64,000 bases of DNA, taken from NCBI GenBank assembly GCA_000026125.1, contig CU207211.1:3286001-3350000 (forward strand), read 5' to 3'. Of the stretch, positions 1 to 64,000 are shown piece by piece. Each line of letters begins with the position of its first letter. Positions within the stretch are counted from its first letter, which is position 1. Both the position numbers and the translations under genes were made by a program. The notes below the pieces were generated by a model that was given only the letters and a program-made list of their open reading frames with translations, was not told the DNA's origin and made no database searches. Source of the DNA: Herminiimonas arsenicoxydans. Lineage in GTDB: Bacteria > Pseudomonadota > Gammaproteobacteria > Burkholderiales > Burkholderiaceae_D.

Positions 1-1202
1 CTACCATCGTTGCCGACGGCAAATCCAGCATTTTCGAACTGATCAACAGCCAGCTCAATAGCGATCCGCGTCGCGGCAGCAGCGAAGATTGTCCGCTCAA
101 TCTGATCCTGATCGATGAAGCAGACGATCCGCGCGTCGTACTGCTGGAACTGGCGCGCCAGGGTTACACCACCGAATCCATCCCGGCCGCCGGCGAAAAG
201 ATTCTGGTGCAACGCAACGGCAACGTTGCATTTGACGTTACCGACCAGGTGCATCCAACCGTGGCTGCAGCAGCATCACTGGCGGCCCGCATCGTCGGAC
301 TGGACATCGCTGGCGTCGATCTGGTGGTCGAAGACATTTCCAAACCGCTGACCGAACAAGGCGGTGCCATCGTTGAAGTCAACGCCGGCCCAGGTTTGCT
401 GATGCACCTGAAACCAGCCGACGGCCCCGCGCGCCCGGTGGGCCGTGCGATTGTCGACCACCTGTTCGCTGCGGATGAAAGCGGCCGCATTCCTATCGTC
501 GGCGTCACCGGTTCACACGGCACCACAGTCGTCTCGCGCCTGATCGCATGGTTGCTGCACTTGCAAGGCGCATATGTCGGCCTGGCATGCAAGGATGGTT
601 TGTTCCTGCGCCAGCGCCCTGTTTTGAAAAAAGCCAGCGACAACTGGGATGCCGGACGTCAGGTGCTCATGAATCGCATGGTGGAAGCTGCCGTATTTGA
701 AAACGGTAGCAAGGCCATTCTGTCGGAAGGCCTGGCCTACGACTGGTGTCAGGTAGGTGTCGTCACGAATATCGATCCGGCCGACACCCTGCCGGAATTT
801 TATATCGACGATGCAGAGCAGATGAGCCGTGTGCTGCGCACCCAGATTGATGTCGTGCTATCGACTGGCGTAGCGGTATTGAACGCTGCCGATGAGCGGG
901 TGGCGGACATGGCTTCCCTGTGCGACGGCAGCGTGATTTTCTTTGCCGCATCACCGACAGAAGCGGTAATGAGCGCACATCTGGCGAGCGGCCAACGCGC
1001 CGTGTTCATGCGCGACGGCAATATCGTTTTGGCAACCGGCAAAGAAGAAATTCTGATCGACAACGCAACACCACATGCTGCACTCACGATGGAAAACAGC
1101 CTCGCCGCCGTAGCGGCAGCGTGGGCATTGGGTATTGGCCCCGAGCTGATCCGTGCCGGGATAGAAACATTTGAAGCAACTGATGCGGCCATCGCCGCTT
1201 AA
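1..1202 (+). CDS. Cyanophycin synthetase paralogue CphA' (5'-partial, degenerate Mur-ligase domain)
   Basis: Open from the left edge with codons starting at position 3, so the N-terminal part is outside the window. The visible protein is the end of an ATP-grasp domain (EVNAGPGLLMHLKP, as in CphA) followed by a Mur-ligase-like domain, collinear with the next gene. Two features depart from CphA. The Mur-ligase P-loop reads GSHGTTVV where the downstream paralogue has GTNGKTTT, so the nucleotide-binding lysine is missing. The protein also stops after FEATDAAIAA, where the paralogue continues about 150 residues further into its C-terminal domain. From family knowledge, betaproteobacteria such as Ralstonia eutropha carry a second synthetase gene, cphA', next to cphA. 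I infer an ATP-grasp-competent but Mur-ligase-inactive partner of the next gene. It lies 7 bp before the longest reading of cphA. Confidence 0.8.
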   Translation, partial: TIVADGKSSIFELINSQLNSDPRRGSSEDCPLNLILIDEADDPRVVLLELARQGYTTESIPAAGEKILVQRNGNVAFDVTDQVHPTVAAAASLAARIVGLDIAGVDLVVEDISKPLTEQGGAIVEVNAGPGLLMHLKPADGPARPVGRAIVDHLFAADESGRIPIVGVTGSHGTTVVSRLIAWLLHLQGAYVGLACKDGLFLRQRPVLKKASDNWDAGRQVLMNRMVEAAVFENGSKAILSEGLAYDWCQVGVVTNIDPADTLPEFYIDDAEQMSRVLRTQIDVVLSTGVAVLNAADERVADMASLCDGSVIFFAASPTEAVMSAHLASGQRAVFMRDGNIVLATGKEEILIDNATPHAALTMENSLAAVAAAWALGIGPELIRAGIETFEATDAAIAA

Positions 1203-1331
1203 AGCGCCATGAGCACTGTATACGCATATCACGACAACAAACTAACCGATGCAGTTTACACTCCTGCATCCACCAACAAAGTGCCGCGCAGTCGCAAGAC
1301 CCGGCAGGTTGCGCCCAGAAGAAAGATGTCT

Positions 1332-3896
1332 ATGGAAATATCCCGCGTTCGTGCCCTGCGCGGCCCCAACCTCTGGAGCCGGCACACGTCGATCGAAGCC
1401 ATTGTGTCGTGCAATGAATCGGAACAAGACATTGCTGCCATTCCCGGCTTCGAAGACCGCTTGCGCGCGCGCTTTCCGGAAATAAAATTCATCGAAAGCG
1501 CGCGCCCGAAAAAAGCGTTTTCGATGGCCGATGTGCTTGAATTCGCTGCACTCGGCCTGCAGGCGCAAGCCGGTTGTCCGGTGACATTCAGCCGCACGAT
1601 AGCAACCGTCGAAAAAGACACTTACCAGGTCGTGGTCGAATACACGGAAGAAGCCGTCGGTCGGCTCGCCTTTGAACTGGCACAAGAGCTGTGCCGCGCC
1701 GCAGTGGAAGATACGCCGTTCGACCTGGCAACTGCGCTGGCCAGCCTGCGCGAACTGGATGAAGACATTCGGCTCGGACCCAGCACCGGCGCCATCGTCG
1801 ATGCCGCCGTCCTGCGCGGCATTCCGTATCGCCGCCTGACCGAAGGCAGCATGGTGCAGTTCGGCTGGGGCAGCAAACAGTTGCGCATACAAGCTGCGGA
1901 AACCAGCTTCACCAGCGCGATCGCGGAATCGATTGCGCAAGACAAGGAAATGACCAAGCTGCTGCTGAGCGCAGCCGGTGTACCGGTGCCCGACGGCCGT
2001 TCGGTTACAACCGCGGACGATGCATGGCTTGCCGCCACTGAAATCGGCGCCGCCGTGGTCATCAAACCACGCGACGGCAATCAGGGCAAGGGCGTTTCCG
2101 TCAACCTGAAAACCCGCGAAGAAATCGAAGTCGGCTTTGCCGCAGCGCAAGTTATTTGCGACGACGTAGTGATCGAACGCTATATCTCGGGCCAGGATTA
2201 CCGCTTCCTCGTGGTCGGCAAACAGCTGATCGCCGCCGCCCGTCGCACACCGCCGGAAGTTATCGGCGATGGCGTACAAACCATACAGCAATTGATCGAT
2301 CAGGTTAACCTCGATCCCTTGCGCGGTGACGGCCACGCATCACCACTGACCAAGATCAAGGTAGACAAAACGACTCTGGCCACGCTGGAAAAACAAAGCC
2401 ACACGCTGGAAAGCATTCCGGCCAAAGGCGTGCCTGTGGTATTGCGCAACAATGCCAACCTGAGCACTGGCGGCATCGCCACCGACGTCACCGACGATGT
2501 GCATCCCGAACTGGCGGCACGCGTGGTCGAAGCAGCGCAAATGATCGGTCTGGATATCGCTGGTGTCGATCTGGTGTGTGAAAACGTCCACAATACGCTG
2601 GAAGAACAAGGCGGCGGCATCGTCGAAGTCAATGCTGCACCCGGCTTGCGCATGCACATCAAACCTTCGTTCGGCAAAGGCCGTCCGGTCGGCGAAGCAA
2701 TTGTTTCCACCATGTTTGCCGAAGGCGACGATGGCCGCATCCCGGTTGTCGCCGTTGCCGGCACCAACGGCAAAACCACCACCGTGCGTTTGATTGCGCA
2801 TATTTTGCAAGCCAACAAGCACCGCGTCGGCATGACCACTACCGATGGCGTGTACATCGAAAATCAGCGCATCGATACCGGCGACTGCAGCGGCCCGCGC
2901 AGCGCACGCAATGTATTGATGCATCCGGATGTCGATGCAGCCGTGTTTGAAACCGCACGCGGCGGTGTCCTGCGCGAAGGTCTGGGTTTCGACCGCTGCA
3001 ACGTCGCCGTCGTTACCAATATCGGCGTGGGCGATCATCTGGGCCTGAACTTCATTTCGACCGTGGAAGATCTGGCGGTCGTCAAACGTGTCATCGTGCA
3101 AAACGTGGCGCCCAACGGCACCGCCGTATTGAATGCCGCCGATCCGATGGTGGCCAACATGGCAGCCAGTTGCCCCGGCAGCGTGACCTTCTTTGCCAAG
3201 GACGGCAACCATGCCGTACTGGCCACGCACCGCGCAAAAGGCCATCGCGTAGTGTTCCTCGACGGTACTTCCATCGTGGCGTCGGAAGGTGCGTTCGAGC
3301 ACCGGATTGCGCTGGCCGATATTGCGATCACGCATAACGGTCTGATCGGTTTCCAGATCGAAAATGCCATGGCCGCAATCGGCGCCGCATGGAGCCTCAA
3401 TCTGTCCTGGGATATCGTATTGAACGGCTTGCGTACATTTGAAAACAGCGCCGCCACCACACCGGGCCGTTTCAATCTGTTTACGCACCACGGCGCCACC
3501 GTCATCGCCGACTACGGCCACAACCCGGATGCCATCGAAGCGCTGACCCACGCCGTGGAAGCCATGCCGGCCAAACGCCGCATGGTTGTCATCAGCGGTG
3601 CCGGCGATAGGCGCGACGACGATCTGCGCCGCCAGACTGAAATCCTCGGCGATGCATTTGACGACGTGATTCTGTATGAAGACCAATGCCAGCGCGGCCG
3701 TGCAGATGGCGAAGTGCTGGCATTGCTGCGTCAGGGTTTGACAAAGGCAAAGCGGGCAAAATCAATAAAGGAAATTCACGGTGAATTTTTGGCGATCGAT
3801 ACCGCATTGGCTAGCCTGCAAGCGGGTGATCTATGTTTGATCCTGGTGGACCAGGTAGAAGAAGCACTGGCGCATATTGCCTCGCGCGTAGCGTGA
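1332..3896 (+). CDS. cphA: Cyanophycin synthetase CphA
   Basis: About 854 residues, the usual CphA size. CphA makes multi-L-arginyl-poly-L-aspartate, a cytoplasmic nitrogen reserve, by alternating ATP-dependent addition of Asp and Arg. Domains in order: the CphA N-terminal domain (RALRGPNLWSRHTS), a central ATP-grasp domain (VVIKPRDGNQGKGVSV, then GIVEVNAAPGLRMH) and a C-terminal Mur-ligase domain with an intact P-loop (GTNGKTTT) and the late motif DYGHNPDA. The frame is open from an ATG at 1209, but the family normally begins just before RVRALRGPNLWS. ATG 1332 has a purine-rich AGAAGAAAG six bases upstream, so I prefer it; 1326 is also possible. It forms an operon with the degenerate paralogue upstream and ends at a strong terminator. 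No cyanophycinase gene follows. Confidence 0.93.
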   Translation: MEISRVRALRGPNLWSRHTSIEAIVSCNESEQDIAAIPGFEDRLRARFPEIKFIESARPKKAFSMADVLEFAALGLQAQAGCPVTFSRTIATVEKDTYQVVVEYTEEAVGRLAFELAQELCRAAVEDTPFDLATALASLRELDEDIRLGPSTGAIVDAAVLRGIPYRRLTEGSMVQFGWGSKQLRIQAAETSFTSAIAESIAQDKEMTKLLLSAAGVPVPDGRSVTTADDAWLAATEIGAAVVIKPRDGNQGKGVSVNLKTREEIEVGFAAAQVICDDVVIERYISGQDYRFLVVGKQLIAAARRTPPEVIGDGVQTIQQLIDQVNLDPLRGDGHASPLTKIKVDKTTLATLEKQSHTLESIPAKGVPVVLRNNANLSTGGIATDVTDDVHPELAARVVEAAQMIGLDIAGVDLVCENVHNTLEEQGGGIVEVNAAPGLRMHIKPSFGKGRPVGEAIVSTMFAEGDDGRIPVVAVAGTNGKTTTVRLIAHILQANKHRVGMTTTDGVYIENQRIDTGDCSGPRSARNVLMHPDVDAAVFETARGGVLREGLGFDRCNVAVVTNIGVGDHLGLNFISTVEDLAVVKRVIVQNVAPNGTAVLNAADPMVANMAASCPGSVTFFAKDGNHAVLATHRAKGHRVVFLDGTSIVASEGAFEHRIALADIAITHNGLIGFQIENAMAAIGAAWSLNLSWDIVLNGLRTFENSAATTPGRFNLFTHHGATVIADYGHNPDAIEALTHAVEAMPAKRRMVVISGAGDRRDDDLRRQTEILGDAFDDVILYEDQCQRGRADGEVLALLRQGLTKAKRAKSIKEIHGEFLAIDTALASLQAGDLCLILVDQVEEALAHIASRVA

Positions 3897-3905
3897 TCCC
3901 AAAAA

Positions 3906-3938
3906 TAAAAAGCCAGCACAACGCTGGCTTTTTATTTT
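3906..3938 (+). terminator. Rho-independent terminator after cphA
   Basis: The 7-bp stem AGCCAGC/GCTGGCT (3911-3917 with 3923-3929) has a 5-nt loop and a following T-run (3929-3937). It is preceded by an A-run, so it could work in both directions. It lies 10 bp after the cphA stop. The 150 bp from here to the end of the regulator at 4091 holds nothing I recognise. Confidence 0.85.
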
Positions 3939-4090
3939 AGAGAAAATTGTCTTGGAATTGGTAGCGCAGACCGATTGCATGCTGATCCGCTTTCGACTCA
4001 TCACCTTTTCCCATTTCTCGCAGCATGGCTTGCTTGAACATTTCGCATTAATGGCTTCCTCAGGCTGGATTGAGCCGCTCTACAGAGTAG

Positions 4091-4834
4091 CTAGGAATAA
4101 TGCGCAGCCTGCGCCATATATTCATGATGTTCAGTATTGATATGCGAAATGCGCCATTCGACCGGCTGATCGTCATATGAATAAGCCACGCGCCGCACCT
4201 CCAGCAAGGGCGCACCTATCGCCAGATGCAACAGATCAGCATAGCGCGCATCGGCGCTGACCGCGCGCAGGCGTTCTTCAATACGAATAATGCTGATGCC
4301 GAAGCGCACCTGGTACAGACTGTACAAGGTGTTCGGGCGATTACGTAGCACTGCTTCCGTAAGCCCGACGAACAACAAATCCGGCACCGTGATGTCATCG
4401 ACGATCACCGGCGCACCCTGCAGGCTCAGGACATTGGTAAATTCATACACCTTGCTGCCAGGCTGACGCAGCTTTTGCACCGCCAGCGTACCTGCTTTCT
4501 TTTTGGCGAAAGCAATCAACTCCAAATGCGGATAGCTCTTGGTACCATCATGGTTAGCCACGTTGAAAAAACGGAACATTTGCTGTTCGCGGTTGTGCAT
4601 GGAGACAAAAGTGCCGCGACCTTGATGCCGGATCAGGATATTTTCCGCGACCAGCTCGTCTATCGCCTTGCGCAAGGTTCCGATCGACACGGAAAACAAT
4701 TCACATAATTTTTTCTCGGCCGGAATCGCTTCGCCGGGTTTCCACTCGCCTGCCGCAAGCGCGCGCAGCACACGACGTTTGACCTCTTTGTAGAGGGTGG
4801 TTCCTACGGTAGTGGAGTGATCGAATTCAAGCAT
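4091..4834 (-). CDS. GntR-family (HutC/UTRA) transcriptional regulator, copy 1
   Basis: About 247 residues from MLEFDHSTT; the frame is open further upstream but that part does not look conserved. There is an N-terminal winged helix-turn-helix of GntR type (GEAIPAEKKLCELFSVS, then TLRKAIDELVAENILIRHQGRGTFV) and a C-terminal UTRA ligand-binding domain ending in a typical VEWRISHINTEHHEY. HutC-type members are usually repressors released by a pathway metabolite. It is divergent from the TSUP/binding-protein/dehydrogenase operon and shares with it a promoter region holding an operator-like element at 4931-4955. A close paralogue lies at 11658-12404 with the same arrangement, so the two probably read the same or related signals. 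I infer it controls the sulfonate genes. Confidence 0.9.
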   Translation of the reverse strand: MLEFDHSTTVGTTLYKEVKRRVLRALAAGEWKPGEAIPAEKKLCELFSVSIGTLRKAIDELVAENILIRHQGRGTFVSMHNREQQMFRFFNVANHDGTKSYPHLELIAFAKKKAGTLAVQKLRQPGSKVYEFTNVLSLQGAPVIVDDITVPDLLFVGLTEAVLRNRPNTLYSLYQVRFGISIIRIEERLRAVSADARYADLLHLAIGAPLLEVRRVAYSYDDQPVEWRISHINTEHHEYMAQAAHYS

Positions 4835-4930
4835 ATTTGTCAATTGTCTCGATGTTGAGCTGTGAGCAGATCTGCTGTGCGGCGTACAAAAAATTCTCAT
4901 GTGGAATTGATCATAGCACCGGAAAGATGA

Positions 4931-4979
4931 AAGTGATACATGTCATATAGTTGACATTGATGATTATGCAGTCTACAGT
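4931..4979 (+). promoter_or_regulatory. Operator-like element and sigma70 promoter of operon A
   Basis: AAGTGATA (4931-4938) and GTCATATAGTTGAC (4942-4955, inverted repeat GTCA-N6-TGAC) are repeated in the same order and spacing at 12491-12515, upstream of the second GntR/operon pair. A good promoter overlaps it: -35 TTGACA (4951-4956), a 17-bp spacer, and -10 TACAGT (4974-4979). An operator over the -35 box fits repression by the adjacent GntR protein. That these proteins bind here is inference from position and conservation. Confidence 0.7.
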
Positions 4980-5066
4980 CGTGCGCAATATGTGGACGAA
5001 GAGCATGCCGGTAATTGCCGGCAGCTGATTGATCAATGTCAATATCAGTGCCTGCGAACTTATTTG

Positions 5067-5804
5067 ATGACTTCTCAATTCGGCGTAGTGTTGTTTGGCG
5101 CGATGCTGGCGGCGATCGTGTCGGGCAGCAGCGGTTTTGCCTTTGGGCTGATTGCTTCGGCGGTCTGGCTGCATGTGCTGGCACCCAGCCAGGTTGTGCC
5201 CCTAGTAGTCGCTTGTTCGCTCTTGGTTAATCTGGTGATGGTGTGGCAGTTGCGCCGCGTAATCAAATTGAATCTGTTATGGCCGTTCTTGCTGGGCGCA
5301 ATGGTCGGCGTACCGATAGGTGTAGCGGCGCTGCATAGCCTGGATGCAAAAATGGTGCGGCAAGGCGTGGGCGCACTACTGATTACTTATAGTACGTACA
5401 TGTTTTTGCAGCCGAAGATGCCGGTGATTCGTCTGACAGGCCTCAGCGGCAAGATTGCCGATGGCGCAGTCGGCATGCTGGGCGGTTTCATGGGAGGGGC
5501 CACCAGCCTCAATGGCGTATTCCCAACCTTGTGGTGCGGTTTGCGCGGCTGGACCAAGTCGGAGCAACGCGGCGTGTTCCAGCCTTATATTTTGATCGTG
5601 CATGCCGTAACGCTGGCATGGATGGGAGGTGCCGGTGAGCTCAATCGGCAAACCGGCATAGATATTTTGCTGTGCGTGCCGGCCTTGTTGATAGGTAGCT
5701 GGCTGGGGCTGCGTTTGTTTCATCACGTCAGCGAAAAGGGATTCCGGAAATTGATGCTCGGTTTGTTCTTCCTGTCCGGATTGGCTTTGGTAGTTTCTCG
5801 ATGA
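5067..5804 (+). CDS. TSUP (TauE/SafE) family membrane permease
   Basis: About 245 residues, almost entirely hydrophobic, with roughly eight membrane segments and the TSUP pattern of an early glycine-rich segment (IVSGSSGFAFGLIASA) and a repeated half (GMLGGFMGGATSLNGVF). The frame is open from 4992 but the family begins with a membrane segment, so ATG 5067 (MTSQFGVVLFG) is chosen. TSUP proteins move anions; several export sulfite or take up or export sulfonates in organosulfonate pathways. It is the first gene of operon A, divergent from the GntR gene. A role in sulfite or sulfonate movement is inferred from the SuyAB and SoeABC genes nearby. Confidence 0.85.
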   Translation: MTSQFGVVLFGAMLAAIVSGSSGFAFGLIASAVWLHVLAPSQVVPLVVACSLLVNLVMVWQLRRVIKLNLLWPFLLGAMVGVPIGVAALHSLDAKMVRQGVGALLITYSTYMFLQPKMPVIRLTGLSGKIADGAVGMLGGFMGGATSLNGVFPTLWCGLRGWTKSEQRGVFQPYILIVHAVTLAWMGGAGELNRQTGIDILLCVPALLIGSWLGLRLFHHVSEKGFRKLMLGLFFLSGLALVVSR

Positions 5805-5892
5805 AAGGTTGTTCTGCAGTTACGCGATAGTCCATTAGAAAAAACTTAACGATTCGGTTTTGTCTCAAATAAATCAAAAACGAGGAGATGTC

Positions 5893-6906
5893 ATGAAATT
5901 TCGCACATTCAGTTTACGCGCGCTAATTGGTTCATGTTTTTTAATGGGAGCGATCGCTAACGTTTCCGCCGAGGTCAACAAAATCGGTATCGCGCAGCAG
6001 TACGGCATCAGCTACCTGCCGCTCATGATCATGGAAGAAAACAAGCTGCTGGAGAAAGCAGCAAAGGAAGCCGGCTTGGGCGACATCACGGTGCAATGGG
6101 CCAAGTTCGCCGGCGGTAACGTCATGAACGATGCGCTGCTGTCCGGCGACCTGCAATTTGCTTCCGGCGGCTTAGGGCCATTCATTACCTTGTGGGCCAA
6201 AACCAAAGACAACATCGGCGTCAGGGCAGTAGCCGCCATGAATTCCATGCCGCTCTTACTGAATACCCGCAACCCTGATATCAAGACGCTGCAAGACTTT
6301 ACCGAAAAAGACAAGATTGCATTACCGGCAGTAAAAGTATCGATCCAGGCGATCACACTGCAAATGGCGGCAGAAAAAGCCTTCGGATCGGGCCAGGAAA
6401 ATCGACTCGATAAATTCACCGTCACGCAATCGCATCCCGATGGCATGGCCGCCATGCTGTCCGGCAGTAGCGAAATCAATAGCCACTTCACTTCCCCACC
6501 CTTCCAATACACGGAACTGGATAGACCCGGCATCCATACGGTAGTCAATTCCTATGAAGTCACCGGCGGACCACATACCTTTAACGTGGTGTGGGCCAGC
6601 AAAAAATTCGTTGATGCGAATCCCAAAACCTATGCCGCATTCCTGAAGGCATTCGACTCGTCGATTGCGATGATCAACAAGGATAAGAAGGCTGCAGCGG
6701 AATTTTATATTCGTGCGAGCAAGTCCAAAGAGAGCGTGGAATCAATCGAAAAAATGCTCAACGATCCGAATATAGAGTTCACCACCACTCCGAAAAACAC
6801 CATGAAATATGCTGATTTCATGTATCGCATCGGCATGGTGAAAGTAAAGCCGGCTTCGTGGAAAGACATGTTTTTCCCGAATATGTACAACCTGCCTGGC
6901 AGCTGA
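5893..6906 (+). CDS. ABC transporter periplasmic substrate-binding protein (NitT/TauT/SsuA type)
   Basis: 337 residues. ATG 5893 has a clear ribosome site GAGGAGA five bases before it. There is a secretory signal peptide (basic start MKFRTFSLR, hydrophobic core, cleavage near NVSA-EVNK). The mature protein starts like the nitrate/sulfonate/taurine binding family (IGIAQQYGISYLPLMIMEE) and has a family-typical GDLQFASGGLGPFITLWAK region. It captures a small anion outside the inner membrane and hands it to an ABC permease. No permease or ATPase is in this operon; the matching pair is in operon B at 14361-16068. The substrate is probably a sulfonated carboxylate, judged from the neighbours. Confidence 0.88.
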   Translation: MKFRTFSLRALIGSCFLMGAIANVSAEVNKIGIAQQYGISYLPLMIMEENKLLEKAAKEAGLGDITVQWAKFAGGNVMNDALLSGDLQFASGGLGPFITLWAKTKDNIGVRAVAAMNSMPLLLNTRNPDIKTLQDFTEKDKIALPAVKVSIQAITLQMAAEKAFGSGQENRLDKFTVTQSHPDGMAAMLSGSSEINSHFTSPPFQYTELDRPGIHTVVNSYEVTGGPHTFNVVWASKKFVDANPKTYAAFLKAFDSSIAMINKDKKAAAEFYIRASKSKESVESIEKMLNDPNIEFTTTPKNTMKYADFMYRIGMVKVKPASWKDMFFPNMYNLPGS

Positions 6907-6935
6907 TCCATCACTCTCATACAAACGGAACTCAG

Positions 6936-7652
6936 ATGACGACAAGTCTCAAGGTCAAGGTCTGGCGCGGCAAGCAGGATGGCGCTTTTGTCAGTTATGA
7001 GGTGCCACGGCGGGAGAGCCAGACCGTGCTGGATGTAGTGACCTACATCCAGCGCCATCTGGATAGCACACTGAGCTATCGCTTCTCCTGCCGGGTCGGG
7101 ATGTGCGGCTCATGCGCGATGACCGTCAATGGCGTCGCGCGCTGGACCTGCCGCACGCACGTGTCGAAAGTGGCCAGCAATGGCGAACTGGAAATCGCGC
7201 CACTGTCTAACCTGCCGGTGGTGAAAGATCTGGCTACCGACATGAGCGAATTCTTCGATAAATGGGCACGCGGCAAAGGTCAGTTCAAAGGCACACGCAC
7301 GCGCCATGAAGAATTCGCCAGCGTCGATCCGGCATCCAAGGCGCGCGTGGCAGCCAGCGCCGGAATCGAGTGCATCGGTTGCGGCGTCTGTTACGCCTCA
7401 TGTGATGTGGTGACGTGGCGTCCGGCCTTTCTCGGCCCCGCAGCACTGAATCGCGCCTGGACTCTGGTCAACGATGTACGCGACGCCAATCAGGAAGAAC
7501 GGCTGCGTGCAGTCGCGGGCGATTCTGGTTGCCATGCCTGTCATACACAAGGTTCGTGTACGCAGCGTTGCCCGAAACAGATCGCACCGACGGCTGGTAT
7601 TGCTGGCCTGAAACTGCTTGCAGCACGCGCGGCACTGCGAGGGAAACTATGA
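6936..7652 (+). CDS. Succinate dehydrogenase/fumarate reductase-like iron-sulfur subunit
   Basis: 238 residues. An N-terminal plant-type ferredoxin domain has the 2Fe-2S ligands C52, C57, C60 and C72 (CRVGMCGSC and later C). A C-terminal domain has two further cysteine sets: C146/C149/C152 with C156 and C199/C202/C208 with C212, matching the 4Fe-4S and 3Fe-4S clusters of SdhB/FrdB. It would pass electrons from the flavoprotein (9859-11601) to the membrane subunits. The reading ends in an ATGA overlap with the next gene. ATG 6936 gives the normal family start; the frame is open further upstream inside the previous gene. It is the first of a set that includes all four complex II subunits, but the order is B-C-D-hydratase-A, unlike a housekeeping sdhCDAB operon. 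Confidence 0.9.
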   Translation: MTTSLKVKVWRGKQDGAFVSYEVPRRESQTVLDVVTYIQRHLDSTLSYRFSCRVGMCGSCAMTVNGVARWTCRTHVSKVASNGELEIAPLSNLPVVKDLATDMSEFFDKWARGKGQFKGTRTRHEEFASVDPASKARVAASAGIECIGCGVCYASCDVVTWRPAFLGPAALNRAWTLVNDVRDANQEERLRAVAGDSGCHACHTQGSCTQRCPKQIAPTAGIAGLKLLAARAALRGKL

Positions 7653-7996
7653 GCAGCGTCGCAGCGCAACAGGCACGTGCGTGGTACGTGCAACGCATCA
7701 GCGCGATGGTATTGGCACTCTGCGTCATCGTGCATATCGGCATCATCATGTATGCCGTGCGTGGCGGTTTGAGCGGCAGCGAAATTCTGGCACGCACACG
7801 CGGCAGCTGGGCATTCGGCTTGTTTTACAGCGTTTTTGTACTGGCTTGTGCCGCACACGTACCGGTCGGGCTGGCCAACATCGCACAGGAATGGCTGGGC
7901 TGGACTGCCGGTCGCTCGCGCATGCTGTCGCTATTGGCGGGGCTGCTGATCCTGGCGATGGGATGGTGTGCAGTATATGGAGTAACACTGTCATGA
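7649..7996 (+). CDS. Succinate dehydrogenase-like membrane anchor subunit (cytochrome b, SdhC type)
   Basis: 115 residues with three hydrophobic segments and the histidine-containing first and second helices expected of a haem-b and quinone-binding complex II anchor (VLALCVIVHIGIIMYAV; LACAAHVPVGLANIAQEW). The start overlaps the iron-sulfur subunit by ATGA, and the end overlaps the next gene. Together with the following gene it would dock the dehydrogenase to the inner membrane and pass electrons to quinone. Small anchors diverge quickly, so the call depends partly on position. Confidence 0.8.
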   Translation: MSSVAAQQARAWYVQRISAMVLALCVIVHIGIIMYAVRGGLSGSEILARTRGSWAFGLFYSVFVLACAAHVPVGLANIAQEWLGWTAGRSRMLSLLAGLLILAMGWCAVYGVTLS

Positions 7997-8349
7997 AGCG
8001 TACCAACGATTACCGCGCCAGATCGCATCCGGCTTACTGGGCTTTTCTCGTACATCGTTTGTCCGGACTGGTGCTGGCCCTGTTCCTGCCGCTGCACTTC
8101 TTGGCGCTCAGCCAGGCTATACGCGGCGAGGCAGAACTCAATGCATTCATCCGTATTGCCGATCAACCCTTGTTCAAGTTCGGCGAATGGGGTCTGGTGG
8201 TGCTGCTATCGCTGCACATGATGGGCGGCGTACGCTTGCTGCTGATCGAGTTTCGCGACTGGAGCGGGACCCGCAACAATTGGATAGCCGCTGCACTTGG
8301 GGTCGGCCTGGCAACCGGATTGGCATTTGCACTTGCCCTTATTAGCTAA
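7993..8349 (+). CDS. Succinate dehydrogenase-like membrane anchor subunit (SdhD type)
   Basis: 118 residues. The start overlaps the preceding gene by four bases. It has three membrane segments, a YWAFLVHRLSG motif typical of SdhC/SdhD cytochrome b556 subunits (the HRxSG signature), and a second conserved histidine in LVVLLSLHMMGGVRLL. It presumably completes the two-subunit anchor of the dehydrogenase. It is followed 20 bp later by the hydratase alpha subunit, in what looks like one transcript. Confidence 0.82.
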   Translation: MKRTNDYRARSHPAYWAFLVHRLSGLVLALFLPLHFLALSQAIRGEAELNAFIRIADQPLFKFGEWGLVVLLSLHMMGGVRLLLIEFRDWSGTRNNWIAAALGVGLATGLAFALALIS

Positions 8350-8369
8350 TACAGACAGGAACGGACACC

Positions 8370-9245
8370 GTGAAAATCGACCTGAAGATAGTTGAAGAGA
8401 CGGCCAAGGAGTTGTATATCCGCGCCCTCAAAATTCTTCCACCCGACATCAAGAGTGGTTTATCGGAGCTGGTAAAACATGAGACCGCACCCAGCGCAAA
8501 AAACATACTGGCGACGATGGTCACCAATATCAGCGTCGCTGAAGCACAAGACAATCTGCTCTGCCAGGACACCGGTGTACCCATTTACAAGATCACCATC
8601 GGCAGCGGCGTTGAAGTCGATGGCTATGCATTGAAGCAGGCGATCCGCACCGGTTGCGAACGCGCCACGCGCGAACATCCGCTGCGCTCCTCCGTCGTCC
8701 ATCCGCTGACGCGCAAAAACGAACACACATCGTGCGGCATAGAAATCCCTGCGATCAGCATCGATTTTTCTCCAACGCCTGATGTGATGACGATACTGAT
8801 GATTCCGAAAGGCAGCGGCTCCGAAAACAATTCCTTCCTGAAGATGGCGATCCCGGCAGAAGGCATAGACGCGATCAAGAAATTCACCGTCGATTGCGTG
8901 CTGGCAGCCGGAGGAAAAACCTGCCCACCGACGATAGTCGGCGTCGGCATAGGCGGCACTTCCGAGTTGTGTGTGGCGCTGGCCAAGCGTGCATCCACGC
9001 GTGCGCTTGGCACGCACTGCGCCGATCCGGCAGGCGCCGAACTGGAACAGCAATTGTCTGCCGCTATCAATGGCCTGGGCGTAGGTCCGCAAGGATTGGG
9101 CGGCGATTCCACGGCATTTGCGGTGCATATAGAATTGGCGGCGACACACATCACGATGAACCCGGTCGCAGTCAATATGCAATGTCATTCCGCGCGACGG
9201 GCGACGGCAACCTTCACGCCAGCCGGCGTGGCTTTCGGATTCTGA
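8370..9245 (+). CDS. Class I fumarase/tartrate dehydratase-like alpha subunit
   Basis: 291 residues with a GTG start. It matches the catalytic iron-sulfur half of two-subunit class I hydro-lyases (TtdA/FumA N-terminal type). Three cysteines suited to holding the 4Fe-4S cluster are present: C65 (LLCQDTG), C185 (GGKTCPP) and C272 (MQCHSARRA). The GSGSENN and VGVGIGG stretches are family signatures. Such enzymes add water across the double bond of fumarate or analogues; some act on mesaconate or tartrate, so substituted fumarates are acceptable family substrates. The gene sits inside the dehydrogenase operon between the anchor and flavoprotein genes, so product passing from dehydrogenase to hydratase is likely. 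Exact substrate unknown. Confidence 0.88.
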   Translation: MKIDLKIVEETAKELYIRALKILPPDIKSGLSELVKHETAPSAKNILATMVTNISVAEAQDNLLCQDTGVPIYKITIGSGVEVDGYALKQAIRTGCERATREHPLRSSVVHPLTRKNEHTSCGIEIPAISIDFSPTPDVMTILMIPKGSGSENNSFLKMAIPAEGIDAIKKFTVDCVLAAGGKTCPPTIVGVGIGGTSELCVALAKRASTRALGTHCADPAGAELEQQLSAAINGLGVGPQGLGGDSTAFAVHIELAATHITMNPVAVNMQCHSARRATATFTPAGVAFGF

Positions 9246-9247
9246 TC

Positions 9248-9862
9248 ATGGCCCATTACGAACTCAGCACGCCAGTGAGCGAAGCGCAGATTCGACAATT
9301 GCGCATCAACGATACGGTGACCTTGCAGCAAACGCTGTTCGGTATACGCGACGCCACCCAGATCCACATGTTCGATCGCGGTCGCACGACGCGCTTCGAC
9401 CTGAACGGTCATGCGGTGATACATACCGCACCGAATGTGAAGAAGGTTGAAGCTAGCGACGCTTACCCCGCTGGCTACCAGCCGATCTGCATAGGCACTA
9501 CCACCTCGGATCGTATGGAGCGGTTCACACGTCCCTTGATGACCAAGAACGGTGTGCGCATCATCATCGGCAAAGGCGGCATGCGCGAAGATTCACTGGC
9601 AGCGTTCGGCGAACTCGGCGGCGTGTATCTGGCCATCGTCGGCGGTACGGCAGCTTTGGAAACCACCTGGATTACGCAAATTGAAGATGTCGATCTGGAT
9701 GATCTGAATCCGGAATCGTTATGGAAATTCCGCATCGCCAATTTCGGTCCTTTGCTGGTAGCGATGGATAGCCATGGCGGCAGTCTGTACAACGACATCA
9801 ACAAAGGTATGCAAGCGCGCCGCGCAGAAGTACTGGCCAGCCTTGGAGTGAAAAGCACATGA
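9248..9862 (+). CDS. Class I fumarase/tartrate dehydratase-like beta subunit
   Basis: 204 residues starting at ATG 9248, two bases after the alpha-subunit stop. It resembles the C-terminal (TtdB-like) half of class I fumarases: LQQTLFGIRDATQIHMF near the start and the conserved GTTTSDRMERFTRPLM and IIIGKGGM stretches. Together with the preceding gene it would form the active heteromeric hydro-lyase. It overlaps the flavoprotein gene by ATGA. Confidence 0.88.
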   Translation: MAHYELSTPVSEAQIRQLRINDTVTLQQTLFGIRDATQIHMFDRGRTTRFDLNGHAVIHTAPNVKKVEASDAYPAGYQPICIGTTTSDRMERFTRPLMTKNGVRIIIGKGGMREDSLAAFGELGGVYLAIVGGTAALETTWITQIEDVDLDDLNPESLWKFRIANFGPLLVAMDSHGGSLYNDINKGMQARRAEVLASLGVKST

Positions 9863-11601
9863 GCACCAACACCAGCATCAAGCGCGTAGTGACGGACATT
9901 CTGGTACTGGGCTCAGGCGGTGCCGGCCTGTTTGCCGCATTGCATGCGCATCAAGCCAATCCGGAGCTATCGATCACGGTGGCGGTAAAAGGCTTGCTCG
10001 GCAAGTCCGGCTGTACACGCATGGTGCAAGGCGGCTACAACGTCGCATTGGCTGAAGGCGATTCGATCGAACGGCATTTCATGGATACCATCGAAGGCGG
10101 CAAATGGCTGTCCGATCAGGATCTGGCGTGGACGCTGGTCACCAAGGCGATCGAACGCATCCATGAACTGGAAAACGAACTCGGCTGCTTCTTTGATCGC
10201 AATCCGGATGGCACCGTGCATCAGAAAGCCTTCGCCGGCCAGACTTTCGATCGCACAGTGCACAAGGGCGACCTGACCGGAATTGAAATCATGAACCGGC
10301 TGGCCGAACAAATCTGGCATCGCGGCATCGCGCGACTGGAAGAACATCGTGCAGTGGAATTGATCAAGACCGCAGACGGCAAATCGCTGGCCGGCGTGTT
10401 GATGATAGACATGCGCTGCGGAGAATTTGTCTTCGTGCAAGCCAAGGCCGTGTTGCTGGCGACCGGCGGCGGCCCGACCATGTATAAATTCCACACACCG
10501 TCTGGCGAAAAAAGCTGCGACGGCTTGGCCATGGCTTTGCGTGCCGGATTACCGTTACGCGATATGGAGATGGTGCAATTTCATCCAACCGGATTATTGG
10601 CCGGGCCGGATACCCGTATGACAGGCACCGTGCTGGAAGAGGGCTTGCGCGGTGCCGGCGGCTATCTGCTCAATGGCTTGAAAGAGCGCTTCATGCAGAA
10701 CTACGATCCGCGCAAGGAACGCGCCACGCGCGATATCGTATCGCGCTCGATTTATTCCGAAATGCGTGCCGGACGTACTACGCCCAATGGTGGCGTATAC
10801 ATCCAGATGGCGCACTTGGGACCAGAAAAAGTACGTGTGCAATTCAAGGGCATGGTCGAGCGTTGTGCCGATTGCGGCTTTGATCTCGCCGCTGACTTGG
10901 TGGAAGTGGTGCCAACCGCGCATTACATGATGGGTGGCGTGATCTTCCGACCTGATTGCACGACGGCATTGCACGGCTTGTTTGCAGCCGGCGAAGATAC
11001 CGGCGGCGTGCACGGTGCCAATCGCTTGGGTGGCAATGGTGTTGCCAACTCCACCGTGTTTGGCGGCATAGCTGGCGAATCGATGGCAGCATGGCTGCTC
11101 AACAACAATGAATTGCGCGAACCCGATATTGCCGCGATCGAACTAAGCATCACGGCGCATCGCGCACCGTTCGGCAATCCGATCGGCAATCTGCAAGCCT
11201 TGCGTGAAGCGCTGTACGAATGCATGTGGGAAGACGTCGGCATCTTGCGTACCGCAGAAGGTTTGCGCCGCGGGATCGCCAAGCTGGCGGAATTGGATCG
11301 CGAGTTATTAACTATCGGCGTGGCCGACGATGATCCTGCATTCAATATGACCTGGCATGACTGGATGAATCTGCGTAGCTTGCTGGCCGTCAGTCGTGTG
11401 ATTGCGACGGCAGCGCTGGCGCGTGAAGATTCGCGCGGTGCGCACTTCCGCGAAGATGCACCGCAGACCAGTGCATTGGCTACGTCTGCTTATACGGTAG
11501 TGAAACAAGATGGCGATGCCTTGACGGTAACGACGCAGGCAGTGAATTTTGTGCGGGTCAAACCAGGCGAGACATTACTGGTCGAGACAGAGAGCGCTTG
11601 A
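9859..11601 (+). CDS. Succinate dehydrogenase/fumarate reductase-like flavoprotein subunit
   Basis: 580 residues. The N-terminal FAD site is ILVLGSGGAGLFAALHA. Dicarboxylate-binding and catalytic residues of complex II are all present: FHPTG (241-245), E261 and R264, R291 in RDIVS, H355 in PTAHYMMGG and R389 in GANRLGGN. At the point where SdhA/FrdA has the histidine that binds FAD covalently (S-H-T before the QGG motif), this protein has GCTRMVQGG, so the covalent flavin bond is probably absent. It overlaps the hydratase beta gene by ATGA and is the last gene of operon A. It would oxidise a C4 dicarboxylate or an analogue. I think it is not the housekeeping SDH, because of the gene order, the missing histidine and the sulfonate context. 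Confidence 0.88.
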   Translation: MSTNTSIKRVVTDILVLGSGGAGLFAALHAHQANPELSITVAVKGLLGKSGCTRMVQGGYNVALAEGDSIERHFMDTIEGGKWLSDQDLAWTLVTKAIERIHELENELGCFFDRNPDGTVHQKAFAGQTFDRTVHKGDLTGIEIMNRLAEQIWHRGIARLEEHRAVELIKTADGKSLAGVLMIDMRCGEFVFVQAKAVLLATGGGPTMYKFHTPSGEKSCDGLAMALRAGLPLRDMEMVQFHPTGLLAGPDTRMTGTVLEEGLRGAGGYLLNGLKERFMQNYDPRKERATRDIVSRSIYSEMRAGRTTPNGGVYIQMAHLGPEKVRVQFKGMVERCADCGFDLAADLVEVVPTAHYMMGGVIFRPDCTTALHGLFAAGEDTGGVHGANRLGGNGVANSTVFGGIAGESMAAWLLNNNELREPDIAAIELSITAHRAPFGNPIGNLQALREALYECMWEDVGILRTAEGLRRGIAKLAELDRELLTIGVADDDPAFNMTWHDWMNLRSLLAVSRVIATAALAREDSRGAHFREDAPQTSALATSAYTVVKQDGDALTVTTQAVNFVRVKPGETLLVETESA

Positions 11602-11608
11602 TCGATAA

Positions 11609-11647
11609 CGCTGATCGCTTCGGCGTAAAGCCTGAATGCGATCAGCG
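11609..11647. terminator. Hairpin between convergent operon A and the second GntR gene
   Basis: A perfect 10-bp inverted repeat CGCTGATCGC/GCGATCAGCG (11609-11618 with 11638-11647) with a 19-nt loop sits between the flavoprotein stop (11601) and the end of the convergent regulator gene (11658). There is no long T-run, so intrinsic termination is likely but not certain. Position fits a bidirectional terminator. Confidence 0.55.
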
Positions 11648-11657
11648 GCGTGACAAA

Positions 11658-12404
11658 TTACTGCGCAATCGGTGCCACGTATTCGTGCTTCTCGGTGTTG
11701 ATATACGAGATGCGCCATTCGATAGGCAGATCATTATATGAAAACGCCACACGCCGTACTTCCAGTATGGGCGTGCCAAGCTTGAGGCCCAGCAGGGCTG
11801 CGTGCTTCTCGCCGACAGGGGCTGCGCGCAAGCGCTCTTCCGTACGAATGACACTGAGGCCGAAATCAATCTGATACAGGTTGTAAAGCGTATTGGGACG
11901 ATTGCGTATCTGCGCTTCGGTCAGGCTGACAAACAATGGTTCCGGCAAGACGATGTCGTCAACGATCACGGGCTGTTCTTGCAGGTACAAAAGATTGGTA
12001 AACGCAAATACCTTGCCCGTCGCCGGCAACAGCAGCTTTTCCGCCGCGTGCTTATCGGCACGACGCTTGGCAAATTCGACCAGCGATAGTTGCGGGTAAG
12101 TCTTGTTGCCTGAGTGATCGGTCACATTAAAGAAGCGAAACATCTGCTGCGCACGATTGTGCTGCGCCACGTAAGTACCCCGCCCCTGATGTCGAATCAG
12201 TATGTTTTCCGCAACCAGCTCGTCTATCGCCTTGCGCAAGGTGCCGATCGATACCGAAAACCGCTCGCACAGTTTCTTTTCCGCAGGAATCGCTTCACCC
12301 GGCTTCCACTCACCGGCGGCCAGCGCGCGCAATACCTGCTTCTGCACTTCTTTGTAGAGCGTGGTTCCGACCGCAGGAATGGAGACGTTTGCTTTGATAT
12401 TCAT
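11658..12404 (-). CDS. GntR-family (HutC/UTRA) transcriptional regulator, copy 2
   Basis: 248 residues from ATG 12404 (a TTG at 12413 is the only earlier choice). It is closely similar to the regulator at 4091-4834 along its whole length: the DNA-binding part is almost identical (GEAIPAEKKLCERFSVS) and the UTRA part is clearly homologous, ending EWRISYINTEKHEY. It is divergent from suyAB and shares an intergenic region that carries the same operator-like element as copy 1. The near-identity of the recognition helices and of the two operators suggests both proteins can bind both promoters, while differences in the ligand domain leave room for two inducers. Confidence 0.9.
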   Translation of the reverse strand: MNIKANVSIPAVGTTLYKEVQKQVLRALAAGEWKPGEAIPAEKKLCERFSVSIGTLRKAIDELVAENILIRHQGRGTYVAQHNRAQQMFRFFNVTDHSGNKTYPQLSLVEFAKRRADKHAAEKLLLPATGKVFAFTNLLYLQEQPVIVDDIVLPEPLFVSLTEAQIRNRPNTLYNLYQIDFGLSVIRTEERLRAAPVGEKHAALLGLKLGTPILEVRRVAFSYNDLPIEWRISYINTEKHEYVAPIAQ

Positions 12405-12490
12405 AGGCCGCAACTATAAACCATAACGCTTCCCTTACGCATCACACCCGCGGTACATAAGGCCTTTATCGACTCCGAAAAAATAAATAT

Positions 12491-12539
12491 AAGTGATATA
12501 GGTCATATAGTTGACTTGAGCGAAAAGTAGTCATAGTAT
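12491..12539 (+). promoter_or_regulatory. Operator-like element and sigma70 promoter of operon B (suyAB onward)
   Basis: AAGTGATA (12491-12498) and GTCATATAGTTGAC (12502-12515) match the element at 4931-4955 at 23 of 25 positions. The overlapping promoter has -35 TTGACT (12511-12516), a 17-bp spacer and -10 TAGTAT (12534-12539), the same geometry as the operon A promoter. The suyA ribosome site AAAGGAG lies 60 bp further on. Confidence 0.7.
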
Positions 12540-12607
12540 CGATGCATTCGATCTCAGGCCAGCAGATGCCTTCGAATACGCAAACCCAAATTTAAAGGAG
12601 CGACAAA

Positions 12608-12889
12608 ATGATTCATGTTGTTTTGCATGACGCTAAGGACACCGTGGCAGTTGCGGTAGTCGAAGGCATTAAGGCCGGCACCGATCTGACTGCTTGGATC
12701 ATGGACGATGACCGCACTGTCAGCATCAAGGCACTCCAGGACATCCCGATGGGACACAAGATCGCGATGAAACCGATGGCCGTCGGCGACACCGTTTTCA
12801 AATACGGTGTCGATATCGGCAAGGTTGTGGCTGCAGCAAAGGCAGGCGAACACGCGCATGTCCACAACATCAAAACCAAACGCTGGTAG
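12608..12889 (+). CDS. suyA: (R)-3-sulfolactate sulfo-lyase, small subunit SuyA
   Basis: 93 residues, a single SAF/UxaA N-terminal domain, preceded by a strong ribosome site (AAAGGAG). The family motif region DIPMGHKIAMKPMAVGDTVFKYG is typical of the small subunit of split UxaA-type lyases. SuyA with SuyB splits (R)-3-sulfolactate into pyruvate and sulfite in the cytoplasm. The same fold occurs in altronate and galactarate dehydratases. I choose SuyA because the sulfolactate dehydrogenase pair and a sulfite oxidase follow in the same operon. A 123-bp spacer without a gene separates it from suyB. Confidence 0.88.
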   Translation: MIHVVLHDAKDTVAVAVVEGIKAGTDLTAWIMDDDRTVSIKALQDIPMGHKIAMKPMAVGDTVFKYGVDIGKVVAAAKAGEHAHVHNIKTKRW

Positions 12890-13012
12890 AGGTTCCGAAT
12901 AAATCCCTTGCGCGATGCATCTCAGACCACGCGCGGTGATTTCTTCGCAACCAGACACGGCGCATGCCAAATCAGAACAAACATCCATCTCAACTGAGTT
13001 CCAGAGGCCCAA

Positions 13013-14182
13013 ATGATCACTAAAGACAGCACTTTCCTTGGCTACCGCCGTGAAAACGGTCGCGTCGGCGTTCGCAATCACGTCATCATCCTGCCGCTCG
13101 ACGATTTATCGAACGCCGCATGTGAAGCCGTCGCCAACAACATCAAAGGGACCATGGCGATCCCGCATCCTTATGGTCGCCTGCAATTCGGCGCCGATCT
13201 CGATCTGCATTTCCGCACATTGATCGGCACCGGCTCCAACCCGAACGTCGCAGCGGTCGTCGTGATCGGGATCGAAGACAGCTGGACCAAGAAAATCGTC
13301 GACGGCATTGCCGCAACGGGCAAACCCGTCGTGGGCTTCGGCATCGAAGGCCACGGTGATCACGAAACCATCATGAATGCGTCGAAGAAGGCGCGTGAAT
13401 TCATGCAGTGGGCGTCCGAGAAAAAGCGTGAGGAATGCCATATCAAGGAATTGTGGGTGTCGACCAAATGCGGTGAAAGCGACACCACGTCCGGTTGCGG
13501 CGCCAACCCTACTGTCGGTGCCGCATTCGACAAGCTGCATGCGCTGGGCTCAACCCTGGTGTTCGGCGAGACGTCCGAAATTACCGGCGGCGAAAGCATC
13601 CTGGCCGCACGTTGTGCCAATGATGAAGTACGCAAACAGTTCATGTTCATGTTCGATCGCTATCAGGACATGATCAATCGCCACAAAACCTCGGATCTGT
13701 CTGACTCGCAGCCAACCAAGGGCAATATCGCCGGCGGCTTGACCACCATCGAAGAAAAAGCGATGGGCAATATTCAGAAGATCGGCAAGAAGTGCACCGT
13801 CGACGGCGTGATCGACAAGGCGGAAATGCCGACGCATTCCGGCCTCTGGTTCATGGATTCCTCCTCTGCCGCAGCCGAAATGGTCACGCTGTGCGCAGCC
13901 TCCGGTTTTGTCGTGCATTTCTTCCCTACCGGCCAGGGTAACGTCATCGGCAACCCTATCCTGCCGGTCATCAAGATCTGCGCCAACCCGCGCACCGTGC
14001 GTTTGATGAGCGAGCATATCGATCTCGATTGCTCAGGTTTGCTGCAGCGCGAATTGACGCTGGAACAGACTGGTGACAAATTGCTGGAGATGATGATCAG
14101 TACAGCAAATGGCCGCCTCACCGATGCCGAAGTTCTCGGCCATCGTGAATTCGTCCTGACGCGTTTGTACGAAAGCGCCTAA
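13013..14182 (+). CDS. suyB: (R)-3-sulfolactate sulfo-lyase, large subunit SuyB
   Basis: 389 residues, the length I know for SuyB. It is a UxaA C-terminal-type iron-dependent lyase, starting [21 protein letters not shown] and containing [20 protein letters not shown] and the late [14 protein letters not shown]. With SuyA it desulfonates (R)-3-sulfolactate to pyruvate plus sulfite. The cysteines in the CGES and GCGANP stretch are candidates for metal or cluster binding. Downstream slcC and comC supply the (R) isomer, and SoeABC removes sulfite. The alternative, a split sugar-acid dehydratase, is less likely because no uronate or aldarate genes are near. Confidence 0.9.
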
Positions 14183-14193
14183 TCCATCAAACC

Positions 14194-14219
14194 AGCGGCC
14201 CGCTATGCAGCGGGCCGCT
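14194..14219 (+). terminator. Perfect GC-rich hairpin between suyB and the ABC transporter genes
   Basis: AGCGGCCCGCT and AGCGGGCCGCT (14194-14204 and 14209-14219) form a perfect 11-bp stem with a 4-nt loop, 12 bp after the suyB stop. There is no T-run. In the middle of an operon this could be a partial terminator or a stabilising 3' end that leaves suyAB more expressed than the genes beyond. The rest of 14183-14360 holds no gene. Confidence 0.5.
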
Positions 14220-14360
14220 CCGTCCTACTGAAAAGGAGAGTAGTTTCCAAAGGAGATCAACGGAGCAGTCGCAAAGACGCCCGTAACAATCAGGCCGGAA
14301 AGCCACCCGTAAAGTCGACACAGAGCGGCCTGAGCGGGACGATTACATAGAGGACAGACA

Positions 14361-15149
14361 ATGAACGGATTGCCACAGCCCCTGCTGGATGTCAGAGGGG
14401 TCACACTGCAATACAAGACCAAGGAGCACCTTGTTACGGCCACTTATCGGGTCGATTTCAAGGTATATAAATCGGATCGATTTGTCTTGCTCGGCCCGTC
14501 TGGCTGCGGAAAATCGACTCTGCTCAAGGCTGTAGGTGGCTACATGATGCCTACCGAAGGCGAAATGCGGCTGCACGACAAGGTCATCACCAAACCCTGG
14601 TACGACCGCATGATGGTATTTCAGGAATTCGATCAGCTGCCTCCATGGAAAACCGTCAAGCAGAACGTGATGTTCCCCTTGCTGGCGAGTGGCAAGCTCA
14701 AAGGCAAGGAAGCGGAAGACAAGGCGATGTATTACATCGAGAAGGTCAATCTGTCGAAGTTTGCCGATCACTATCCGCACATGCTGTCCGGCGGCATGAA
14801 ACAACGTGTCGCCATCGCACGCGGCATGGCGATGGAACCGGACATCCTGCTCATGGATGAACCCTATGCTGCGCTCGATGCGCTGACGCGCAAGAAGATG
14901 CAGGATGAACTGCTGCAGCTCTGGGATGACACCCATTTCACTGTGTTGTTCGTCACGCATTCGATCGCCGAAGCAGTCAAGATCGGCAACCGCATTCTGC
15001 TGTTGTCGCCGCATCCAGGCCAGGTCACTGCAGAACTCAATAGCACCGGCGAAGATACCATCGATGCCGATGGCAACTGCCTGACTGAAAAAATCAACAA
15101 GATGCTGTTTGCCGAACCGGTCGAACCAGAAGAGGTCAACCATGTCTGA
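14361..15149 (+). CDS. ABC transporter ATPase (NitT/TauT/SsuB type)
   Basis: 262 residues. Walker A is GPSGCGKST, the signature is LSGGMKQR, and Walker B is ILLMDEP followed by the family-typical FAALDALTR-like YAALDALTR. It has the form of the nitrate/sulfonate/taurine uptake ATPases (late VTHSIAEAVKIGNR). It overlaps the permease gene by 8 bp, so they are translated together. No binding protein is in this operon; the probable partner is at 5893-6906 in operon A. It would power import of the sulfonate substrate. Confidence 0.9.
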   Translation: MNGLPQPLLDVRGVTLQYKTKEHLVTATYRVDFKVYKSDRFVLLGPSGCGKSTLLKAVGGYMMPTEGEMRLHDKVITKPWYDRMMVFQEFDQLPPWKTVKQNVMFPLLASGKLKGKEAEDKAMYYIEKVNLSKFADHYPHMLSGGMKQRVAIARGMAMEPDILLMDEPYAALDALTRKKMQDELLQLWDDTHFTVLFVTHSIAEAVKIGNRILLLSPHPGQVTAELNSTGEDTIDADGNCLTEKINKMLFAEPVEPEEVNHV

Positions 15150-16068
15150 CGTATCCAGCCTCCATCGCCCGGCACCTCCGCCGCCGCAACCCGGCGTTGT
15201 GGTGCGCCTTAATGTCGAACGTCCGGAATACTACGCAAACCGGGCACCGAGTACCGAATTCGGCGTCGTGCAAAAGCCGCTGACCTCATGGGAAAAGTTG
15301 CACAACAACAGCGGTGCACGCAAGATCGGCATCCTGGTGCTGCTGGCAGTGATATGGGAAGTCTATGCCAGGATGTTGAATAACACACTGCTGTTCCCGA
15401 CGTTTTCATCGGTGGTCGAAGCACTGGTTGAGGGCGTTATCTCAGGCGGCCTGCTCGGTAAAGTCTGGTTTTCAATCAAGATACTGTTGATGGGATATGG
15501 CGCCGGACTGGTGCTGGCAGCATTGCTGACCGTATTTGCGATTACTTCGCGCATCGGTCGCGACTTCCTCGAAACACTGACTTCGATGTTCAATCCGCTG
15601 CCGGCCATCGCGCTGTTGCCTTTGTCTCTGTTGTGGTTCGGCCTGGGTACCGGCAGTCTGGTATTCGTGCTGATTCACTCGGTGGTATGGGCAGTCGCCT
15701 TGAATACGCATTCCGGCTTCCAGTCAGTCAGCACCACCCTGCGCATGGTCGGCCATAACTATGGCTTGAGCGGCTTGCGCTATGTGTTCCAGATTCTGAT
15801 TCCTGCAGCGTTCCCGAGCATACTCACAGGCCTCAAGATAGGCTGGGCCTTTGCCTGGCGTACGCTGATTGCAGCTGAACTGGTGTTTGGTGTGAGTTCC
15901 GGTAGCGGCGGTTTGGGCTGGTTCATTTACGAGAACAAGAACCAGCTGGAAATTCCAAGCGTGTTTGCCGGCTTGCTGACCGTGATCATGATCGGCCTGT
16001 TCGTGGAAAACTTTATTTTCCGCACCATCGAACAATGCACGGTGCAAAAGTGGGGGATGCAAAATTGA
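15142..16068 (+). CDS. ABC transporter permease (NitT/TauT/SsuC type)
   Basis: 308 residues, with start ATG 15142 inside the end of the ATPase gene. A proline-rich cytoplasmic N-terminus of about 65 residues precedes six membrane segments. The typical coupling region of this family is seen around LKIGWAFAWRTLIAAELVFG. It would form the membrane channel of the sulfonate importer together with the preceding ATPase and the binding protein of operon A. It overlaps the following dehydrogenase gene. Confidence 0.9.
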   Translation: MSDVSSLHRPAPPPPQPGVVVRLNVERPEYYANRAPSTEFGVVQKPLTSWEKLHNNSGARKIGILVLLAVIWEVYARMLNNTLLFPTFSSVVEALVEGVISGGLLGKVWFSIKILLMGYGAGLVLAALLTVFAITSRIGRDFLETLTSMFNPLPAIALLPLSLLWFGLGTGSLVFVLIHSVVWAVALNTHSGFQSVSTTLRMVGHNYGLSGLRYVFQILIPAAFPSILTGLKIGWAFAWRTLIAAELVFGVSSGSGGLGWFIYENKNQLEIPSVFAGLLTVIMIGLFVENFIFRTIEQCTVQKWGMQN

Positions 16069-17018
16069 ACGCGCCACATGAAGGAGGTACGCGGATAGTC
16101 ATCACGGAATTCATGGATGACACCGCCGTGGCGCTGCTGGCAAGCACATTCGAAACGACCTACAAACCAGCCTTGGTCGATGACCGCCCGGCACTGCTCG
16201 CAATGCTGGGCAATGTGGACGCACTGATCGTACGTAACCGGACCAAGGTCGACATCGCATTGCTGGATGCGGCACCAAAGCTGCGCGTGGTCGGACGATT
16301 GGGCGTCGGTCTGGACAATATCGATGTGGATGCCTGCAAGGCACGTGGCATAGACGTGTTTCCGGCGACCGGCGCCAATGCCGGTGCAGTTGCCGAGTAC
16401 GTAATCGGCACTGCAATGGCACTTCTGCGTGAAGCCTATACGCGCAGCGCCGAAACCGCTGCCGGTACATGGCCGCGTACTGCCTTGTCCAACGGCCGCG
16501 AAATTGCCGGCAAGACGCTGGGGCTGATCGGCTTTGGCGGTATTGGTCAACTCACTGCACGTTTGGCGCAGGCGCTGGGCGTCACCGTGATTGCGCACGA
16601 CCCGCTGCTCGCTCCCGATGCAGCGATATGGCAGCAAGCCGGCGTCGCCTGCAAACAGCTGCATGAGGTGCTGGAGCAAGCCGACATCGTGTCATTGCAT
16701 ATTCCATTGACGACCAATACCCGCAATCTGATCGGTGCCGATGCATTGGCAAGAATGAAGCCGGATGCGGTGTTGATCAATACTTCGCGCGGCGAGATCG
16801 TGGACGAGGCGGCATTGGCTCAGGCATTGCATTCCGCGAATCTGGGCGGAGCGGCAATCGATGTCTTTGCACAGGAGCCGCTGGCACCTGGAAATGCATT
16901 AGCCAATGCGCCGCGAGTTATTCTGACGCCGCATATCGCCGGCGTAACGACTGAGTCGAATACGCGCGTCAGCGCGCTGATCGCGCAACGCGTGGCGGCA
17001 TATTTGCAGAAAAAATGA
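16065..17018 (+). CDS. slcC: (S)-sulfolactate dehydrogenase SlcC-type (D-isomer 2-hydroxyacid dehydrogenase fold)
   Basis: About 317 residues. It is a D-3-phosphoglycerate dehydrogenase-like protein: NAD-binding GFGGIGQLTARLAQALG, catalytic arginine and glutamate in NTSRGEIVDE and later positions, and histidine in TPHIAGVT. It is short, lacking the ACT domain of SerA. No ATG fits the conserved start RIVITEF; TTG 16065, overlapping the permease stop, is the likely start (ATG 16035 is possible). SlcC oxidises (S)-sulfolactate to 3-sulfopyruvate with NAD. Next to comC and suyAB this is the likely role. The protein is a 2-hydroxyacid dehydrogenase for certain; the substrate comes from context. 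Confidence 0.82.
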   Translation: MNAPHEGGTRIVITEFMDDTAVALLASTFETTYKPALVDDRPALLAMLGNVDALIVRNRTKVDIALLDAAPKLRVVGRLGVGLDNIDVDACKARGIDVFPATGANAGAVAEYVIGTAMALLREAYTRSAETAAGTWPRTALSNGREIAGKTLGLIGFGGIGQLTARLAQALGVTVIAHDPLLAPDAAIWQQAGVACKQLHEVLEQADIVSLHIPLTTNTRNLIGADALARMKPDAVLINTSRGEIVDEAALAQALHSANLGGAAIDVFAQEPLAPGNALANAPRVILTPHIAGVTTESNTRVSALIAQRVAAYLQKK

Positions 17019-17120
17019 TGTTGTTGTGATGTTGCGCCACGGCCTGGCGTCGTGGCGTATTTCGCACTTTGTTCCCAGCTTGCTTTTCAGCTTGCCTCTC
17101 AACCTGTTTCAGGGAGTTTT

Positions 17121-18131
17121 ATGGCCTTGGTTACGATAGATGAATTAACGTCCCTTACCATGCTCGCACTTGAGAAAGCCGGTGCCAGCCTGTCAGCCGC
17201 CAAAGCTGCAGCACGCGCGCTGGTAGCGGCAGATGCACAGGGATTGGCCTCGCATGGCGTGTCGCGCGTGCCACAGTACACAACGTTTTTACGCAATGGT
17301 CGCAGCTCCACCACGGCGATACCCAAGATCGTGCACTCCAAGGGCGGCGCGTGTCTGATCGATGCGCAATCCGGCATGGCGTACGAAGCATGTGCACTGG
17401 CGATCCAGACTGCGACTGCACGCGCACGTGAGTTCGGCATCAGTTGCGTCGGCGTCACCAACAGCAATCACTTCGGTGCCGCTGCCGTACATCTGGAACC
17501 ATTGGGTCGCGCCGGTCTGGTCGGACTGGCATTCAGCAATTCACCTGCAGCCATGCCTGCGTGGGGTGGCAAGACACCTTTATTCGGCACCAATCCCATC
17601 GCCGCAATTTTTCCGCGCCGCGATGCCGAACCGCTGGTTATCGATCTTGCCTTGAGCGAAGCAGCCCGCGGCAAGATCATGCTGGCCGCAAAAGACGGCA
17701 AACCGATTCCGCTCGGCTGGGCAGTCGACAAGGATGGCAAGCCAACCACCGATGCCAAGGCGGCGCTGGCCGGCAGCATGTTGCCGGTGGGTGGCGTAAA
17801 AGGCGCGATGATTGCGCTGACGGTGGAACTGTTGGCGATAGCCTTGACGGGTTCAGCTTTCGGTTTCGAAGCCGATTCGTTTTTCTCCGACGAGGGCAAT
17901 CAACCGCGTCTGGGTCAGTTATTCCTGGCCATCGATCCGGGTGCATTGGCCGGTTCCGATGTCTATTTCAGTCGCATCGAAACCTTGCTGGGCATGATGC
18001 TGCAGGATGATGGCGTACGCCTGCCGGGAGAACGCCGTCACGGCCTCGCCGTCAAAGCAGCACAACACGGCATTGAAATTCCGGATGCCTTGCATGCGCA
18101 GATAGTCGCGCTGGCAGGCCGCCTGTCATGA
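17121..18131 (+). CDS. comC: (R)-sulfolactate dehydrogenase ComC-type (malate/L-lactate dehydrogenase 2 family)
   Basis: 336 residues from ATG 17121, with GGAG just before it. Ldh2/MDH2 family: conserved DAQGLASHGVSR, the GVTNSNHFGAA motif with the catalytic histidine, and the nucleotide-binding FGTNPIAAIFPR region. ComC reduces 3-sulfopyruvate to (R)-sulfolactate with NADPH, so with SlcC it turns (S)- into (R)-sulfolactate, the SuyAB substrate. The order slcC-comC in one operon with suyAB matches known sulfolactate degradation modules. It overlaps soeA by ATGA. A related malate or ureidoglycolate dehydrogenase is possible from sequence alone. Confidence 0.83.
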   Translation: MALVTIDELTSLTMLALEKAGASLSAAKAAARALVAADAQGLASHGVSRVPQYTTFLRNGRSSTTAIPKIVHSKGGACLIDAQSGMAYEACALAIQTATARAREFGISCVGVTNSNHFGAAAVHLEPLGRAGLVGLAFSNSPAAMPAWGGKTPLFGTNPIAAIFPRRDAEPLVIDLALSEAARGKIMLAAKDGKPIPLGWAVDKDGKPTTDAKAALAGSMLPVGGVKGAMIALTVELLAIALTGSAFGFEADSFFSDEGNQPRLGQLFLAIDPGALAGSDVYFSRIETLLGMMLQDDGVRLPGERRHGLAVKAAQHGIEIPDALHAQIVALAGRLS

Positions 18132-21016
18132 CAAGCCCCGACCAGACAGGCACGACTGAAGTCAAATGTACGACCTGTTATATGTGCGCATGCCGCTGCG
18201 GCGTGCGCGTCCATCTGCGCGATGGCGAAGTCCGCTATATCGATGGCAATCCCGATCACCCCTTGAATCAGGGTGTGATCTGCGCCAAGGGCGCTTCCGG
18301 CGCGATGAAACAATATTCACCGGCGCGCCTGACCAAACCCTTGTTGCGCAAACCCGGTGCGGAACGCGGCGCAGCCGAGTTCACCGAAATTTCATGGGAA
18401 GAAGCCTTCGCGCTGCTGACTGAGCGACTGGCGAAAATCCGTTCCACCGACCCACGCAAATTTGCGCTCTTCACCGGGCGCGACCAGATGCAGGCCTTGA
18501 CCGGCCTGTTTGCGCGACAATTCGGCACACCCAATTACGCAGCGCACGGCGGCTTCTGTTCGGTCAACATGGCCGCCGGCATGATCTACACCATCGGCGG
18601 CTCGTTCTGGGAATTCGGCGGCCCCGATCTCGACCGCGCCAAGCTCTTCATCATGCTCGGCACTGCGGAAGACCATCACTCCAACCCGATGAAAATCGCC
18701 TTGTCGAAGTTCAAGCGCAACGGCGGCAAATTCATTTCGATCAATCCTATCCGCACCGGCTATTCCGCGATTGCCGATGAATGGGTGCCGATCAAGCCAG
18801 GCACCGATGGCGCATTGCTGCTGGCGCTGATCCACGAAATCATTGCGCTCGGCCTGTACGATCGAGAATTCCTGGTGCGCTATACGAATGCCGGCCAACT
18901 CATCAATCAGGATGCGCAAAGCGACGACTTCGGCCTGTTTGTCGAAGATGAGACAACAGAAGTCGTCAACCCGATGTTCCCGCAAAACAAACTGTGGTGG
19001 GATCGCCTGACAAAAGAACCGGTACCGACACACACCGACGGTGCCGATCCGTACCTGTTCGGTACCTTCACGCTACCGGACGGTACGGCAGTGGCACCCG
19101 CCTTCGAACTACTCAAGGAACGCGTCAAACGCTACACGCCCGAATGGGCGGCCGGCGTAACCGGCATCTCGGCCGCATGCATACGCCGTCTGGCCAATGA
19201 AATGGGCGTGATCGCACGCGACCAAAAGATAGAGTTGCAAATCCCGTGGACCGACAGCTGGGGCCGCGAACACAAGACGGTAACCGGCAATCCGGTTGCT
19301 TTCCATGCGATGCGTGGATTGGCCGCACATTCCAACGGTTTTCAGACCACGCGCGCGCTGGCAATTCTGATGTCGCTGCTGGGCACCATCGACAGGCCGG
19401 GCGGCTTCCGTCACAAAGCGCCCTTCCCGCGCGCCATTCCGCCTAGCGCCAAACCGCCGAACAGTCCGGCCGCAGTCCAGCCGGATACGCCATTGAGTGG
19501 CTTGCCTTTGGGCTGGCCGGGCGACCCCAACGATCTGTTCGTCGACGATGCCGGCGAGCCGGTACGCATAGACAAAGGCTTTTCGTGGGAACATCCGCTC
19601 TCGGTACATGGCCTGATGCACAACGTCATCACCAATGCCTGGCGCGGCGATCCGTATCCCATCGATACGCTGCTGATCTTCATGGCCAATATGGCGTGGA
19701 ACTCCAGCATGAACACCAGCGAAGTGCGTCAGATGTTGAACGACAAGGACGACAAGGGCGAATACAAGATTCCATTTCTGGTAGTGTGCGATGCCTTCCA
19801 GTCGGAGACTACTGCGTTCGCTGATCTGATACTGCCGGATACGACTTATCTGGAACGGCATGACGTCATGTCTATGCTGGACCGGCCGATTTCGGAATTT
19901 GATGGTCCGGTCGATGCCGTGCGTATTCCGGTGCTGCCGCCGACCGGCGACTGCAAGCCCTTCCAGGAAGTACTGATCGAACTGGGTGGACGACTCAAGC
20001 TGCCCGCATTTACCAAACCGGATGGCAGCCGCAAGTTCCGCGATTACCCCGACTTCATCGTCAACTATGAAACCGAACCAGGTTCCGGCATAGGTTTCCT
20101 CGCAGGCTGGCGTGGCCTCGGCGGTGAGAAATCGATGAAGGGCGAACCCAATCCCAAGCAGTGGGAGATGTATGCCAAGAACGGTTGCGTGTTCCACCAC
20201 AAGATGCCGCCGTCCTACAGCTATATGCGCAACTGGAACAAAGGCTATATGGAGTGGGCGCAACGCATGCGCATCCGCCGCTTTGCCGATCCTATCCTGA
20301 TTCATATCTATTCAGATGTGATGCAGAAATTCCGCCTCGCCGCGCAAGGCAAGCGCCCCGGCAAGCAGCCGCCGGAACGCCTGCGCGCGCGCATAGCAAC
20401 CTACTTCGATCCGCTGCCGTTTTACTACGAACCACTGGAAGTCCAAAGCGGCGATACCGCCAAATATCCGCTCAACGCCGTGACGCAAAGACCGATGGCG
20501 ATGTATCACTCGTGGGATTCGCAGAATGCGTGGCTGCGCCAGATTCATACGCACAACTATTTGTTCGTCAATCCATTGCTGGCGCAAACCAGCGGCATCG
20601 CTGACGGTGGCTGGATGTGGGTCGAATCGATGTGGGGCAAGGTGCGTTGCATGTGTCGCTACAGCGAAGCGGTAGAACCCGGCACGGTCTGGACCTGGAA
20701 TGCCATCGGCAAAGCAGCGGGCGCCTGGCATCTCGAAAGCGGCGCCAACGAATCGCAAAAAGGCTTCCTGCTGAATCATCTGATTTCAGAAGAATTACCG
20801 GCTGCAGCCGATGGCACTCGCCTGTCGAATTCCGATCCGGTTACCGGACAAGCCGGCTGGTATGACGTGCGGGTACGTATCTATCCCGCCGGTGCAGATG
20901 AACCGAAACAGACCTGGCCGCAATTCGCCACCATGCCGGCGCTGCCGGGCACCAGCACCATCAAGAAAGTCTGGATGGCCTACAAAGCCGGTAGCGGCCG
21001 GGGAGAAAACAAATGA
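18128..21016 (+). CDS. soeA: Cytoplasmic sulfite:quinone oxidoreductase, molybdopterin subunit SoeA
   Basis: 962 residues. It is a DMSO-reductase-family molybdopterin enzyme: N-terminal 4Fe-4S cysteines (C14, C17, C20, C24 and a later one in GVICAKG), then the molybdenum-binding region with C144 in HGGFCSVN as the probable metal ligand. There is no twin-arginine signal, so it acts in the cytoplasm. SoeA is the catalytic subunit that oxidises sulfite to sulfate. It fits here because SuyAB releases sulfite inside the cell. It overlaps comC and soeB by ATGA. Other members of the family (tetrathionate, polysulfide or arsenate enzymes) were considered; they usually have a Tat signal and different neighbours. 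Confidence 0.88.
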   Translation: MTSPDQTGTTEVKCTTCYMCACRCGVRVHLRDGEVRYIDGNPDHPLNQGVICAKGASGAMKQYSPARLTKPLLRKPGAERGAAEFTEISWEEAFALLTERLAKIRSTDPRKFALFTGRDQMQALTGLFARQFGTPNYAAHGGFCSVNMAAGMIYTIGGSFWEFGGPDLDRAKLFIMLGTAEDHHSNPMKIALSKFKRNGGKFISINPIRTGYSAIADEWVPIKPGTDGALLLALIHEIIALGLYDREFLVRYTNAGQLINQDAQSDDFGLFVEDETTEVVNPMFPQNKLWWDRLTKEPVPTHTDGADPYLFGTFTLPDGTAVAPAFELLKERVKRYTPEWAAGVTGISAACIRRLANEMGVIARDQKIELQIPWTDSWGREHKTVTGNPVAFHAMRGLAAHSNGFQTTRALAILMSLLGTIDRPGGFRHKAPFPRAIPPSAKPPNSPAAVQPDTPLSGLPLGWPGDPNDLFVDDAGEPVRIDKGFSWEHPLSVHGLMHNVITNAWRGDPYPIDTLLIFMANMAWNSSMNTSEVRQMLNDKDDKGEYKIPFLVVCDAFQSETTAFADLILPDTTYLERHDVMSMLDRPISEFDGPVDAVRIPVLPPTGDCKPFQEVLIELGGRLKLPAFTKPDGSRKFRDYPDFIVNYETEPGSGIGFLAGWRGLGGEKSMKGEPNPKQWEMYAKNGCVFHHKMPPSYSYMRNWNKGYMEWAQRMRIRRFADPILIHIYSDVMQKFRLAAQGKRPGKQPPERLRARIATYFDPLPFYYEPLEVQSGDTAKYPLNAVTQRPMAMYHSWDSQNAWLRQIHTHNYLFVNPLLAQTSGIADGGWMWVESMWGKVRCMCRYSEAVEPGTVWTWNAIGKAAGAWHLESGANESQKGFLLNHLISEELPAAADGTRLSNSDPVTGQAGWYDVRVRIYPAGADEPKQTWPQFATMPALPGTSTIKKVWMAYKAGSGRGENK

Positions 21017-21744
21017 CGCAAATGGCGCTGGTGATAGACCTCAACGTTTGCGTAGGCTGCCAGGCTTGCGTAACCAGTTGCAAATCGTGGAATACCTCGG
21101 GCATCGCCGGCACGCTGGCCGATGACCGCCCGTATGGCGAAAATCCGACCGGCACCTTCTTCAATCGCGTGCAGACTTACGAGGTGGGACGCTTTCCGGC
21201 GACCGACACCGTGCACTTTCCCAAATCGTGTCTGCATTGCGAAGAGCCGCCGTGCGTGCCGGTATGTCCGACCGGTGCCAGCTACAAACGCGAAAGTGAT
21301 GGCCTCGTACTGGTCGATTACGACAAGTGCATCGGTTGCAATTACTGCGCGTGGGCTTGTCCATATGGCGCACGTGAACTGGATGAACACCGCCAGGAAA
21401 TGAGCAAGTGCACGCTATGCGCCGATCGCATCGACAACCCATCCCTGCCGCCGCAGGATCGCCAGCCGGCATGCGTGATGGCCTGCCCTACCAGTGCGCG
21501 CCTGTTCGGCGACATCCATGATCCAGAATCCATCGTCTCTGTTGCCATCCGCGAACAAGGCGGTTACCAACTGATGCCGGAATGGGGCACCAAGCCATCC
21601 AACCATTATCTGCCGCGCCGCAAAGTCGAAATCAAATTGCACGAAGACCAGCTGGAGCGGATCGAAAATCCCTTGCACATCGATGGCAAGCTGCCCAAAC
21701 CGGGCTTGTATGAACCGTCGCTGGATGACGTCGCCTCCTGGTAA
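21013..21744 (+). CDS. soeB: Sulfite:quinone oxidoreductase iron-sulfur subunit SoeB
   Basis: 243 residues with four cysteine clusters typical of DmsB/NrfC-type electron-transfer subunits: CVGCQACVTSC near the start, CLHCEEPPCVPVCPTGA, CIGCNYCAWACPYGA, and CTLCADRI with a later CVMACPT. It takes electrons from SoeA and passes them to the membrane subunit SoeC. It has no signal peptide, which agrees with a cytoplasmic enzyme. It overlaps soeA by four bases. Confidence 0.9.
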   Translation: MTQMALVIDLNVCVGCQACVTSCKSWNTSGIAGTLADDRPYGENPTGTFFNRVQTYEVGRFPATDTVHFPKSCLHCEEPPCVPVCPTGASYKRESDGLVLVDYDKCIGCNYCAWACPYGARELDEHRQEMSKCTLCADRIDNPSLPPQDRQPACVMACPTSARLFGDIHDPESIVSVAIREQGGYQLMPEWGTKPSNHYLPRRKVEIKLHEDQLERIENPLHIDGKLPKPGLYEPSLDDVASW

Positions 21745-21789
21745 ACGTCACCAGTAAACGCTATCAATCGACAGACAGGATAGGTCTCC

Positions 21790-22734
21790 ATGAATCCCGC
21801 TTTTTCGGTAATTTTTCTGACCACGCTGATCGGCGTCGGGCAAGGCTTGTTCATCGCGCTGTATGCCGCGCACTTGCTGGCCTTGCTCGGCCTCATCGCA
21901 CCATCCGACAGCTACCAGTTTCATACGCTGGGTAGTGCATTGTCCCTGGCGTTCCTGGGCTGCGGTTTATTCGCCTCGTTTTTCCATCTCGGCCATCCGG
22001 AACGCGCCTGGCGCGCAGCGACGATGTGGCGCACATCGTGGCTATCACGTGAAGTCATTGCCTTGCCATTTTTCATGCTGGCCGTGTTTGCGTATGGCGC
22101 GGCACATTTTTTCGGATGGCAATCGGCGGCGACCATCATCGGCGGCATCGCGCTGATCCTGTGCATCACGCTATTCGTCTGTACCGGGATGATCTACGGC
22201 TGCATCAAGTTTTTGCAGGAGTGGGCCACACCGCTGACCATCGTCAACTACACACTACTAGGCTGCGCCTCCGGCTTTACACTGGCAACTGCCTTCAGCC
22301 TGCCCACCGCTCCAGCGCTCGTCACCATCTTTGGCGTCACGGCTATCGTATTGACGCTGGCGTCCTTGATGACACGTCTTGCATCGCTCGCCCGCAACGC
22401 CCGCCTGAAACCGCGCTCGACGCTGCAAACCGCCACCGGCATCCGGCATCCGCATATCTTGCAAAAGGCACAGGGAGCTATGGGCGGTTCATTCAACACG
22501 CGGCATTATTTCCATGGGAAAAGCCCGCTGTTCTTCCGCTCCATCAAATGGATTTTCCTGCTGCTGGTATTTCCACTACCCCTGCTGCTGTTAGGTAACG
22601 GGCTGCTTCATGCATCCCTGCTCTTGCTGGGTACGGCCTTCGTGGTGCAATACGCCGGCCTCATCGCGGAGCGCTGGTTCTTTTTTGCACAGGCCAATCA
22701 TCCGCAAAATCTGTACTACCAGCAGATATCCTGA
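21790..22734 (+). CDS. soeC: Sulfite:quinone oxidoreductase membrane anchor SoeC (DmsC type)
   Basis: 314 residues with about eight membrane segments, of the DmsC family (early LFIALYAAHLLALLG, then FHLGHPERAWRAA, a family hallmark). It anchors SoeAB to the inside of the membrane and reduces quinone. The start ATG 21790 follows a 45-bp gap after soeB. Six bases separate its stop from the SulP gene, so they are probably co-transcribed. Confidence 0.88.
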   Translation: MNPAFSVIFLTTLIGVGQGLFIALYAAHLLALLGLIAPSDSYQFHTLGSALSLAFLGCGLFASFFHLGHPERAWRAATMWRTSWLSREVIALPFFMLAVFAYGAAHFFGWQSAATIIGGIALILCITLFVCTGMIYGCIKFLQEWATPLTIVNYTLLGCASGFTLATAFSLPTAPALVTIFGVTAIVLTLASLMTRLASLARNARLKPRSTLQTATGIRHPHILQKAQGAMGGSFNTRHYFHGKSPLFFRSIKWIFLLLVFPLPLLLLGNGLLHASLLLLGTAFVVQYAGLIAERWFFFAQANHPQNLYYQQIS

Positions 22735-22740
22735 GCTGCC

Positions 22741-24432
22741 ATGCGCGTCGACTTCAGACGACTGCTTCCATTTTTGCACTGGCCGCGCCCGAGTGCAGAC
22801 TCATTGCGGCGCGATATATGGGCCGGCCTCAGCGTCGGCCTGGTACTGATTCCGCAAGCACTGGCCTATGCCACGCTAGCCGGCATGCCGCCGCAAACCG
22901 GCCTGTATGCAGCCTTGCTGCCCAGCGTCATCGGCATCCTGTGGGGCTCGTCGGCATTGCTGGCGGTTGGTCCGGTGGCGCTGACCAGCATCCTCACGTT
23001 TGGCTCGCTATCGCCTATGGCTGCAGCGGGCAGCGCCGATTGGGTCGCACTGGCAATCTGGCTGTCAGTCTATGCGGGCGCAATCCAGTTTCTGCTTGGC
23101 GCTTGCAAGATGGGCAAGATCACTTATCTGGTGTCGCAACCGGTAGTGATGGGCTTTATCAATGCCGCCGCCGTCATCATCGTACTATCGCAACTGCCTG
23201 GCCTGTTGGGACTGGATCTGCACGCCGGCAGCGCGATGACGCAAGTCGGCAATCTGCTGGCGGGCGCGCCGGCGATGCTGTTGACGACCGCCTTCGGACT
23301 CGGCGCCTTGTTTTTATTACTGGCCTTGAAACGCTATGCACCCCATGTTCCCGGCATGCTGATAGTGACTGTATTGGGTATCGCCGCCAGTTGGGCCATC
23401 GATTATGCAGGCCATGGCGGCGCCATCGTTGGTACCTTGCCAGTCGGATTGCCGCCCTTATCCTTACCGCCTGCCATCAGCTGGGGGGCACATCAGGCGC
23501 TGTGGCCGGCTGCCACTATCCTGGCCATCATCAGTTTCACCGAAGCGATGTCCAGCTGCCGTGTCTTGGCCCGCAAAACCAATGAACGCTGGGATGAAAA
23601 TCAGGAGTTGATCGGCCAGGGCCTGGCCAAGATCACCAGCGGTTTCAGTGGTGCGTTCCCGGTCAGTGGATCATTCTCGCGTTCCGCCCTGAACATTTAT
23701 GCCGGTGCCACCAGCGCCTGGGCATCGCTGATTGCAGCCGCTTGCGTATTGTTGAGCCTGTATTTCCTCACCACGCCGATAGCCTATCTGCCGTATTCGG
23801 TATTGGCAGCAATGATTATGGTGCCGGTATTCAGGCTGCTGGATTTCCGTGCTTTCCCGCGCCTGCTCCGCATTTCGCGCGACGATGGGCTGGTGGCGAT
23901 CGTGACCTTCGGCGTCACGCTATGGTGTACGCCCAGCCTGCACTATGGCGTGTTCGCCGGCGTCGGCATCACCATGGTGTCTTTCCTGTATCGACATACC
24001 CATCCGCGCGTCATCGAAGTAGGCGTGCACAAGGACGGCACGCTACGCGACCGCAAGCGCTTCCATCTGCCGCCACTCGCACCGGACATACTGGCAGTCA
24101 GAATGGACTCGACCTTGAATTTTCTGACCGCTGCCACGCTGGAGCGCTTCATCACCGAATATCGCGGCCGCGACAAGGGCATCCGACGTGTACTGCTATG
24201 CGCCAGCGGCATCAACGACATCGACGCCAGTGGCATCGAGACGCTGGAATCCCTGCGACAAAGCCTGAGGGCGGAAGGTCTGGAACTGTACTTCACCGCA
24301 GTGAAAAAACAGGTATGGGATGTACTGGAGCGCGCCGGCTTGATTGCAGCGATGGGCCCGGATCACATGTTTCAAACGGATAGAGAAGCAATAGCCGTAT
24401 TGCATGCCGATGCAGCAAACACAATGAACTGA
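22741..24432 (+). CDS. SulP-family anion transporter with STAS domain
   Basis: 563 residues. There are 10-12 membrane segments with the SulP start (DIWAGLSVGLVLIPQALAYATLAGMPPQTGLYA) and the conserved FSGAFPVSGSFSRSALN stretch, then a C-terminal STAS domain (about residues 440-555, with SGINDIDASGIETLESL). SulP proteins transport sulfate, bicarbonate or related anions. It is the last gene of the sulfonate operon directly after the sulfite oxidase, so handling of the sulfate made by SoeABC is a reasonable guess; direction and substrate are not visible. Confidence 0.88.
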   Translation: MRVDFRRLLPFLHWPRPSADSLRRDIWAGLSVGLVLIPQALAYATLAGMPPQTGLYAALLPSVIGILWGSSALLAVGPVALTSILTFGSLSPMAAAGSADWVALAIWLSVYAGAIQFLLGACKMGKITYLVSQPVVMGFINAAAVIIVLSQLPGLLGLDLHAGSAMTQVGNLLAGAPAMLLTTAFGLGALFLLLALKRYAPHVPGMLIVTVLGIAASWAIDYAGHGGAIVGTLPVGLPPLSLPPAISWGAHQALWPAATILAIISFTEAMSSCRVLARKTNERWDENQELIGQGLAKITSGFSGAFPVSGSFSRSALNIYAGATSAWASLIAAACVLLSLYFLTTPIAYLPYSVLAAMIMVPVFRLLDFRAFPRLLRISRDDGLVAIVTFGVTLWCTPSLHYGVFAGVGITMVSFLYRHTHPRVIEVGVHKDGTLRDRKRFHLPPLAPDILAVRMDSTLNFLTAATLERFITEYRGRDKGIRRVLLCASGINDIDASGIETLESLRQSLRAEGLELYFTAVKKQVWDVLERAGLIAAMGPDHMFQTDREAIAVLHADAANTMN

Positions 24433-24536
24433 CCGGCATCACCTGGAGTATTGCTGCCGACCGTTTTGAATGCGCAATTTCACACGTTGGCGACCTGCAC
24501 TTCGGAATAAAACGATTTCAAACAGCCCACACTTTG

Positions 24537-24577
24537 TTGATGCAAGTCAAAAACCCTCGCCTGTAAAGACCTAAGAT
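24537..24577 (+). promoter_or_regulatory. FNR/Anr-type site and -10 box ahead of the universal stress gene
   Basis: TTGATGCAAGTCAA (24537-24550) matches the FNR palindrome TTGAT-N4-ATCAA in 9 of 10 positions. A -10 box TAAGAT lies at 24572-24577, which puts the site centre about 41 bases before the expected start of transcription, the usual place for class II activation by FNR. The rest of 24433-24629 has no gene. Confidence 0.7.
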
Positions 24578-24629
24578 ATACGCAATGTATTATTTAAATG
24601 CCGTATTAATTCTTAATCTGGAGATTGTC

Positions 24630-25037
24630 ATGTTCAAAAAAATTATGCTGCCTAGCGATGGTTCCGATTTATCCAACAAAGCAATAGAAAAGACCGTGCA
24701 ATTTGCAAAAGAAAATGGCAGTACGGTAGTAGGTTTGTCAGTTGAACAGATCTACCCCTACTTTCCTTACGCCAATTTGCCGGGGGCTGAAGAACGCGCG
24801 GCACAGAATGCAAAGAAAGTCGCCGACATCGCTGGCAAGGCAGGCGTCCCTTTTGAAACGCACGCCGTAAAAGGAAAGAGTCCGCATGAAGAAATCCTCA
24901 AGGCAGCCGAGCTTTTCAATTGCGACTCTGTTTTCATGTCGTCGCACGGCGAAAAAGGTCTCGACCGGCTGCTGCTAGGCAGCGTGACGCAAAAAGTACT
25001 TCTCCACAGCCCCTTGCCTGTTGTGGTTCTCAAATAA
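24630..25037 (+). CDS. Universal stress protein (UspA family)
   Basis: 135 residues. ATG 24630 is preceded by a GGAG ribosome site. The single Usp domain starts MFKKIMLPSDGSDLSNKA and has the ATP-binding pattern near the end (SSHGEKGLDRLLLGSVTQKVLLHS, the GxxG-x9-GS motif). Such proteins help survival under energy or redox stress. An FNR-type promoter site lies upstream, so it is probably induced when oxygen is low. It stands alone after the sulfonate operon. Confidence 0.92.
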   Translation: MFKKIMLPSDGSDLSNKAIEKTVQFAKENGSTVVGLSVEQIYPYFPYANLPGAEERAAQNAKKVADIAGKAGVPFETHAVKGKSPHEEILKAAELFNCDSVFMSSHGEKGLDRLLLGSVTQKVLLHSPLPVVVLK

Positions 25038-25066
25038 AAACCATCTTCTGGCGCGCTCAACCGGGT

Positions 25067-25103
25067 GAGAAGTACAAACCGGATGCCTATCCGAATACTT
25101 CTC
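25067..25103 (+). other. Imperfect hairpin downstream of the universal stress gene
   Basis: GAGAAGTA (25067-25074) pairs with TACTTCTC (25096-25103), and inside it GGAT (25081-25084) pairs with ATCC (25089-25092). No T-run follows. It could be a 3' end or processing structure. The rest of 25038-25307 shows nothing else. Confidence 0.4.
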
Positions 25104-25307
25104 ATCGCATGCTCCCGCTCCGCAAAAATTTGGCAAACGAGAGCATGTCATTCCTGACACCGGCCAGAATATGGCTGAAGCAATCCGGTCGCAACGAAGG
25201 TGATTTTATGTGCCGGGTTTTGCAAAAATGGAGGTCGTACGCGCAGAAAATACGGGTAGGCGGCGACGCCATAAATTTGCGCAAGCAATTGATTTAATTG
25301 AAATACA

Positions 25308-25383
25308 TGGTGCGGCTGGCTGGAATCGAACCAGCGACCCTTGGCTTCGGAGGCCAATACTCTATCCACTGAGCTACAGCCGC
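25308..25383 (-). tRNA. tRNA-Arg (anticodon CCG)
   Basis: Read on the minus strand, the acceptor arm GCGGCTG/CAGCCGC closes the cloverleaf. The anticodon stem TTGGC/GCCAA encloses the loop CTCCGAA (anticodon CCG), the T-arm is GCTGG/CCAGC with TTCGATT, and the discriminator A is followed by an encoded CCA. It reads codon CGG. Confidence 0.95.
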
Positions 25384-25586
25384 ATGAGGGAGAACCCCGG
25401 AGGGGTTTTGCAGGATACCGTTTTTCCGGCTTTCCGTCCACGTAAAGCGACGCTTTTCCGTTCCCTATCATTTACTTTACGTCTATAATCAAGGGTTTGG
25501 CGAGGCATGAGCTGCAAACATGCTCTGCGCAGCACACATGCCCGCATGCGCTGGCTAACGATTTCAAAAAATGTATTGAGGGAATA

Positions 25587-26132
25587 ATGAGCGACGCACA
25601 CCACGAAGAATCCGCGATCAAGACGCCTAAGCAACTCATCATGGCCATTTTGGCCGGCTTTCTGGTCCCCATCATTTGTATCGTATTACTGGTGCTTTAC
25701 GTCACAAATGACAAAACCATAGGTGCAGGTTCAGAAGGTCTGGCGCCGGAAGCGGTCAGCGCACGCATCAAGCCGGTTGCTGACGAAGGCTTCACCCTGA
25801 AAGACGTGAACGCACCGAAAGTACTGAAAACCGGTGAAGAAGTCTACAAAATGGCTTGCGCCGCCTGCCACGCCACCGGCGCAGCAGGAGCACCGAAATT
25901 CGGCGATGCCGGCGCATGGGGCCCGCGTATTGCACAAGGTTATGAAACCCTGGTCAAACACGCAATTCAAGGTATTCGTGCAATGCCGGCCAAAGGCGGC
26001 AACCCGGATCTGGACGATGTTGAGGTGGAACGCGTGGTCGTCTTGCTGGCCAATAGTGCCGGCGGCAAGTTTGCCGAACCGAAAGTACCTGCGCCTGCCG
26101 CAGCACCGGCAGCTGATGCCGCTGCAAAATAA
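25587..26132 (+). CDS. Membrane-anchored c5-type cytochrome c
   Basis: 181 residues from ATG 25587 with a good upstream GAGGGA. There is one N-terminal membrane anchor (about residues 18-40), a periplasmic linker, then a single haem-c site CAACH (MACAACHATGAAGAPKFGD) with the distal methionine in IRAMPAKGG, and an Ala/Pro-rich tail. This is the class-5 cytochrome pattern of beta- and gammaproteobacteria, where such proteins carry electrons to terminal oxidases. It ends at a strong terminator and seems monocistronic. The frame is open 90 bp further up, but those residues are not conserved in type. Confidence 0.9.
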   Translation: MSDAHHEESAIKTPKQLIMAILAGFLVPIICIVLLVLYVTNDKTIGAGSEGLAPEAVSARIKPVADEGFTLKDVNAPKVLKTGEEVYKMACAACHATGAAGAPKFGDAGAWGPRIAQGYETLVKHAIQGIRAMPAKGGNPDLDDVEVERVVVLLANSAGGKFAEPKVPAPAAAPAADAAAK

Positions 26133-26150
26133 GATACTGATGCAGTAAAT

Positions 26151-26180
26151 AAAAAAGCCGACTTCAAGTCGGCTTTTTTA
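26151..26180 (+). terminator. Rho-independent terminator after the cytochrome c5 gene
   Basis: Stem GCCGACT/AGTCGGC (26157-26163 with 26167-26173) with a 3-nt loop and a T-run; it is preceded by an A-run, so it may be bidirectional. Confidence 0.88.
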
Positions 26181-26242
26181 TTATCCGCTTATTTTATCTG
26201 CCGCCGTATCTGCAGCAGATTCAATAAACGGAAACACATGCA

Positions 26243-26662
26243 TCACAGATGTTCGTGCAAGGCGACATGCTTGCCATCCGTTTTTTTCGCCTTCTTGCGC
26301 GACAGGAAATAGATGGTGGCAACAGCCGTTCCAGCTACCGCTGCGCCTTTCAGTATCGGCCGCCACAAGGAACGACGCGACAGCAGGGATACACCACTGA
26401 CGACCAGCGGCAACAGACGCTGCAGTTTGGCGCCCGACATATTCCTGAAATCCAGCAAATCGGAAAAATTGGCTAATGCGGATTGCGCGCGTGCGCTGAT
26501 CAGGCCGATTGCGGTCTTGGCTATTTCATCCGCACCGAGATGCGCGCGCACCGTGTTGCGGGCCCGGCCGATACCGGACCGGTATGCGCGACACTGCAAC
26601 AGCAATCTTTCCTTGCGCTGCGCCAGCGTCTCTTCTTCCTGCAGCTTTCGGTCTTGTGTCAT
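26243..26662 (-). CDS. YqjK-like small protein
   Basis: 139 residues. A charged N-terminus rich in Glu, Arg and Gln (about residues 1-50) suits a coiled coil. It is followed by one membrane segment near residues 100-122 and a lysine-rich tail. It is the third gene of a set with the DUF883 protein and the holin-like membrane protein upstream, the same arrangement as E. coli yqjD-yqjE-yqjK. The function of these small inner-membrane proteins is poorly known; YqjD has been linked to ribosome binding at the membrane in stationary phase. The assignment is mainly by position and size. Confidence 0.6.
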   Translation of the reverse strand: MTQDRKLQEEETLAQRKERLLLQCRAYRSGIGRARNTVRAHLGADEIAKTAIGLISARAQSALANFSDLLDFRNMSGAKLQRLLPLVVSGVSLLSRRSLWRPILKGAAVAGTAVATIYFLSRKKAKKTDGKHVALHEHL

Positions 26663-26677
26663 GGCTAGCCTCTTGAA

Positions 26678-27070
26678 TTACAACAAAGCGTCATGATCAT
26701 TGCGCAATTCTTCCATGGTTGCCGGCATCGACAATTTTCCTTGCTCAATCAGGGACTTGAGGTAATAGAAAATACCGCCTGTAATCACCGTAAACACAAG
26801 AGCGAGGATGAGCAGGATTTTCCAGCCCAGCACCGGCCAGCTGAGATAGGCAATCAGCACCGTCCAGTAGCCGATGGCAAAAAAGGCGATGACGACGCCC
26901 AGCGCAAACAGCAGCGCCAGCTTCAATGCATTGGCACGCACCTCCGCCAGCTCCAGAGCGGCCAGTTCGATACGGCTCATCAACAAGCCGAAAGTATTCC
27001 TGGCCAGTTCTGCCACCCCGCCTATCAGGCCGGGGCGATCATTCTGCGGCCGCGCGCTTGGCTGTTCCAT
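26678..27070 (-). CDS. YqjE/phage holin superfamily III-like membrane protein
   Basis: 130 residues with two close hydrophobic segments (about 49-70 and 78-102) after a region with a regular helical pattern (SRIELAALELAEVRANALKLAL), typical of the PF07332-type proteins. It has nothing to do with a phage here: it sits between the DUF883 and YqjK-like genes, as in the housekeeping yqjDEK set. Confidence 0.75.
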   Translation of the reverse strand: MEQPSARPQNDRPGLIGGVAELARNTFGLLMSRIELAALELAEVRANALKLALLFALGVVIAFFAIGYWTVLIAYLSWPVLGWKILLILALVFTVITGGIFYYLKSLIEQGKLSMPATMEELRNDHDALL

Positions 27071-27086
27071 GTTGAGCCCGCCTCGA

Positions 27087-27389
27087 TTATTTGCGTGAAA
27101 TCAGAAGACCCACCAAGACGCCGACGCCGGCTGAAATCGCCACTGCGCGCCATGGGTTTTCATGTACGTAGTCGTCTGTTTTTTCTGCAATTTCCTTGCC
27201 GGTTTCAAGCGCTGCGGTTTGCACCTCTTGCGCCTTGGTCAGTGCTGAATCCAGTAATTGCAGACCGCGATGACGCAATTCGTCTGCCCGTTCGCCGGTC
27301 GCGCTGGTCGCTTCACGGAATAATTCCTGTGCGTCCTTGACCAGTGTTTTCATATCGCTGCGTGTAGTTTTCAAGGTAGATGCTTTCAT
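27087..27389 (-). CDS. DUF883 (YqjD/ElaB-type) membrane-anchored protein
   Basis: 100 residues from ATG 27389; the frame is open further upstream but the preceding residues are not family-like. A long amphipathic helical region (about residues 10-75) is followed by the family tail ENPWRAVAISAGVGVLVGLLISRK, a C-terminal membrane anchor with the conserved NPW. E. coli relatives associate with ribosomes and are expressed in stationary phase. It is the first gene of a three-gene set. The 288 bp upstream (27390-27677) contain no gene. Confidence 0.85.
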   Translation of the reverse strand: MKASTLKTTRSDMKTLVKDAQELFREATSATGERADELRHRGLQLLDSALTKAQEVQTAALETGKEIAEKTDDYVHENPWRAVAISAGVGVLVGLLISRK

Positions 27390-27677
27390 GGTGGGTTCCC
27401 CTATATCGTCAAAAAACAGTATTCCGCCTTCGATAAAAATCTGCAGCACGGTACTGTGGCTGAATGCTGATGCTACTGTATGACACAGCAACTGAAGTAT
27501 GCCTTGCCGCCAGCCAATAATGTGACACCGATTCACTTTATTAGTTGCAGGCGCATCGCAAGCCCCGGCTGTCATGGTGCATGCTTACTGAAGTTTTATC
27601 ATATATCCGGTCGTTGTGAACAGGCGTTAACTCACATTAGCCGTCAATAAATCGATTGCCGACGAAATTTATTCTGT

Positions 27678-29114
27678 TCAGACGCCCGGCGTGCAATCGG
27701 CGCAATGCTCGATCGCGCTGACATGCTGCAGCAGATTTTCCTTTAGATTCCGCAAGGCCGTGCGCAAGCCTTCTTCAACGACCGGATGGTAAAACGGCAT
27801 ATCGAGCATCTGATCAACCGTCATTCCGCTCTGACATGCCCACGCCAGCAAATGCGCCAGATGCTCGGCGCGCGGCCCTGTCATTTCGGCGCCGAGAAAG
27901 CGCAGCGAACCCGGTTCGCCATACACGCGCAGCAAGCCGCGATTCTGCCGCATCACGCGACTGCGCCCCTGATCTTCAAATGAAACTTCGCCCGACTGGA
28001 AGCAGCCTTTTTTCAAGGTACGCGGGGTGTGCCCTATCATCGCGATCTGCGGATCGGTAAAGGCGATTGCCAGAGGAACGCGCCGCAAGCCGGCCGCAAC
28101 AGCGGGGAAACGTCCGGCATTGTCGCCGGCAATCCTTCCTTCGTCGCTTGCTTCATGCAATAGCGGTCGATCATTATCCACATCGCCGGCGATAAAGATG
28201 GCGCTATCGCCGCACTGCATCGTCGATGGATCGAATGTCGGCAAGCCCTGTTCATTCAATTGCAAACCCGTCGTCTCCAGCCCCAGCCCGCGCACATTCG
28301 GCGTGCGTCCGGTCGCTGCAAGTACGTATTGAAAATGTTCGGTGCGTTCATCGCCATCCGCACTGCGCGTATGCAGCTCAACCTGCGCGCCGCTCAGTCT
28401 GGCCGTCACGATGGTCGTATTCAGGCGCAGATCCAGCTCGGCCCCCAGACAGGCTATGGCGGTTTGATTGACGGCGGGATCGCTCAATTGCGCAACTCTG
28501 GCTTTGCGGCCGAAAATCGCCACCCGCACGCCCAGTCTGTGCAGCGCCTGACCGAGTTCGAGTCCGATCACACCGGTGCCGATCACCGCCACCGATGCCG
28601 GCAAATCATCCCAGTCAAATACATCGTCGCTCACTATCAGCTGTTTTCCCAGACCGCTCAGCTCTGGCGGTATCTGCGGACTGGAGCCGCTGGCAATCAC
28701 GACGCACTGCGCCTGGACTTGCGTATGTTCGCCCACCTGCAGGCAATCGGCCGCAAGAAAGCGCGCATGACTGCGCAAACGATCGGCGGGATCGATATGC
28801 TCGATACCCTGCACGACGAAACCGACGAAGCGATCGCGTTCCGACCGGACGCGTTGCATGACGGCTTTGCCATCGATGCGCAAGGCGCCGGCGTGTACGC
28901 CGAAACCCGGTGCCTCGCCGACTGCATGGGCGGCTTCCGCTGCCGCAATCAATAATTTGCTCGGCATGCAGCCGACGCGTGCGCACGTCGTGCCGTAAGG
29001 CCCGCTCTCGATCAACGCAACGCGCTTGCCGTGAGTCTTGGCCGCGCGATATGCCGACATCCCGGCACTGCCGGCGCCTATTACTGCCACATCGAATTCC
29101 AGAGTCTTCATCAT
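27678..29114 (-). CDS. Dihydrolipoamide dehydrogenase-like flavoprotein disulfide reductase
   Basis: 478 residues. It belongs to the class I pyridine nucleotide-disulfide oxidoreductases: FAD site VAVIGAGSAGMSA, redox pair C44/C49 in GTTCARVGCMPSK, NAD-binding VAVIGTGVIGLELG, FAD loop AIFIAGDVDNDRPLLHEA and the C-terminal HPVVEEGL with the catalytic histidine-glutamate. The redox motif has Ala-Arg where lipoamide dehydrogenases have Leu-Asn, and no pyruvate dehydrogenase genes are near, so this is probably a paralogue with its own disulfide substrate. It stands alone with an AAGGA ribosome site. Confidence 0.85.
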   Translation of the reverse strand: MMKTLEFDVAVIGAGSAGMSAYRAAKTHGKRVALIESGPYGTTCARVGCMPSKLLIAAAEAAHAVGEAPGFGVHAGALRIDGKAVMQRVRSERDRFVGFVVQGIEHIDPADRLRSHARFLAADCLQVGEHTQVQAQCVVIASGSSPQIPPELSGLGKQLIVSDDVFDWDDLPASVAVIGTGVIGLELGQALHRLGVRVAIFGRKARVAQLSDPAVNQTAIACLGAELDLRLNTTIVTARLSGAQVELHTRSADGDERTEHFQYVLAATGRTPNVRGLGLETTGLQLNEQGLPTFDPSTMQCGDSAIFIAGDVDNDRPLLHEASDEGRIAGDNAGRFPAVAAGLRRVPLAIAFTDPQIAMIGHTPRTLKKGCFQSGEVSFEDQGRSRVMRQNRGLLRVYGEPGSLRFLGAEMTGPRAEHLAHLLAWACQSGMTVDQMLDMPFYHPVVEEGLRTALRNLKENLLQHVSAIEHCADCTPGV

Positions 29115-29158
29115 TCATCCTTGCAATGCATGCAGCAATTTTATTTGCAGATCGCCTG

Positions 29159-29641
29159 CTAGTCGTGCCTGCTGTGCAGCTCGGCGATATCTTCGATACT
29201 GCCGATCTTGATAACAACCGGATGCAGCGATGTGCCCGCCTGCATGGGTCGCCAGGCAAAGCGCCATTCGTTTTCACTGGCCTGATTTTTCGCCTTGGAA
29301 AATATCCTGCCCAAGGGGCTGGGTGCGCCGTATGAAACCGCGGCATCGATGCCGGCCCAGCTAGGCAGGGTTTTTTGCACAGCCCGATGCAGCCGCTCAC
29401 CGAACTCTTCGGCATTATGCACAACCAGATACGCATCAACATGCGGCAAGGCGTCGAACAGGGTGCCGTCAAAGGTTTGCATCAGGCTCAGAACCAGGAA
29501 GCCGCCGGCGCCGGTTTGCGCAGGCAAATCCGCTATCGGCGGGCTTAAACGGAATTCCCCTAGCGACAAGGAGCGCTCAAGGCTGCTGCGTTCGGAAAAA
29601 TAATAAAGCTTGGAAGGACGTTTGCTATCAATCAAAGTCAT
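29159..29641 (-). CDS. Hypothetical protein
   Basis: 160 residues. There is no signal peptide or membrane segment. It looks like a folded cytoplasmic protein with mixed hydrophobic and charged segments and no motif I recognise. It lies 44 bp after the start of the disulfide reductase gene on the same strand, so they may be co-transcribed. It is kept as a real gene because the composition matches its neighbours and no better frame competes. Confidence 0.6.
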   Translation of the reverse strand: MTLIDSKRPSKLYYFSERSSLERSLSLGEFRLSPPIADLPAQTGAGGFLVLSLMQTFDGTLFDALPHVDAYLVVHNAEEFGERLHRAVQKTLPSWAGIDAAVSYGAPSPLGRIFSKAKNQASENEWRFAWRPMQAGTSLHPVVIKIGSIEDIAELHSRHD

Positions 29642-29817
29642 GCTGCCGTCCTGAAAAAAATAATAAAGATCATGCGACCAGGTACTTCATTTTAAGCAGA
29701 TTAGGCTCGTCGCGCGTTCGCAATCACAAATTACTTGCCAACAGGCCCTGGCGAGCCAGCAATCAATCCGCAGCAAGATTTGCGGCACACGTATATGCAG
29801 ATATGCATTTCGCAAAC

Positions 29818-29838
29818 AAAAAACGACCCGAAGGTCGC
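29818..29838 (-). terminator. Rho-independent terminator of the secreted glycine-rich gene
   Basis: On the minus strand CGACC-TTCG-GGTCG is followed by six T. It lies 55 bp past the stop of the gene at 29894-30286. Nothing else is seen in 29642-29893. Confidence 0.75.
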
Positions 29839-29893
29839 CTTTTATTCATGCATGCTGAACTGACCCGCCTGCCCAACCATGCCCGGATACGTA

Positions 29894-30286
29894 TTAATTG
29901 CTGCCTTGCGCTTTGATGCCGGCGTCGAAGTTCGCCTTTGCTTCGGCCGTTCTTTTTGCGCGCGCGGCCTTTTGCTCCTGCTGACTACCCTGCGCGTCTA
30001 CCGAAGCCGCCGTATCGCTCGTCACCCGATGCGCCGAGCGACCATCACGTTTCATACCTTGCACCGTACCGCCGGCAGTTGCGCCCGCATTCGTACGGCC
30101 ACTGTTGTCCTCTACCTGAGCGCCCACGCCCACATTTGCCTGGCCACCGGTTTGTGCACGTGAACCAGAGGCGCCGGCATCGACACCCAAGCCCACACCA
30201 ACGCCGACACCTTGCGCCAATGCGATGGAAGAAGCCGATGCAGCAATAACGAACGATAACGATCGAATAGTTTTTTTCAAATTCAT
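29894..30286 (-). CDS. Small secreted glycine/alanine-rich protein
   Basis: 130 residues. It has a clear signal peptide (MNLKKTIRSLSFVIAASASSIALA-Q). The mature start is the valine-glycine repeat GVGVGVGLGVDAG; then a low-complexity Gly/Ala/Gln/Thr-rich stretch and an Ala/Lys-rich end (EQKAARAKRTAEAKANFDAGIK). I do not recognise a family. It is probably a periplasmic or surface structural protein. There is a terminator downstream, and 200 bp upstream (30287-30486) holds only its promoter region. Confidence 0.65.
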   Translation of the reverse strand: MNLKKTIRSLSFVIAASASSIALAQGVGVGVGLGVDAGASGSRAQTGGQANVGVGAQVEDNSGRTNAGATAGGTVQGMKRDGRSAHRVTSDTAASVDAQGSQQEQKAARAKRTAEAKANFDAGIKAQGSN

Positions 30287-30486
30287 AGCAAACTCCTGAA
30301 GTGAATAAAAGCATCATGAATTGCATGCGTAAATTGGAGTAAGCATGGCCGCACTCGTTCTCACACCATCGCGCAAACCGCCGCATATCAGCGAAATGAA
30401 GGTGCAAGCCTTTGAATAAAAAGGATTTTATTAAAGGTAAGTGTGTGTAACACCCGGCCCATCGGAGGCAAACATTTCGTCAGGAA

Positions 30487-31257
30487 TCAAAGCGCAGGAT
30501 GGCGATGACGCAAGCAATACCAGGCCAGGCCCAGCCATTCGCGCAGCGCATAAGACGCCATATGCAGGCTGGTCGGCAAAAAATCCGGCAGCGTTACACG
30601 CGCGGCGCTCGTAAAGAGTGTGGCTGCGGGCACCACCTGCAGACCGGCTTGCTGAAATGCGATCTTGGCACGCTGCATGTGGATCGCATCCGTCACGAGA
30701 AGAATGCGCTGCACGCCAGCCGCACGCAGCACACGGCTGGAAAATTGCGCATTCTCGGCGGTGTTGTTCGACATCTCCTCCTGCCATTTCACCGGCACGG
30801 AAAAATCGTCCAGCAATACGCGCGCCATGCCGGCGGCCTCGGATTCGGACGCACCGTCGGGCCGGCCGCCGCTTACCAGCAGAGGCAGGCCGGTTTCGCG
30901 CTGCAGTTTTGCCGCATAGCGCAGGCGTTGCAGTGTAATGGCAGCGGGAATATCCTGCCCGCCGTATTCAGGTGCATTGCTGATGCGCCCGCCGCCCAGC
31001 ACGACAATCGCCTGCGCGCCTGCGGCCTTGGCCGACAGCAGGGGCGGATTCATTTTCTCCAGCGGATGGACAAACAGCGATGCACCCATGCGCGTACTCA
31101 GCACGGTCAGCATGATCAGGGCAGCGACGGACAAGGTCAGACCGCCACGCGGCCAGCGGCGGCGCAGCCACAAGCCGAGTGCACAGAGCAAAATAAAATT
31201 CAGTGGCGGCAGCAATACGGCACTGATCGTTGCATTGATCATCCAGCTTGCGCTCAT
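30487..31257 (-). CDS. YdcF/ElyC-family (DUF218) membrane protein
   Basis: 256 residues. There are two N-terminal membrane segments, then the DUF218 domain with AIVVLGGGRI, LLVSGG and the serine-glutamate pattern ASESEAAGMARVLLDDF, followed by ILLVTDAIHMQRA. The E. coli relative ElyC affects envelope integrity and lipid-carrier metabolism for peptidoglycan. No operon partner is obvious, apart from the lipoprotein gene 65 bp upstream. Confidence 0.83.
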   Translation of the reverse strand: MSASWMINATISAVLLPPLNFILLCALGLWLRRRWPRGGLTLSVAALIMLTVLSTRMGASLFVHPLEKMNPPLLSAKAAGAQAIVVLGGGRISNAPEYGGQDIPAAITLQRLRYAAKLQRETGLPLLVSGGRPDGASESEAAGMARVLLDDFSVPVKWQEEMSNNTAENAQFSSRVLRAAGVQRILLVTDAIHMQRAKIAFQQAGLQVVPAATLFTSAARVTLPDFLPTSLHMASYALREWLGLAWYCLRHRHPAL

Positions 31258-31322
31258 CGCACCCTTCCCGGTTTTTGTATTTTTTGCATGGCATGCGCGT
31301 GACGATGAAACACGCTTACTGT

Positions 31323-31784
31323 TTACTCATCCATTTGCGGTTCGGCGATCGTGCGCAACTGAAAACGGCCGTCGTTATTGAACAGCCAGGTTTCCATCAG
31401 CTCTATCCGGCCATGCCGCAACAACGAGGCGGCCGGTTTGGGAAACGGCGCCGTGCTGCGCAAACTAGCCAGCGCCGTGGCTTCGGTGCTGCGATCGCGA
31501 TTGGAACGCATGATCTCGCTACGCAGCAGGCTGCCCTTGGCATCGACCACATACTTGACCACCACGACCGAGCGCAGCAAGGCTTGCGGCCGTCCTATAT
31601 ATACCTTGGTGGAATTCACCTGCGCAATGCGTTGGGCCAGCGCAAGCTTGTACTCGCCCACCGTATCGGCAGTAGAAGTACCGTCCCCAGTGGTTTCAAC
31701 TTCGCTTCTATCCAGTACTGCCTTGCCGCCGCAACCGGCCAATGCCAGCGCAAGCAGGCAAATCGTGAGTCGAGTTTTCATCAT
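31323..31784 (-). CDS. Lipoprotein with TonB C-terminal-like domain
   Basis: About 153 residues from MMKTRLT. It has a lipoprotein signal with lipobox ALAGC, then a domain resembling the C-terminal end of TonB-type proteins (LRSVVVVKYVVDAKGSLLRSEIMRSN and later RIELMETWLFNNDGRFQLRTI). It lacks the membrane helix and proline-rich spacer of a true TonB, so an energy-coupling role is unlikely. The longer frame up to 31868 is not needed, because the lipoprotein signal sets the start. Confidence 0.75.
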   Translation of the reverse strand: MMKTRLTICLLALALAGCGGKAVLDRSEVETTGDGTSTADTVGEYKLALAQRIAQVNSTKVYIGRPQALLRSVVVVKYVVDAKGSLLRSEIMRSNRDRSTEATALASLRSTAPFPKPAASLLRHGRIELMETWLFNNDGRFQLRTIAEPQMDE

Positions 31785-31884
31785 CGTCCGTTTATAAAAT
31801 TGGATGGCCGCCGCCGGTGCCTGCTGCATATGACCGGAGAAAGCGATTTTAATTGCAATATCGTTCACTTATTTGCACATGCTC

Positions 31885-32856
31885 TCAGTCAAAACATTGC
31901 TGCACCCTGAATTGCTCGGTCGCCGCTACCAGTGCCGCTGCCGTTCCCGGTTCCAGCGCTGCATGTCCGGCATCCGCAATGATATGCAGCCTTGCCTGCG
32001 GCCACGCCTGATGCAAACGCCACGCCGATACCGGCGGGCACACTGCATCGTAACGACCCTGCACGATCACGGCTGGTAAGTGGCGTATGCGATCAAGATC
32101 GCGGATCAACTGATCTTCCTCGATGAATCCGCCATGCAGAAAATAATGCGCTTCCAGCCGGCCTATGCCGATTGCAATCGCATCGTCACTGCATGCTTCT
32201 ATCGTTTCCGGCTGCGGCTGCAGGAACAGGCAACTGCCTTCATAACGACTCCAGTTGCGCGCGGCGCGTGCGGCCACCTCGCCATCGTCGCCAAACAGGC
32301 GTGCCTGATAGGCACGCAACAAATCGCCGCGTTCAGACGGCGGAATGTCGGCGATGAATGCATCATGCTCTTGCGGAAAGAAGGTGCGCATGCCGTACAT
32401 GAACCAGTCTATCTCTGCTTGCGTGCAGAGAAAAATGCCGCGCAAGACAAATCCGAGACAGCATTGCGGATGCGCCTGCCCGTAGGCTAGCGCCAGCGTT
32501 GCCCCCCACGAACCACCGAATACCAGCCATTGTTCTATGCCCAGCATGCGGCGTATCGCCTCAATGTCGGCGATCAACAGCGGCGTCGTATTGTTGCGCA
32601 CTTCGCCCGGAGGCGTCGATTTACCAGCGCCGCGCTGATCGAACAGCACAATGCGGTAATACGCCGGATCGAAAAATTGCCTGTGCGACGGCGTAATACC
32701 GCCGCCGGGGCCGCCATGCAGGAACAGCACCGGCACGCCTTCCGGGTTGCCGCATTCTTCCCAGTACAAGGCATGCAACTGGTCAACCGGCAACATGCCG
32801 CTGCGATACGGTTGCAGCGGGGGGAAAAGCGCTGTTTTCGACGAGGAAGTTTTCAT
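31885..32856 (-). CDS. pip: Proline iminopeptidase (alpha/beta-hydrolase)
   Basis: 323 residues from MKTSSSKT. Peptidase family S33: oxyanion-hole region VLFLHGGPGGG, YRIVLFDQRGAGKS, nucleophile serine in FGGSWGATLALAY, aspartate in GRYDAVCPP and histidine in DAGHAA. It removes N-terminal proline from peptides in the cytoplasm. It is a single gene, divergent from the MscS-type channel. Confidence 0.93.
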   Translation of the reverse strand: MKTSSSKTALFPPLQPYRSGMLPVDQLHALYWEECGNPEGVPVLFLHGGPGGGITPSHRQFFDPAYYRIVLFDQRGAGKSTPPGEVRNNTTPLLIADIEAIRRMLGIEQWLVFGGSWGATLALAYGQAHPQCCLGFVLRGIFLCTQAEIDWFMYGMRTFFPQEHDAFIADIPPSERGDLLRAYQARLFGDDGEVAARAARNWSRYEGSCLFLQPQPETIEACSDDAIAIGIGRLEAHYFLHGGFIEEDQLIRDLDRIRHLPAVIVQGRYDAVCPPVSAWRLHQAWPQARLHIIADAGHAALEPGTAAALVAATEQFRVQQCFD

Positions 32857-33029
32857 GGACAGCCTTAAAGAATCCACGATTGTAACCAGAGAAACGGATG
32901 CCGCAATCCATCTGTATTTTTGCCTGTAGAAAACATTTGCGAACTATTCAACTGTTACGTCCTCTTATTTTCAGAGCGCGGACAGCTGGCAAGTCGCAAC
33001 AAGCTGCGCGCAACAGGAGAAATAGACAT

Positions 33030-34166
33030 ATGGCTGTACTGCAAAATTGGATGGTGTTCGGCATTTCACTGGAAAGCTGGCTCTATGCACTGATCACAAC
33101 GTGCCTGATTTATCTGCTGCTCGATGTGCTCACCCGTTCTACCGTTCATCTGGCGAAACGACGCATCGCGCTACCGCCCAAGGCAGCCAGCAGGCGTATC
33201 AATCAAGTCGTCGTGGGCATGGCGCCTGGCTCCAAACGTTATCTGTACTTTCTGTTTGCACTGCTGATCGGCCTGCAAACACTGCTGCTGCCGGCTACCC
33301 TGGAATTACGGCTGTTTCAGGCGGGTGTGATCGTCGTCGGTATTCAGGCGCTGCTGTGGATCAACCGCGGCATCAATACCTGGCTGGAAGATCTCGACAT
33401 CTCCGGCATCAATCCGGACTTGCGCAAACGCGCGACCACCACCACGATGGTATTTCTGTTGCGTCTGGCGGTCATGCTGACGGTCGTGTTGACGGTGCTG
33501 GCCAATCTGGGCGTCAACATTACAGCTTTTGTTGCCAGCCTCGGCATAGGCGGCATCGCGATTGCACTGGCGCTGCAAACCATTTTGAGCGATTTGTTTG
33601 CATCGCTGTCGATAGGCTTGGACAAACCGTTTGAAGTTGGCGATTTCATTATTGTGGATGAGGTGATGCTCGGCACGGTCGAATATATAGGCGTGAAGAC
33701 GACGCGCCTGCGCAGCCTGGGTGGCGAGCAACTGGTACGCTCGAATACAGAATTGCTGAAATCAGTGATACGCAACTACAAACGCATGGCCGAGCGACGC
33801 ATCGTCTTCAGCTTCGGCATTCGTTACGAAACGCCGCTCGCCAAGGTGGGCCAGCTCGGCAGCGTATTGGGTGAAATTATCAGCGCCATCGACAACACGC
33901 GCTTTGATCGCGCACACTTTGTCAAATTCGGCGCCAGCAGTCTCGATTTTGAAGTTGTCTACTATGTGCTCAGCAGTGATTACAACACCTACATGGATAT
34001 CCAGCAGCGCATCAATCTGGAGCTGATGCAAGCCTGCGCACAACGCGGCATTCTGTTTGCACGCCCTACTTCGATTCTGCACTTCGGCTCCGAGGTACGA
34101 CTGGCAAGCGCGGAGATTGAAGCAGTCAACAAGGATGCGGCAACGCTACAGGATATGCCGGGTTGA
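33030..34166 (+). CDS. MscS-family mechanosensitive ion channel
   Basis: 378 residues from ATG 33030 with a GGAGAAA ribosome site. Four or five membrane segments are followed by the pore-lining helix pattern of MscS (VNITAFVASLGIGGIAIALALQTILSDLFASLSIGLDKP; I only cite its ends) and the beta domain start FEVGDFIIVDEVMLGTVEYIGVKTTRLRS. It opens on membrane tension and releases solutes on osmotic downshock. This suits an organism that makes ectoine, but the gene is far from the ectoine cluster. Confidence 0.92.
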   Translation: MAVLQNWMVFGISLESWLYALITTCLIYLLLDVLTRSTVHLAKRRIALPPKAASRRINQVVVGMAPGSKRYLYFLFALLIGLQTLLLPATLELRLFQAGVIVVGIQALLWINRGINTWLEDLDISGINPDLRKRATTTTMVFLLRLAVMLTVVLTVLANLGVNITAFVASLGIGGIAIALALQTILSDLFASLSIGLDKPFEVGDFIIVDEVMLGTVEYIGVKTTRLRSLGGEQLVRSNTELLKSVIRNYKRMAERRIVFSFGIRYETPLAKVGQLGSVLGEIISAIDNTRFDRAHFVKFGASSLDFEVVYYVLSSDYNTYMDIQQRINLELMQACAQRGILFARPTSILHFGSEVRLASAEIEAVNKDAATLQDMPG

Positions 34167-34179
34167 ATCTGCTGATGCC

Positions 34180-34647
34180 TTAAGCGGAACGACTGAGACG
34201 ATGCCGCACAATGTCGTACACCCAGTTGAAGGCGAACGCATACAGCATGAAGAAAACCGAGAACACCAGGTCCAGCACCAGGGCGTCGATGACCGAGATA
34301 TGCAGCCACCATGCCGTCAGCGGCAACGCGACCGCCATGAAAAATGCCTCGAAACCCAGCGTGTGCCAGACCCTCATGCCGATCGTGCGGCGCCAGCCGT
34401 AATGGCGCTCGACCATTTCATAAACGTGGTTGTAAATCATGTTGCAAACCATCGCACAGACGGCGAGGATCACTGCCAGTGCGCCGAAATGGAAGAAATC
34501 CATATCGAAACCATAGGACATCAGGGGAACAAGAATGACAAGCGCGCAGATTTCAAACAGCAGGGCGTGCAGAATACGGCGAAGTAAAGTATTGATAACA
34601 AAAACCGGAAGAAAAGGAAGCTCGTCATTATAGGCGACTCGCCGCAT
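34180..34647 (-). CDS. PACE-family (AceI-type) efflux transporter
   Basis: 155 residues with four membrane helices as two repeated pairs, the bacterial transmembrane pair arrangement. Family motifs: RRILHALLFEICALVI in helix 1, and YNHVYEMVERHYGWRRTIGMRVWHTLGFEAFF between helices 2 and 3. Members pump biocides such as chlorhexidine; natural substrates may be short diamines. It is convergent with the MscS gene. Confidence 0.88.
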   Translation of the reverse strand: MRRVAYNDELPFLPVFVINTLLRRILHALLFEICALVILVPLMSYGFDMDFFHFGALAVILAVCAMVCNMIYNHVYEMVERHYGWRRTIGMRVWHTLGFEAFFMAVALPLTAWWLHISVIDALVLDLVFSVFFMLYAFAFNWVYDIVRHRLSRSA

Positions 34648-34839
34648 ATCCGCTCCTGCGCAAGGCCTTCGCTGCCTGAAAACGTTTTCGATCGTGCACT
34701 CTTGAAGAATACATATCGGGCAAAAAGAAAAGATTCTGCAAACAATGGTGACAAATTTTTTAATATGCTCTATACTTCGGGCCCTTCAGACACGTTGGTC
34801 GACGCCAACAATTGTTTGACTGAGTAAGCGGAATTACGC

Positions 34840-34915
34840 GGGTGCTTAGCTCAGTTGGTAGAGCGGCGCCCTTACAAGGCGTAGGTCGGCGGTTCGACCC
34901 CGTCAGCACCCACCA
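34840..34915 (+). tRNA. tRNA-Val (anticodon TAC)
   Basis: Acceptor GGGTGCT with AGCACCC (34840 onward), D-arm GCTCAGTTGGTAGAGC, anticodon loop CTTACAA giving TAC, T-arm GGCGGTTCGACCCCGTC, and encoded CCA. It is followed 39 bp later by tRNA-Asp, so the two are likely co-transcribed. Confidence 0.96.
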
Positions 34916-34954
34916 AGCAGTCAAACAGCAGTATCTGAATCAGTTTAGTAGTTT

Positions 34955-35031
34955 GGAGTGGTAGTTCAGTTGGTTAGAATACCGGCCTGTCACGCCGGGG
35001 GTCGCGGGTTCGAGTCCCGTCCACTCCGCCA
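34955..35031 (+). tRNA. tRNA-Asp (anticodon GTC)
   Basis: Acceptor GGAGTGG with CCACTCC, anticodon loop CTGTCAC giving GTC, T-arm GCGGGTTCGAGTCCCGT, discriminator G and encoded CCA. Confidence 0.97.
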
Positions 35032-35040
35032 AAACAAGAA

Positions 35041-35068
35041 AACGCCCGCGCAAGCGGGCGTTTTTGTT
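35041..35068 (+). terminator. Rho-independent terminator of the tRNA-Val/tRNA-Asp transcript
   Basis: AACGCCCGC and GCGGGCGTT form a 9-bp stem with a short GCAA-type loop and a T-run, 9 bp after tRNA-Asp. Confidence 0.88.
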
Positions 35069-35087
35069 TGCATCTCTCCAATTCGGC

Positions 35088-35194
35088 GCAGCCGTCACTC
35101 TACGGAGTGGAGTGACGGCTGCGCGGCTCACGGCGGGACTCGAAGGGAATCGCTTGCAAGCGATTCCGCGGCCAGCGGAACGTAGGCGAGTCCC
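35088..35194. repeat. Palindrome-rich non-coding block between tRNA-Asp and queH
   Basis: Three nested or neighbouring inverted repeats. GCAGCCGTCACTC (35088-35100) pairs with 35110-35122 (13 bp, 9-nt loop). A perfect 22-bp palindrome lies at 35146-35167, centred on GCTTGCAAGC. An outer pair GGGACTCG (35135-35142) and CGAGTCCC (35187-35194) encloses it. No open frame fits. It may be a folded RNA, a REP-like element or a protein-binding site. Confidence 0.6.
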
Positions 35195-35340
35195 ATGCGC
35201 AAGGAGCTTTTTACGCCCCGCAACCCAAAGCATTCAACTGATAGAGGCTTTTGCTTCTGGTACCATACAGTCCTGAGCAATTTCAAGGCTCGCTGATGCT
35301 TGCCAGACTCATTGCCGGCCAGCATCAGCGAGAAAGCACC

Positions 35341-36027
35341 ATGACCGATTCCACCCCCGACTTCAAACGCGAACCCATTCCACTTCCGAGCAAGCCCGGC
35401 AAGGTTCTGCTGCATTCCTGCTGTGCGCCATGCTCCGGTGAAGTGATGGAGGCGATGCTGGCTTCCGGTATCGATTACTCGATTTTCTTTTACAACCCGA
35501 ACATCCATCCGGAAAAAGAATATCTGCTGCGCAAGGAAGAAAACATCCGCTTTGCCGAAAAGCACAACATCGAGTTCATCGATGCCGATTACGACACCGA
35601 CAACTGGTTCGAGCGCGCCAAGGGCATGGAGAACGAGCCTGAGCGCGGCATACGCTGCACGATGTGCTTCGACATGCGCTTCGAGCGCACGGCCCTGTAT
35701 GCGCACGAACACGGCTTTCCAGTGATTTCAAGTTCGCTCGGCATCTCGCGCTGGAAAGACATGAATCAGATCAACGATTGCGGCGTGCGCGCGGCGGCGA
35801 AATATCCGGACATGCTGTACTGGGAATACAACTGGCGCAAAAAAGGCGGCTCCGCACGCATGATAGAAATTTCCAAACGCGAGAATTTCTATCAGCAGGA
35901 ATATTGCGGTTGCGTGTATTCGCTGCGCGATACCAACAAGCACCGCCGCGAGAGTGGTCGTGAACGGATTGCGATGGGGGTGCAGTTTTACGGCAAACAG
36001 GACACCACCGAAAAAACCGGCGAATAA
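35341..36027 (+). CDS. queH: Epoxyqueuosine reductase QueH
   Basis: 228 residues from ATG 35341. QueH (DUF208) family: [17 protein letters not shown] near the start, then [13 protein letters not shown] and a late CGCVYS, the cysteines that bind its iron-sulfur cluster and metal. It does the last step of queuosine synthesis, reducing epoxyqueuosine in the wobble position of GUN-reading tRNAs. The tRNA-Asp just upstream is one of those targets; I treat that as coincidence. It replaces QueG in many bacteria. Confidence 0.93.
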
Positions 36028-36083
36028 ATTCAGTCCGGCTGGAGTTGCAGATTCAATCCCTGGGTTTGCAGCCCTGGCCGATA

Positions 36084-37244
36084 TCAAAGCTGTTCCGCAG
36101 CAAACAACTCTCCCTGCGCCACTATCGTGGACGGCACTGCCCCCGGTTTCGACAAGGAAGTAATGCGCACGCCGAGCAGGCGCAAGCGCTTGTCCAGCGG
36201 CACGCGGCGCAAACATTCACCGGCCGCCTGCCGTATCGCCTGCGCATCATTCGTTGGTGCGGGCAGGGTCAGATCACGTGTCACGGTACTGAAGTCGGCA
36301 TAACGCAACTTGATGCCTACCGTACGGCCAAGATATTCCTTGCGCACCAAATCATCCGCCACACGTTCACACAATCGCGTAAACAAGGCACTCAATTCGC
36401 TGCGATCCAGTTTTGCGTGCAGGTCGCGCTCCAATGTCGATTCACGACTGATCGACTTCGGCTCCGAACGTGTAACAATTTCTCGCTCATCAATGCCTTG
36501 CGCAACACGCATCAGCCACGCACTGTAGATACGGCCGAAGTTTGCCCGCAGCACAGCGGGATCGCAGTTCGCCAGTTGCTCTATCGTCAGTATGCCGAGG
36601 GCCGCCAGTTTTTCTGTGGACTTGGGGCCGATGCCATTGATTTTCTTCACCGGCAAGGGCCAGATACGCGTCGGAATATCTGCTTCCGAAAGTATCGTCA
36701 AGCCATTCGGCTTTTCCAGATCCGAACATATCTTCGCCAGCAGCTTGTTGGGTGCGACACCTATTGAACATGACAAACCCGTCGCAGCAACCACCGCATC
36801 CTTGATACGCTGTGCAACGACGGCAATATCGTCAGTCTGGTCGTTGAGATCGAGATAGATTTCATCGATGCCGCGATCTTCCATCTGCGGCGCAATCGCC
36901 CCGGCTGCCGCTTTGAACAGCCTGGAATAATGACGATATGCAGTGAAGTCGGTAGGAAGCAGAATCGCATCCGGTGCCAGCTTCGCCGCCTTCATGAGCC
37001 CCATCGCGGAAAACACTCCCAGGGCGCGGGCTTCATACGTCGAGGTGGTCACCACGCCACGTCCGGTGTAATCGCGCAGGCGCGCATAGCGGCGGCTGCC
37101 ATCCGCCTGCAGCACCGGCTCATGCGCCGAACCGGCGCCGATCACAAGCGCCCGTCCACGCAATTCTGGATAACGCAGCAACTCAACCGATGCATAAAAC
37201 GCATCCATATCTAGGTGGGCGATATGGCGGGGACGCGTAGACAT
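36084..37244 (-). CDS. dinB: DNA polymerase IV (Y family)
   Basis: 386 residues from MSTRPRHIAHLD. Y-family polymerase: first catalytic aspartates in HLDMDAFYASVE, second set in DRGIDEIYLDL, helix-hairpin-helix INGIGPKSTEKLAALGI and the little-finger domain after it. It copies damaged DNA with low fidelity. Between the two catalytic motifs there is a short extra loop with HEPVLQADGSRRY that many DinB proteins lack; some betaproteobacterial ones carry it. It lies tail to tail with queH. Confidence 0.92.
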   Translation of the reverse strand: MSTRPRHIAHLDMDAFYASVELLRYPELRGRALVIGAGSAHEPVLQADGSRRYARLRDYTGRGVVTTSTYEARALGVFSAMGLMKAAKLAPDAILLPTDFTAYRHYSRLFKAAAGAIAPQMEDRGIDEIYLDLNDQTDDIAVVAQRIKDAVVAATGLSCSIGVAPNKLLAKICSDLEKPNGLTILSEADIPTRIWPLPVKKINGIGPKSTEKLAALGILTIEQLANCDPAVLRANFGRIYSAWLMRVAQGIDEREIVTRSEPKSISRESTLERDLHAKLDRSELSALFTRLCERVADDLVRKEYLGRTVGIKLRYADFSTVTRDLTLPAPTNDAQAIRQAAGECLRRVPLDKRLRLLGVRITSLSKPGAVPSTIVAQGELFAAEQL

Positions 37245-37465
37245 AAGACGACAACAACAGAAATGAGATACTGCACAGCATAGCATTCACTGTATGGAAA
37301 CACAGCCATTTTAATGCGATCCTGCCAGGGGGAGCTGAGCTGACACATTCAGCCTGACACAGGCTCACACAAGAAACGTGCGGCGCCGACCGAATAAATC
37401 ATCCGCCAAAACGAAACAAGGCGAGCCCGTCGAAACGGCCTCGCCTTGCATTGCGTCCGACAATC

Positions 37466-37828
37466 TTAATTTGACGGCGCCATCGGTGGCATGTTTTTCA
37501 GCTCCATTGCACGCGTGTCGCTGGCATCTTTTTTGGCATCGTGCAGTTCAGACTTGGCATCGGCCTTGTGGTGTTTGTATTCCTTTTTGGCGGCCTTCTT
37601 CCCAGCCTTGTATTCGGTTTTGGCTTTTTTCGTGGCAACACGTTTTTTCACATAAGGATCGTTGCTTTGATTCAAACGCGATTGGTCCGTGTAGGCCGGA
37701 TCGTTGGGATTGGCCGGTGCTTCTGCTGCAGGGACGACTATCGTGGCAGGTGCGCTGCCCTGCGCCGCCGCGAACTGAGCAAACATGGCCACTGCCGTAC
37801 CGGCAAGTATGGTTCGTAGTTTTATCAC
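37466..37828 (-). CDS. Small secreted lysine-rich protein, tandem copy 1
   Basis: 120 residues with a GTG start 4-5 bases after AAGGAG. The signal peptide MIKLRTILAGTAVAMFAQFAAA is almost the same as in the gene upstream at 38076-38348, and the next part (VVPAAEAPANPNDPAYTDQSRLN) is also shared. The remainder is lysine- and alanine-rich (KKAKTEYKAGKKAAKKEYKHHKAD), unlike the paralogue. Function unknown, probably periplasmic. It arose by tandem duplication with replacement or growth of the tail. Confidence 0.7.
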   Translation of the reverse strand: MIKLRTILAGTAVAMFAQFAAAQGSAPATIVVPAAEAPANPNDPAYTDQSRLNQSNDPYVKKRVATKKAKTEYKAGKKAAKKEYKHHKADAKSELHDAKKDASDTRAMELKNMPPMAPSN

Positions 37829-38075
37829 AAGAACTCCTTATACAAATATTAGAAACCGAAACGAATTTCCACTGAAGCTGATGCCGCCCATCAATATCAA
37901 CAGGCTATGCACACGCTATGAGGGGCAGCGTGCTGTTAACAGAAGTTCAACTTGATTGTTCGCAGCACTGCTGCAGAAAAGAATTCGCGCGTTGCAAACA
38001 ACGAATTGCCGCATGCATTCATTGCCGGCAAAACTCAACGCGCTCGACTACCAAGCCAGCCATTCGGAGCAGAAA

Positions 38076-38348
38076 TTATCTGCCTGGCATGCTCGCACCT
38101 GGCGCAGGTGTCACTTGCGCCATGCAGGGTGTCCCGCCAGCAGCTTCGATACGACGCTTAACCAGAGCATCATCGGTGTAATTCAAGCGCGATTGATCGA
38201 CATACCTTGGGTCGTTAGGATTCGTTGGCGCCTGCGAAGCAGGGACGACGATAAGGACAGGACAGTACTGCGGGGCTGACTGGGCAGCTGCAAACTGCGA
38301 AAACATGAGCACTGCCGAGCCGGCGAGAATTGTACGTAGTTTTATCAT
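38076..38348 (-). CDS. Small secreted protein, tandem copy 2
   Basis: 90 residues from ATG 38348, which follows AAGGAG at good distance. It has the signal peptide MIKLRTILAGSAVLMFSQFAAA. The mature part shares VVPASQAPTNPNDPRYVDQSRLN with the neighbouring copy, then differs (ALVKRRIEAAGGTPCM). The upstream leader of both genes is also similar, so the duplication included the promoter region. Function unknown. Confidence 0.7.
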   Translation of the reverse strand: MIKLRTILAGSAVLMFSQFAAAQSAPQYCPVLIVVPASQAPTNPNDPRYVDQSRLNYTDDALVKRRIEAAGGTPCMAQVTPAPGASMPGR

Positions 38349-38537
38349 GGCAACTCCTTGTTCAATAATAAACAACCGATACGAAATGCTCGCTCGGAGA
38401 TGCATGCTGCCAACCAAATTTGATGAGCACAGCAAGCCTTACTACTGACAGGTGTTGTTAGCAAAAGTTCATCTTATTCGTTCGAACTACCTTGCCGAAA
38501 ATATGCCTGCAGCAAGTTCATCGCCTGATTTCAATCA

Positions 38538-38879
38538 TCAGATGAATTGCCCCCAGCACCACAAGCCTAGGGCTGTCAGAGACAGTGCGATGGCCATCCA
38601 TGACAATAAGGACATGCGCCTGTAACGCCGCTCATTCGCGATCACGCCCTGCTCCAGCGTCATTACCATTTGCTGCAACTGCTCGGCCAGATCCTTGATG
38701 CGTATCGCATTTTGCGATGCCACGTCCTGCAGCTCGTTAATCTGTTGCTGCAACAACGCCTCCTGCGTCGGCGCATTTTCATCGACCTTGCGCTTCTTGA
38801 ATACCGGCAAAGCGGCGTCAATGATGGTGCCTACATGCGGCAGAATGGCCTTGACGGCGGGTACTAGCCATGAATACAT
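38538..38879 (-). CDS. Small coiled-coil membrane protein, unknown function
   Basis: 113 residues. The middle (about residues 35-85) is a glutamine- and leucine-rich coiled coil (ALLQQQINELQDVASQNAIRIKDLAEQLQQMV; ends cited), followed by a basic turn NERRYRRM and one C-terminal membrane segment (LLSWMAIALSLTALGLWCW). It resembles other tail-anchored coiled-coil proteins but I cannot name a family. Confidence 0.65.
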   Translation of the reverse strand: MYSWLVPAVKAILPHVGTIIDAALPVFKKRKVDENAPTQEALLQQQINELQDVASQNAIRIKDLAEQLQQMVMTLEQGVIANERRYRRMSLLSWMAIALSLTALGLWCWGQFI

Positions 38880-39090
38880 GCGAATTCCTTACCTGAATAA
38901 ATAACGTGCTGCGTTTGACGAGCGGCCGTTGCTGATCGCCCAGCGTCGATCTTGCATGACAAATTCCATGTTGCCTATGCATTTACTGCATTTCCCGGCA
39001 TTTCCATTTCGTTGCTGCCGGGTTTTAAGTTATATTGCAACGACTCCTGCTGCGGCACGATTCGCGGCAGCAAATTACCTCAATCCGAAA

Positions 39091-39801
39091 ATGACTACAC
39101 CGCTTATGCTCGACCCCAATGCCTTACTCAAGCCACTCGATGGCTACATCGTAGAAGACCTGAGCAACGCCGACATCGCCACTACCGGCACGATTGCCGC
39201 TTCCATTCTGGGCGACCTCGCCGCACCCGTATTGCAAATGCTGTCGGTTGCAGGCGATTCCGCCAACGATATCTCAGTCGAATTCTTTCCCGATCCGGAT
39301 GACGAAAGTACTCCCGGCACGCTGATCTTCTGGCCGGCAACCCGCACCAGCAAGAGCAGCACGCGCGACGACGCATTCAATGCCGAGTATTCCTTGCGCC
39401 TCGCGGTATTTTTATCCGAACGCGAAGACGAGGATGTGATCTACCCGGCCGGCTTCAGCATGGTGCTGAAACTCAATGAAAGCGCCTGCGAACTGGTGAA
39501 GAATCTGCCGCCTGCCGTATTTGAACGACTGGAATTCCAGATGAAGGGCAACTCCTTGCCGAGCGGCTTTGAGTTTCTCGATGACAGCGAACACATTCCG
39601 GTCATTCCGAACATGCGTCGCCAGTTCCTGAAAGCGATTACACGCGCACACTCGGTGACGGCAAAAAAACGCAGCAAGGAATTTGACGCGGTGATGGCGC
39701 ATTACATCTGGGACAACACCGAACCGGAAGCGCATTTTGGCGTCGTGTTATCGACACTGGCAACGCTGTTTGTCGCAATCCACCATCAATCGAAACTGTA
39801 A
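39091..39801 (+). CDS. Hypothetical protein, conserved-looking cytoplasmic
   Basis: 236 residues from ATG 39091; the frame is open from 38929 but the earlier residues are not protein-like. It is acidic in the first half (DPDDESTPGTLIFWPATR) and has no signal peptide or membrane segment until a slightly hydrophobic end (VLSTLATLFVAIHH). I do not recognise it. It is convergent with the VF530 gene. Confidence 0.65.
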   Translation: MTTPLMLDPNALLKPLDGYIVEDLSNADIATTGTIAASILGDLAAPVLQMLSVAGDSANDISVEFFPDPDDESTPGTLIFWPATRTSKSSTRDDAFNAEYSLRLAVFLSEREDEDVIYPAGFSMVLKLNESACELVKNLPPAVFERLEFQMKGNSLPSGFEFLDDSEHIPVIPNMRRQFLKAITRAHSVTAKKRSKEFDAVMAHYIWDNTEPEAHFGVVLSTLATLFVAIHHQSKL

Positions 39802-39842
39802 GAGCGGAACTGTAAATTCGTCCTGCCCACATGCCCGATTAT

Positions 39843-40076
39843 TCAGTCGGGCATGTTCACAAACAGTTCTTCCACCTTGCTTCTGGCCCACGGCGTCTTG
39901 CGCAGAAACGTCAGACTCGATTTGATGCTGGGATCGATGTTGAAGCACTTGATCTCTATGCGTCGGCCCAGCTCTTCCCAGCCGTAGCGATCCACCAGTG
40001 CGAGCAGGATTTTCTCCAGGCTCTGGCCATGCAATGGATCGCTGTCTGACGCCTTGTTCTTTTGCTGCTCGCTCAT
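39843..40076 (-). CDS. VF530-family (DUF2132) small protein
   Basis: 77 residues from ATG 40076. Family signature: [25 protein letters not shown] and later [29 protein letters not shown]. It is a small helical domain, structurally described as DNA-binding-like with no known job. It is followed upstream by the DUF2288 gene, with which it may be co-transcribed. Confidence 0.9.
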
Positions 40077-40095
40077 GATTTTTCCGCTTGAAACA

Positions 40096-40407
40096 TTAAA
40101 CCGGTTTTTTCTCCTGCACCAGCACCCATGGCCGCGCCACGACTGTCCACAGCATCGCATCGGCCTCCAGCCACTGACTGGCCTGTGCATCCGTCGCCTT
40201 GGCAATCTTCCCTGCATTGAGCCACTGCTCGACCAGCACCTTGTCGTCAATGGTAAAACGGGCCGCGACTTCGACCAGATCCATGTCGTCGGCCACGACG
40301 ACCACCAGGCCGCCGGCAAAATAACGCAGCAATTCAGCCCACGCAATTTGCGAGGTTTCCATATTGAGTTTGGCGTGCAGAAGCTGCTGGTCTTGTGGAA
40401 GCGTCAT
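40096..40407 (-). CDS. DUF2288 family protein
   Basis: 103 residues. DUF2288 pattern: [29 protein letters not shown] at the start (family start), then [16 protein letters not shown] and a short end. Function unknown. It lies 19 bp before the VF530 gene on the same strand. Confidence 0.85.
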
Positions 40408-40467
40408 CGTTTCAATCTGTATAAAGTTGCAGGGAATAGCGCGCTGTCATGCGCGGCAAGGGTTTGA

Positions 40468-40674
40468 TCAATAGTGCGGCGGCCGCTCATGCGCGGAACC
40501 TTGTTCATTGCCGCCGCTGGCGACTTCCTTCAGGCGTCCTGCCAGCGCAATGCACAAGGCTTCAAGTTCAGTGATTTTCTTTTGCTGCTCGTACACCATC
40601 TTGTTCAGGATATCGACCAGATCCTCCTGGCGCGTCAGCTTGATTTCGATCTCGACGATACGGTCTTCATTCAT
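40468..40674 (-). CDS. slyX: SlyX family protein
   Basis: 68 residues from ATG 40674. SlyX is a short coiled-coil protein; here EIEIKLTRQEDLVDILNKMVYEQQKKI shows the heptad pattern and the tail ends in the family's HERPPHY. Function unknown. It follows rep on the same strand. Confidence 0.9.
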   Translation of the reverse strand: MNEDRIVEIEIKLTRQEDLVDILNKMVYEQQKKITELEALCIALAGRLKEVASGGNEQGSAHERPPHY

Positions 40675-40706
40675 TATTTTCTTCCATTCACTAATGCGGC
40701 CAAGAC

Positions 40707-42761
40707 TCAAGCCACTTTCGGTTTTTGCAATAGCGCCTTCAGATTCGCCAGCCGGCTTTGCGGCGTGATGATTTCATCTTCGGTCGGCACGGCATCGCCT
40801 TCGTCGAGTTTCATTTCCTTGATGAAGCGCGAGATATCGCAATGCACGTGTTCGCGCGCACGCTTGCGCTTCTTGCACCAGCTGACATGCAGCGAGCGCT
40901 GCGCGCGCGTAATGCCGACGTACATCAGGCGGCGCTCTTCCTCTATGCGTGCACCCAGCGTCTCGATAGGCGCATCGGGGTCGCCCTTGTGCGGCAGGAT
41001 GCCTTCTTCCACGCCGACCAGAAACACGTGTGGAAATTCCAGGCCTTTGGAGGCATGCAGCGTCGACATCCGTACCGCGTCCGGCTCTTCATCCTTGCCT
41101 TCCAGCATGGTCATCAGGGCCACCATCTGCGTCAGATCGAGCAAACTCTTTTCAGGGTCGTTGCCGTCCTTGCCGCCGCTGCCTTTTTCTTTCAGCCAGG
41201 TTGTGAAGTCGATCACGTTCTGCCACTTCGACTGTGCCTGCCTGTCGTCGAAGTTATCGTACAGATACGCTTCGTAATTGATTTCCTTCATCATGTCCTC
41301 AAGCAGCGATGCCGCCTGGCCTTCGCGGTGCGCATGCGCTTCCAGCTGGTTGATGAAGTTGCCGAATTCGCGCAAGGGTGTCAGCTGCCGCTCGGCCAGC
41401 TTCGATTCCAGCCCGCCCTTGAACACCGCTTCAAACAATGAGCATTGCCATTGCCCGGCAAACGCGCCCAGCGTCTCCAGCGTCGACTGGCCGACGCCGC
41501 GCTTGGGTGTCGTCACGGCACGGATGAACGCCGGGTCGTCATCCTGGTTGGCGACCAGACGCAGGTAACTGATGATGTCCTTGATCTCGGCGCGATCGAA
41601 AAAACTCTGGCCGCCGGAGATCGTGTACGGAATGCGCTCCTTGCGCAGCGCCTGTTCGATCACGCGCGACTGATGATTACCGCGATACAGGATCGCGTAA
41701 TCGGAGAATTTCGCGCGCCGCTCGAAACGATGCGCCGACAGCATGATCGCGATCTGCTCGGCTTCCTGATCGTCGTCCTGCATGCCGAGCACCTTGACCG
41801 GGTCGCCGAGGCCGTGTTCGGACCACAGGGATTTTTCAAACAGCTTGGGATTGTTGCCGATCACCGAGTTGGCTGCTTGCAGGATGCGCGTGCTGGAACG
41901 GTAATTCTGCTCCAGCTTGACGACTTTCAGGTCGGGGAAGTCGACCTGCAACTGCTTCAGGTTTTCTATCGTCGCGCCGCGCCAGGCATAGATCGCCTGA
42001 TCGTCGTCGCCCACGGCGGTGAACATCGGCTTCTTGCCGATGCCGGTGACCAGCAGCTTGACCAGTTCGTACTGGCAGGTATTGGTATCCTGATATTCAT
42101 CGACCAGCAGGTAACGCAGCTTGCGTTGCCATTTGTCGCGCACCGCTTCATTGCCGCGAAACAGTTCGACCGGCAGCCGGATCAGATCGTCGAAATCGAC
42201 CGCCTGATACGCCGATAGCGTGGCGACATAGCTCCGGTAAATCCGCGCAGCTTGCGCCTCGTCCTCATCCTTGGCCTGATTCAGCGCGGCATCAGGATCG
42301 ATCAGACCGTTTTTCCACAGCGAGATCGCGGTCTGGATACGGCGCACCAGCTGCTTGTCGGTCGTGATGGCCATATCCTGCACCAGCGAAAAGCAGTCGT
42401 CGCTGTCCATGATGGAGAAGCGGTCCTTCAGCCCCAGTTCCTTCGCTTCTTGACGCAGGATTTTCACGCCGAGCGAATGGAAGGTGCTGACCGTCAGCTG
42501 CTTGGCCTGCTTCGGCTCCTTCAGCAGTTTAGCGATACGTTCCTGCATCTCCAGCGCCGCCTTGTTGGTAAAAGTCAGCGCTGCAACATGTCTGGCCTCG
42601 TAACCGCAATCCTCTATCAGATGCGCAATCTTTTGCGTGATGACGCGCGTCTTGCCCGAGCCGGCGCCGGCCAGCACCAGGCAGGGGCCGTCCATGTACT
42701 TGATGGCTTCGCGCTGCGGCGCGTTAAGACCGTGCGAGGATGAATGGGGAGACGAGGACAT
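40707..42761 (-). CDS. rep: ATP-dependent DNA helicase Rep (UvrD family)
   Basis: 684 residues. Superfamily 1 helicase with all motifs in order: Q motif and Walker A (LNAPQREAI; GAGSGKTRVI), LTFTNKAA, DEYQDTN, GDDDQAIYAWRGA, LEQNYRS, then the late STLHASKGLEFPHV and GITRAQRSL. It unwinds DNA 3' to 5' and helps replication forks past bound proteins. Rep and UvrD are hard to separate by eye; the length and Rep-like start favour Rep. slyX follows on the same strand. Confidence 0.92.
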   Translation of the reverse strand: MSSSPHSSSHGLNAPQREAIKYMDGPCLVLAGAGSGKTRVITQKIAHLIEDCGYEARHVAALTFTNKAALEMQERIAKLLKEPKQAKQLTVSTFHSLGVKILRQEAKELGLKDRFSIMDSDDCFSLVQDMAITTDKQLVRRIQTAISLWKNGLIDPDAALNQAKDEDEAQAARIYRSYVATLSAYQAVDFDDLIRLPVELFRGNEAVRDKWQRKLRYLLVDEYQDTNTCQYELVKLLVTGIGKKPMFTAVGDDDQAIYAWRGATIENLKQLQVDFPDLKVVKLEQNYRSSTRILQAANSVIGNNPKLFEKSLWSEHGLGDPVKVLGMQDDDQEAEQIAIMLSAHRFERRAKFSDYAILYRGNHQSRVIEQALRKERIPYTISGGQSFFDRAEIKDIISYLRLVANQDDDPAFIRAVTTPKRGVGQSTLETLGAFAGQWQCSLFEAVFKGGLESKLAERQLTPLREFGNFINQLEAHAHREGQAASLLEDMMKEINYEAYLYDNFDDRQAQSKWQNVIDFTTWLKEKGSGGKDGNDPEKSLLDLTQMVALMTMLEGKDEEPDAVRMSTLHASKGLEFPHVFLVGVEEGILPHKGDPDAPIETLGARIEEERRLMYVGITRAQRSLHVSWCKKRKRAREHVHCDISRFIKEMKLDEGDAVPTEDEIITPQSRLANLKALLQKPKVA

Positions 42762-42863
42762 CAGAAGAAAAGCGGGAACAGAAAGCGGTCCATTGTATCA
42801 GCGCAGGGCCCGCCGCCGGCGTCATTCCGGCAATTTGCACAGCGATGATGCCGTACCGGCAAC

Positions 42864-44237
42864 TCAACCGATATTGACGCGCCCTGTCGGATATTCGATC
42901 GCACGACCGCGCGGATTGGCCAGCATGAATGCCAGCGTCAGCGGCCCGACACGGCCTATCAGCATCAGCACCATCATCGTGCACTGGCCGGCAATCGACA
43001 GCCCGGGCGTGACGCCGCGCGACAGGCCGGTGGTCGATACCGCCGAAATGACTTCAAATGCCAGGTCGATAAAAAGACCGTCTTCCGTCAGCATCAGGAT
43101 AAACGTGCCGGCGACGACGCACAGCACCGCAATGATTGTGATTGCTAGTGCGCGCACGATCGTGTTCGCTTCTATGCTGCGGCCCAATACAACCGGCGTC
43201 TTTTGCTGCCGCAGGAAGGCTCGCGTCGCCACCAGCAGGATAATGAAGGTGGTCAGCTTGATACCGCCGCCGGTAGAACCACTGCCGGCACCGATGAACA
43301 TCAGCATCATGATGAAAAATGCGCTGACGGGCCGCAGGGCCGCTGTATCCATGGTGGTGAAACCGGATGAACGCGGCGCCACCGCCTGGAACCAGCTGGC
43401 CCATAATTTCGCGCCCCAGCCATGCAAGGCTCCCAGCGTATCGGGATTGCCATATTCCAGCAGCAGCAATACCAGCATGGCGATCAGATTGATGGCGAGG
43501 GTGCCGATCAGCATCAGCCGGGTATGCAGAGTCAGCTCGTGGAAGCGTTTTTTGGCGCGCAGATCGGCAATCACGGCAAAACCGATACCGCCGGAAATAA
43601 ATAAAAATGGAATGACCAGATTGATCAGCGGGTTGTCTACATAGGCCGCCAGACTGTGCGATGCCAGACCAAAACCGGCGTTGTTGAACGCCGACACGGC
43701 ATGAAAAAAACTGTAGAACAGTCCTTTTCCCCAGCCCATTTCCGGCACCCACTGCGTGGCCAGCAGCAAGGTACCCAGCAATTCCGTCAGTACGATAAAG
43801 CCGAACAGCACGCGCAGCAGATGCTGCAGGTCGATACTGCCGCTTTGATTGAAGGCATCCTGCATCGCTGCGCGGTTGCGCAAGGTCAGGCGGCCGCTGG
43901 TCAAATGAATGATGAGCACACCGAAGGTCAGCAAGCCGATCCCGCCCAGCTGTATCAGGCCCAGCACTATCCACTGCCCGAACAGCGTGAAATGACTGCC
44001 GACATCGAGCACCGTCAGGCCGGTGATGGTGGAAGCCGAGACGGCCGTGAACAAGGCTTGCATCCACGTCGTGTGCGCATGGCTCGCCATCGGCAATTTC
44101 AGCAACACCGCGCCCAGCAACGATAGACCGATGAAGGACAGGATCAATGCCTGCGGCGGCGTCAGATGCAGTACGCGCCGCCTGACCTGCCGCTTGACTT
44201 GCCGGTACAGAAGCGGCGGCTGATACCCGCGCCTCAT
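42864..44237 (-). CDS. ktrB: Potassium uptake channel subunit (KtrB/TrkH family)
   Basis: 457 residues with about ten membrane segments. It has the four-fold K+ filter repeats of this family, for example SASTITGLTVLD near the start, and later AFNNAGFGLASHS, APRSSGFTTMDTAAL and SAVSTTGLSRGVTPG. The size is nearer to KtrB than to TrkH. The next gene, ktrA, overlaps by four bases at 44234 and gates it. It takes up K+ with Na+ or H+ and so helps adapt to osmotic stress. Confidence 0.9.
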   Translation of the reverse strand: MRRGYQPPLLYRQVKRQVRRRVLHLTPPQALILSFIGLSLLGAVLLKLPMASHAHTTWMQALFTAVSASTITGLTVLDVGSHFTLFGQWIVLGLIQLGGIGLLTFGVLIIHLTSGRLTLRNRAAMQDAFNQSGSIDLQHLLRVLFGFIVLTELLGTLLLATQWVPEMGWGKGLFYSFFHAVSAFNNAGFGLASHSLAAYVDNPLINLVIPFLFISGGIGFAVIADLRAKKRFHELTLHTRLMLIGTLAINLIAMLVLLLLEYGNPDTLGALHGWGAKLWASWFQAVAPRSSGFTTMDTAALRPVSAFFIMMLMFIGAGSGSTGGGIKLTTFIILLVATRAFLRQQKTPVVLGRSIEANTIVRALAITIIAVLCVVAGTFILMLTEDGLFIDLAFEVISAVSTTGLSRGVTPGLSIAGQCTMMVLMLIGRVGPLTLAFMLANPRGRAIEYPTGRVNIG

Positions 44238-44884
44238 AACAAGGCCGAAATACCGCGCAGATTGTCGAGGGCGCCGGCCATCACCAGTTGATCGCCGGTA
44301 CGGAACACATAGTCGCCCGAAGGCACAGGCAGGAGCTCACGCTGATGCTTGACCAGCAGCAAATGCACACCGCGCTGGCCCAGTTGCAGCGCAGCGACGG
44401 TTAGGCCGACCAGTTTCTCCGAGGCCCGTACTTCTACTGTAAACAGATCGTGACCGAGGCTGATGTAATCCACCACTTCCGGATACATCATCGCGTGCGC
44501 CAGCCGCAAACCCATTTCATGTTCCGGGTGCACGATGTGATCGGCGCCCAGCTTGTGCAAAATGCGATGATGATTGTGATTCAGCGCCTTGGCCCACACT
44601 TCCGGTTTCGGCATGTTCTTGACGGTCAGCGTCACCAGGATATTGGCTTCCAGATCTTCCCCGATCGCCACGACCACCGCATCGCAATCGTGTACGCCGA
44701 GGTCGCGCAAGGTATCTTCATCGCGCGCATCGGCCACCACTGCCTGCGTGATGTCGTCGGCAATCGCATTGACGTGCGCCGGATCGAGGTCGATGCCAAG
44801 CACGTCGTTGCCCAGCCGGGCCAGTTCGCGCGCAACGGTAGAACCGAAGGCACCCAATCCGATAACGGTAAAAGTACGTTTCAT
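44234..44884 (-). CDS. ktrA: Potassium uptake regulatory subunit (KtrA, RCK domain)
   Basis: 216 residues with one RCK-N Rossmann domain (VIGLGAFGSTVARELARLGNDVLGIDLDP; ends cited) and one RCK-C domain. The single domain pair is typical of KtrA rather than the double TrkA. It binds nucleotides and controls KtrB. It is upstream of ktrB in one operon. Confidence 0.92.
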   Translation of the reverse strand: MKRTFTVIGLGAFGSTVARELARLGNDVLGIDLDPAHVNAIADDITQAVVADARDEDTLRDLGVHDCDAVVVAIGEDLEANILVTLTVKNMPKPEVWAKALNHNHHRILHKLGADHIVHPEHEMGLRLAHAMMYPEVVDYISLGHDLFTVEVRASEKLVGLTVAALQLGQRGVHLLLVKHQRELLPVPSGDYVFRTGDQLVMAGALDNLRGISALL

Positions 44885-45103
44885 TATTAGTAGTGTTTGA
44901 TGCGCCGTGCAGACGCAAGCAGGAAAGAGGATGAGGCATTAAAACATAATTGCATGCGGCAAACCGCTCATATCATGCAGAATGTGCGGTCGGTCGCATC
45001 CGGTCGCGCCATCTGCGCAGTACAATGACCGCTGCATCCGAACGCCTGGACGCTCTGCATGATCCGCCGCCCCATCCATCCTTCACTCAAGAAATCGTAC
45101 GCC

Positions 45104-45577
45104 ATGCAATTCCAGCATCTGATTGAAATCAACGATCCCCTCAATCCCCTGATTGATACGCTGACGCGTGCCCAACTATGGCGCGGACTGGTGCTGCGTG
45201 CGGAAGCACCCAAGCTCTTCGTGCCATGGCTGGATGAGTGCGATTTGGGGGAACGCGATGGCGCCGTACTGCCGCGCACTTTGCGCTACAACGCGCTGCT
45301 GATCCATGATCGCGTCACCTTTACACCGCAGGAAACCGTACATTATGAAGTCCCGGCCCAGGGCGACATCCCGGCTTCGAGCCTGCTGGTAACCATAGAA
45401 GAGCCGCAACCGGGCGCACTGTTTGTCCGCTTTGAGTACGACAGCGGCAAAACCGACGACGATATGGATGCCTTCTATGACGAGTTCCGTCGCTCGGCCT
45501 ATCAGGAAGCCGATATCGACACGATACGCATCATTCGGCAACTGGCGGAAGAAGGACGACTGGAACTGCCGGTTTGA
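45104..45577 (+). CDS. DUF1857 (SRPBCC fold, AtaL-like) protein
   Basis: 157 residues from ATG 45104, which begins MQFQHLIEINDPLNPLIDTL, the family start; an earlier in-frame ATG at 45059 is less likely. Family features LTRAQLWRGLVLRAEAP and a late DMDAFYDEFRRSAYQEADIDT. It has the SRPBCC fold and no known substrate. It ends at a strong palindromic terminator shared with the next gene. Confidence 0.88.
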   Translation: MQFQHLIEINDPLNPLIDTLTRAQLWRGLVLRAEAPKLFVPWLDECDLGERDGAVLPRTLRYNALLIHDRVTFTPQETVHYEVPAQGDIPASSLLVTIEEPQPGALFVRFEYDSGKTDDDMDAFYDEFRRSAYQEADIDTIRIIRQLAEEGRLELPV

Positions 45578-45596
45578 GCATGCGCCATGCACAATA

Positions 45597-45629
45597 AAAA
45601 ACGCCGGGCATGCCCGGCGTTTTGTTTTT
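45597..45629. terminator. Bidirectional rho-independent terminator
   Basis: A perfect 20-bp palindrome at 45601-45620 (ACGCCGGGCA and its complement) with an A-run before and a T-run after lies between the convergent DUF1857 and BON genes. Confidence 0.88.
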
Positions 45630-45641
45630 CATGCGTAAAGA

Positions 45642-45974
45642 TTAATCAACCTTGATTGAATTCTTGACGGATTTGACGCCAGCGGTTTTCTTGGCGATGT
45701 CGCCTGCCAGATATTGCTGCCACTCGTTCTTGGCCGTGCCGGACAAGGTCACTGCGCCATCGGTGGTAGCTGCGGCAGTGATTTTCGCGCCGCTCAGTTG
45801 CGCTTCTTTGCCCAAGGCCGTTTTCACTGCCGTGGTCAATGCTGCGTCTGCAGCCGCTGCTGGTGCAGTTGCTGCAGGTGCGGCAGCTTTCGGAGCTTGC
45901 GCTTCCGTCGTTGCACAACCGGCCAGAACTGCGGAAAAAACAACCAGTGCCAAAGCGCTGTGTATCTGCTTCAT
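45642..45974 (-). CDS. BON-domain lipoprotein
   Basis: 110 residues. It has a lipoprotein signal (AVLAGC) and an alanine- and proline-rich linker (about 25-45). One BON domain follows (ALTTAVKTALGKEAQL ... GAVTLSGTAKNEWQQYLAGDIAKKTAGVKSVKNSI; ends cited). BON proteins sit in the periplasm and respond to osmotic or envelope stress. The 319 bp upstream to the ectD end (45975-46293) hold its promoter region and nothing else I can name. Confidence 0.88.
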   Translation of the reverse strand: MKQIHSALALVVFSAVLAGCATTEAQAPKAAAPAATAPAAAADAALTTAVKTALGKEAQLSGAKITAAATTDGAVTLSGTAKNEWQQYLAGDIAKKTAGVKSVKNSIKVD

Positions 45975-46293
45975 AGTGTGCTCCTCTATATTTGTTTTGG
46001 TATTTATTAGTTTTTAGTACCGCCATAATACTGAAAGCCAAAACTGCTTCCGGAATTAGTATAGCCACAGCATTTGTGAAAAAGGGAACAGTACGCGCTA
46101 TTTTTTTTGCCGAAATTGACCTTGATCAGCATCTGTCACCGCTTGTGTAGCTTGTCAGCAACAACGCTTGTCGAGAGTCAGGCATCCACCGTCAAACACG
46201 CTCAAGAGGGCAGGTGATTGCTGCATTGCAGCGGGCGGTAGACGGATCAGCGCCCAAACCGATGACGGGACAGATATTTCATTGCGCCGAAAA

Positions 46294-47214
46294 TCAGGCC
46301 AGTGCCAGCACTTGCGGCGCAAGGGCGGCAATATCTTCCCGCGCGGCGACGAATTCCGGCCGCGGAGTCAAACCACCCTTCGGCGCTTCCAGTTGATTGG
46401 CGATGCTGTTATAGACGAAGAACACATTGCTGCGCGGATAAGGCGTGATGTTGCCGTTTGAACCATGCATCGTATTGCAGTCGAAGAAAACCACGGAACC
46501 GGCCTTGCCCGCGCACGATTTGATGCCACCCATATCGGCCAGATAGCGCAACAGTATATGATCCGGCACGCCGACATCCTGTTTCTTCAATGAGGTCTTG
46601 TAGTTTTCATCCGGCGTCTCGCCCAGGCACGAAACATAATGATGATGCGAACCGGGAATCAGCATCAGCGGCCCGTTGCAATCGCTGTTATCCGTCAGCA
46701 GGATAGAACAGCTCAAGGCGCGCATTCCCGGCATGCCGTCTTCGCTGTGCCAGGTTTCAAAATCGGAGTGCCAGTAAAACTCCTTGCCGGTAAACCCCGG
46801 CTTGTAATTGATGCGCGATTGATGAATATAGACCTCGCTGCCGAGAATCTCGCGCGCCACATTCAGCACGCGCGGATCGCGCACCAGATTGGCGAAAATA
46901 TCATTCAGTCTATGTACATTGAAAATCGAACGCACTTCGCCGCTGTCCGGCTCGGCGATCACTTCCTTGCGCCCTGCATGCGTAAATTCTTCACGCATGG
47001 TTTGCATTTCATCGAACAGATAACTGACTTCTTCCCGCTTGAACAAATCCGGCATCAACAAGAAACCGTTCTGCTGATATGAGTCGCGTTGCGTCGCCGT
47101 CAAACGCGCATTTTGTTTGTCCACAACCTCATGCCCATACACGACAGGATCATGACGGGCGAGGATGGCGGCGCTGTTCTGCGTGCGTGTGGGGTAAGCG
47201 TCCTGGGAAAGCAT
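46294..47214 (-). CDS. ectD: Ectoine 5-hydroxylase EctD
   Basis: 306 residues from ATG 47214; AGGAG lies six bases before it, while ATG 47220 would sit on top of the ribosome site. It is a Fe(II)/2-oxoglutarate dioxygenase: iron ligands H149, D151 (YWHSDFETWHSEDG) and H250 (TMHGSN), with the ectoine hydroxylase stretch FYWHSDFETWHSEDGMP. It turns ectoine to 5-hydroxyectoine. Last gene of the ectABCD operon. Confidence 0.95.
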   Translation of the reverse strand: MLSQDAYPTRTQNSAAILARHDPVVYGHEVVDKQNARLTATQRDSYQQNGFLLMPDLFKREEVSYLFDEMQTMREEFTHAGRKEVIAEPDSGEVRSIFNVHRLNDIFANLVRDPRVLNVAREILGSEVYIHQSRINYKPGFTGKEFYWHSDFETWHSEDGMPGMRALSCSILLTDNSDCNGPLMLIPGSHHHYVSCLGETPDENYKTSLKKQDVGVPDHILLRYLADMGGIKSCAGKAGSVVFFDCNTMHGSNGNITPYPRSNVFFVYNSIANQLEAPKGGLTPRPEFVAAREDIAALAPQVLALA

Positions 47215-47223
47215 GATCATCTC

Positions 47224-47661
47224 CTAAGCTTCGACTGTGTTGGTGCTGACTTGCATGGCAGCACCCGCTTTTTCGATTTCCGCAGCGGGAGCATAAACAC
47301 CGTTTTCGTCATGCGTCTCGTTACCCACCAGCGGCGGATTGAAAGTACAGATCAAGTGCAGATCGGTCTCTGCCCGCAACCAGTGCTCATCGTTCTTGTT
47401 GAGCGCATACAAGGTGCCAGGCTCGATGCGAACGGTTTCGCCGGAAGGAATCAGTTCGACAGAACCGACGCCTTCGACGCAGTACACACCCTCCAGATGA
47501 TGCTGATACCAGATGCGGGTTTGCGTCCCGGCGTAAATCACCGTGTGATGCATGGAGAAACCCATGCCGTCTTCCTCCAGCAGAAGACGGCGGCTGCACC
47601 AGTTCTGCGCCTTGACATCACGCGGTGTATCGATGATTTCTTTCAACGTGCGTACGATCAT
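47224..47661 (-). CDS. ectC: L-ectoine synthase EctC
   Basis: 145 residues with a cupin fold: MIVRTLKEIIDTPRDV at the start, GFSMHHTVIYAGTQTRIWYQHHLEGVYCVEG in the middle (ends cited), metal and substrate residues in the same region. It cyclises N-gamma-acetyl-diaminobutyrate to ectoine. It overlaps ectB by ATGA. The C-terminal tail after about residue 130 is typical of the family in being variable. Confidence 0.95.
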   Translation of the reverse strand: MIVRTLKEIIDTPRDVKAQNWCSRRLLLEEDGMGFSMHHTVIYAGTQTRIWYQHHLEGVYCVEGVGSVELIPSGETVRIEPGTLYALNKNDEHWLRAETDLHLICTFNPPLVGNETHDENGVYAPAAEIEKAGAAMQVSTNTVEA

Positions 47662-48956
47662 GCCGTCACCTCTTTGTCTGATTCAACATGGGATTCCGTC
47701 TTTTCACCGACAGCTTCTGCCACTGCGTGCTCCAGGATATCCAGGCCCGCCAGCAGGGTTTCCTGCTCAATCGTCAGCGGCATCAACAACTTGACGACTT
47801 CATCTTCACCACCGGATGTCTCGATGATCAAGCCGTTCTGAAAGGCAATCGAGCTAATGCGATCAGCCAGGGCCGGATCAGCACAGGCTATGCCTTGCAT
47901 CATGCCGCGCCCGCGACGCGTGAGTTTGGCATCCGGATAACTGGCAACCAGCTTGTCGAGGAAAATTTCTATCGTCAGCGCCTTCTTTTGAATCGCTGCC
48001 TGGAATTTGTTATCGCGCCAGTAGTGTCCCAGCGCCGCTGTCGCGGTAACGAAAGCCATGTTGTTGCCACGGAAAGTGCCGTTATGCTGACCCGGCTTCC
48101 ATATATCCAGTTCCGGCTTCATCAACAGCAATGCCATGGGCAGACCGAAACCGGATAATGATTTGGACAGGGTAATGATGTCGGGCTTGATACCGGCCGG
48201 CTCGAAGCTGAAGAAGGTGCCGGTGCGGCCGCAACCGGCTTGAATATCATCGACAATCAGCAGGATTTCATGGCGTTTGCAAAGCTGTTCCAGCTTCTTC
48301 AGCCAGTTCATGCCGGCGACATTCAAGCCGCCCTCGCCTTGCACGCATTCAACGATGATGGCCGCCGGCAGATCAACGCCGCTGCTTGGATCGGCTATCA
48401 GCTTGTCGAGCATGGCAATGGTGTCGATATTCATGCCGAAGTAACCGGAATACGGCGCTCTGTGCACATCCGACAGCGAGACGCCCGCCGCATCGCGGAA
48501 CTTGCGATTGCCGGTCAGCGCCAGCGAACCCAGGGACACGCCGTGAAAGCCGTTGGTAAATGAAATCACCATCTGGCGGCCCGTCACATTGCGCGCCAGT
48601 TTGATCGCCGCTTCCACCGCATTGGTGCCGGTTGGGCCGGTGAACTGCAGCTTGTATTGCATGCTGCGCGGCTTCAGCACATGACTTTCAAACGTTTGCA
48701 AAAACGCTTTCTTGGCACTGGTTGCCATGTCCAGTCCGTGTACGATGCCGTCTTCTGCCAGGTACTCAATGACGGCCTGCTTCATTACCGGATTGTTGTG
48801 GCCGTAATTCAAGGTGCCGGCGCCAGCCAGAAAATCGATATACGTGTTGCCGCCTTCGTCGGTCAGCACCGCGTTCTGGGCTTTGGAAAAAACGGTTGGG
48901 AACGAGCGGATATAACCGCGCACTTCTGATTCAAGTCGATTGAATATACGCATCAT
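47658..48956 (-). CDS. ectB: Diaminobutyrate-2-oxoglutarate transaminase EctB
   Basis: 432 residues. It is a class III aminotransferase starting FNRLESEVRGYIRSFPTVF, with PLP lysine in LSKSLSGFGLP and GQHNGTFRGNNMAFVTA near the end. It makes L-2,4-diaminobutyrate from aspartate semialdehyde, the first step to ectoine. A GGAG site stands before the ATG. It is preceded by ectA. Confidence 0.95.
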   Translation of the reverse strand: MMRIFNRLESEVRGYIRSFPTVFSKAQNAVLTDEGGNTYIDFLAGAGTLNYGHNNPVMKQAVIEYLAEDGIVHGLDMATSAKKAFLQTFESHVLKPRSMQYKLQFTGPTGTNAVEAAIKLARNVTGRQMVISFTNGFHGVSLGSLALTGNRKFRDAAGVSLSDVHRAPYSGYFGMNIDTIAMLDKLIADPSSGVDLPAAIIVECVQGEGGLNVAGMNWLKKLEQLCKRHEILLIVDDIQAGCGRTGTFFSFEPAGIKPDIITLSKSLSGFGLPMALLLMKPELDIWKPGQHNGTFRGNNMAFVTATAALGHYWRDNKFQAAIQKKALTIEIFLDKLVASYPDAKLTRRGRGMMQGIACADPALADRISSIAFQNGLIIETSGGEDEVVKLLMPLTIEQETLLAGLDILEHAVAEAVGEKTESHVESDKEVTA

Positions 48957-49001
48957 GCTTCTCCTGATGGATGATTGATGGAATGGTCCGGGTACACGCG
49001 A

Positions 49002-49538
49002 TCAAACAGCGCGCAAGTGAGGACCGATTTGATACAGCCATTCTTCTTCGTGCCGACCGTCGCCGAAATCTACGGTGTTGAAATGCGGTCCACTCTTGAT
49101 GTCGATGTTATGGCGCCGGGCATAACTGGCAAATAATTGCTGCGAGCCGATATTGCTCGGGCTGATGGTAGTTTCAATTTGATGCACGCCGCAGGTGCGC
49201 ACACAACGCTCGGTCAGATGATCGAGCATGCGCGAACCAAGCCGCTGGCCTTGCATGTTCGGTGTAACCGCAACCTGCCATATGAATAAGGTGTCGGGTT
49301 TCGACGGCAGAATGTAGGCCGTGATGGCGCCCACCAGTTCGCCATTGAATTCCGCCACCACACAAGTGTTTGCATGGTGTTCGCACAACAGCAGATAGGC
49401 GTAGCGCGAGTTGAGGTCCAAGGGTTGACAGCGGGCGATCAGGTCATGCAGATCGGCACCGTCACGGCGGCCCGGCAAACGCAGCACGATATGATTGACG
49501 GCCGCGGACGCAAGGTGTGCAGATGCTCTTACGTTCAT
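49002..49538 (-). CDS. ectA: Diaminobutyrate acetyltransferase EctA
   Basis: 178 residues. GNAT fold with acetyl-CoA-binding VTPNMQGQRLGSRMLDHL and the EctA motif DLNSRYAYLLLCEHHANTCVVAEF (ends cited) and ISPSNIGSQQLFASYAR. It acetylates diaminobutyrate. AAGGAG precedes the ATG. It is the first biosynthetic gene of the operon, 105 bp downstream of the regulator. Confidence 0.95.
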   Translation of the reverse strand: MNVRASAHLASAAVNHIVLRLPGRRDGADLHDLIARCQPLDLNSRYAYLLLCEHHANTCVVAEFNGELVGAITAYILPSKPDTLFIWQVAVTPNMQGQRLGSRMLDHLTERCVRTCGVHQIETTISPSNIGSQQLFASYARRHNIDIKSGPHFNTVDFGDGRHEEEWLYQIGPHLRAV

Positions 49539-49643
49539 GCTTTCTCCTTTTGCGAATAAGCGATCCCTGCAGCCATATAGGCCGCAGTGTCACTCATCGA
49601 TAAAGGGAATCAGATTTGCGCAGGAACGATCAACGTTCTGTTT

Positions 49644-50114
49644 CTACGCAGGTTCGGCAGGTATTTTTGCTTCCAGCAAAGAGGCGAATTGCTCCAGCGT
49701 AATGACCAGCGTCTGGCGATCGGCTTCCGACAACGCACCCAGTGCACTACCGAAACCGTTAGGCAATGCCGACGGCGCATTGGCAAGAACCAGTTGGCCT
49801 GCCACTGTCACTGAGACAAAGACATTGCGCCTGTCACGCGTATCGCGCTCACGCTTTACCAGACCCTTTTCTTCCAGCCGGTCGACAATGCCGACCACTG
49901 TGCTTGGACTAAGTTGAATCGCACGCCCGATGGATTTGAGCGTGCTGGGCCCCATTTCGGCGATTGCAAGAAGCGCCACAAGTTGTGGCGATGTGATGTT
50001 GTGTGTGACGGCTAAACGCTTTGAATGGTGCTCTACACATTGCGCAATGCGACGAACGCTTTGCAAAATGCGAATCGAATCATTTACGGCAACAAGTTTG
50101 GTGATGTCATTCAT
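49644..50114 (-). CDS. ectR: MarR-family regulator of ectoine synthesis (EctR type)
   Basis: 156 residues. Winged helix MarR protein with LKSIGRAIQLSPSTVVGIVDRLEEKGLVKRERDTRDRRNV (ends cited). MarR-type EctR1 proteins sit directly before ectABC in methylotrophic and some other proteobacteria and repress the operon. This gene has the same position and direction, so I call it EctR. A perfect 16-bp palindrome at 50248-50263 is a candidate operator for its own promoter. Confidence 0.85.
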   Translation of the reverse strand: MNDITKLVAVNDSIRILQSVRRIAQCVEHHSKRLAVTHNITSPQLVALLAIAEMGPSTLKSIGRAIQLSPSTVVGIVDRLEEKGLVKRERDTRDRRNVFVSVTVAGQLVLANAPSALPNGFGSALGALSEADRQTLVITLEQFASLLEAKIPAEPA

Positions 50115-50247
50115 GACCGCGAGTTTAGCGACATCTTTTCATTCTGTCGCGCCGCATCACAACAAGCTCACATTTTCCTGTTTTTGATATCCCGGTTGCT
50201 TGATTAACGAGCAACCAGTGTAGCGGCAGCATGCATTGATGTCAACT

Positions 50248-50263
50248 CATTCGTATACGAATG
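50248..50263. promoter_or_regulatory. Palindromic operator candidate upstream of ectR
   Basis: CATTCGTATACGAATG is a perfect 16-bp inverted repeat 134 bp upstream of the ectR start. MarR-type regulators bind palindromes of this size near their own promoters. No second exact copy is seen in the ectR-ectA gap (49539-49643). Confidence 0.5.
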
Positions 50264-50276
50264 ATGTCTGAGCAAA

Positions 50277-50738
50277 TTACTTCCGCAGCATTTTTATGTG
50301 CGGAATACCGTCTTCCAGGTAGCTATCGGAAGCCTTGGCAAAGCCGAATTCGCCGTAAAAGCGCTCCAGATGCCACTGCGCTGAAATGCGCATCACGCTG
50401 CCGGGAAAATGCTGCTCGGCACGCCGTATGCCTTCTGCCATCAACTGTCGGCCCAAGCCCTTGCCGCGCGCGGATTGCACGGTCAGCACGCGACCGAGTA
50501 CCGTTTCCGGGTATGTGACGCCCGGCGCAAAGCAGCGCAGGTAGGCCAGCAACTGACGCGGACCGCCATCATTGTTCCAGCCCAGCAGGTGATACGCACG
50601 CTGATCCTCGCCGTCGATGTCGGCGTACAGGCATTGCTGCTCCAGTACGAACACCTGCTGCCGCGCTTCCAGCACCGCATACAATGCGGCGCTATCGAGT
50701 TCATGCAAGGCAAGCCACTGCCAGTTGAGCGTTGACAT
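50277..50738 (-). CDS. ElaA-family GNAT acetyltransferase
   Basis: 153 residues. GNAT protein of the ElaA type: LYAVLEARQQVFVLEQQCLYADIDGEDQRAYHL near the start (ends cited), then GRVLTVQSARGKGLGRQLMAEGI as the acetyl-CoA loop and the short late YGEFGFAKASDSYLEDGIPHI. Substrate unknown. Confidence 0.88.
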   Translation of the reverse strand: MSTLNWQWLALHELDSAALYAVLEARQQVFVLEQQCLYADIDGEDQRAYHLLGWNNDGGPRQLLAYLRCFAPGVTYPETVLGRVLTVQSARGKGLGRQLMAEGIRRAEQHFPGSVMRISAQWHLERFYGEFGFAKASDSYLEDGIPHIKMLRK

Positions 50739-50844
50739 TATTTTGCACCGCCTTCCATATGACTATCCTGCAGCGTCTCCTGCATCAGGGCCCGGCCTTG
50801 CACGCGGGCAGCAAGCAACGCACACCCACCGAAATGGCGAGATT

Positions 50845-51096
50845 TCATTTTTTATTCCAGTACCCGAATTCCGCTGCGTAGCAATTGATGTCCAGTTCCG
50901 CGACCTTCTCCTGCAGCACAGACTGTGCATCGGCAATCGCCTGATTGTAAATGCTGGGGCCCAGTTCTTTCACGCAAAAATCCAGCAGCAATCTGGCTTT
51001 CAGTTCACCTATGCTTTCATCCATGTTGACGGTGAAGTAGCGCTGGATGGATGCGATCAGGCGTTCTTCGGTTTCCGGATTCAGTTTGATCGTCAT
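50845..51096 (-). CDS. DUF2164 family protein
   Basis: 83 residues. The sequence IKLNPETEERLIASIQRYF at the start, with GELKARLLLDFCVKELGPSIYNQAIADAQ and a C-terminal aromatic end (ends cited), matches DUF2164. Function unknown. It precedes the priA end on the same strand, divided by 38 bp. Confidence 0.85.
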   Translation of the reverse strand: MTIKLNPETEERLIASIQRYFTVNMDESIGELKARLLLDFCVKELGPSIYNQAIADAQSVLQEKVAELDINCYAAEFGYWNKK

Positions 51097-51133
51097 GATT
51101 CAGATAAATGGTGGCGGGACTAGCTTCAATGTT

Positions 51134-53182
51134 TCAGATATCGACCGGATCTACTTCCAGCGACCAGCGTACGCGCGATTTCATCTCGCGCAAAGTCGCA
51201 ATCCAGACTTTCAGGAATGCCTGCAGGGCCGGCCGCGAAGCGCATTCAACCAGCAGCTGCGCACGGTCGACATTGGCAACACGCGTCATCGTCATCGGTA
51301 TCGGATCGTTCATCGTGATGCCGCCATGCTCCACGCAATCTATGGCCTGATGCAGGAAATCCAGCGCAATCTTGAGTTCCTTTGCTTCGGCGCGCAACAG
51401 GGCCTGATACATGAAGGGCGGAAAACATGCCTGCTGCCGTTCTTCCAGCAACTCGCTGGCAAAGGTGTCGTAATCGTGCGTACGGACTGCCGCATACAGC
51501 GGATGCTGCGAATAGCGCGTCTGTATCAATACCTCGCTCGCGCTGCCGCCTTCCTTCTGTGCCACACGCCCGGCGCGACCCGCAACCTGCATCAATTGCG
51601 CAAACAGCCGTTCGCTGGCCCGGTAATCATGCGAGAACAAGGCGGTGTCCGGATTCATCACGCCGACCAGCGTCAGATTCTGGAAGTCATGCCCCTTGGC
51701 CACCATTTGCGTGCCGATCAGGATATCGACTTCGCCGCGGTGTACGGTGTCGAAAGCCGCCTGCGCACTTCCCTTGCGCCGCGTGGAATCGGCATCGATG
51801 CGCAGAATGCGTGCTTCCGGAAAGATGGCCTGCAGGTTTTCTTCCACGCGCTGCGTGCCGCGCCCCAGCGGTTGCAGGTCAACGTTGCCGCAAGTCGGGC
51901 AGGAGCGCGGTATCCGTTGCTCGTAGCCGCAATGATGACAGCGCAGACGCTTGTCCAGCTTGTGCAACACAAGGAAGGCGCTGCAACGCGTGCAATTGCT
52001 GATCCAGCGGCAGGAATCGCAGGCAATCACGGGAGCATAACCGCGTCGATTCAGGAACAGCAGCGATTGTTCGCCGCGTTCCATCCGCAGCTTCAATGCA
52101 GCGATCAAGGTGGCGCTGACGCCTTCGGTCATTTGCTCGCGCGGCGCCTTGCGCTCCAGGTCGATCAGGCCGACTTTCGGCAGCACCGCATCTCTGACCG
52201 CACGTTCACGCAATTCCAGTTTGCGATAGCGGCCGGATTGCGCGTGATGCCAGGTTTCCAGCGATGGCGTGGCAGAGCCGAGCACGATCGGGATATTCAG
52301 TTGATGCGCACGCCACACCGCCAGATCGCGCGCCGAATAGCGCAAACCCTCCTGCTGCTTGTAGGACGGATCGTGTTCTTCATCGACGATGATCAGCTTC
52401 AGGTGCGGCAGCGAAGACAGGATCGCCAGACGCGTACCGAGAATGATGCGGGCCTGCCCCAGATGTGCAGCCAGCCAATGCATCATCCGCTCGCCTTCGG
52501 CCAGACCGCTGTGCAAAGTGGCAATCGCAACGTCGGGGAAGCGCGCCCGCACATTGGCTTCCAGCTGCGGCGTCAGATTGATCTCCGGCACCAGGATCAG
52601 GATTTGCGCGGGATTGTGTTCGTCGCTGCTGTGCGCAAGAATTTGCGCCGCAGCCTGCAAATAGACTTCCGTCTTGCCGCTACCGGTCACGCCGTACAGC
52701 AGGGTGGGAGCAAAACCGGTCGCACTGGCGATCGCATCGGCCGCCTCTTGCTGCGCCGGATTCAGCTGCGGCATGGCGATCGGCGTGGCGTCGTGCACCG
52801 CACCTGCCTTGCCCAGCTTCTTGATTGCCTTGTCCAGCGACGTGGTTTTGAGCGCACGCAGATTCTTGGGCAAACCGGGTATCGCCACCTCGCCCAAGGG
52901 GCGCTGATAATAGTCGGCAGCAAAGGTGCACAGTGCAATCCATTCGGCGGACAGCGGTGTCAATTGCGTGCGCACGGCAATCGCCTGCTTCAGCTTGTCC
53001 AGCGGCACCTCGCTCGTTTCATGCACGGCCACGATCAGGCCGACCACCTCGCGCCGACCGAAAGGTACCAGCACCAATTGCCCGGCCAAAGGCCGAACTG
53101 TGCTCTCCTCGACCGCCCAAACATAGTCAAAGCAGAAATCAAGCGGTGTGTCGAGTGCGACTTTAAGGATGCAATTTTCCAC
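51134..53182 (-). CDS. priA: Primosomal protein N' (replication restart helicase PriA)
   Basis: 682 residues. An N-terminal 3'BD domain is followed by the helicase core with Walker A GVTGSGKTEVYL and DEEHDPSYKQQEG, then eight zinc cysteines in four pairs (CDSC, CTRC, CHHC and CPTC) and the C-terminal helicase half (GTQMVAKGHDFQNLTLVGV). It rebuilds forks stalled outside the origin. The first DnaA-box repeat lies only 29 bp upstream of its start, so DnaA might also influence its transcription. Confidence 0.95.
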   Translation of the reverse strand: MENCILKVALDTPLDFCFDYVWAVEESTVRPLAGQLVLVPFGRREVVGLIVAVHETSEVPLDKLKQAIAVRTQLTPLSAEWIALCTFAADYYQRPLGEVAIPGLPKNLRALKTTSLDKAIKKLGKAGAVHDATPIAMPQLNPAQQEAADAIASATGFAPTLLYGVTGSGKTEVYLQAAAQILAHSSDEHNPAQILILVPEINLTPQLEANVRARFPDVAIATLHSGLAEGERMMHWLAAHLGQARIILGTRLAILSSLPHLKLIIVDEEHDPSYKQQEGLRYSARDLAVWRAHQLNIPIVLGSATPSLETWHHAQSGRYRKLELRERAVRDAVLPKVGLIDLERKAPREQMTEGVSATLIAALKLRMERGEQSLLFLNRRGYAPVIACDSCRWISNCTRCSAFLVLHKLDKRLRCHHCGYEQRIPRSCPTCGNVDLQPLGRGTQRVEENLQAIFPEARILRIDADSTRRKGSAQAAFDTVHRGEVDILIGTQMVAKGHDFQNLTLVGVMNPDTALFSHDYRASERLFAQLMQVAGRAGRVAQKEGGSASEVLIQTRYSQHPLYAAVRTHDYDTFASELLEERQQACFPPFMYQALLRAEAKELKIALDFLHQAIDCVEHGGITMNDPIPMTMTRVANVDRAQLLVECASRPALQAFLKVWIATLREMKSRVRWSLEVDPVDI

Positions 53183-53210
53183 AGAGTTAATGTAATACCT
53201 GAGGAAGTGA

Positions 53211-53277
53211 GCTAACTACCCGTTTCATAAGCGCTTTTTTATCTATCCACAGCGACTGTGGATAACTTTGTGGATAA
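53211..53277 (+). repeat. 67-bp repeat with three DnaA boxes, copy 1
   Basis: Starts GCTAAC, then a conserved GTTTCATAAGC and T-run, then CTATCCACA (53243-53251), 5 bp, TGTGGATAA (53257-53265), CTT, TGTGGATAA (53269-53277). The last two are perfect boxes; the first differs from TTATCCACA in its first base. Confidence 0.9.
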
Positions 53278-53605
53278 CAGCCCCTTGACAGCCGGAGAGG
53301 CCAGTATTTATGCGGGTTCCAATAGATTGCCTAAAACCAAAGCACAAATTTAATCGTTTTAAATCAATCGCTTACAAATACATGAATTTGACGATTAATA
53401 AAAACTATAAATAAATGATGTTGCTACGCACAAGCTGATTTTTGTGCATAAGTTTTTGCCGATTGCCCAGAGATTGTCAAAACGCGCCATTTTTGTGCTT
53501 GGTTATGCCAGCATTTGGCGCAAATAGCTTTTTCAAAAAGACAACGTTGAAACGTACGTTTTATTGCAACTGCACAAGAACTTGAGCCTGCGCAGAAGAA
53601 AGTTT

Positions 53606-53672
53606 GCTAAACCCCGGTTTCATAAAGCTTTTTCCAGCTATCCACAATGTCTGTGGATAACTTTGTGGATAA
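53606..53672 (+). repeat. 67-bp repeat with three DnaA boxes, copy 2
   Basis: Same layout as copy 1, 395 bp further: GCTAAA, GGTTTCATAAAGC and T-run, CTATCCACA (53638-53646), 5 bp, TGTGGATAA (53652-53660), CTT, TGTGGATAA (53664-53672). Confidence 0.9.
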
Positions 53673-53984
53673 ACCGGCCTTCGCCGCGACCATTTTGACG
53701 TATAAGTGGAGTGTGGGTAACCGCACACTTCCACATCAAAAAATAACATGTTAAAAATCAGATACTTAATATGATATTTTTGGCGACAGGCAAAACAGGA
53801 ATAGTAATCACTCTTGCTAGACTCGCATACCATCCTGTGAATAAGCGAGCGCGCCTCATTATGGCAAGACGACAGACAAGACATTGCTCTCGTGCACTTA
53901 CTTAAAGCATTCTGTTTATACGGAGCAAGAAACCTGGTGAACAGAGTAGTGCGCACAAACCTAATGTGAAGTATCAACAAATGC

Positions 53985-54051
53985 GCTAACCCCACGTTTC
54001 TTAAGCTCTTTTTTTACTATCCACAAATTATGTGGATAACTTTGTGGATAA
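53985..54051 (+). repeat. 67-bp repeat with three DnaA boxes, copy 3
   Basis: Same layout, 379 bp after copy 2: GCTAAC, CGTTTCTTAAGC and T-run, CTATCCACA (54017-54025), 5 bp, TGTGGATAA (54031-54039), CTT, TGTGGATAA (54043-54051). The sequence after it (ATGCGGGTTTCAATA around 54084) resembles that after copy 1 (ATGCGGGTTCCAATA around 53312), so the repeat extends further for these two copies. Confidence 0.9.
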
Positions 54052-54324
54052 GCCTTGAGATTTGCATGCAAGCCTAGATTTCATGCGGGTTTCAATAAAA
54101 TGCCAAAACAAAAAGCAAAATATTTTTCCATTAAAATCAAAGACTTATGAATTTCACATTGTTAAGAAACGTTAAGTACAAGATAAAATGATAAGCCGTT
54201 CATCGATAGACTCTTCTGTGTATAAGATGCATCACGCTGCGCTAAAACTGCCCGTTTTTCATCCGATTCCGCGCGTCTTTGCCTGCTGAGCGCGCAAGCT
54301 TGTACACACCTTGCGCGCCCCCGC

Positions 54325-55407
54325 TTATGCGTGCAGAGAACGACTGAGTTCGTGCACCGCATCAACCAGTACCGAGACCGATTCTGGCGGCGTGAACTGT
54401 GAAATACCATGGCCGAGATTGAAGACGTGACCGGAACCCGGCGCGTGCTTGCCAAACGACATCAGGACTTTTTCAACTTCGGTGCGTATCTGTTCCGGTT
54501 GCGCAAACAGGATGCTCGGATCGAGATTGCCTTGCAGCGCAACGCGATCGCCAACCTGAGCACGCGCAGCACCCAGATTCACAGTCCAGTCCAGCCCCAC
54601 CGCATCGGCACCCACATCCGCAATTTCGTTCAGCCACAAACCGCCGCCCTTGGTAAACACAATGCTGGGAATCCGTACGCCTTCTTTTTCCGTCTTCACG
54701 TGCTTCATGACTTCGCGCATGTAATGCAGTGAGAATTGTTGATAAATACCGTCGGCCAGTGCCCCGCCCCAGGTATCGAACATCATGACGGCTTGTGCAC
54801 CGGCATCGATTTGCGCATTCAGGTAAGCTGCGACTGTGATCGCGTTGGTTTGCAGGATGTGGTGCATCAGGTCGGGACGGTTGTACAGCATCGCCTTGAC
54901 GGTGCGGAAATCGTCCGAACCGCCGCCTTCAACCATATAGCAGGCCAGTGTCCATGGGCTGCCGGAAAAACCGATCAGGGGCACGCGGCCTTTGAGTTCG
55001 GTGCGAATTTGCGTGACTGCATCAAAAACATACTGCAGCGAATCCAGTTCCGGCACTTTCAGCGCCTGCACCGCTTTTTCATCGCGCAATGGACGCTCGA
55101 ACTTCGGCCCTTCGCCATCGACGAAGTACAGGCCCAGACCCATTGCATCCGGTACCGTCAGGATGTCGGAGAACAGAATTGCCGCATCCAGATCGTAGCG
55201 ATCCAGCGGTTGCAGCGTTACTTCCGTCGCGTAATCGGGATTTTTAGCCAAGCCGAGGAAAGAGCCGGCGCGCGTGCGCGTGGCGCGATATTCAGGCAAA
55301 TAGCGGCCGGCCTGGCGCATCATCCACATCGGTGTGTAGTCGGTCGGCTGGCGCAGCAATGCGCGTAGAAAGGTGTCGTTCTTGAGCGGAGCAAATGGTG
55401 TAGGCAT
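54325..55407 (-). CDS. hemE: Uroporphyrinogen decarboxylase
   Basis: 360 residues from [11 protein letters not shown]. HemE signatures: [16 protein letters not shown] near the start, [16 protein letters not shown] and [19 protein letters not shown]. It removes four carboxyl groups from uroporphyrinogen III in haem synthesis. The frame is open nine codons further, but the family starts here. Confidence 0.96.
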
Positions 55408-55524
55408 CAGGCTGGTATCTCGGTATTGATTCACGGCATTGAAATGAGCCGCTATTATCGCCTAAAGAGGGGGCTATCGGACTTTCCATGCCACTCTGTC
55501 ATCAAATCGCGCACCGACTCCCGC

Positions 55525-56034
55525 TTATGCGCGATGGCCGATGTTGAACAGCTTGTCTGCACGCTCCTCCTCGGCGATAGCGCGGATATAGCTGGCGAAA
55601 TCTTCATCTTCGCCGCGCAGCAGTTGCGGCAGCAGATAATAAAAATCCTCGCGACGGCACCATTCACGCATGTAATCGTCCCAGGAATGCCAGCGCCGCA
55701 AGGCCACGCCTCGCATATCCGGCACATACGACACGATGTACGCCCGCTCGAACAGGGCAATCAGCATCTCGAAAATAATCAGCGCCCGCTCCTTCTGCTC
55801 TTCATTCAGGTCATTGCGCGCAAGCGCACTGCGCAATTGCAGATCGGGATTGTCGAGCACGATTTTCAGGAAGTCGTTGTACGCATCCTGCAGCAGCTGA
55901 TACGCCTCTTCATCCTCGGCATCGCGCTCCTTGCGCTGCTCGAACAGAAACAGGAAGATCGCGAACGGCAGCGCCAGCGCCGTCACAACATAGCTGGCCA
56001 GTTCCCAGAATCCGGTATCGAAAATAAAATTCAT
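55525..56034 (-). CDS. Small membrane-anchored protein of unknown function
   Basis: 169 residues from MNFIFDTGFWE. It has one N-terminal membrane segment (about 8-28), then a long, strongly acidic and helical cytoplasmic part (EQRKERDAEDEEAYQLLQDAYNDFLKIVLDNPDLQL; ends cited). It may be distantly like DUF4760-type proteins, which I cannot confirm. It lies between hemE and glpD, single gene. Confidence 0.65.
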   Translation of the reverse strand: MNFIFDTGFWELASYVVTALALPFAIFLFLFEQRKERDAEDEEAYQLLQDAYNDFLKIVLDNPDLQLRSALARNDLNEEQKERALIIFEMLIALFERAYIVSYVPDMRGVALRRWHSWDDYMREWCRREDFYYLLPQLLRGEDEDFASYIRAIAEEERADKLFNIGHRA

Positions 56035-56188
56035 AGATGTGCGAGAAGAAGGCAGAAGGCTCAGTGTACTGCGCACGCGCCAAAAAATATCTGTGCACCT
56101 GACGTATTTTATCGACTGCCTGCTGACAACTTATGCTCCCGTTCCACGCTTACAATGATTGTTAATCGTATTTCAAGGCAGATCAGCA

Positions 56189-57724
56189 ATGCATCAGCAA
56201 CTCCATTGCGACATCCTCATCGTAGGCGGCGGCATCAACGGCGCCGGCATTGCGCGCGACGCCGCCGGGCGCGGCCTGTCCGTCGTGCTGTGCGAAAAGG
56301 ACGACCTCGCCTCGCATACCTCCTCCGCTTCCACCAAGCTGATCCACGGCGGTCTGCGCTATCTGGAGCAATACGATTTTGGCCTGGTACGCAAGGCGCT
56401 GATCGAGCGTGAAATTCTGCTGCGTTCTGCGCCGCACATCATCCGCCCTCTGCGTTTCGTCATGCCGCAGGACAAAGGCCAGCGACCGGCATGGATGATA
56501 CGCGCCGGCATGTTCATCTACGACCATCTGGCCAGGCGCGAGCTGCTACCCGGTTCGCAGGGAATAGATTTGCGCAAGCATGCCGCCGGTACGCCATTGA
56601 AGGACTGTTTCACCAAGGGTTTTGCTTATTCCGACGGCTGGGTCGACGATGCGCGTCTGGTTGTGCTGAATGCGATCGCCGCCAGAGAAAACGGCGCCAC
56701 CATCCTCACACGCACAGCCTGCATCGCAGTCCAGCGCACTGGCGATCAGTGGAATGCAACGCTGCGCAATGCCGACAACGCAACCATAGAAGTAAATGCC
56801 CGACTACTGGTCAATGCCACCGGTCCGTGGGCTGCGGAATTCCTGCACGACACCGTGCACGGACGTGCCGGCAAAAAACTGCGTCTGATCAAGGGTAGCC
56901 ACATCGTCGTCAAAAAACTGTTCGACCATCCCTGTGCCTACATCTTCCAGCATCCCGACGGCCGCATCGTCTTCGCGATTCCTTACGAACACGACTACAC
57001 GCTGATCGGCACCACCGACATCGACTATCACGGCGACACCGACACGGTCGCGATCGATGCGACCGAAATCAACTACCTGTGCGAACTCGTCAATCACTAT
57101 TTTGCCCGGCCGATCACACCCGCCGATGTGGTGTGGTCCTACTCCGGCGTGCGCCCACTGGTTGAAGACGATAAAGTCAATGAAAGCGAAAGCGCATCCG
57201 AAGTCACGCGCGATTACAAACTCGCATTCGATACCGATGCCGCACCGCTGCTCTCCGTCTTCGGCGGCAAGATCACTACCTTCCGCAAACTGGCTGAAGA
57301 GGCACTCGACCTGATTGCACCGGTACTCGGTAATCATCACGGCGCATGGACGGCGGAATCCTGTTTGCCGGGCGGTGATATTTTCGGAGCCAAACCGAAC
57401 AATCGCGCGGTGCTTGAATTCGACCGCTTCGTACGCGAGATGCAACAGCAATATGCATGGTTGCCGGCGGCTCTGCTTGAACGTTACGCGCGCGCGTACG
57501 GGACACGCTTAATGTTATTGCTGGCGGATCGATCTGGTTTGGCTGCGATGGGAAAAGAAATTACGCCGGGATTATTCGTGGCCGAAGTGGAATATTTGCA
57601 GCGATATGAATGGGCCACATGTGCCGGGGATATCCTGTGGCGGCGCACGAAATGCGGCCTGCATTCCACCGGGGCAGCGGAACACGAACTAGAAGCCTGG
57701 ATGAATCGCTCCACTGGGAGATGA
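56189..57724 (+). CDS. glpD: Aerobic glycerol-3-phosphate dehydrogenase
   Basis: 511 residues from ATG 56189. FAD site DILIVGGGINGAGIARDAAGRG (ends cited), the GlpD motif ASHTSSASTKLIHGGLRYLE and the later GVRPLVEDDKVNESE, with the C-terminal cap domain ending ECHxTxGx-like RTKCGLHSTGAAEHE. It is peripheral on the inner membrane and passes electrons from glycerol-3-phosphate to quinone. A remnant of a second copy is found about 0.9 kb downstream. Confidence 0.95.
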   Translation: MHQQLHCDILIVGGGINGAGIARDAAGRGLSVVLCEKDDLASHTSSASTKLIHGGLRYLEQYDFGLVRKALIEREILLRSAPHIIRPLRFVMPQDKGQRPAWMIRAGMFIYDHLARRELLPGSQGIDLRKHAAGTPLKDCFTKGFAYSDGWVDDARLVVLNAIAARENGATILTRTACIAVQRTGDQWNATLRNADNATIEVNARLLVNATGPWAAEFLHDTVHGRAGKKLRLIKGSHIVVKKLFDHPCAYIFQHPDGRIVFAIPYEHDYTLIGTTDIDYHGDTDTVAIDATEINYLCELVNHYFARPITPADVVWSYSGVRPLVEDDKVNESESASEVTRDYKLAFDTDAAPLLSVFGGKITTFRKLAEEALDLIAPVLGNHHGAWTAESCLPGGDIFGAKPNNRAVLEFDRFVREMQQQYAWLPAALLERYARAYGTRLMLLLADRSGLAAMGKEITPGLFVAEVEYLQRYEWATCAGDILWRRTKCGLHSTGAAEHELEAWMNRSTGR

Positions 57725-57815
57725 AAAGAAATACGTTTCATCAAGTCCCCATATACGCCGCCAGCGTGCGTATGTGCTTGACGCATGCGCCTTCCGGCAA
57801 CACGCGAAGATGTCC

Positions 57816-58523
57816 TCACACTACACTCTGTCGCGTTTCCAGCACAGCTCCGTAGACATAATTGCGGACCATCAATTGATCAGTGGTATCCATCTCCACG
57901 AATTCGGTGCCGACCATATAAGACCGCTGATCTGCGCTCAGCTCTTCCACCATGTTCCTGATCTTCGCTTTCATTTTGATCAGCGCAGACTCCTCGCCAT
58001 CATAAGAGGGCAGGACAAACGACACGGTCACCACCTCATCGACCTCGCCTATCGGTATAGTCGTGCTGATCAGCGCACCGGTCGCACTCAGATTGTCGAG
58101 CGCTACCTGATGTGATTCAACCGGAGCAGCAGCACTGACAACTGTCGCTTCGAGGGCGACCTTGATGCGCATTTCGCGCCGCAAGCGTTTCATCTGTATC
58201 GCGACCGGAAAGGTCAGGCACAGGCAATAAAGCGGATGATGAATCACCTTGATGACGCTGGTATCGAAGGTACAGATGGCCGTACCGGAAAACACCCGTA
58301 CCGACACTTTTTCACCGTCAAAAAAATTCAGTGCTGTACCGTTTTCCCGCGGCAGTTTGACCAGCATGTATTCACCAACATCCCAGCCTATCAGTGTCGA
58401 GATGTATTGCACCTTGGCCAGACTGCGATACGTTATAAACTGCAGCTTGGTTCCCGCTTGCAAATTCATCGCATCAAAATCCGCCGGATCTGCATTCGAC
58501 ACTTCATTTTTGGGTGTGGACAT
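57816..58523 (-). CDS. PilZ-domain protein (YcgR-like flagellar brake)
   Basis: 235 residues from ATG 58523. There is an N-terminal YcgR-type domain (GTKLQFITYRSLAKVQYISTLIGW) and a C-terminal PilZ domain with the c-di-GMP-binding residues RREMR and DNLSATG. YcgR proteins slow the flagellar motor when c-di-GMP is high. It is convergent with glpD. Confidence 0.87.
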   Translation of the reverse strand: MSTPKNEVSNADPADFDAMNLQAGTKLQFITYRSLAKVQYISTLIGWDVGEYMLVKLPRENGTALNFFDGEKVSVRVFSGTAICTFDTSVIKVIHHPLYCLCLTFPVAIQMKRLRREMRIKVALEATVVSAAAPVESHQVALDNLSATGALISTTIPIGEVDEVVTVSFVLPSYDGEESALIKMKAKIRNMVEELSADQRSYMVGTEFVEMDTTDQLMVRNYVYGAVLETRQSVV

Positions 58524-58631
58524 GGTGGAAGGCTGTTCTATTTTCTTAACGCTGAATGGGCTCTCATTGTAAGGATTCGTTTCTTTTTTGCAATTAAAAT
58601 CTCCCTGCCGCCGCTTCCTGCATAGAACAAT

Positions 58632-58747
58632 CCAGCGCGGGTGTATAGGCACGGATCAAGGCGTTGCTGGGGGATGGCTCGAGCATTGACGGCACGATGA
58701 CACAAGTTGCGCCGGGATTGTTTGCTGCGGAAATAAGCTACTTGTGA
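58632..58747 (+). pseudogene. Remnant of a second glpD (C-terminal end)
   Basis: The stretch after 58666 reads LLGDGSSIDGTMTQVAPGLFAAEISYL and then a stop at 58745-58747. This matches the GlpD C-terminal region, where the intact copy upstream has LLADRSGLAAMGKEITPGLFVAEVEYL. Just before it, YRHGSR (another frame) matches the family YGSR, so a frameshift separates the two pieces. Only about 35 codons are left. It resembles general GlpD sequences as well as the neighbour, so it may be the rest of an old paralogue rather than a fresh copy. Confidence 0.65.
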
Positions 58748-58827
58748 TGAGGATATTTTGTGCGGCGATCAAAGTTGGGATTGCATTTAGTTCAAGCCCA
58801 GTCATAGGGCCAGACATACTTAAAGAA

Positions 58828-58858
58828 AACAGGCATCAGCGCGGCGCCTGTTTTTTAT
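58828..58858 (+). terminator. Rho-independent terminator downstream of the glpD remnant
   Basis: AACAGGC (58828-58834) pairs with GCCTGTT (58846-58852) and six T follow. It has no intact plus-strand gene before it, so it is probably left over from the lost glpD copy. Nothing else is recognised in 58524-58992. Confidence 0.75.
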
Positions 58859-58992
58859 ACATCAGATGTAATAATCGCTACTTTACTTCCGGTTGCACTA
58901 GCGGTGACGCCCCGTTTCAGCAACACGACTTCATGCTGATAGTCGCTGTCGCGCCGGGCAGGCTTTATCTGGCCGCCCCCACAAGAGCTGTC

Positions 58993-59361
58993 TTATTGAG
59001 GTTTGGCGTATTTTGCGACGCCTGTTACGTCGAACAGTACACAACGCTGGTTGCCGACTACCCAGGCATCATGCCCAGGCGGCATATAAAAAACGTCGCC
59101 CGGCCCGTATTCCATCTCAGCCCCATCATTCATCTTCACGACCATACGGCCTTCCAGGATGAGGCCTGTATGAGCGGCCTGGCAAGAATCTGTTCCTGCT
59201 ATCGGCTTCACATGCAGACTCCAGCGCCAGCCAGGTTCAAATTCGCCACGGCCCATTGTATGGTTGCCGAGTGTAAAGACAGCTACCCTGCCTTTCTCTT
59301 CCTTAAATAAGCGGACTTCATCCGGCTCGTCCAAGGATTTTTTCTCTAACGTTGTACTCAT
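58993..59361 (-). CDS. Cupin-domain protein
   Basis: 122 residues from ATG 59361. A single small cupin: HVKPIAGTDSCQAAHTGLILEGRMVVKMNDGAEMEYGPGDVFYMPPGHDAWVVG (ends cited), with metal-type histidines in AAHTG and PPGHDAW. It probably binds a metal and a small ligand; substrate unknown. The upstream gap of 371 bp (59362-59732) contains the promoter of the next gene and nothing else I can name. Confidence 0.8.
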   Translation of the reverse strand: MSTTLEKKSLDEPDEVRLFKEEKGRVAVFTLGNHTMGRGEFEPGWRWSLHVKPIAGTDSCQAAHTGLILEGRMVVKMNDGAEMEYGPGDVFYMPPGHDAWVVGNQRCVLFDVTGVAKYAKPQ

Positions 59362-59732
59362 CGCATGATCCTCCAAAAAATGGTGGGGTGACATCGCCTT
59401 AAATATAGGTCGATGCATGATGAGTGCAATTGGTATTTGTATGGGGTATGGACGTGCAACATCTCTGCAGCACCCACTCCGTCGGAAACGCCACCGGGCC
59501 GCTAAGGCGACGACGATCGAAATGCGGATTGAATTTATTGGCGCACGATCAGAACGGTCGAAGAAAGTTTTCCAAAATTAATTAATTGCTTTTCGTACAC
59601 GCCATTGTTAGCATTGCCATTCTGTCAATTTGGCGGACTCGGAGAAGTCACAAAGAAAACCAGTAAAACTTCTACCGCTGGCACCATCAGGGAATTTCAT
59701 TCACTTTTAAAACGATAAAAACAGGGGCTTTC

Positions 59733-60314
59733 ATGAATCGTGTTGTCGTGCTGTGTGCACTGTGTCTTGCTTTAACCGGCTGTGCATTTACTCCTCAGGG
59801 CATTACCTTGACTCCCAAGGTAGAAGTCGCTCCTTCAGAAATTGGCAAGGGTAAAGAGCTTCCTCTGAATGTTGTAGATGAGCGCGCAAAGAAAACGCTT
59901 GGTACGGTCGGTGCGCGCAATATCGGTGCCGACATTACGATCAACGGTGACATCGTCGTATCCGTTCAGAAAGCCATCAGTGAAGGTTTATCGCGCATGA
60001 ACTTCAAGCCGACTACCGATCGAAACGGCATGAAGAATGAGCTGCGCGTTGAAATTCGCAACCTGGATTACACCGTCATCGTTGGCTTCTGGGCCGGCAC
60101 GCTGCGTGTTGATGCCGCCCTCAAAGGAATTTGCTTGCGTGACGGCCTTCGACCTTATGAAAAACTGCACCATGGTGAATTCGTTGAAAGCGTGCAGGTT
60201 GTCCAAAGCCAGGAAGCGAATACTGAGTACATTAATCAGGCACTTTCAACAGCGGTCAATGCGCTGCTTTCCGATAAGGAATTAATTGCGTGCCTGGCAG
60301 GACAAGGCAAATAA
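59733..60314 (+). CDS. YajG-like lipoprotein
   Basis: 193 residues. The lipoprotein signal has lipobox LTGC (MNRVVVLCALCLALTGCAF). The body fits the YajG family: LPLNVVDERAKKTLGTVGARN, then LRVEIRNLDYTVIVGFWAGTLRVDAALKGICLRDG (ends cited). It is probably in the outer membrane; function unknown. It ends at a terminator. Confidence 0.85.
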   Translation: MNRVVVLCALCLALTGCAFTPQGITLTPKVEVAPSEIGKGKELPLNVVDERAKKTLGTVGARNIGADITINGDIVVSVQKAISEGLSRMNFKPTTDRNGMKNELRVEIRNLDYTVIVGFWAGTLRVDAALKGICLRDGLRPYEKLHHGEFVESVQVVQSQEANTEYINQALSTAVNALLSDKELIACLAGQGK

Positions 60315-60332
60315 TTTATTCGTCAGAACCAT

Positions 60333-60360
60333 AAAAAACGGGCTGTCAGGCCCGTTTTTT
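60333..60360 (+). terminator. Rho-independent terminator of the YajG-like gene
   Basis: Stem ACGGGC/GCCCGT (60338-60343 with 60350-60355), 6-nt loop, six A before and six T after. Confidence 0.88.
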
Positions 60361-60421
60361 ATGTCTGGAATGACTGAGGAGTTTTCGCCCGAATTGATAG
60401 ATCGAATTTATTTCTGGCAGT

Positions 60422-60453
60422 AAAAACCGCGGACAAATCCGGTCCGCGGTTTT
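60422..60453 (-). terminator. Rho-independent terminator of the small heat-shock gene
   Basis: A 12-bp stem (AAAACCGCGGAC at 60423-60434 with 60442-60453) ends on the minus strand in a T-run, 12 bp past the stop at 60465. It is nearly symmetric and may stop both directions. Confidence 0.85.
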
Positions 60454-60464
60454 GTTCGCTGCCG

Positions 60465-60923
60465 TCAGGCCGCTTTACGCTCCAATGCCTGCACATTGTC
60501 TCCGGCTGCATCAATCGCAATTTTCCGTGGCTTCAATGCCTCCGGAATCTCTCTCACCAGTTCGATATTCAACAAACCATTATCGAGTTTGGCGCTGACC
60601 ACCCGTACATGATCGGCAAGCTGGAACGTATGCTCGAAGTTGCGCGAAGCAATACCGCGATGCAGGAAATTGGGCGGCGTTTCTTCGCGTGACTTGCGGC
60701 CGGTGATTTTGAGCGTGTCACGTTCGGTTTCGATCTCGATCTCGGAACGGTCAAAGCCGGCGACAGCCATGGTGATGCGGTATTTGTCTTCACTGACCAG
60801 TTCTATGTTGTATGGCGGATAGCTGGGTTGCGTGTCGGCGCGTAGAGCGTCGTCAAACAATTGGGCCAGACGATCGAAACCGATAGCGGAACGGTACAGC
60901 GGTGAAAAGTCATAAGTACGCAT
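60465..60923 (-). CDS. Small heat-shock protein Hsp20 (IbpA type)
   Basis: 152 residues from ATG 60923 (AAGGAT site). IbpA pattern: RTYDFSPLYRSAIGFDRLAQLFDDA at the start (ends cited), then the alpha-crystallin domain with YNIELVSEDKYRITMAVAGF and FLHRGIASRNFEHTFQLADHV, and a C-terminal short IEL... tail. It holds unfolded proteins for later refolding. A single gene. Confidence 0.93.
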   Translation of the reverse strand: MRTYDFSPLYRSAIGFDRLAQLFDDALRADTQPSYPPYNIELVSEDKYRITMAVAGFDRSEIEIETERDTLKITGRKSREETPPNFLHRGIASRNFEHTFQLADHVRVVSAKLDNGLLNIELVREIPEALKPRKIAIDAAGDNVQALERKAA

Positions 60924-61183
60924 GATGAATATCCTTTTAAAGTTCAAGCGATAAGGTAAATAACAGGCTAACAGACCTCGGTTGAGCATCCGTCAGGACA
61001 AATATTAGTGTTTGAAAGTCTATTTTCAAGATCTTGAAAATCAGTGTGGACGCCCCTATAACAGCGCATTTTTCCGCTACTTTTCTCTCCTCGCCTGCGT
61101 CCGCACTCACCCTGCAGCGGTCGCTGCTTCAAACTTCTTTACACGAAAAACCTTGCAATTGATAACTGAATCGACGAAAATCT

Positions 61184-61204
61184 AAATGAGAATAATTGCC
61201 ATTT
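61184..61204 (+). promoter_or_regulatory. Fur box ahead of the PepSY operon
   Basis: AAATGAGAATAATTG followed by CCATTT (61184-61204) agrees at 18 of 21 positions with a symmetric Fur consensus (AAATGATAATAATTATCATTT in two halves). It lies 44 bp before the first gene of the operon. This predicts repression when iron is plentiful. The rest of 60924-61247 holds no gene. Confidence 0.7.
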
Positions 61205-61247
61205 ACAATGTGGCGGCCTGATCAAACAACATGAAAACAAACCCTTA

Positions 61248-61886
61248 ATGGAAGCACGCGCAAAAAGCCCTCAACGTGCTTACTGGTTGAAAACCCTGCA
61301 TCAATGGCACTGGATCAGTTCGGCGCTGTGTCTGCTCGGCATGTTGCTGTTCAGCGTTACCGGCATCACGCTCAACCACTCTTCCCAGATCGAAGCCAAA
61401 CCGCAGGTTGCTATGCGGGAAGCGCAATTACCTGCCGCATTGCAAATGCAGCTAGCAAACATGAACACGGAAGAAAGCGGCAAGGATAAAGCGCCGCTGC
61501 CGCAGGAGTTGCAGCGCTGGATGAAGGACAGCATGTCGCTGGATGTCAGTGGTCGCGATGTGGAATGGTCGCCGGAAGAAGTGTATATCGCATTGCCCAG
61601 ACCCGGTGGCGATGCGTGGGTACGCATCGATCGCACCAGTGGGGCGATTGAGTCCGAATCGACCAATCGCGGCTGGATTTCCTATCTGAACGATTTGCAC
61701 AAGGGCCGCAATACAGGCGATGCATGGAGCTGGTTCATCGATATCTTTGCCGCAGCCTGCCTGGTTTTTTCGATCACCGGTTTATTCATTCTGAAAATGC
61801 ATGCGACCAACCGTCCGGGCACTTGGCCTATCGTCGGCCTCGGCGTTCTGATTCCATTTTTGCTGGCTATTTTATTTATTCACTGA
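61248..61886 (+). CDS. PepSY-associated membrane protein
   Basis: 212 residues. The first membrane helix begins after KTLHQWHWISSALCLLGMLLFSVTGITLNH (ends cited), a periplasmic PepSY-like domain follows (about 50-155), and two further helices end the protein. It is found in iron-regulated operons with DUF2271 and ApbE, where it may move electrons or help metal uptake. It is the first gene behind the Fur box. Confidence 0.83.
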   Translation: MEARAKSPQRAYWLKTLHQWHWISSALCLLGMLLFSVTGITLNHSSQIEAKPQVAMREAQLPAALQMQLANMNTEESGKDKAPLPQELQRWMKDSMSLDVSGRDVEWSPEEVYIALPRPGGDAWVRIDRTSGAIESESTNRGWISYLNDLHKGRNTGDAWSWFIDIFAAACLVFSITGLFILKMHATNRPGTWPIVGLGVLIPFLLAILFIH

Positions 61887-61905
61887 TTAATCAAAGGTCT
61901 TCCCT

Positions 61906-62418
61906 ATGCAGATTCGTTACTCCTTCATGCTGGGCGCAGCGCTAACAGCACCGAGCTTTGCAGCCGATATGAATGTGAAAGTTGAAATTCCACGCCTGAC
62001 GGTCGCCGAATATCACAAGCCTTACGTCGCATTCTGGATCGAAGGCGCAGACCAGACCTTCGTGCGCAACCTGGCCGTCTGGTACGACCTGAAAATGAAG
62101 AATAACGAAGGCACAAAATGGCTCAAGGACATGCGCCAGTGGTGGCGTAAAAGCGGCCGCGATTTGCAGATGCCGGTCGATGGCTTGAGCGGCGCTACCC
62201 GGGCGCCGGGCGAACAGCAGTTGAATTTCAACGCCGCAAAATCCGGCCTCGACAAATTGCCGGCCGGCGAATACGCGCTGGTCGTGGAAGCGGCGCGTGA
62301 AGTCGGCGGGCGCGAATTGATTCGCGTGCCATTTCAATGGCCGCCAAAGTCGGCACAAACCGCACAAGCCAAAGGCGAGCATGAACTCGGCGCCGTTACC
62401 CTTACCTTAAAACCATAA
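61906..62418 (+). CDS. DUF2271 periplasmic protein
   Basis: 170 residues. Signal peptide (MQIRYSFMLGAALTAPSFAAD), then the DUF2271 domain: YHKPYVAFWIEGADQTFVRNLAVWYDLK (ends cited) and later LPAGEYALVVEAAREVGGRE. A periplasmic protein of unknown function, always seen with PepSY and ApbE-type genes. Confidence 0.88.
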   Translation: MQIRYSFMLGAALTAPSFAADMNVKVEIPRLTVAEYHKPYVAFWIEGADQTFVRNLAVWYDLKMKNNEGTKWLKDMRQWWRKSGRDLQMPVDGLSGATRAPGEQQLNFNAAKSGLDKLPAGEYALVVEAAREVGGRELIRVPFQWPPKSAQTAQAKGEHELGAVTLTLKP

Positions 62419-62435
62419 AACTCAAGGACACTGAA

Positions 62436-63293
62436 ATGAAAAAAGCTTCCATGTGGCGCGTAGCTGCGCTGGCTGTTTCCCTCTCCGTCGCTTTGCCTAT
62501 GTCAGCGCATGCGCACCGTTCGTGGATGCTGCCATCTGCAACTGTACTGTCGGGTAACGAGCCATGGGTAACCGTCGATGCCGCGGTTTCCAACGATCTG
62601 TTTTACTTTGAACACAACCCGCTGCGGCTGGACAATCTGGCCGTCATCGCACCGGATGGCAAAACAGTGGAAGCGGAAAACAAAAGCACGGGTAAATATC
62701 GCAGCACCTTCGACGTCAAGCTGACACAAAAAGGAACGTACAAGCTGACCATGGTGAATGATGGCTTGAGCGCGAGTTACAAAGTCGGCACGGAAAACAA
62801 GCGCTGGCGCGGTACGGCGGAAAGCTTTGCCAAGGATATCCCGGCCGACGCAAAGGATGTGAGCGTCAGCCGCATGCAAAGCCGGATGGAAGTATTCGTC
62901 AGCTCCGGTAAACCGAACGATACGGTCCTGAAGCCGACGGGAGCCGGACTGGAACTGGTGCCGATCACGCATCCTAACGATCTGTTTGCAGGCGACACCA
63001 GCAATTTCCGTTTCATGCTCGATGGCAAACCGGCAGCCGACATTGAAGTCACGCTGATTCCAGGCGGCATCCGCTATCGCGATCAGCTGGGCGAGATCAA
63101 GGTCAAGACCGACAAGGACGGCAAGTTCAGCGTCAAGTGGCCGACTGCAGGCATGTACTGGATGAGCGCCAGCAACGGCGGCGCACGCATGGAAGGTGGC
63201 GCTGCCAATGCTGCTCCACAGGCAGTTGGCACCATCGCCAAACCTATCCGCCGCGTCAGCTACTCGGCAACACTGGAAGTGCTGCAACCGTAA
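62436..63293 (+). CDS. DUF4198 periplasmic protein
   Basis: 285 residues with a signal peptide ending SAHAHRSWMLPSATVL. DUF4198 is typical for nickel, cobalt or iron-related periplasmic proteins: it keeps the early HRSWMLP (a likely metal histidine), FYFEHNPLRLDNLAVIAPDG (ends cited) and a second immunoglobulin-like domain after about residue 190. It is the third gene of the Fur-type operon. Confidence 0.87.
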   Translation: MKKASMWRVAALAVSLSVALPMSAHAHRSWMLPSATVLSGNEPWVTVDAAVSNDLFYFEHNPLRLDNLAVIAPDGKTVEAENKSTGKYRSTFDVKLTQKGTYKLTMVNDGLSASYKVGTENKRWRGTAESFAKDIPADAKDVSVSRMQSRMEVFVSSGKPNDTVLKPTGAGLELVPITHPNDLFAGDTSNFRFMLDGKPAADIEVTLIPGGIRYRDQLGEIKVKTDKDGKFSVKWPTAGMYWMSASNGGARMEGGAANAAPQAVGTIAKPIRRVSYSATLEVLQP

Positions 63294-63365
63294 ATAAAAC
63301 ATGGTTAGTCGCCCGTTGACCGTTCGCGGCAACGGGCGTTTTTCATTCCGACTGATACAGCTCAC

Positions 63366-64000
63366 ATGCGACGCACACTGGTTCCTGTTATCGATACACC
63401 GCCGCTGCCGCCTGCTTTGGGTAGCGTCGTGCACACCTTGCAAGGCAAGACGATGGGCACCAGCTGGTCGGTCAAGCTGGCGGCCGACGCTGCGCGACGC
63501 TTATTACCTTTACAGGAATTGATTCAGCATCAGCTCGATACCGTCATTGCGCAAATGAGTACATGGGAAACTGACTCCGACCTGAGTCGCTACAACCAGG
63601 CCGCAGCCGGTTCATGGCATCGTTTGCCAGATGAGTTTTTCCGCGTGCTTGAGTATGCGTTGGATGTCGCGCAGGCAAGCGATGGCGCTTACGACCCGAC
63701 GGCGGGAGCATTGGTCAATGCCTGGGGTTTCGGCCCGACACAGCGCTATACCGAAGAAGGCTTTGTTGTTCCAGGCAATACAGCACTCGATTTCGCACGC
63801 GCGCAATGCGGCTGGCAACGCATACAACTCGACAAGGCCGCACATCGCGTCCTGCAACCCGGCAATGCGACCATCGATCTGTCTGCCATTGCCAAGGGTT
63901 TCAGCGTCGACCAGATCGCGCGCGCGCTGCTGCAGCGGGGCATAGACAGTTTCCTGGTAGAGGTCGGCGGCGAGTTGCGCGGCGCCGGCGTCAAGCCGGA
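63366..64000 (+). CDS. apbE: FAD:protein FMN transferase ApbE (3'-partial)
   Basis: About 211 codons are visible before the window ends. ApbE pattern: GKTMGTSWSVKLA near residue 29, then STWETDSDLSRYNQA, DGAYDPTAGALVNAWGFGP and TIDLSAIAKGFSVDQIA. ApbE attaches FMN covalently to threonine residues of membrane or periplasmic flavoproteins. There is no lipoprotein signal in the visible start. It follows the DUF4198 gene by 72 bp, in the same iron-regulated group. Confidence 0.92.
   Translation, partial: MRRTLVPVIDTPPLPPALGSVVHTLQGKTMGTSWSVKLAADAARRLLPLQELIQHQLDTVIAQMSTWETDSDLSRYNQAAAGSWHRLPDEFFRVLEYALDVAQASDGAYDPTAGALVNAWGFGPTQRYTEEGFVVPGNTALDFARAQCGWQRIQLDKAAHRVLQPGNATIDLSAIAKGFSVDQIARALLQRGIDSFLVEVGGELRGAGVKP

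Follow-up and report, generated by a model that had tools for sequence, protein, structure and literature searches.

The 64,000-nucleotide stretch of the Herminiimonas arsenicoxydans genome analysed here (contig CU207211.1, positions 3,286,001 to 3,350,000; hereafter the window) contains two adjacent operons, each with a divergently transcribed GntR/UTRA regulator gene (Table 1). Operon A (5067-11601) encodes a TauE/SafE protein, a substrate-binding protein (SBP), SdhB, SdhD, SdhC, the two subunits of a hydratase, and SdhA; from SdhB onward, each gene either overlaps the next or is separated from it by 2-20 bases. Operon B comprises SuyA, SuyB, an ABC ATPase and permease, SlcC, ComC, a SoeA/B/C-like molybdoenzyme and a SulP permease. 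The earlier note on this DNA had described SuyAB, SlcC, ComC and SoeABC as neighbours of a complex II-like dehydrogenase and of a hydratase of class I fumarase type with two subunits, and this is borne out by Pfam and NCBIfam matches, homologues and gene position. Two features of both operons were absent from that note. The genes of the ABC transporter are split, with the binding protein in operon A and the ATPase and permease in operon B, and the operons share a 25-bp operator-like element. A match of this kind was seen in none of 100 shuffles of the window, and the 14-bp core of the element occurs in exact form at these two places only, genome-wide. The element is kept upstream of both operons in four relatives (L030, L031, L032 and L034).

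Table 1. Features of the two operons and their control regions in the window
Feature	Position	Strand	Basis and remarks
GntR/UTRA regulator 1	4091..4900	-	PF00392 and PF07702; divergent from operon A
Operator-like element A	4933..4957	+	Overlaps sigma-70-like -35 box (TTGACA-17-TACAGT, by eye)
TauE/SafE family exporter (sulfite or sulfonate, predicted)	5067..5804	+	PF01925, 7.8e-28; start read by eye
ABC substrate-binding protein, aliphatic-sulfonate (SsuA)/NMT1 type	5893..6906	+	TIGR01728 below cut-off; PF13379
SdhB-like iron-sulfur subunit	6936..7652	+	TIGR00384, 187.8 bits, above cut-off (longer ORF); Fer2_3 and Fer4
SdhD-like membrane anchor	7649..7996	+	Position, hydrophobicity, tblastn homologues
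SdhC-like cytochrome b subunit	7993..8349	+	PF01127 (Sdh_cyt); TIGR02970 above cut-off (longer ORF)
Hydratase alpha (type 1), proposed 3-sulfoacrylate hydratase	8370..9245	+	PF05681, 4.8e-88
Hydratase beta (type 1)	9248..9862	+	PF05683, 4.7e-29
SdhA-like flavoprotein, proposed 3-sulfopropanoate dehydrogenase	9859..11601	+	FAD_binding_2 and Succ_DH_flav_C
GntR/UTRA regulator 2	11658..12404	-	PF00392 and PF07702; divergent from operon B
Operator-like element B	12493..12517	+	25-bp match to 4933..4957
SuyA, (R)-sulfolactate sulfo-lyase small subunit	12608..12889	+	Place beside SuyB; homologues
SuyB, sulfolactate sulfo-lyase large subunit	13013..14182	+	PF20629/PF04295 (GD_AH family)
ABC transporter ATPase, likely partner of operon A binding protein	14361..15149	+	PF00005
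ABC permease, SsuC/TauC type	15146..16068 (start provisional)	+	PF00528; NCBIfam below cut-offs
SlcC-like (S)-sulfolactate dehydrogenase	16035..17018	+	PF02826/PF00389 (2-Hacid_dh)
ComC-like (R)-sulfolactate dehydrogenase	17052..18131	+	PF02615 (Ldh_2)
SoeA-like molybdopterin subunit of sulfite dehydrogenase	18128..21016	+	Molybdopterin domains; SoeA name putative
SoeB-like iron-sulfur subunit	21013..21744	+	PF13247
SoeC-like membrane anchor	21790..22734	+	PF04976 (DmsC)
SulP-family anion permease, probably sulfate release	22741..24432	+	PF00916 and STAS

Operon B shares homologues with the SuyAB/SlcC/ComC systems of sulfolactate degradation in Paracoccus and Chromohalobacter, and has sulfite oxidation genes as well. 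SuyA, which has no Pfam match, and SuyB are 49% and 66% identical to the small and large UxaA-family proteins of Paracoccus versutus, SlcC is 57% identical to a hydroxyacid dehydrogenase and ComC 46% identical to an Ldh family gene product of the same organism; we read these Paracoccus genes, annotated only at the family level, as a sulfolactate cluster. The best NCBIfam match of ComC is NF040650, L-sulfolactate dehydrogenase (219 bits against a cut-off of 500), and none of the NCBIfam models listed for the SoeA-like subunit passes its cut-off. SlcC and ComC have been proposed to act as a pair racemising (S)- and (R)-sulfolactate (PMC9594981). What sets the window apart from the plain SuyAB pathway is operon A, which adds the complex II-like dehydrogenase and the fumarase-like hydratase and carries the same operator-like element together with the binding protein of the transporter.

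The dehydrogenase has the flavoprotein, iron-sulfur and membrane subunits of succinate dehydrogenase (SDH) and fumarate reductase. Its SdhD-like anchor gave no match in the Pfam search, and among its tblastn matches are genes on two Methylobacterium plasmids that bear the annotation "succinate dehydrogenase membrane anchor". SdhA belongs to a clade separate from ordinary SDH: orthologues are 62-99% identical, against 37% to the other SDH flavoprotein of the genome, in which the active-site Thr and the SHT flavin motif are both as usual. Among the 25 listed of the 33 matching NCBIfam models, all scores are below cut-off, so that no curated SdhA/FrdA model among them is passed; the top-scoring one is the thiol:fumarate reductase flavoprotein TfrA. 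The window's SdhA is 34-35% identical to E. coli SdhA and FrdA and retains the catalytic His and Arg residues. In 111 clade sequences, His242, Glu261, Arg291, His355 and Arg389 are kept, which correspond to His242, Glu255, Arg286, His354 and Arg399 of E. coli SdhA. The substrate residue Thr254 of the E. coli enzyme, however, is replaced by Glu260 in 111 of 111, and position 253, in a longer adjacent loop, is Arg in 107 and Lys in four. Cys52, invariant in 17 of 17 sequences, pairs with the FAD-linking His of E. coli FrdA in both the HMMER alignment and MAFFT; in the MAFFT alignment with E. coli SdhA it is a gap, not Cys52, that stands opposite His45.

The hydratase has the two-subunit form and the conserved Cys, Arg, Lys and Thr motifs of the class I fumarase/tartrate dehydratase family. 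The alpha subunit keeps the Cys and other motif residues and passes both PRK06246, a fumarate hydratase model, and TIGR00722; the beta subunit keeps Arg34, Thr85, Ser87, Arg89 and Lys109 and falls below the TIGR00723 cut-off (136 against 145 bits). A second class I fumarase is encoded elsewhere in the genome, whereas the hydratase of operon A sits among sulfonate genes. Given this fumarase and the other SDH flavoprotein, the dehydrogenase and hydratase of operon A are an extra set.

We searched other genomes for the same gene set and found all six dehydrogenase and hydratase genes in 65 of the best 80 named loci, with the order SdhB-D-C-FumA-FumB-SdhA in every one of the 65, often with SuyAB and ComC alongside. 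SuyB accompanies the module in 39 of 50 long non-redundant loci with this type-1 hydratase; of the remaining 11, none has a complete SuyB within the stretch, and L061 carries a partial one at its edge. In two loci (L071 and L077) the genes form a single cluster on one strand, SuyAB-SdhBDC-TauE-SBP-ABC-FumAB-SdhA. Within the family, SuyB is found in six of seven carriers of the SdhA clade, the assembly of the seventh (G025) being without it, and in 12 of 294 genomes overall (Fisher test, 7e-9). In the phylum sample, 11 of 398 genomes carry the clade, and all 11 have SuyB or Xsc, one or other of which occurs in 37 of the 398 (p 1e-12, uncorrected for kinship). The six phylum carriers that lack SuyB all have Xsc. 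Five of these six belong to one family (f55), in which Xsc is common in any case (15 of 26 genomes), so that the association inside this family is weak (p 0.046). Xsc is the route by which Roseovarius nubinhibens is reported to cleave sulfolactate (PMC6278857).

The sulfonates 3-sulfopropanoate (3-SP), 3-sulfoacrylate and 3-sulfolactate are isosteres of succinate, fumarate and malate, respectively. We consider it likely that the two operons together make up a single inducible pathway of 3-SP degradation, whose substrate, direction, regiochemistry, stereochemistry and induction we infer. Incoming 3-SP would be taken up by the split ABC transporter and oxidised to 3-sulfoacrylate by the quinone-linked SdhABCD-like complex II homologue; the iron-sulfur, FumAB-like type 1 hydratase would add water to give 3-sulfolactate, and SuyAB would cleave this to pyruvate and sulfite. 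SoeABC would then oxidise sulfite to sulfate, with TauE and SulP exporting the anions, and SlcC and ComC would allow entry of (S)-sulfolactate as well. The dehydrogenase/hydratase module is a strong candidate for 3-SP breakdown. That the pair feeds the sulfolactate path, as the earlier note had it, is backed by the shared operator, the split transporter, the genome-wide co-occurrence and the single-cluster loci.

Sulfosuccinate, the substrate proposed in that note, fares less well. It would be dehydrogenated to sulfofumarate and hydrated to 2-hydroxy-3-sulfosuccinate, and oxidation and loss of CO2 would give 3-sulfopyruvate, entering the pathway through sulfolactate and SuyAB. Complex II and fumarase chemistry is natural on a C4 acid, Arg/Lys253 of SdhA could bind a third anion, and clustering with SuyAB fits any sulfolactate feeder. 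Yet the scheme, said to need no unseen enzyme, includes two further conversions with no dedicated gene for either, and SlcC and ComC already have their proposed racemising role (PMC9594981). 3-SP would be the better substrate, as dehydrogenation and hydration, exactly two steps, would reach the SuyAB substrate 3-sulfolactate directly. Besides, a methylmalonate-semialdehyde-type dehydrogenase found in three lineages of the type-2 branch (see below) is easier to reconcile with a C3 than with a C4 skeleton, and the literature matches listed included no paper joining sulfosuccinate with sulfolactate, so that sulfosuccinate appears improbable. It is unlikely, too, that the same two enzymes act on another sulfur-containing analogue of succinate, such as 3-sulfinopropanoate or a substituted 3-SP. 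In Sulfitobacter THAF37, about 11 kb separate the module from a gene annotated as 3-sulfinopropanoyl-CoA desulfinase, and such a substrate would leave room for the unexplained Glu260: a glutamate near the anionic end of the substrate is unexpected if a sulfonate is to be bound there, and counts against 3-SP. SuyAB, however, needs a sulfonate, and hydration of 3-sulfoacrylate yields its substrate directly.

Family-level homology, and the PRK06246 match of the hydratase, would also suit a spare succinate dehydrogenase and fumarase (or tartrate dehydratase) whose sole role is to channel the carbon that sulfolactate yields as pyruvate through the Krebs cycle. We find this hardly credible, given the second SDH flavoprotein and fumarase of the genome, the separate SdhA clade, in which a substrate residue is invariably changed from Thr to Glu, the presence of the binding protein and TauE in the same operon, and the co-occurrence with SuyB or Xsc. 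Least of all do we expect the module to run in reverse, as an electron sink in which sulfoacrylate derived from cysteate or sulfolactate is reduced to 3-SP, even though complex II homologues are reversible, TfrA is the best, if sub-threshold, SdhA model, and a TauE of E. gilvus has been called a probable 3-SP exporter in the literature. The window and its relatives carry uptake systems together with genes for sulfite oxidation or sulfate export, and these loci are therefore taken as catabolic. As for local formation of 3-SP, GabD-like dehydrogenase is the type of enzyme reported to form it in homotaurine use. No GabD-like gene (at least 40% to E. coli GabD) or GabT-like gene (at least 35%) was found in 82 type-1 loci, 51 of them long, and thus no 3-SP-forming gene is linked there, which tells against the 3-SP reading; in its favour, NT-26 has a GabD-like dehydrogenase about 9.5 kb after SdhA.

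The preferred 3-SP pathway has partial precedents. The route from 3-SP through sulfoacrylate to sulfolactate is on record in a thesis cited in a 2024 paper (PMC11489063), and the homotaurine/3-SP route of Roseovarius nubinhibens ISM described there has the same intermediates as the module would produce; the cited passage gives no gene names. Cleavage in that organism is by Xsc, whereas in the window it would be by SuyAB, and no title among the best 80 named loci mentions Roseovarius. XcbC of bacterial coenzyme M synthesis, a member of the argininosuccinate-lyase/fumarase superfamily, is reported to form sulfoacrylate (PMC8727900), a precedent for lyase chemistry on this compound, although XcbC, unlike the module's hydratase, is outside the class I family. 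In two haloarchaea an ArgH/XcbC-like gene takes the hydratase's place, adjoining SdhAB and SuyAB; its product scores below the XcbC and above the ArgH cut-off, and may therefore be plain ArgH.

A second (type-2) branch has the same dehydrogenase with a different hydratase, only 37/28% identical to type 1, and no SuyAB within the stretch. In three lineages a CoA-acylating methylmalonate-semialdehyde dehydrogenase adjoins this module, which may point to direct hydrolytic desulfonation. Quite tentatively, the whole SdhA clade might be the 3-sulfopropanoate dehydrogenases of bacteria and haloarchaea, with at least two fumarase-like hydratases recruited separately and type 2 desulfonating by hydration. 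Its hydratase would put the hydroxyl on the sulfonate-bearing carbon; the product, 3-hydroxy-3-sulfopropanoate, would be a bisulfite adduct that breaks into malonate semialdehyde and sulfite, and in some lineages the CoA-acylating (methyl)malonate-semialdehyde dehydrogenase would then yield acetyl-CoA. If so, desulfonation would take place by simple hydration, with no SuyAB, Xsc, CuyA, radical enzyme or oxygen.

Bacteria are reported to make 3-SP from homotaurine as well as from sulfoquinovose/DHPS, and Bilophila is reported to be able to respire it to H2S. Its degradation has been said to require further investigation (PMC9594981), the mechanism of its use by Bilophila is called unclear in a 2026 review (PMC12890257), and our literature search found no named genes for the breakdown route. 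The locus supplies candidate genes and a simple mechanism, the half of the Krebs cycle that leads from succinate to malate, carried out on sulfonate isosteres, and the SdhA clade with Glu260 and Cys52 offers a marker for the module. If this is true, a core respiratory enzyme would have been retuned to a sulfonate.

The dehydrogenase and hydratase genes lie beside those for SuyAB, SlcC, ComC and SoeABC, as the earlier note had observed and as profile matches, position and homologues confirm. Operon A encodes TauE, a sulfonate-type binding protein, SdhB, SdhD, SdhC, the alpha and beta subunits of a class I fumarase-like hydratase, and SdhA; from SdhB onward, adjacent genes are 2-20 bases apart or overlap. 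Operon B encodes SuyA, SuyB, an ABC ATPase, an ABC permease, SlcC, ComC, SoeA, SoeB, SoeC and SulP, the ABC transporter genes being divided between the two operons, and a divergent gene for a GntR/UTRA regulator precedes each operon. SdhD and SuyA have no Pfam match and are named from position and homologues. The host genome, a single contig of 3,424,307 bp (window, G000:C1:3286001-3350000), holds a second class I fumarase and a second SDH flavoprotein, both away from the module. Elsewhere the window carries tandem cyanophycin synthetase-like genes, one a short partial and one full-length, and an aminotransferase-like ORF that, at 34% identity, is the genome's best match to E. coli GabT.

When a carboxylate is swapped for a sulfonate, succinate corresponds to 3-sulfopropanoate (3-SP), fumarate to 3-sulfoacrylate and malate to 3-sulfolactate, and by this isosteric match SDH and fumarase chemistry would yield the SuyAB substrate in two steps. 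Hydration in the L-malate-like sense would, by an argument from the CIP rules, give (R)-sulfolactate, the form that SuyAB takes according to a passage of a 2022 review (PMC9594981). Sulfosuccinate, the substrate proposed in the earlier note, would call for an extra oxidation and a decarboxylation that the shorter path from 3-SP avoids, and we now regard 3-SP as the probable substrate of the dehydrogenase.

Operon A very probably feeds operon B. Both have a 25-bp element at the 5' side, matched in 0 of 100 window shuffles, a test that shows mainly the mutual match of the two window copies from which the pattern was derived. The 14-bp core is found exactly at these two sites only in the whole host genome, and with one mismatch at two more; allowing up to two mismatches gives 12 genome sites against 12 for the reversed control, i.e. 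no excess. The element's conservation in other carriers of the SdhA clade is stronger support for the unity of the two operons than the shuffle test: it is kept before both operons at four loci, with mismatches of 0/0 (L030), 0/1 (L031), 0/4 (L032) and 1/3 (L034). At L033 it precedes operon A with one mismatch, and the contig stops ahead of operon B; the best match at L035 has six mismatches.

The same gene set recurs in other genomes. Locus layouts were built by tblastn, and among the best 80 of 578 confirmed stretches of the named-genome scan, a set that favours close relatives for this reason, 65 have all six module genes together, each time in the order SdhB-D-C-FumA-FumB-SdhA. Type-1 loci, i.e. 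those with a window-like hydratase, that are at least 19 kb long (n=50, near-duplicates removed) contain SuyB in 39 cases, ComC in 40, SlcC in 27 and the binding protein in 18. In 24 of the best 80 loci (of 578), SuyB shares the strand of SdhB and stops less than 3 kb upstream of it, and two loci, L071 and L077, have SuyAB-SdhBDC-TauE-SBP-ABC-FumAB-SdhA all on one strand. Plasmid pMRAD01 of M. radiotolerans carries a similar gene set, annotated in general terms.

Several other neighbours were recorded. GabT and GabD were rejected as general evidence for homotaurine: GabD-like genes are near 0/82 type-1 and 1/20 type-2 loci, and GabT-like genes near neither type, with partial GabD-like matches at L128, L139 and L134 (Rhodococcus RHA1; hydratase unclassified). 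An acetolactate-synthase-like ThDP enzyme, scoring under the cut-off of every model shown, is found near 23/51 long type-1 and 4/18 long type-2 loci. Histidinol-dehydrogenase-family genes lie near the module at L036, L040, L063 and L140, accompanied at L040 and L140 by SDR and Zn-dehydrogenase genes; from context these may be HpsN, HpsO and HpsP for DHPS, counter to which the L063 gene passes the HisD model.

The window SdhA is distinct from its best other match in the host genome (251 bits, 37% identity, vs 1316 for itself). Orthologues with 62-99% identity occur in 7/294 family genomes (E<=1e-150) and 11/398 phylum genomes (E<=1e-110), by thresholds chosen after the in-genome score gap was known; a plasmid collection adds 18 records of the clade, the lowest, from Haloarcula, at 48% identity. 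SuyB (E<=1e-110) is present in 12/294 family genomes and in six of the seven SdhA carriers; the exception, G025, whose SdhA gene sits on an 8.2-kb contig, lacks SuyB across its assembly. In the phylum sample (n=398), SuyB is found in 15 genomes, Xsc over the cut-off in 26 and either in 37, and all 11 carriers fall inside this union, by statistics that ignore kinship. Xsc is the R. nubinhibens route for sulfolactate, according to part of PMC6278857. This part of the co-occurrence is weaker, because five of the six SuyB-less carriers share one family (f55) where Xsc is common (15/26 genomes); the association of carriers with Xsc within f55 has p 0.046, and an argument for a sulfonate role from Xsc alone inside this family was dropped.

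Alignment of 111 SdhA sequences (the window and 110 loci, including five near-duplicate pairs) shows that the counterparts of E. coli SdhA His242, Glu255, Arg286, His354 and Arg399, which we take to be substrate-binding residues, are kept. Across the same sequences Glu stands in place of Thr254, and at position 253 there is Arg in 107 and Lys in 4. The FAD-linking His position corresponds by FrdA alignments to Cys52, invariant in 17/17 aligned sequences, and falls in a gap in the alignment to E. coli SdhA; the flavin might be thioether-linked at Cys52 or non-covalent.

Features of the window and of related loci, by position
Feature	Location	Position	Remark
Cyanophycin synthetase-like genes	window	207-3896	tandem
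25-bp element	window	4933-4957	5' of operon A
SdhA	window	9859-11601	
25-bp element	window	12493-12517	5' of operon B
Aminotransferase-like ORF	window	47658-48956 (-)	
Methylmalonate-semialdehyde dehydrogenase	L127	15427-16917	over TIGR01722 cut-off
Methylmalonate-semialdehyde dehydrogenase	L037	4842-6332	over TIGR01722 cut-off
Methylmalonate-semialdehyde dehydrogenase	L135	6031-7506	over TIGR01722 cut-off
Methylmalonate-semialdehyde dehydrogenase	L138	7618-9093	over TIGR01722 cut-off
ArgH/XcbC-like protein	L131	10215-11717	beside SdhAB and SuyAB
ArgH/XcbC-like protein	L132	10284-11786	beside SdhAB and SuyAB
Homocysteine S-methyltransferase-family gene	L044	11588-12502	between hydratase subunits
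Acetolactate-synthase-like ThDP enzyme	L126 (and others)	13736-15361	
Annotated 3-sulfinopropanoyl-CoA desulfinase	L136	24415-25587	Sulfitobacter THAF37

Type-2 loci form a sister branch, with a dehydrogenase 62-71% identical and a class I hydratase only 37/28% identical to type 1. Since the type-1 alpha subunit scores higher against one fumarate hydratase (PDB 7xky_A, 228 bits) than against type 2 (182 bits), the sequences suggest that the two hydratases were recruited separately. None of the 16 long non-redundant type-2 loci has SuyB within the stretch, and a full CoA-acylating methylmalonate-semialdehyde dehydrogenase is found at 4/16 of them vs 0/50 type-1 loci (Fisher 0.0025), which raised the idea that type 2 desulfonates by hydration. 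The four loci represent three lineages, as two of the loci are from Cupriavidus, and G436 (L037) and G547 (near-identical to L135), with this gene at the locus, also have Xsc in the genome. Because two of the four supporting loci either belong to a genome with SuyB and Xsc elsewhere or are near-identical to a locus of such a genome, the odds are slightly lower, and we consider such desulfonation unlikely. Against a clean split of types, three of the nine type-2 carriers in the phylum sample (G547, G436 and G572) have SuyB elsewhere in the genome, and in two Paracoccus ~6 kb separate the type-2 module from ComC/SlcC, with SuyAB 21 kb away from it. The host's own methylmalonate-semialdehyde dehydrogenase, one copy over the cut-off outside the window (C1:3372874), was set aside as neutral. 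Long type-2 loci (n=18, duplicates kept) match a sulfate exporter in six cases, sulfite oxidase in three and TauE in seven. The related L044 and L045 modules, both with a homocysteine S-methyltransferase-family gene between the hydratase subunits, have no SuyAB, SlcC, ComC or TauE match in the 20-kb stretch covered, so it is Xsc at another place in the genome that ties them to sulfonates. An annotated 3-sulfinopropanoyl-CoA desulfinase lies ~11 kb from one other type-2 module.

In two haloarchaea, SdhA and SdhB adjoin SuyAB, TauE and an ArgH-like protein in place of FumAB. This protein may represent a third kind of sulfoacrylate hydratase, unrelated to the other two, or be plain ArgH, as the Natribaculum copy is over the ArgH cut-off (323 bits) and under that of XcbC (260).

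Passages of a 2024 iScience paper (PMC11489063) report 3-SP formation in Enterococcus gilvus, call its bacterial degradation previously unreported, and cite a thesis in which R. nubinhibens on homotaurine converts 3-SP via sulfoacrylate to sulfolactate. Study of 3-SP breakdown is called for in part of the 2022 review, and the Bilophila mechanism is termed unclear in part of a 2026 review (PMC12890257). In the portions of the open-licence PMC literature covered, we found no genes assigned to the dehydrogenation of 3-SP or the hydration of sulfoacrylate, and earlier publication elsewhere is possible; with that reservation, the module would represent a variant form of sulfonate catabolism.
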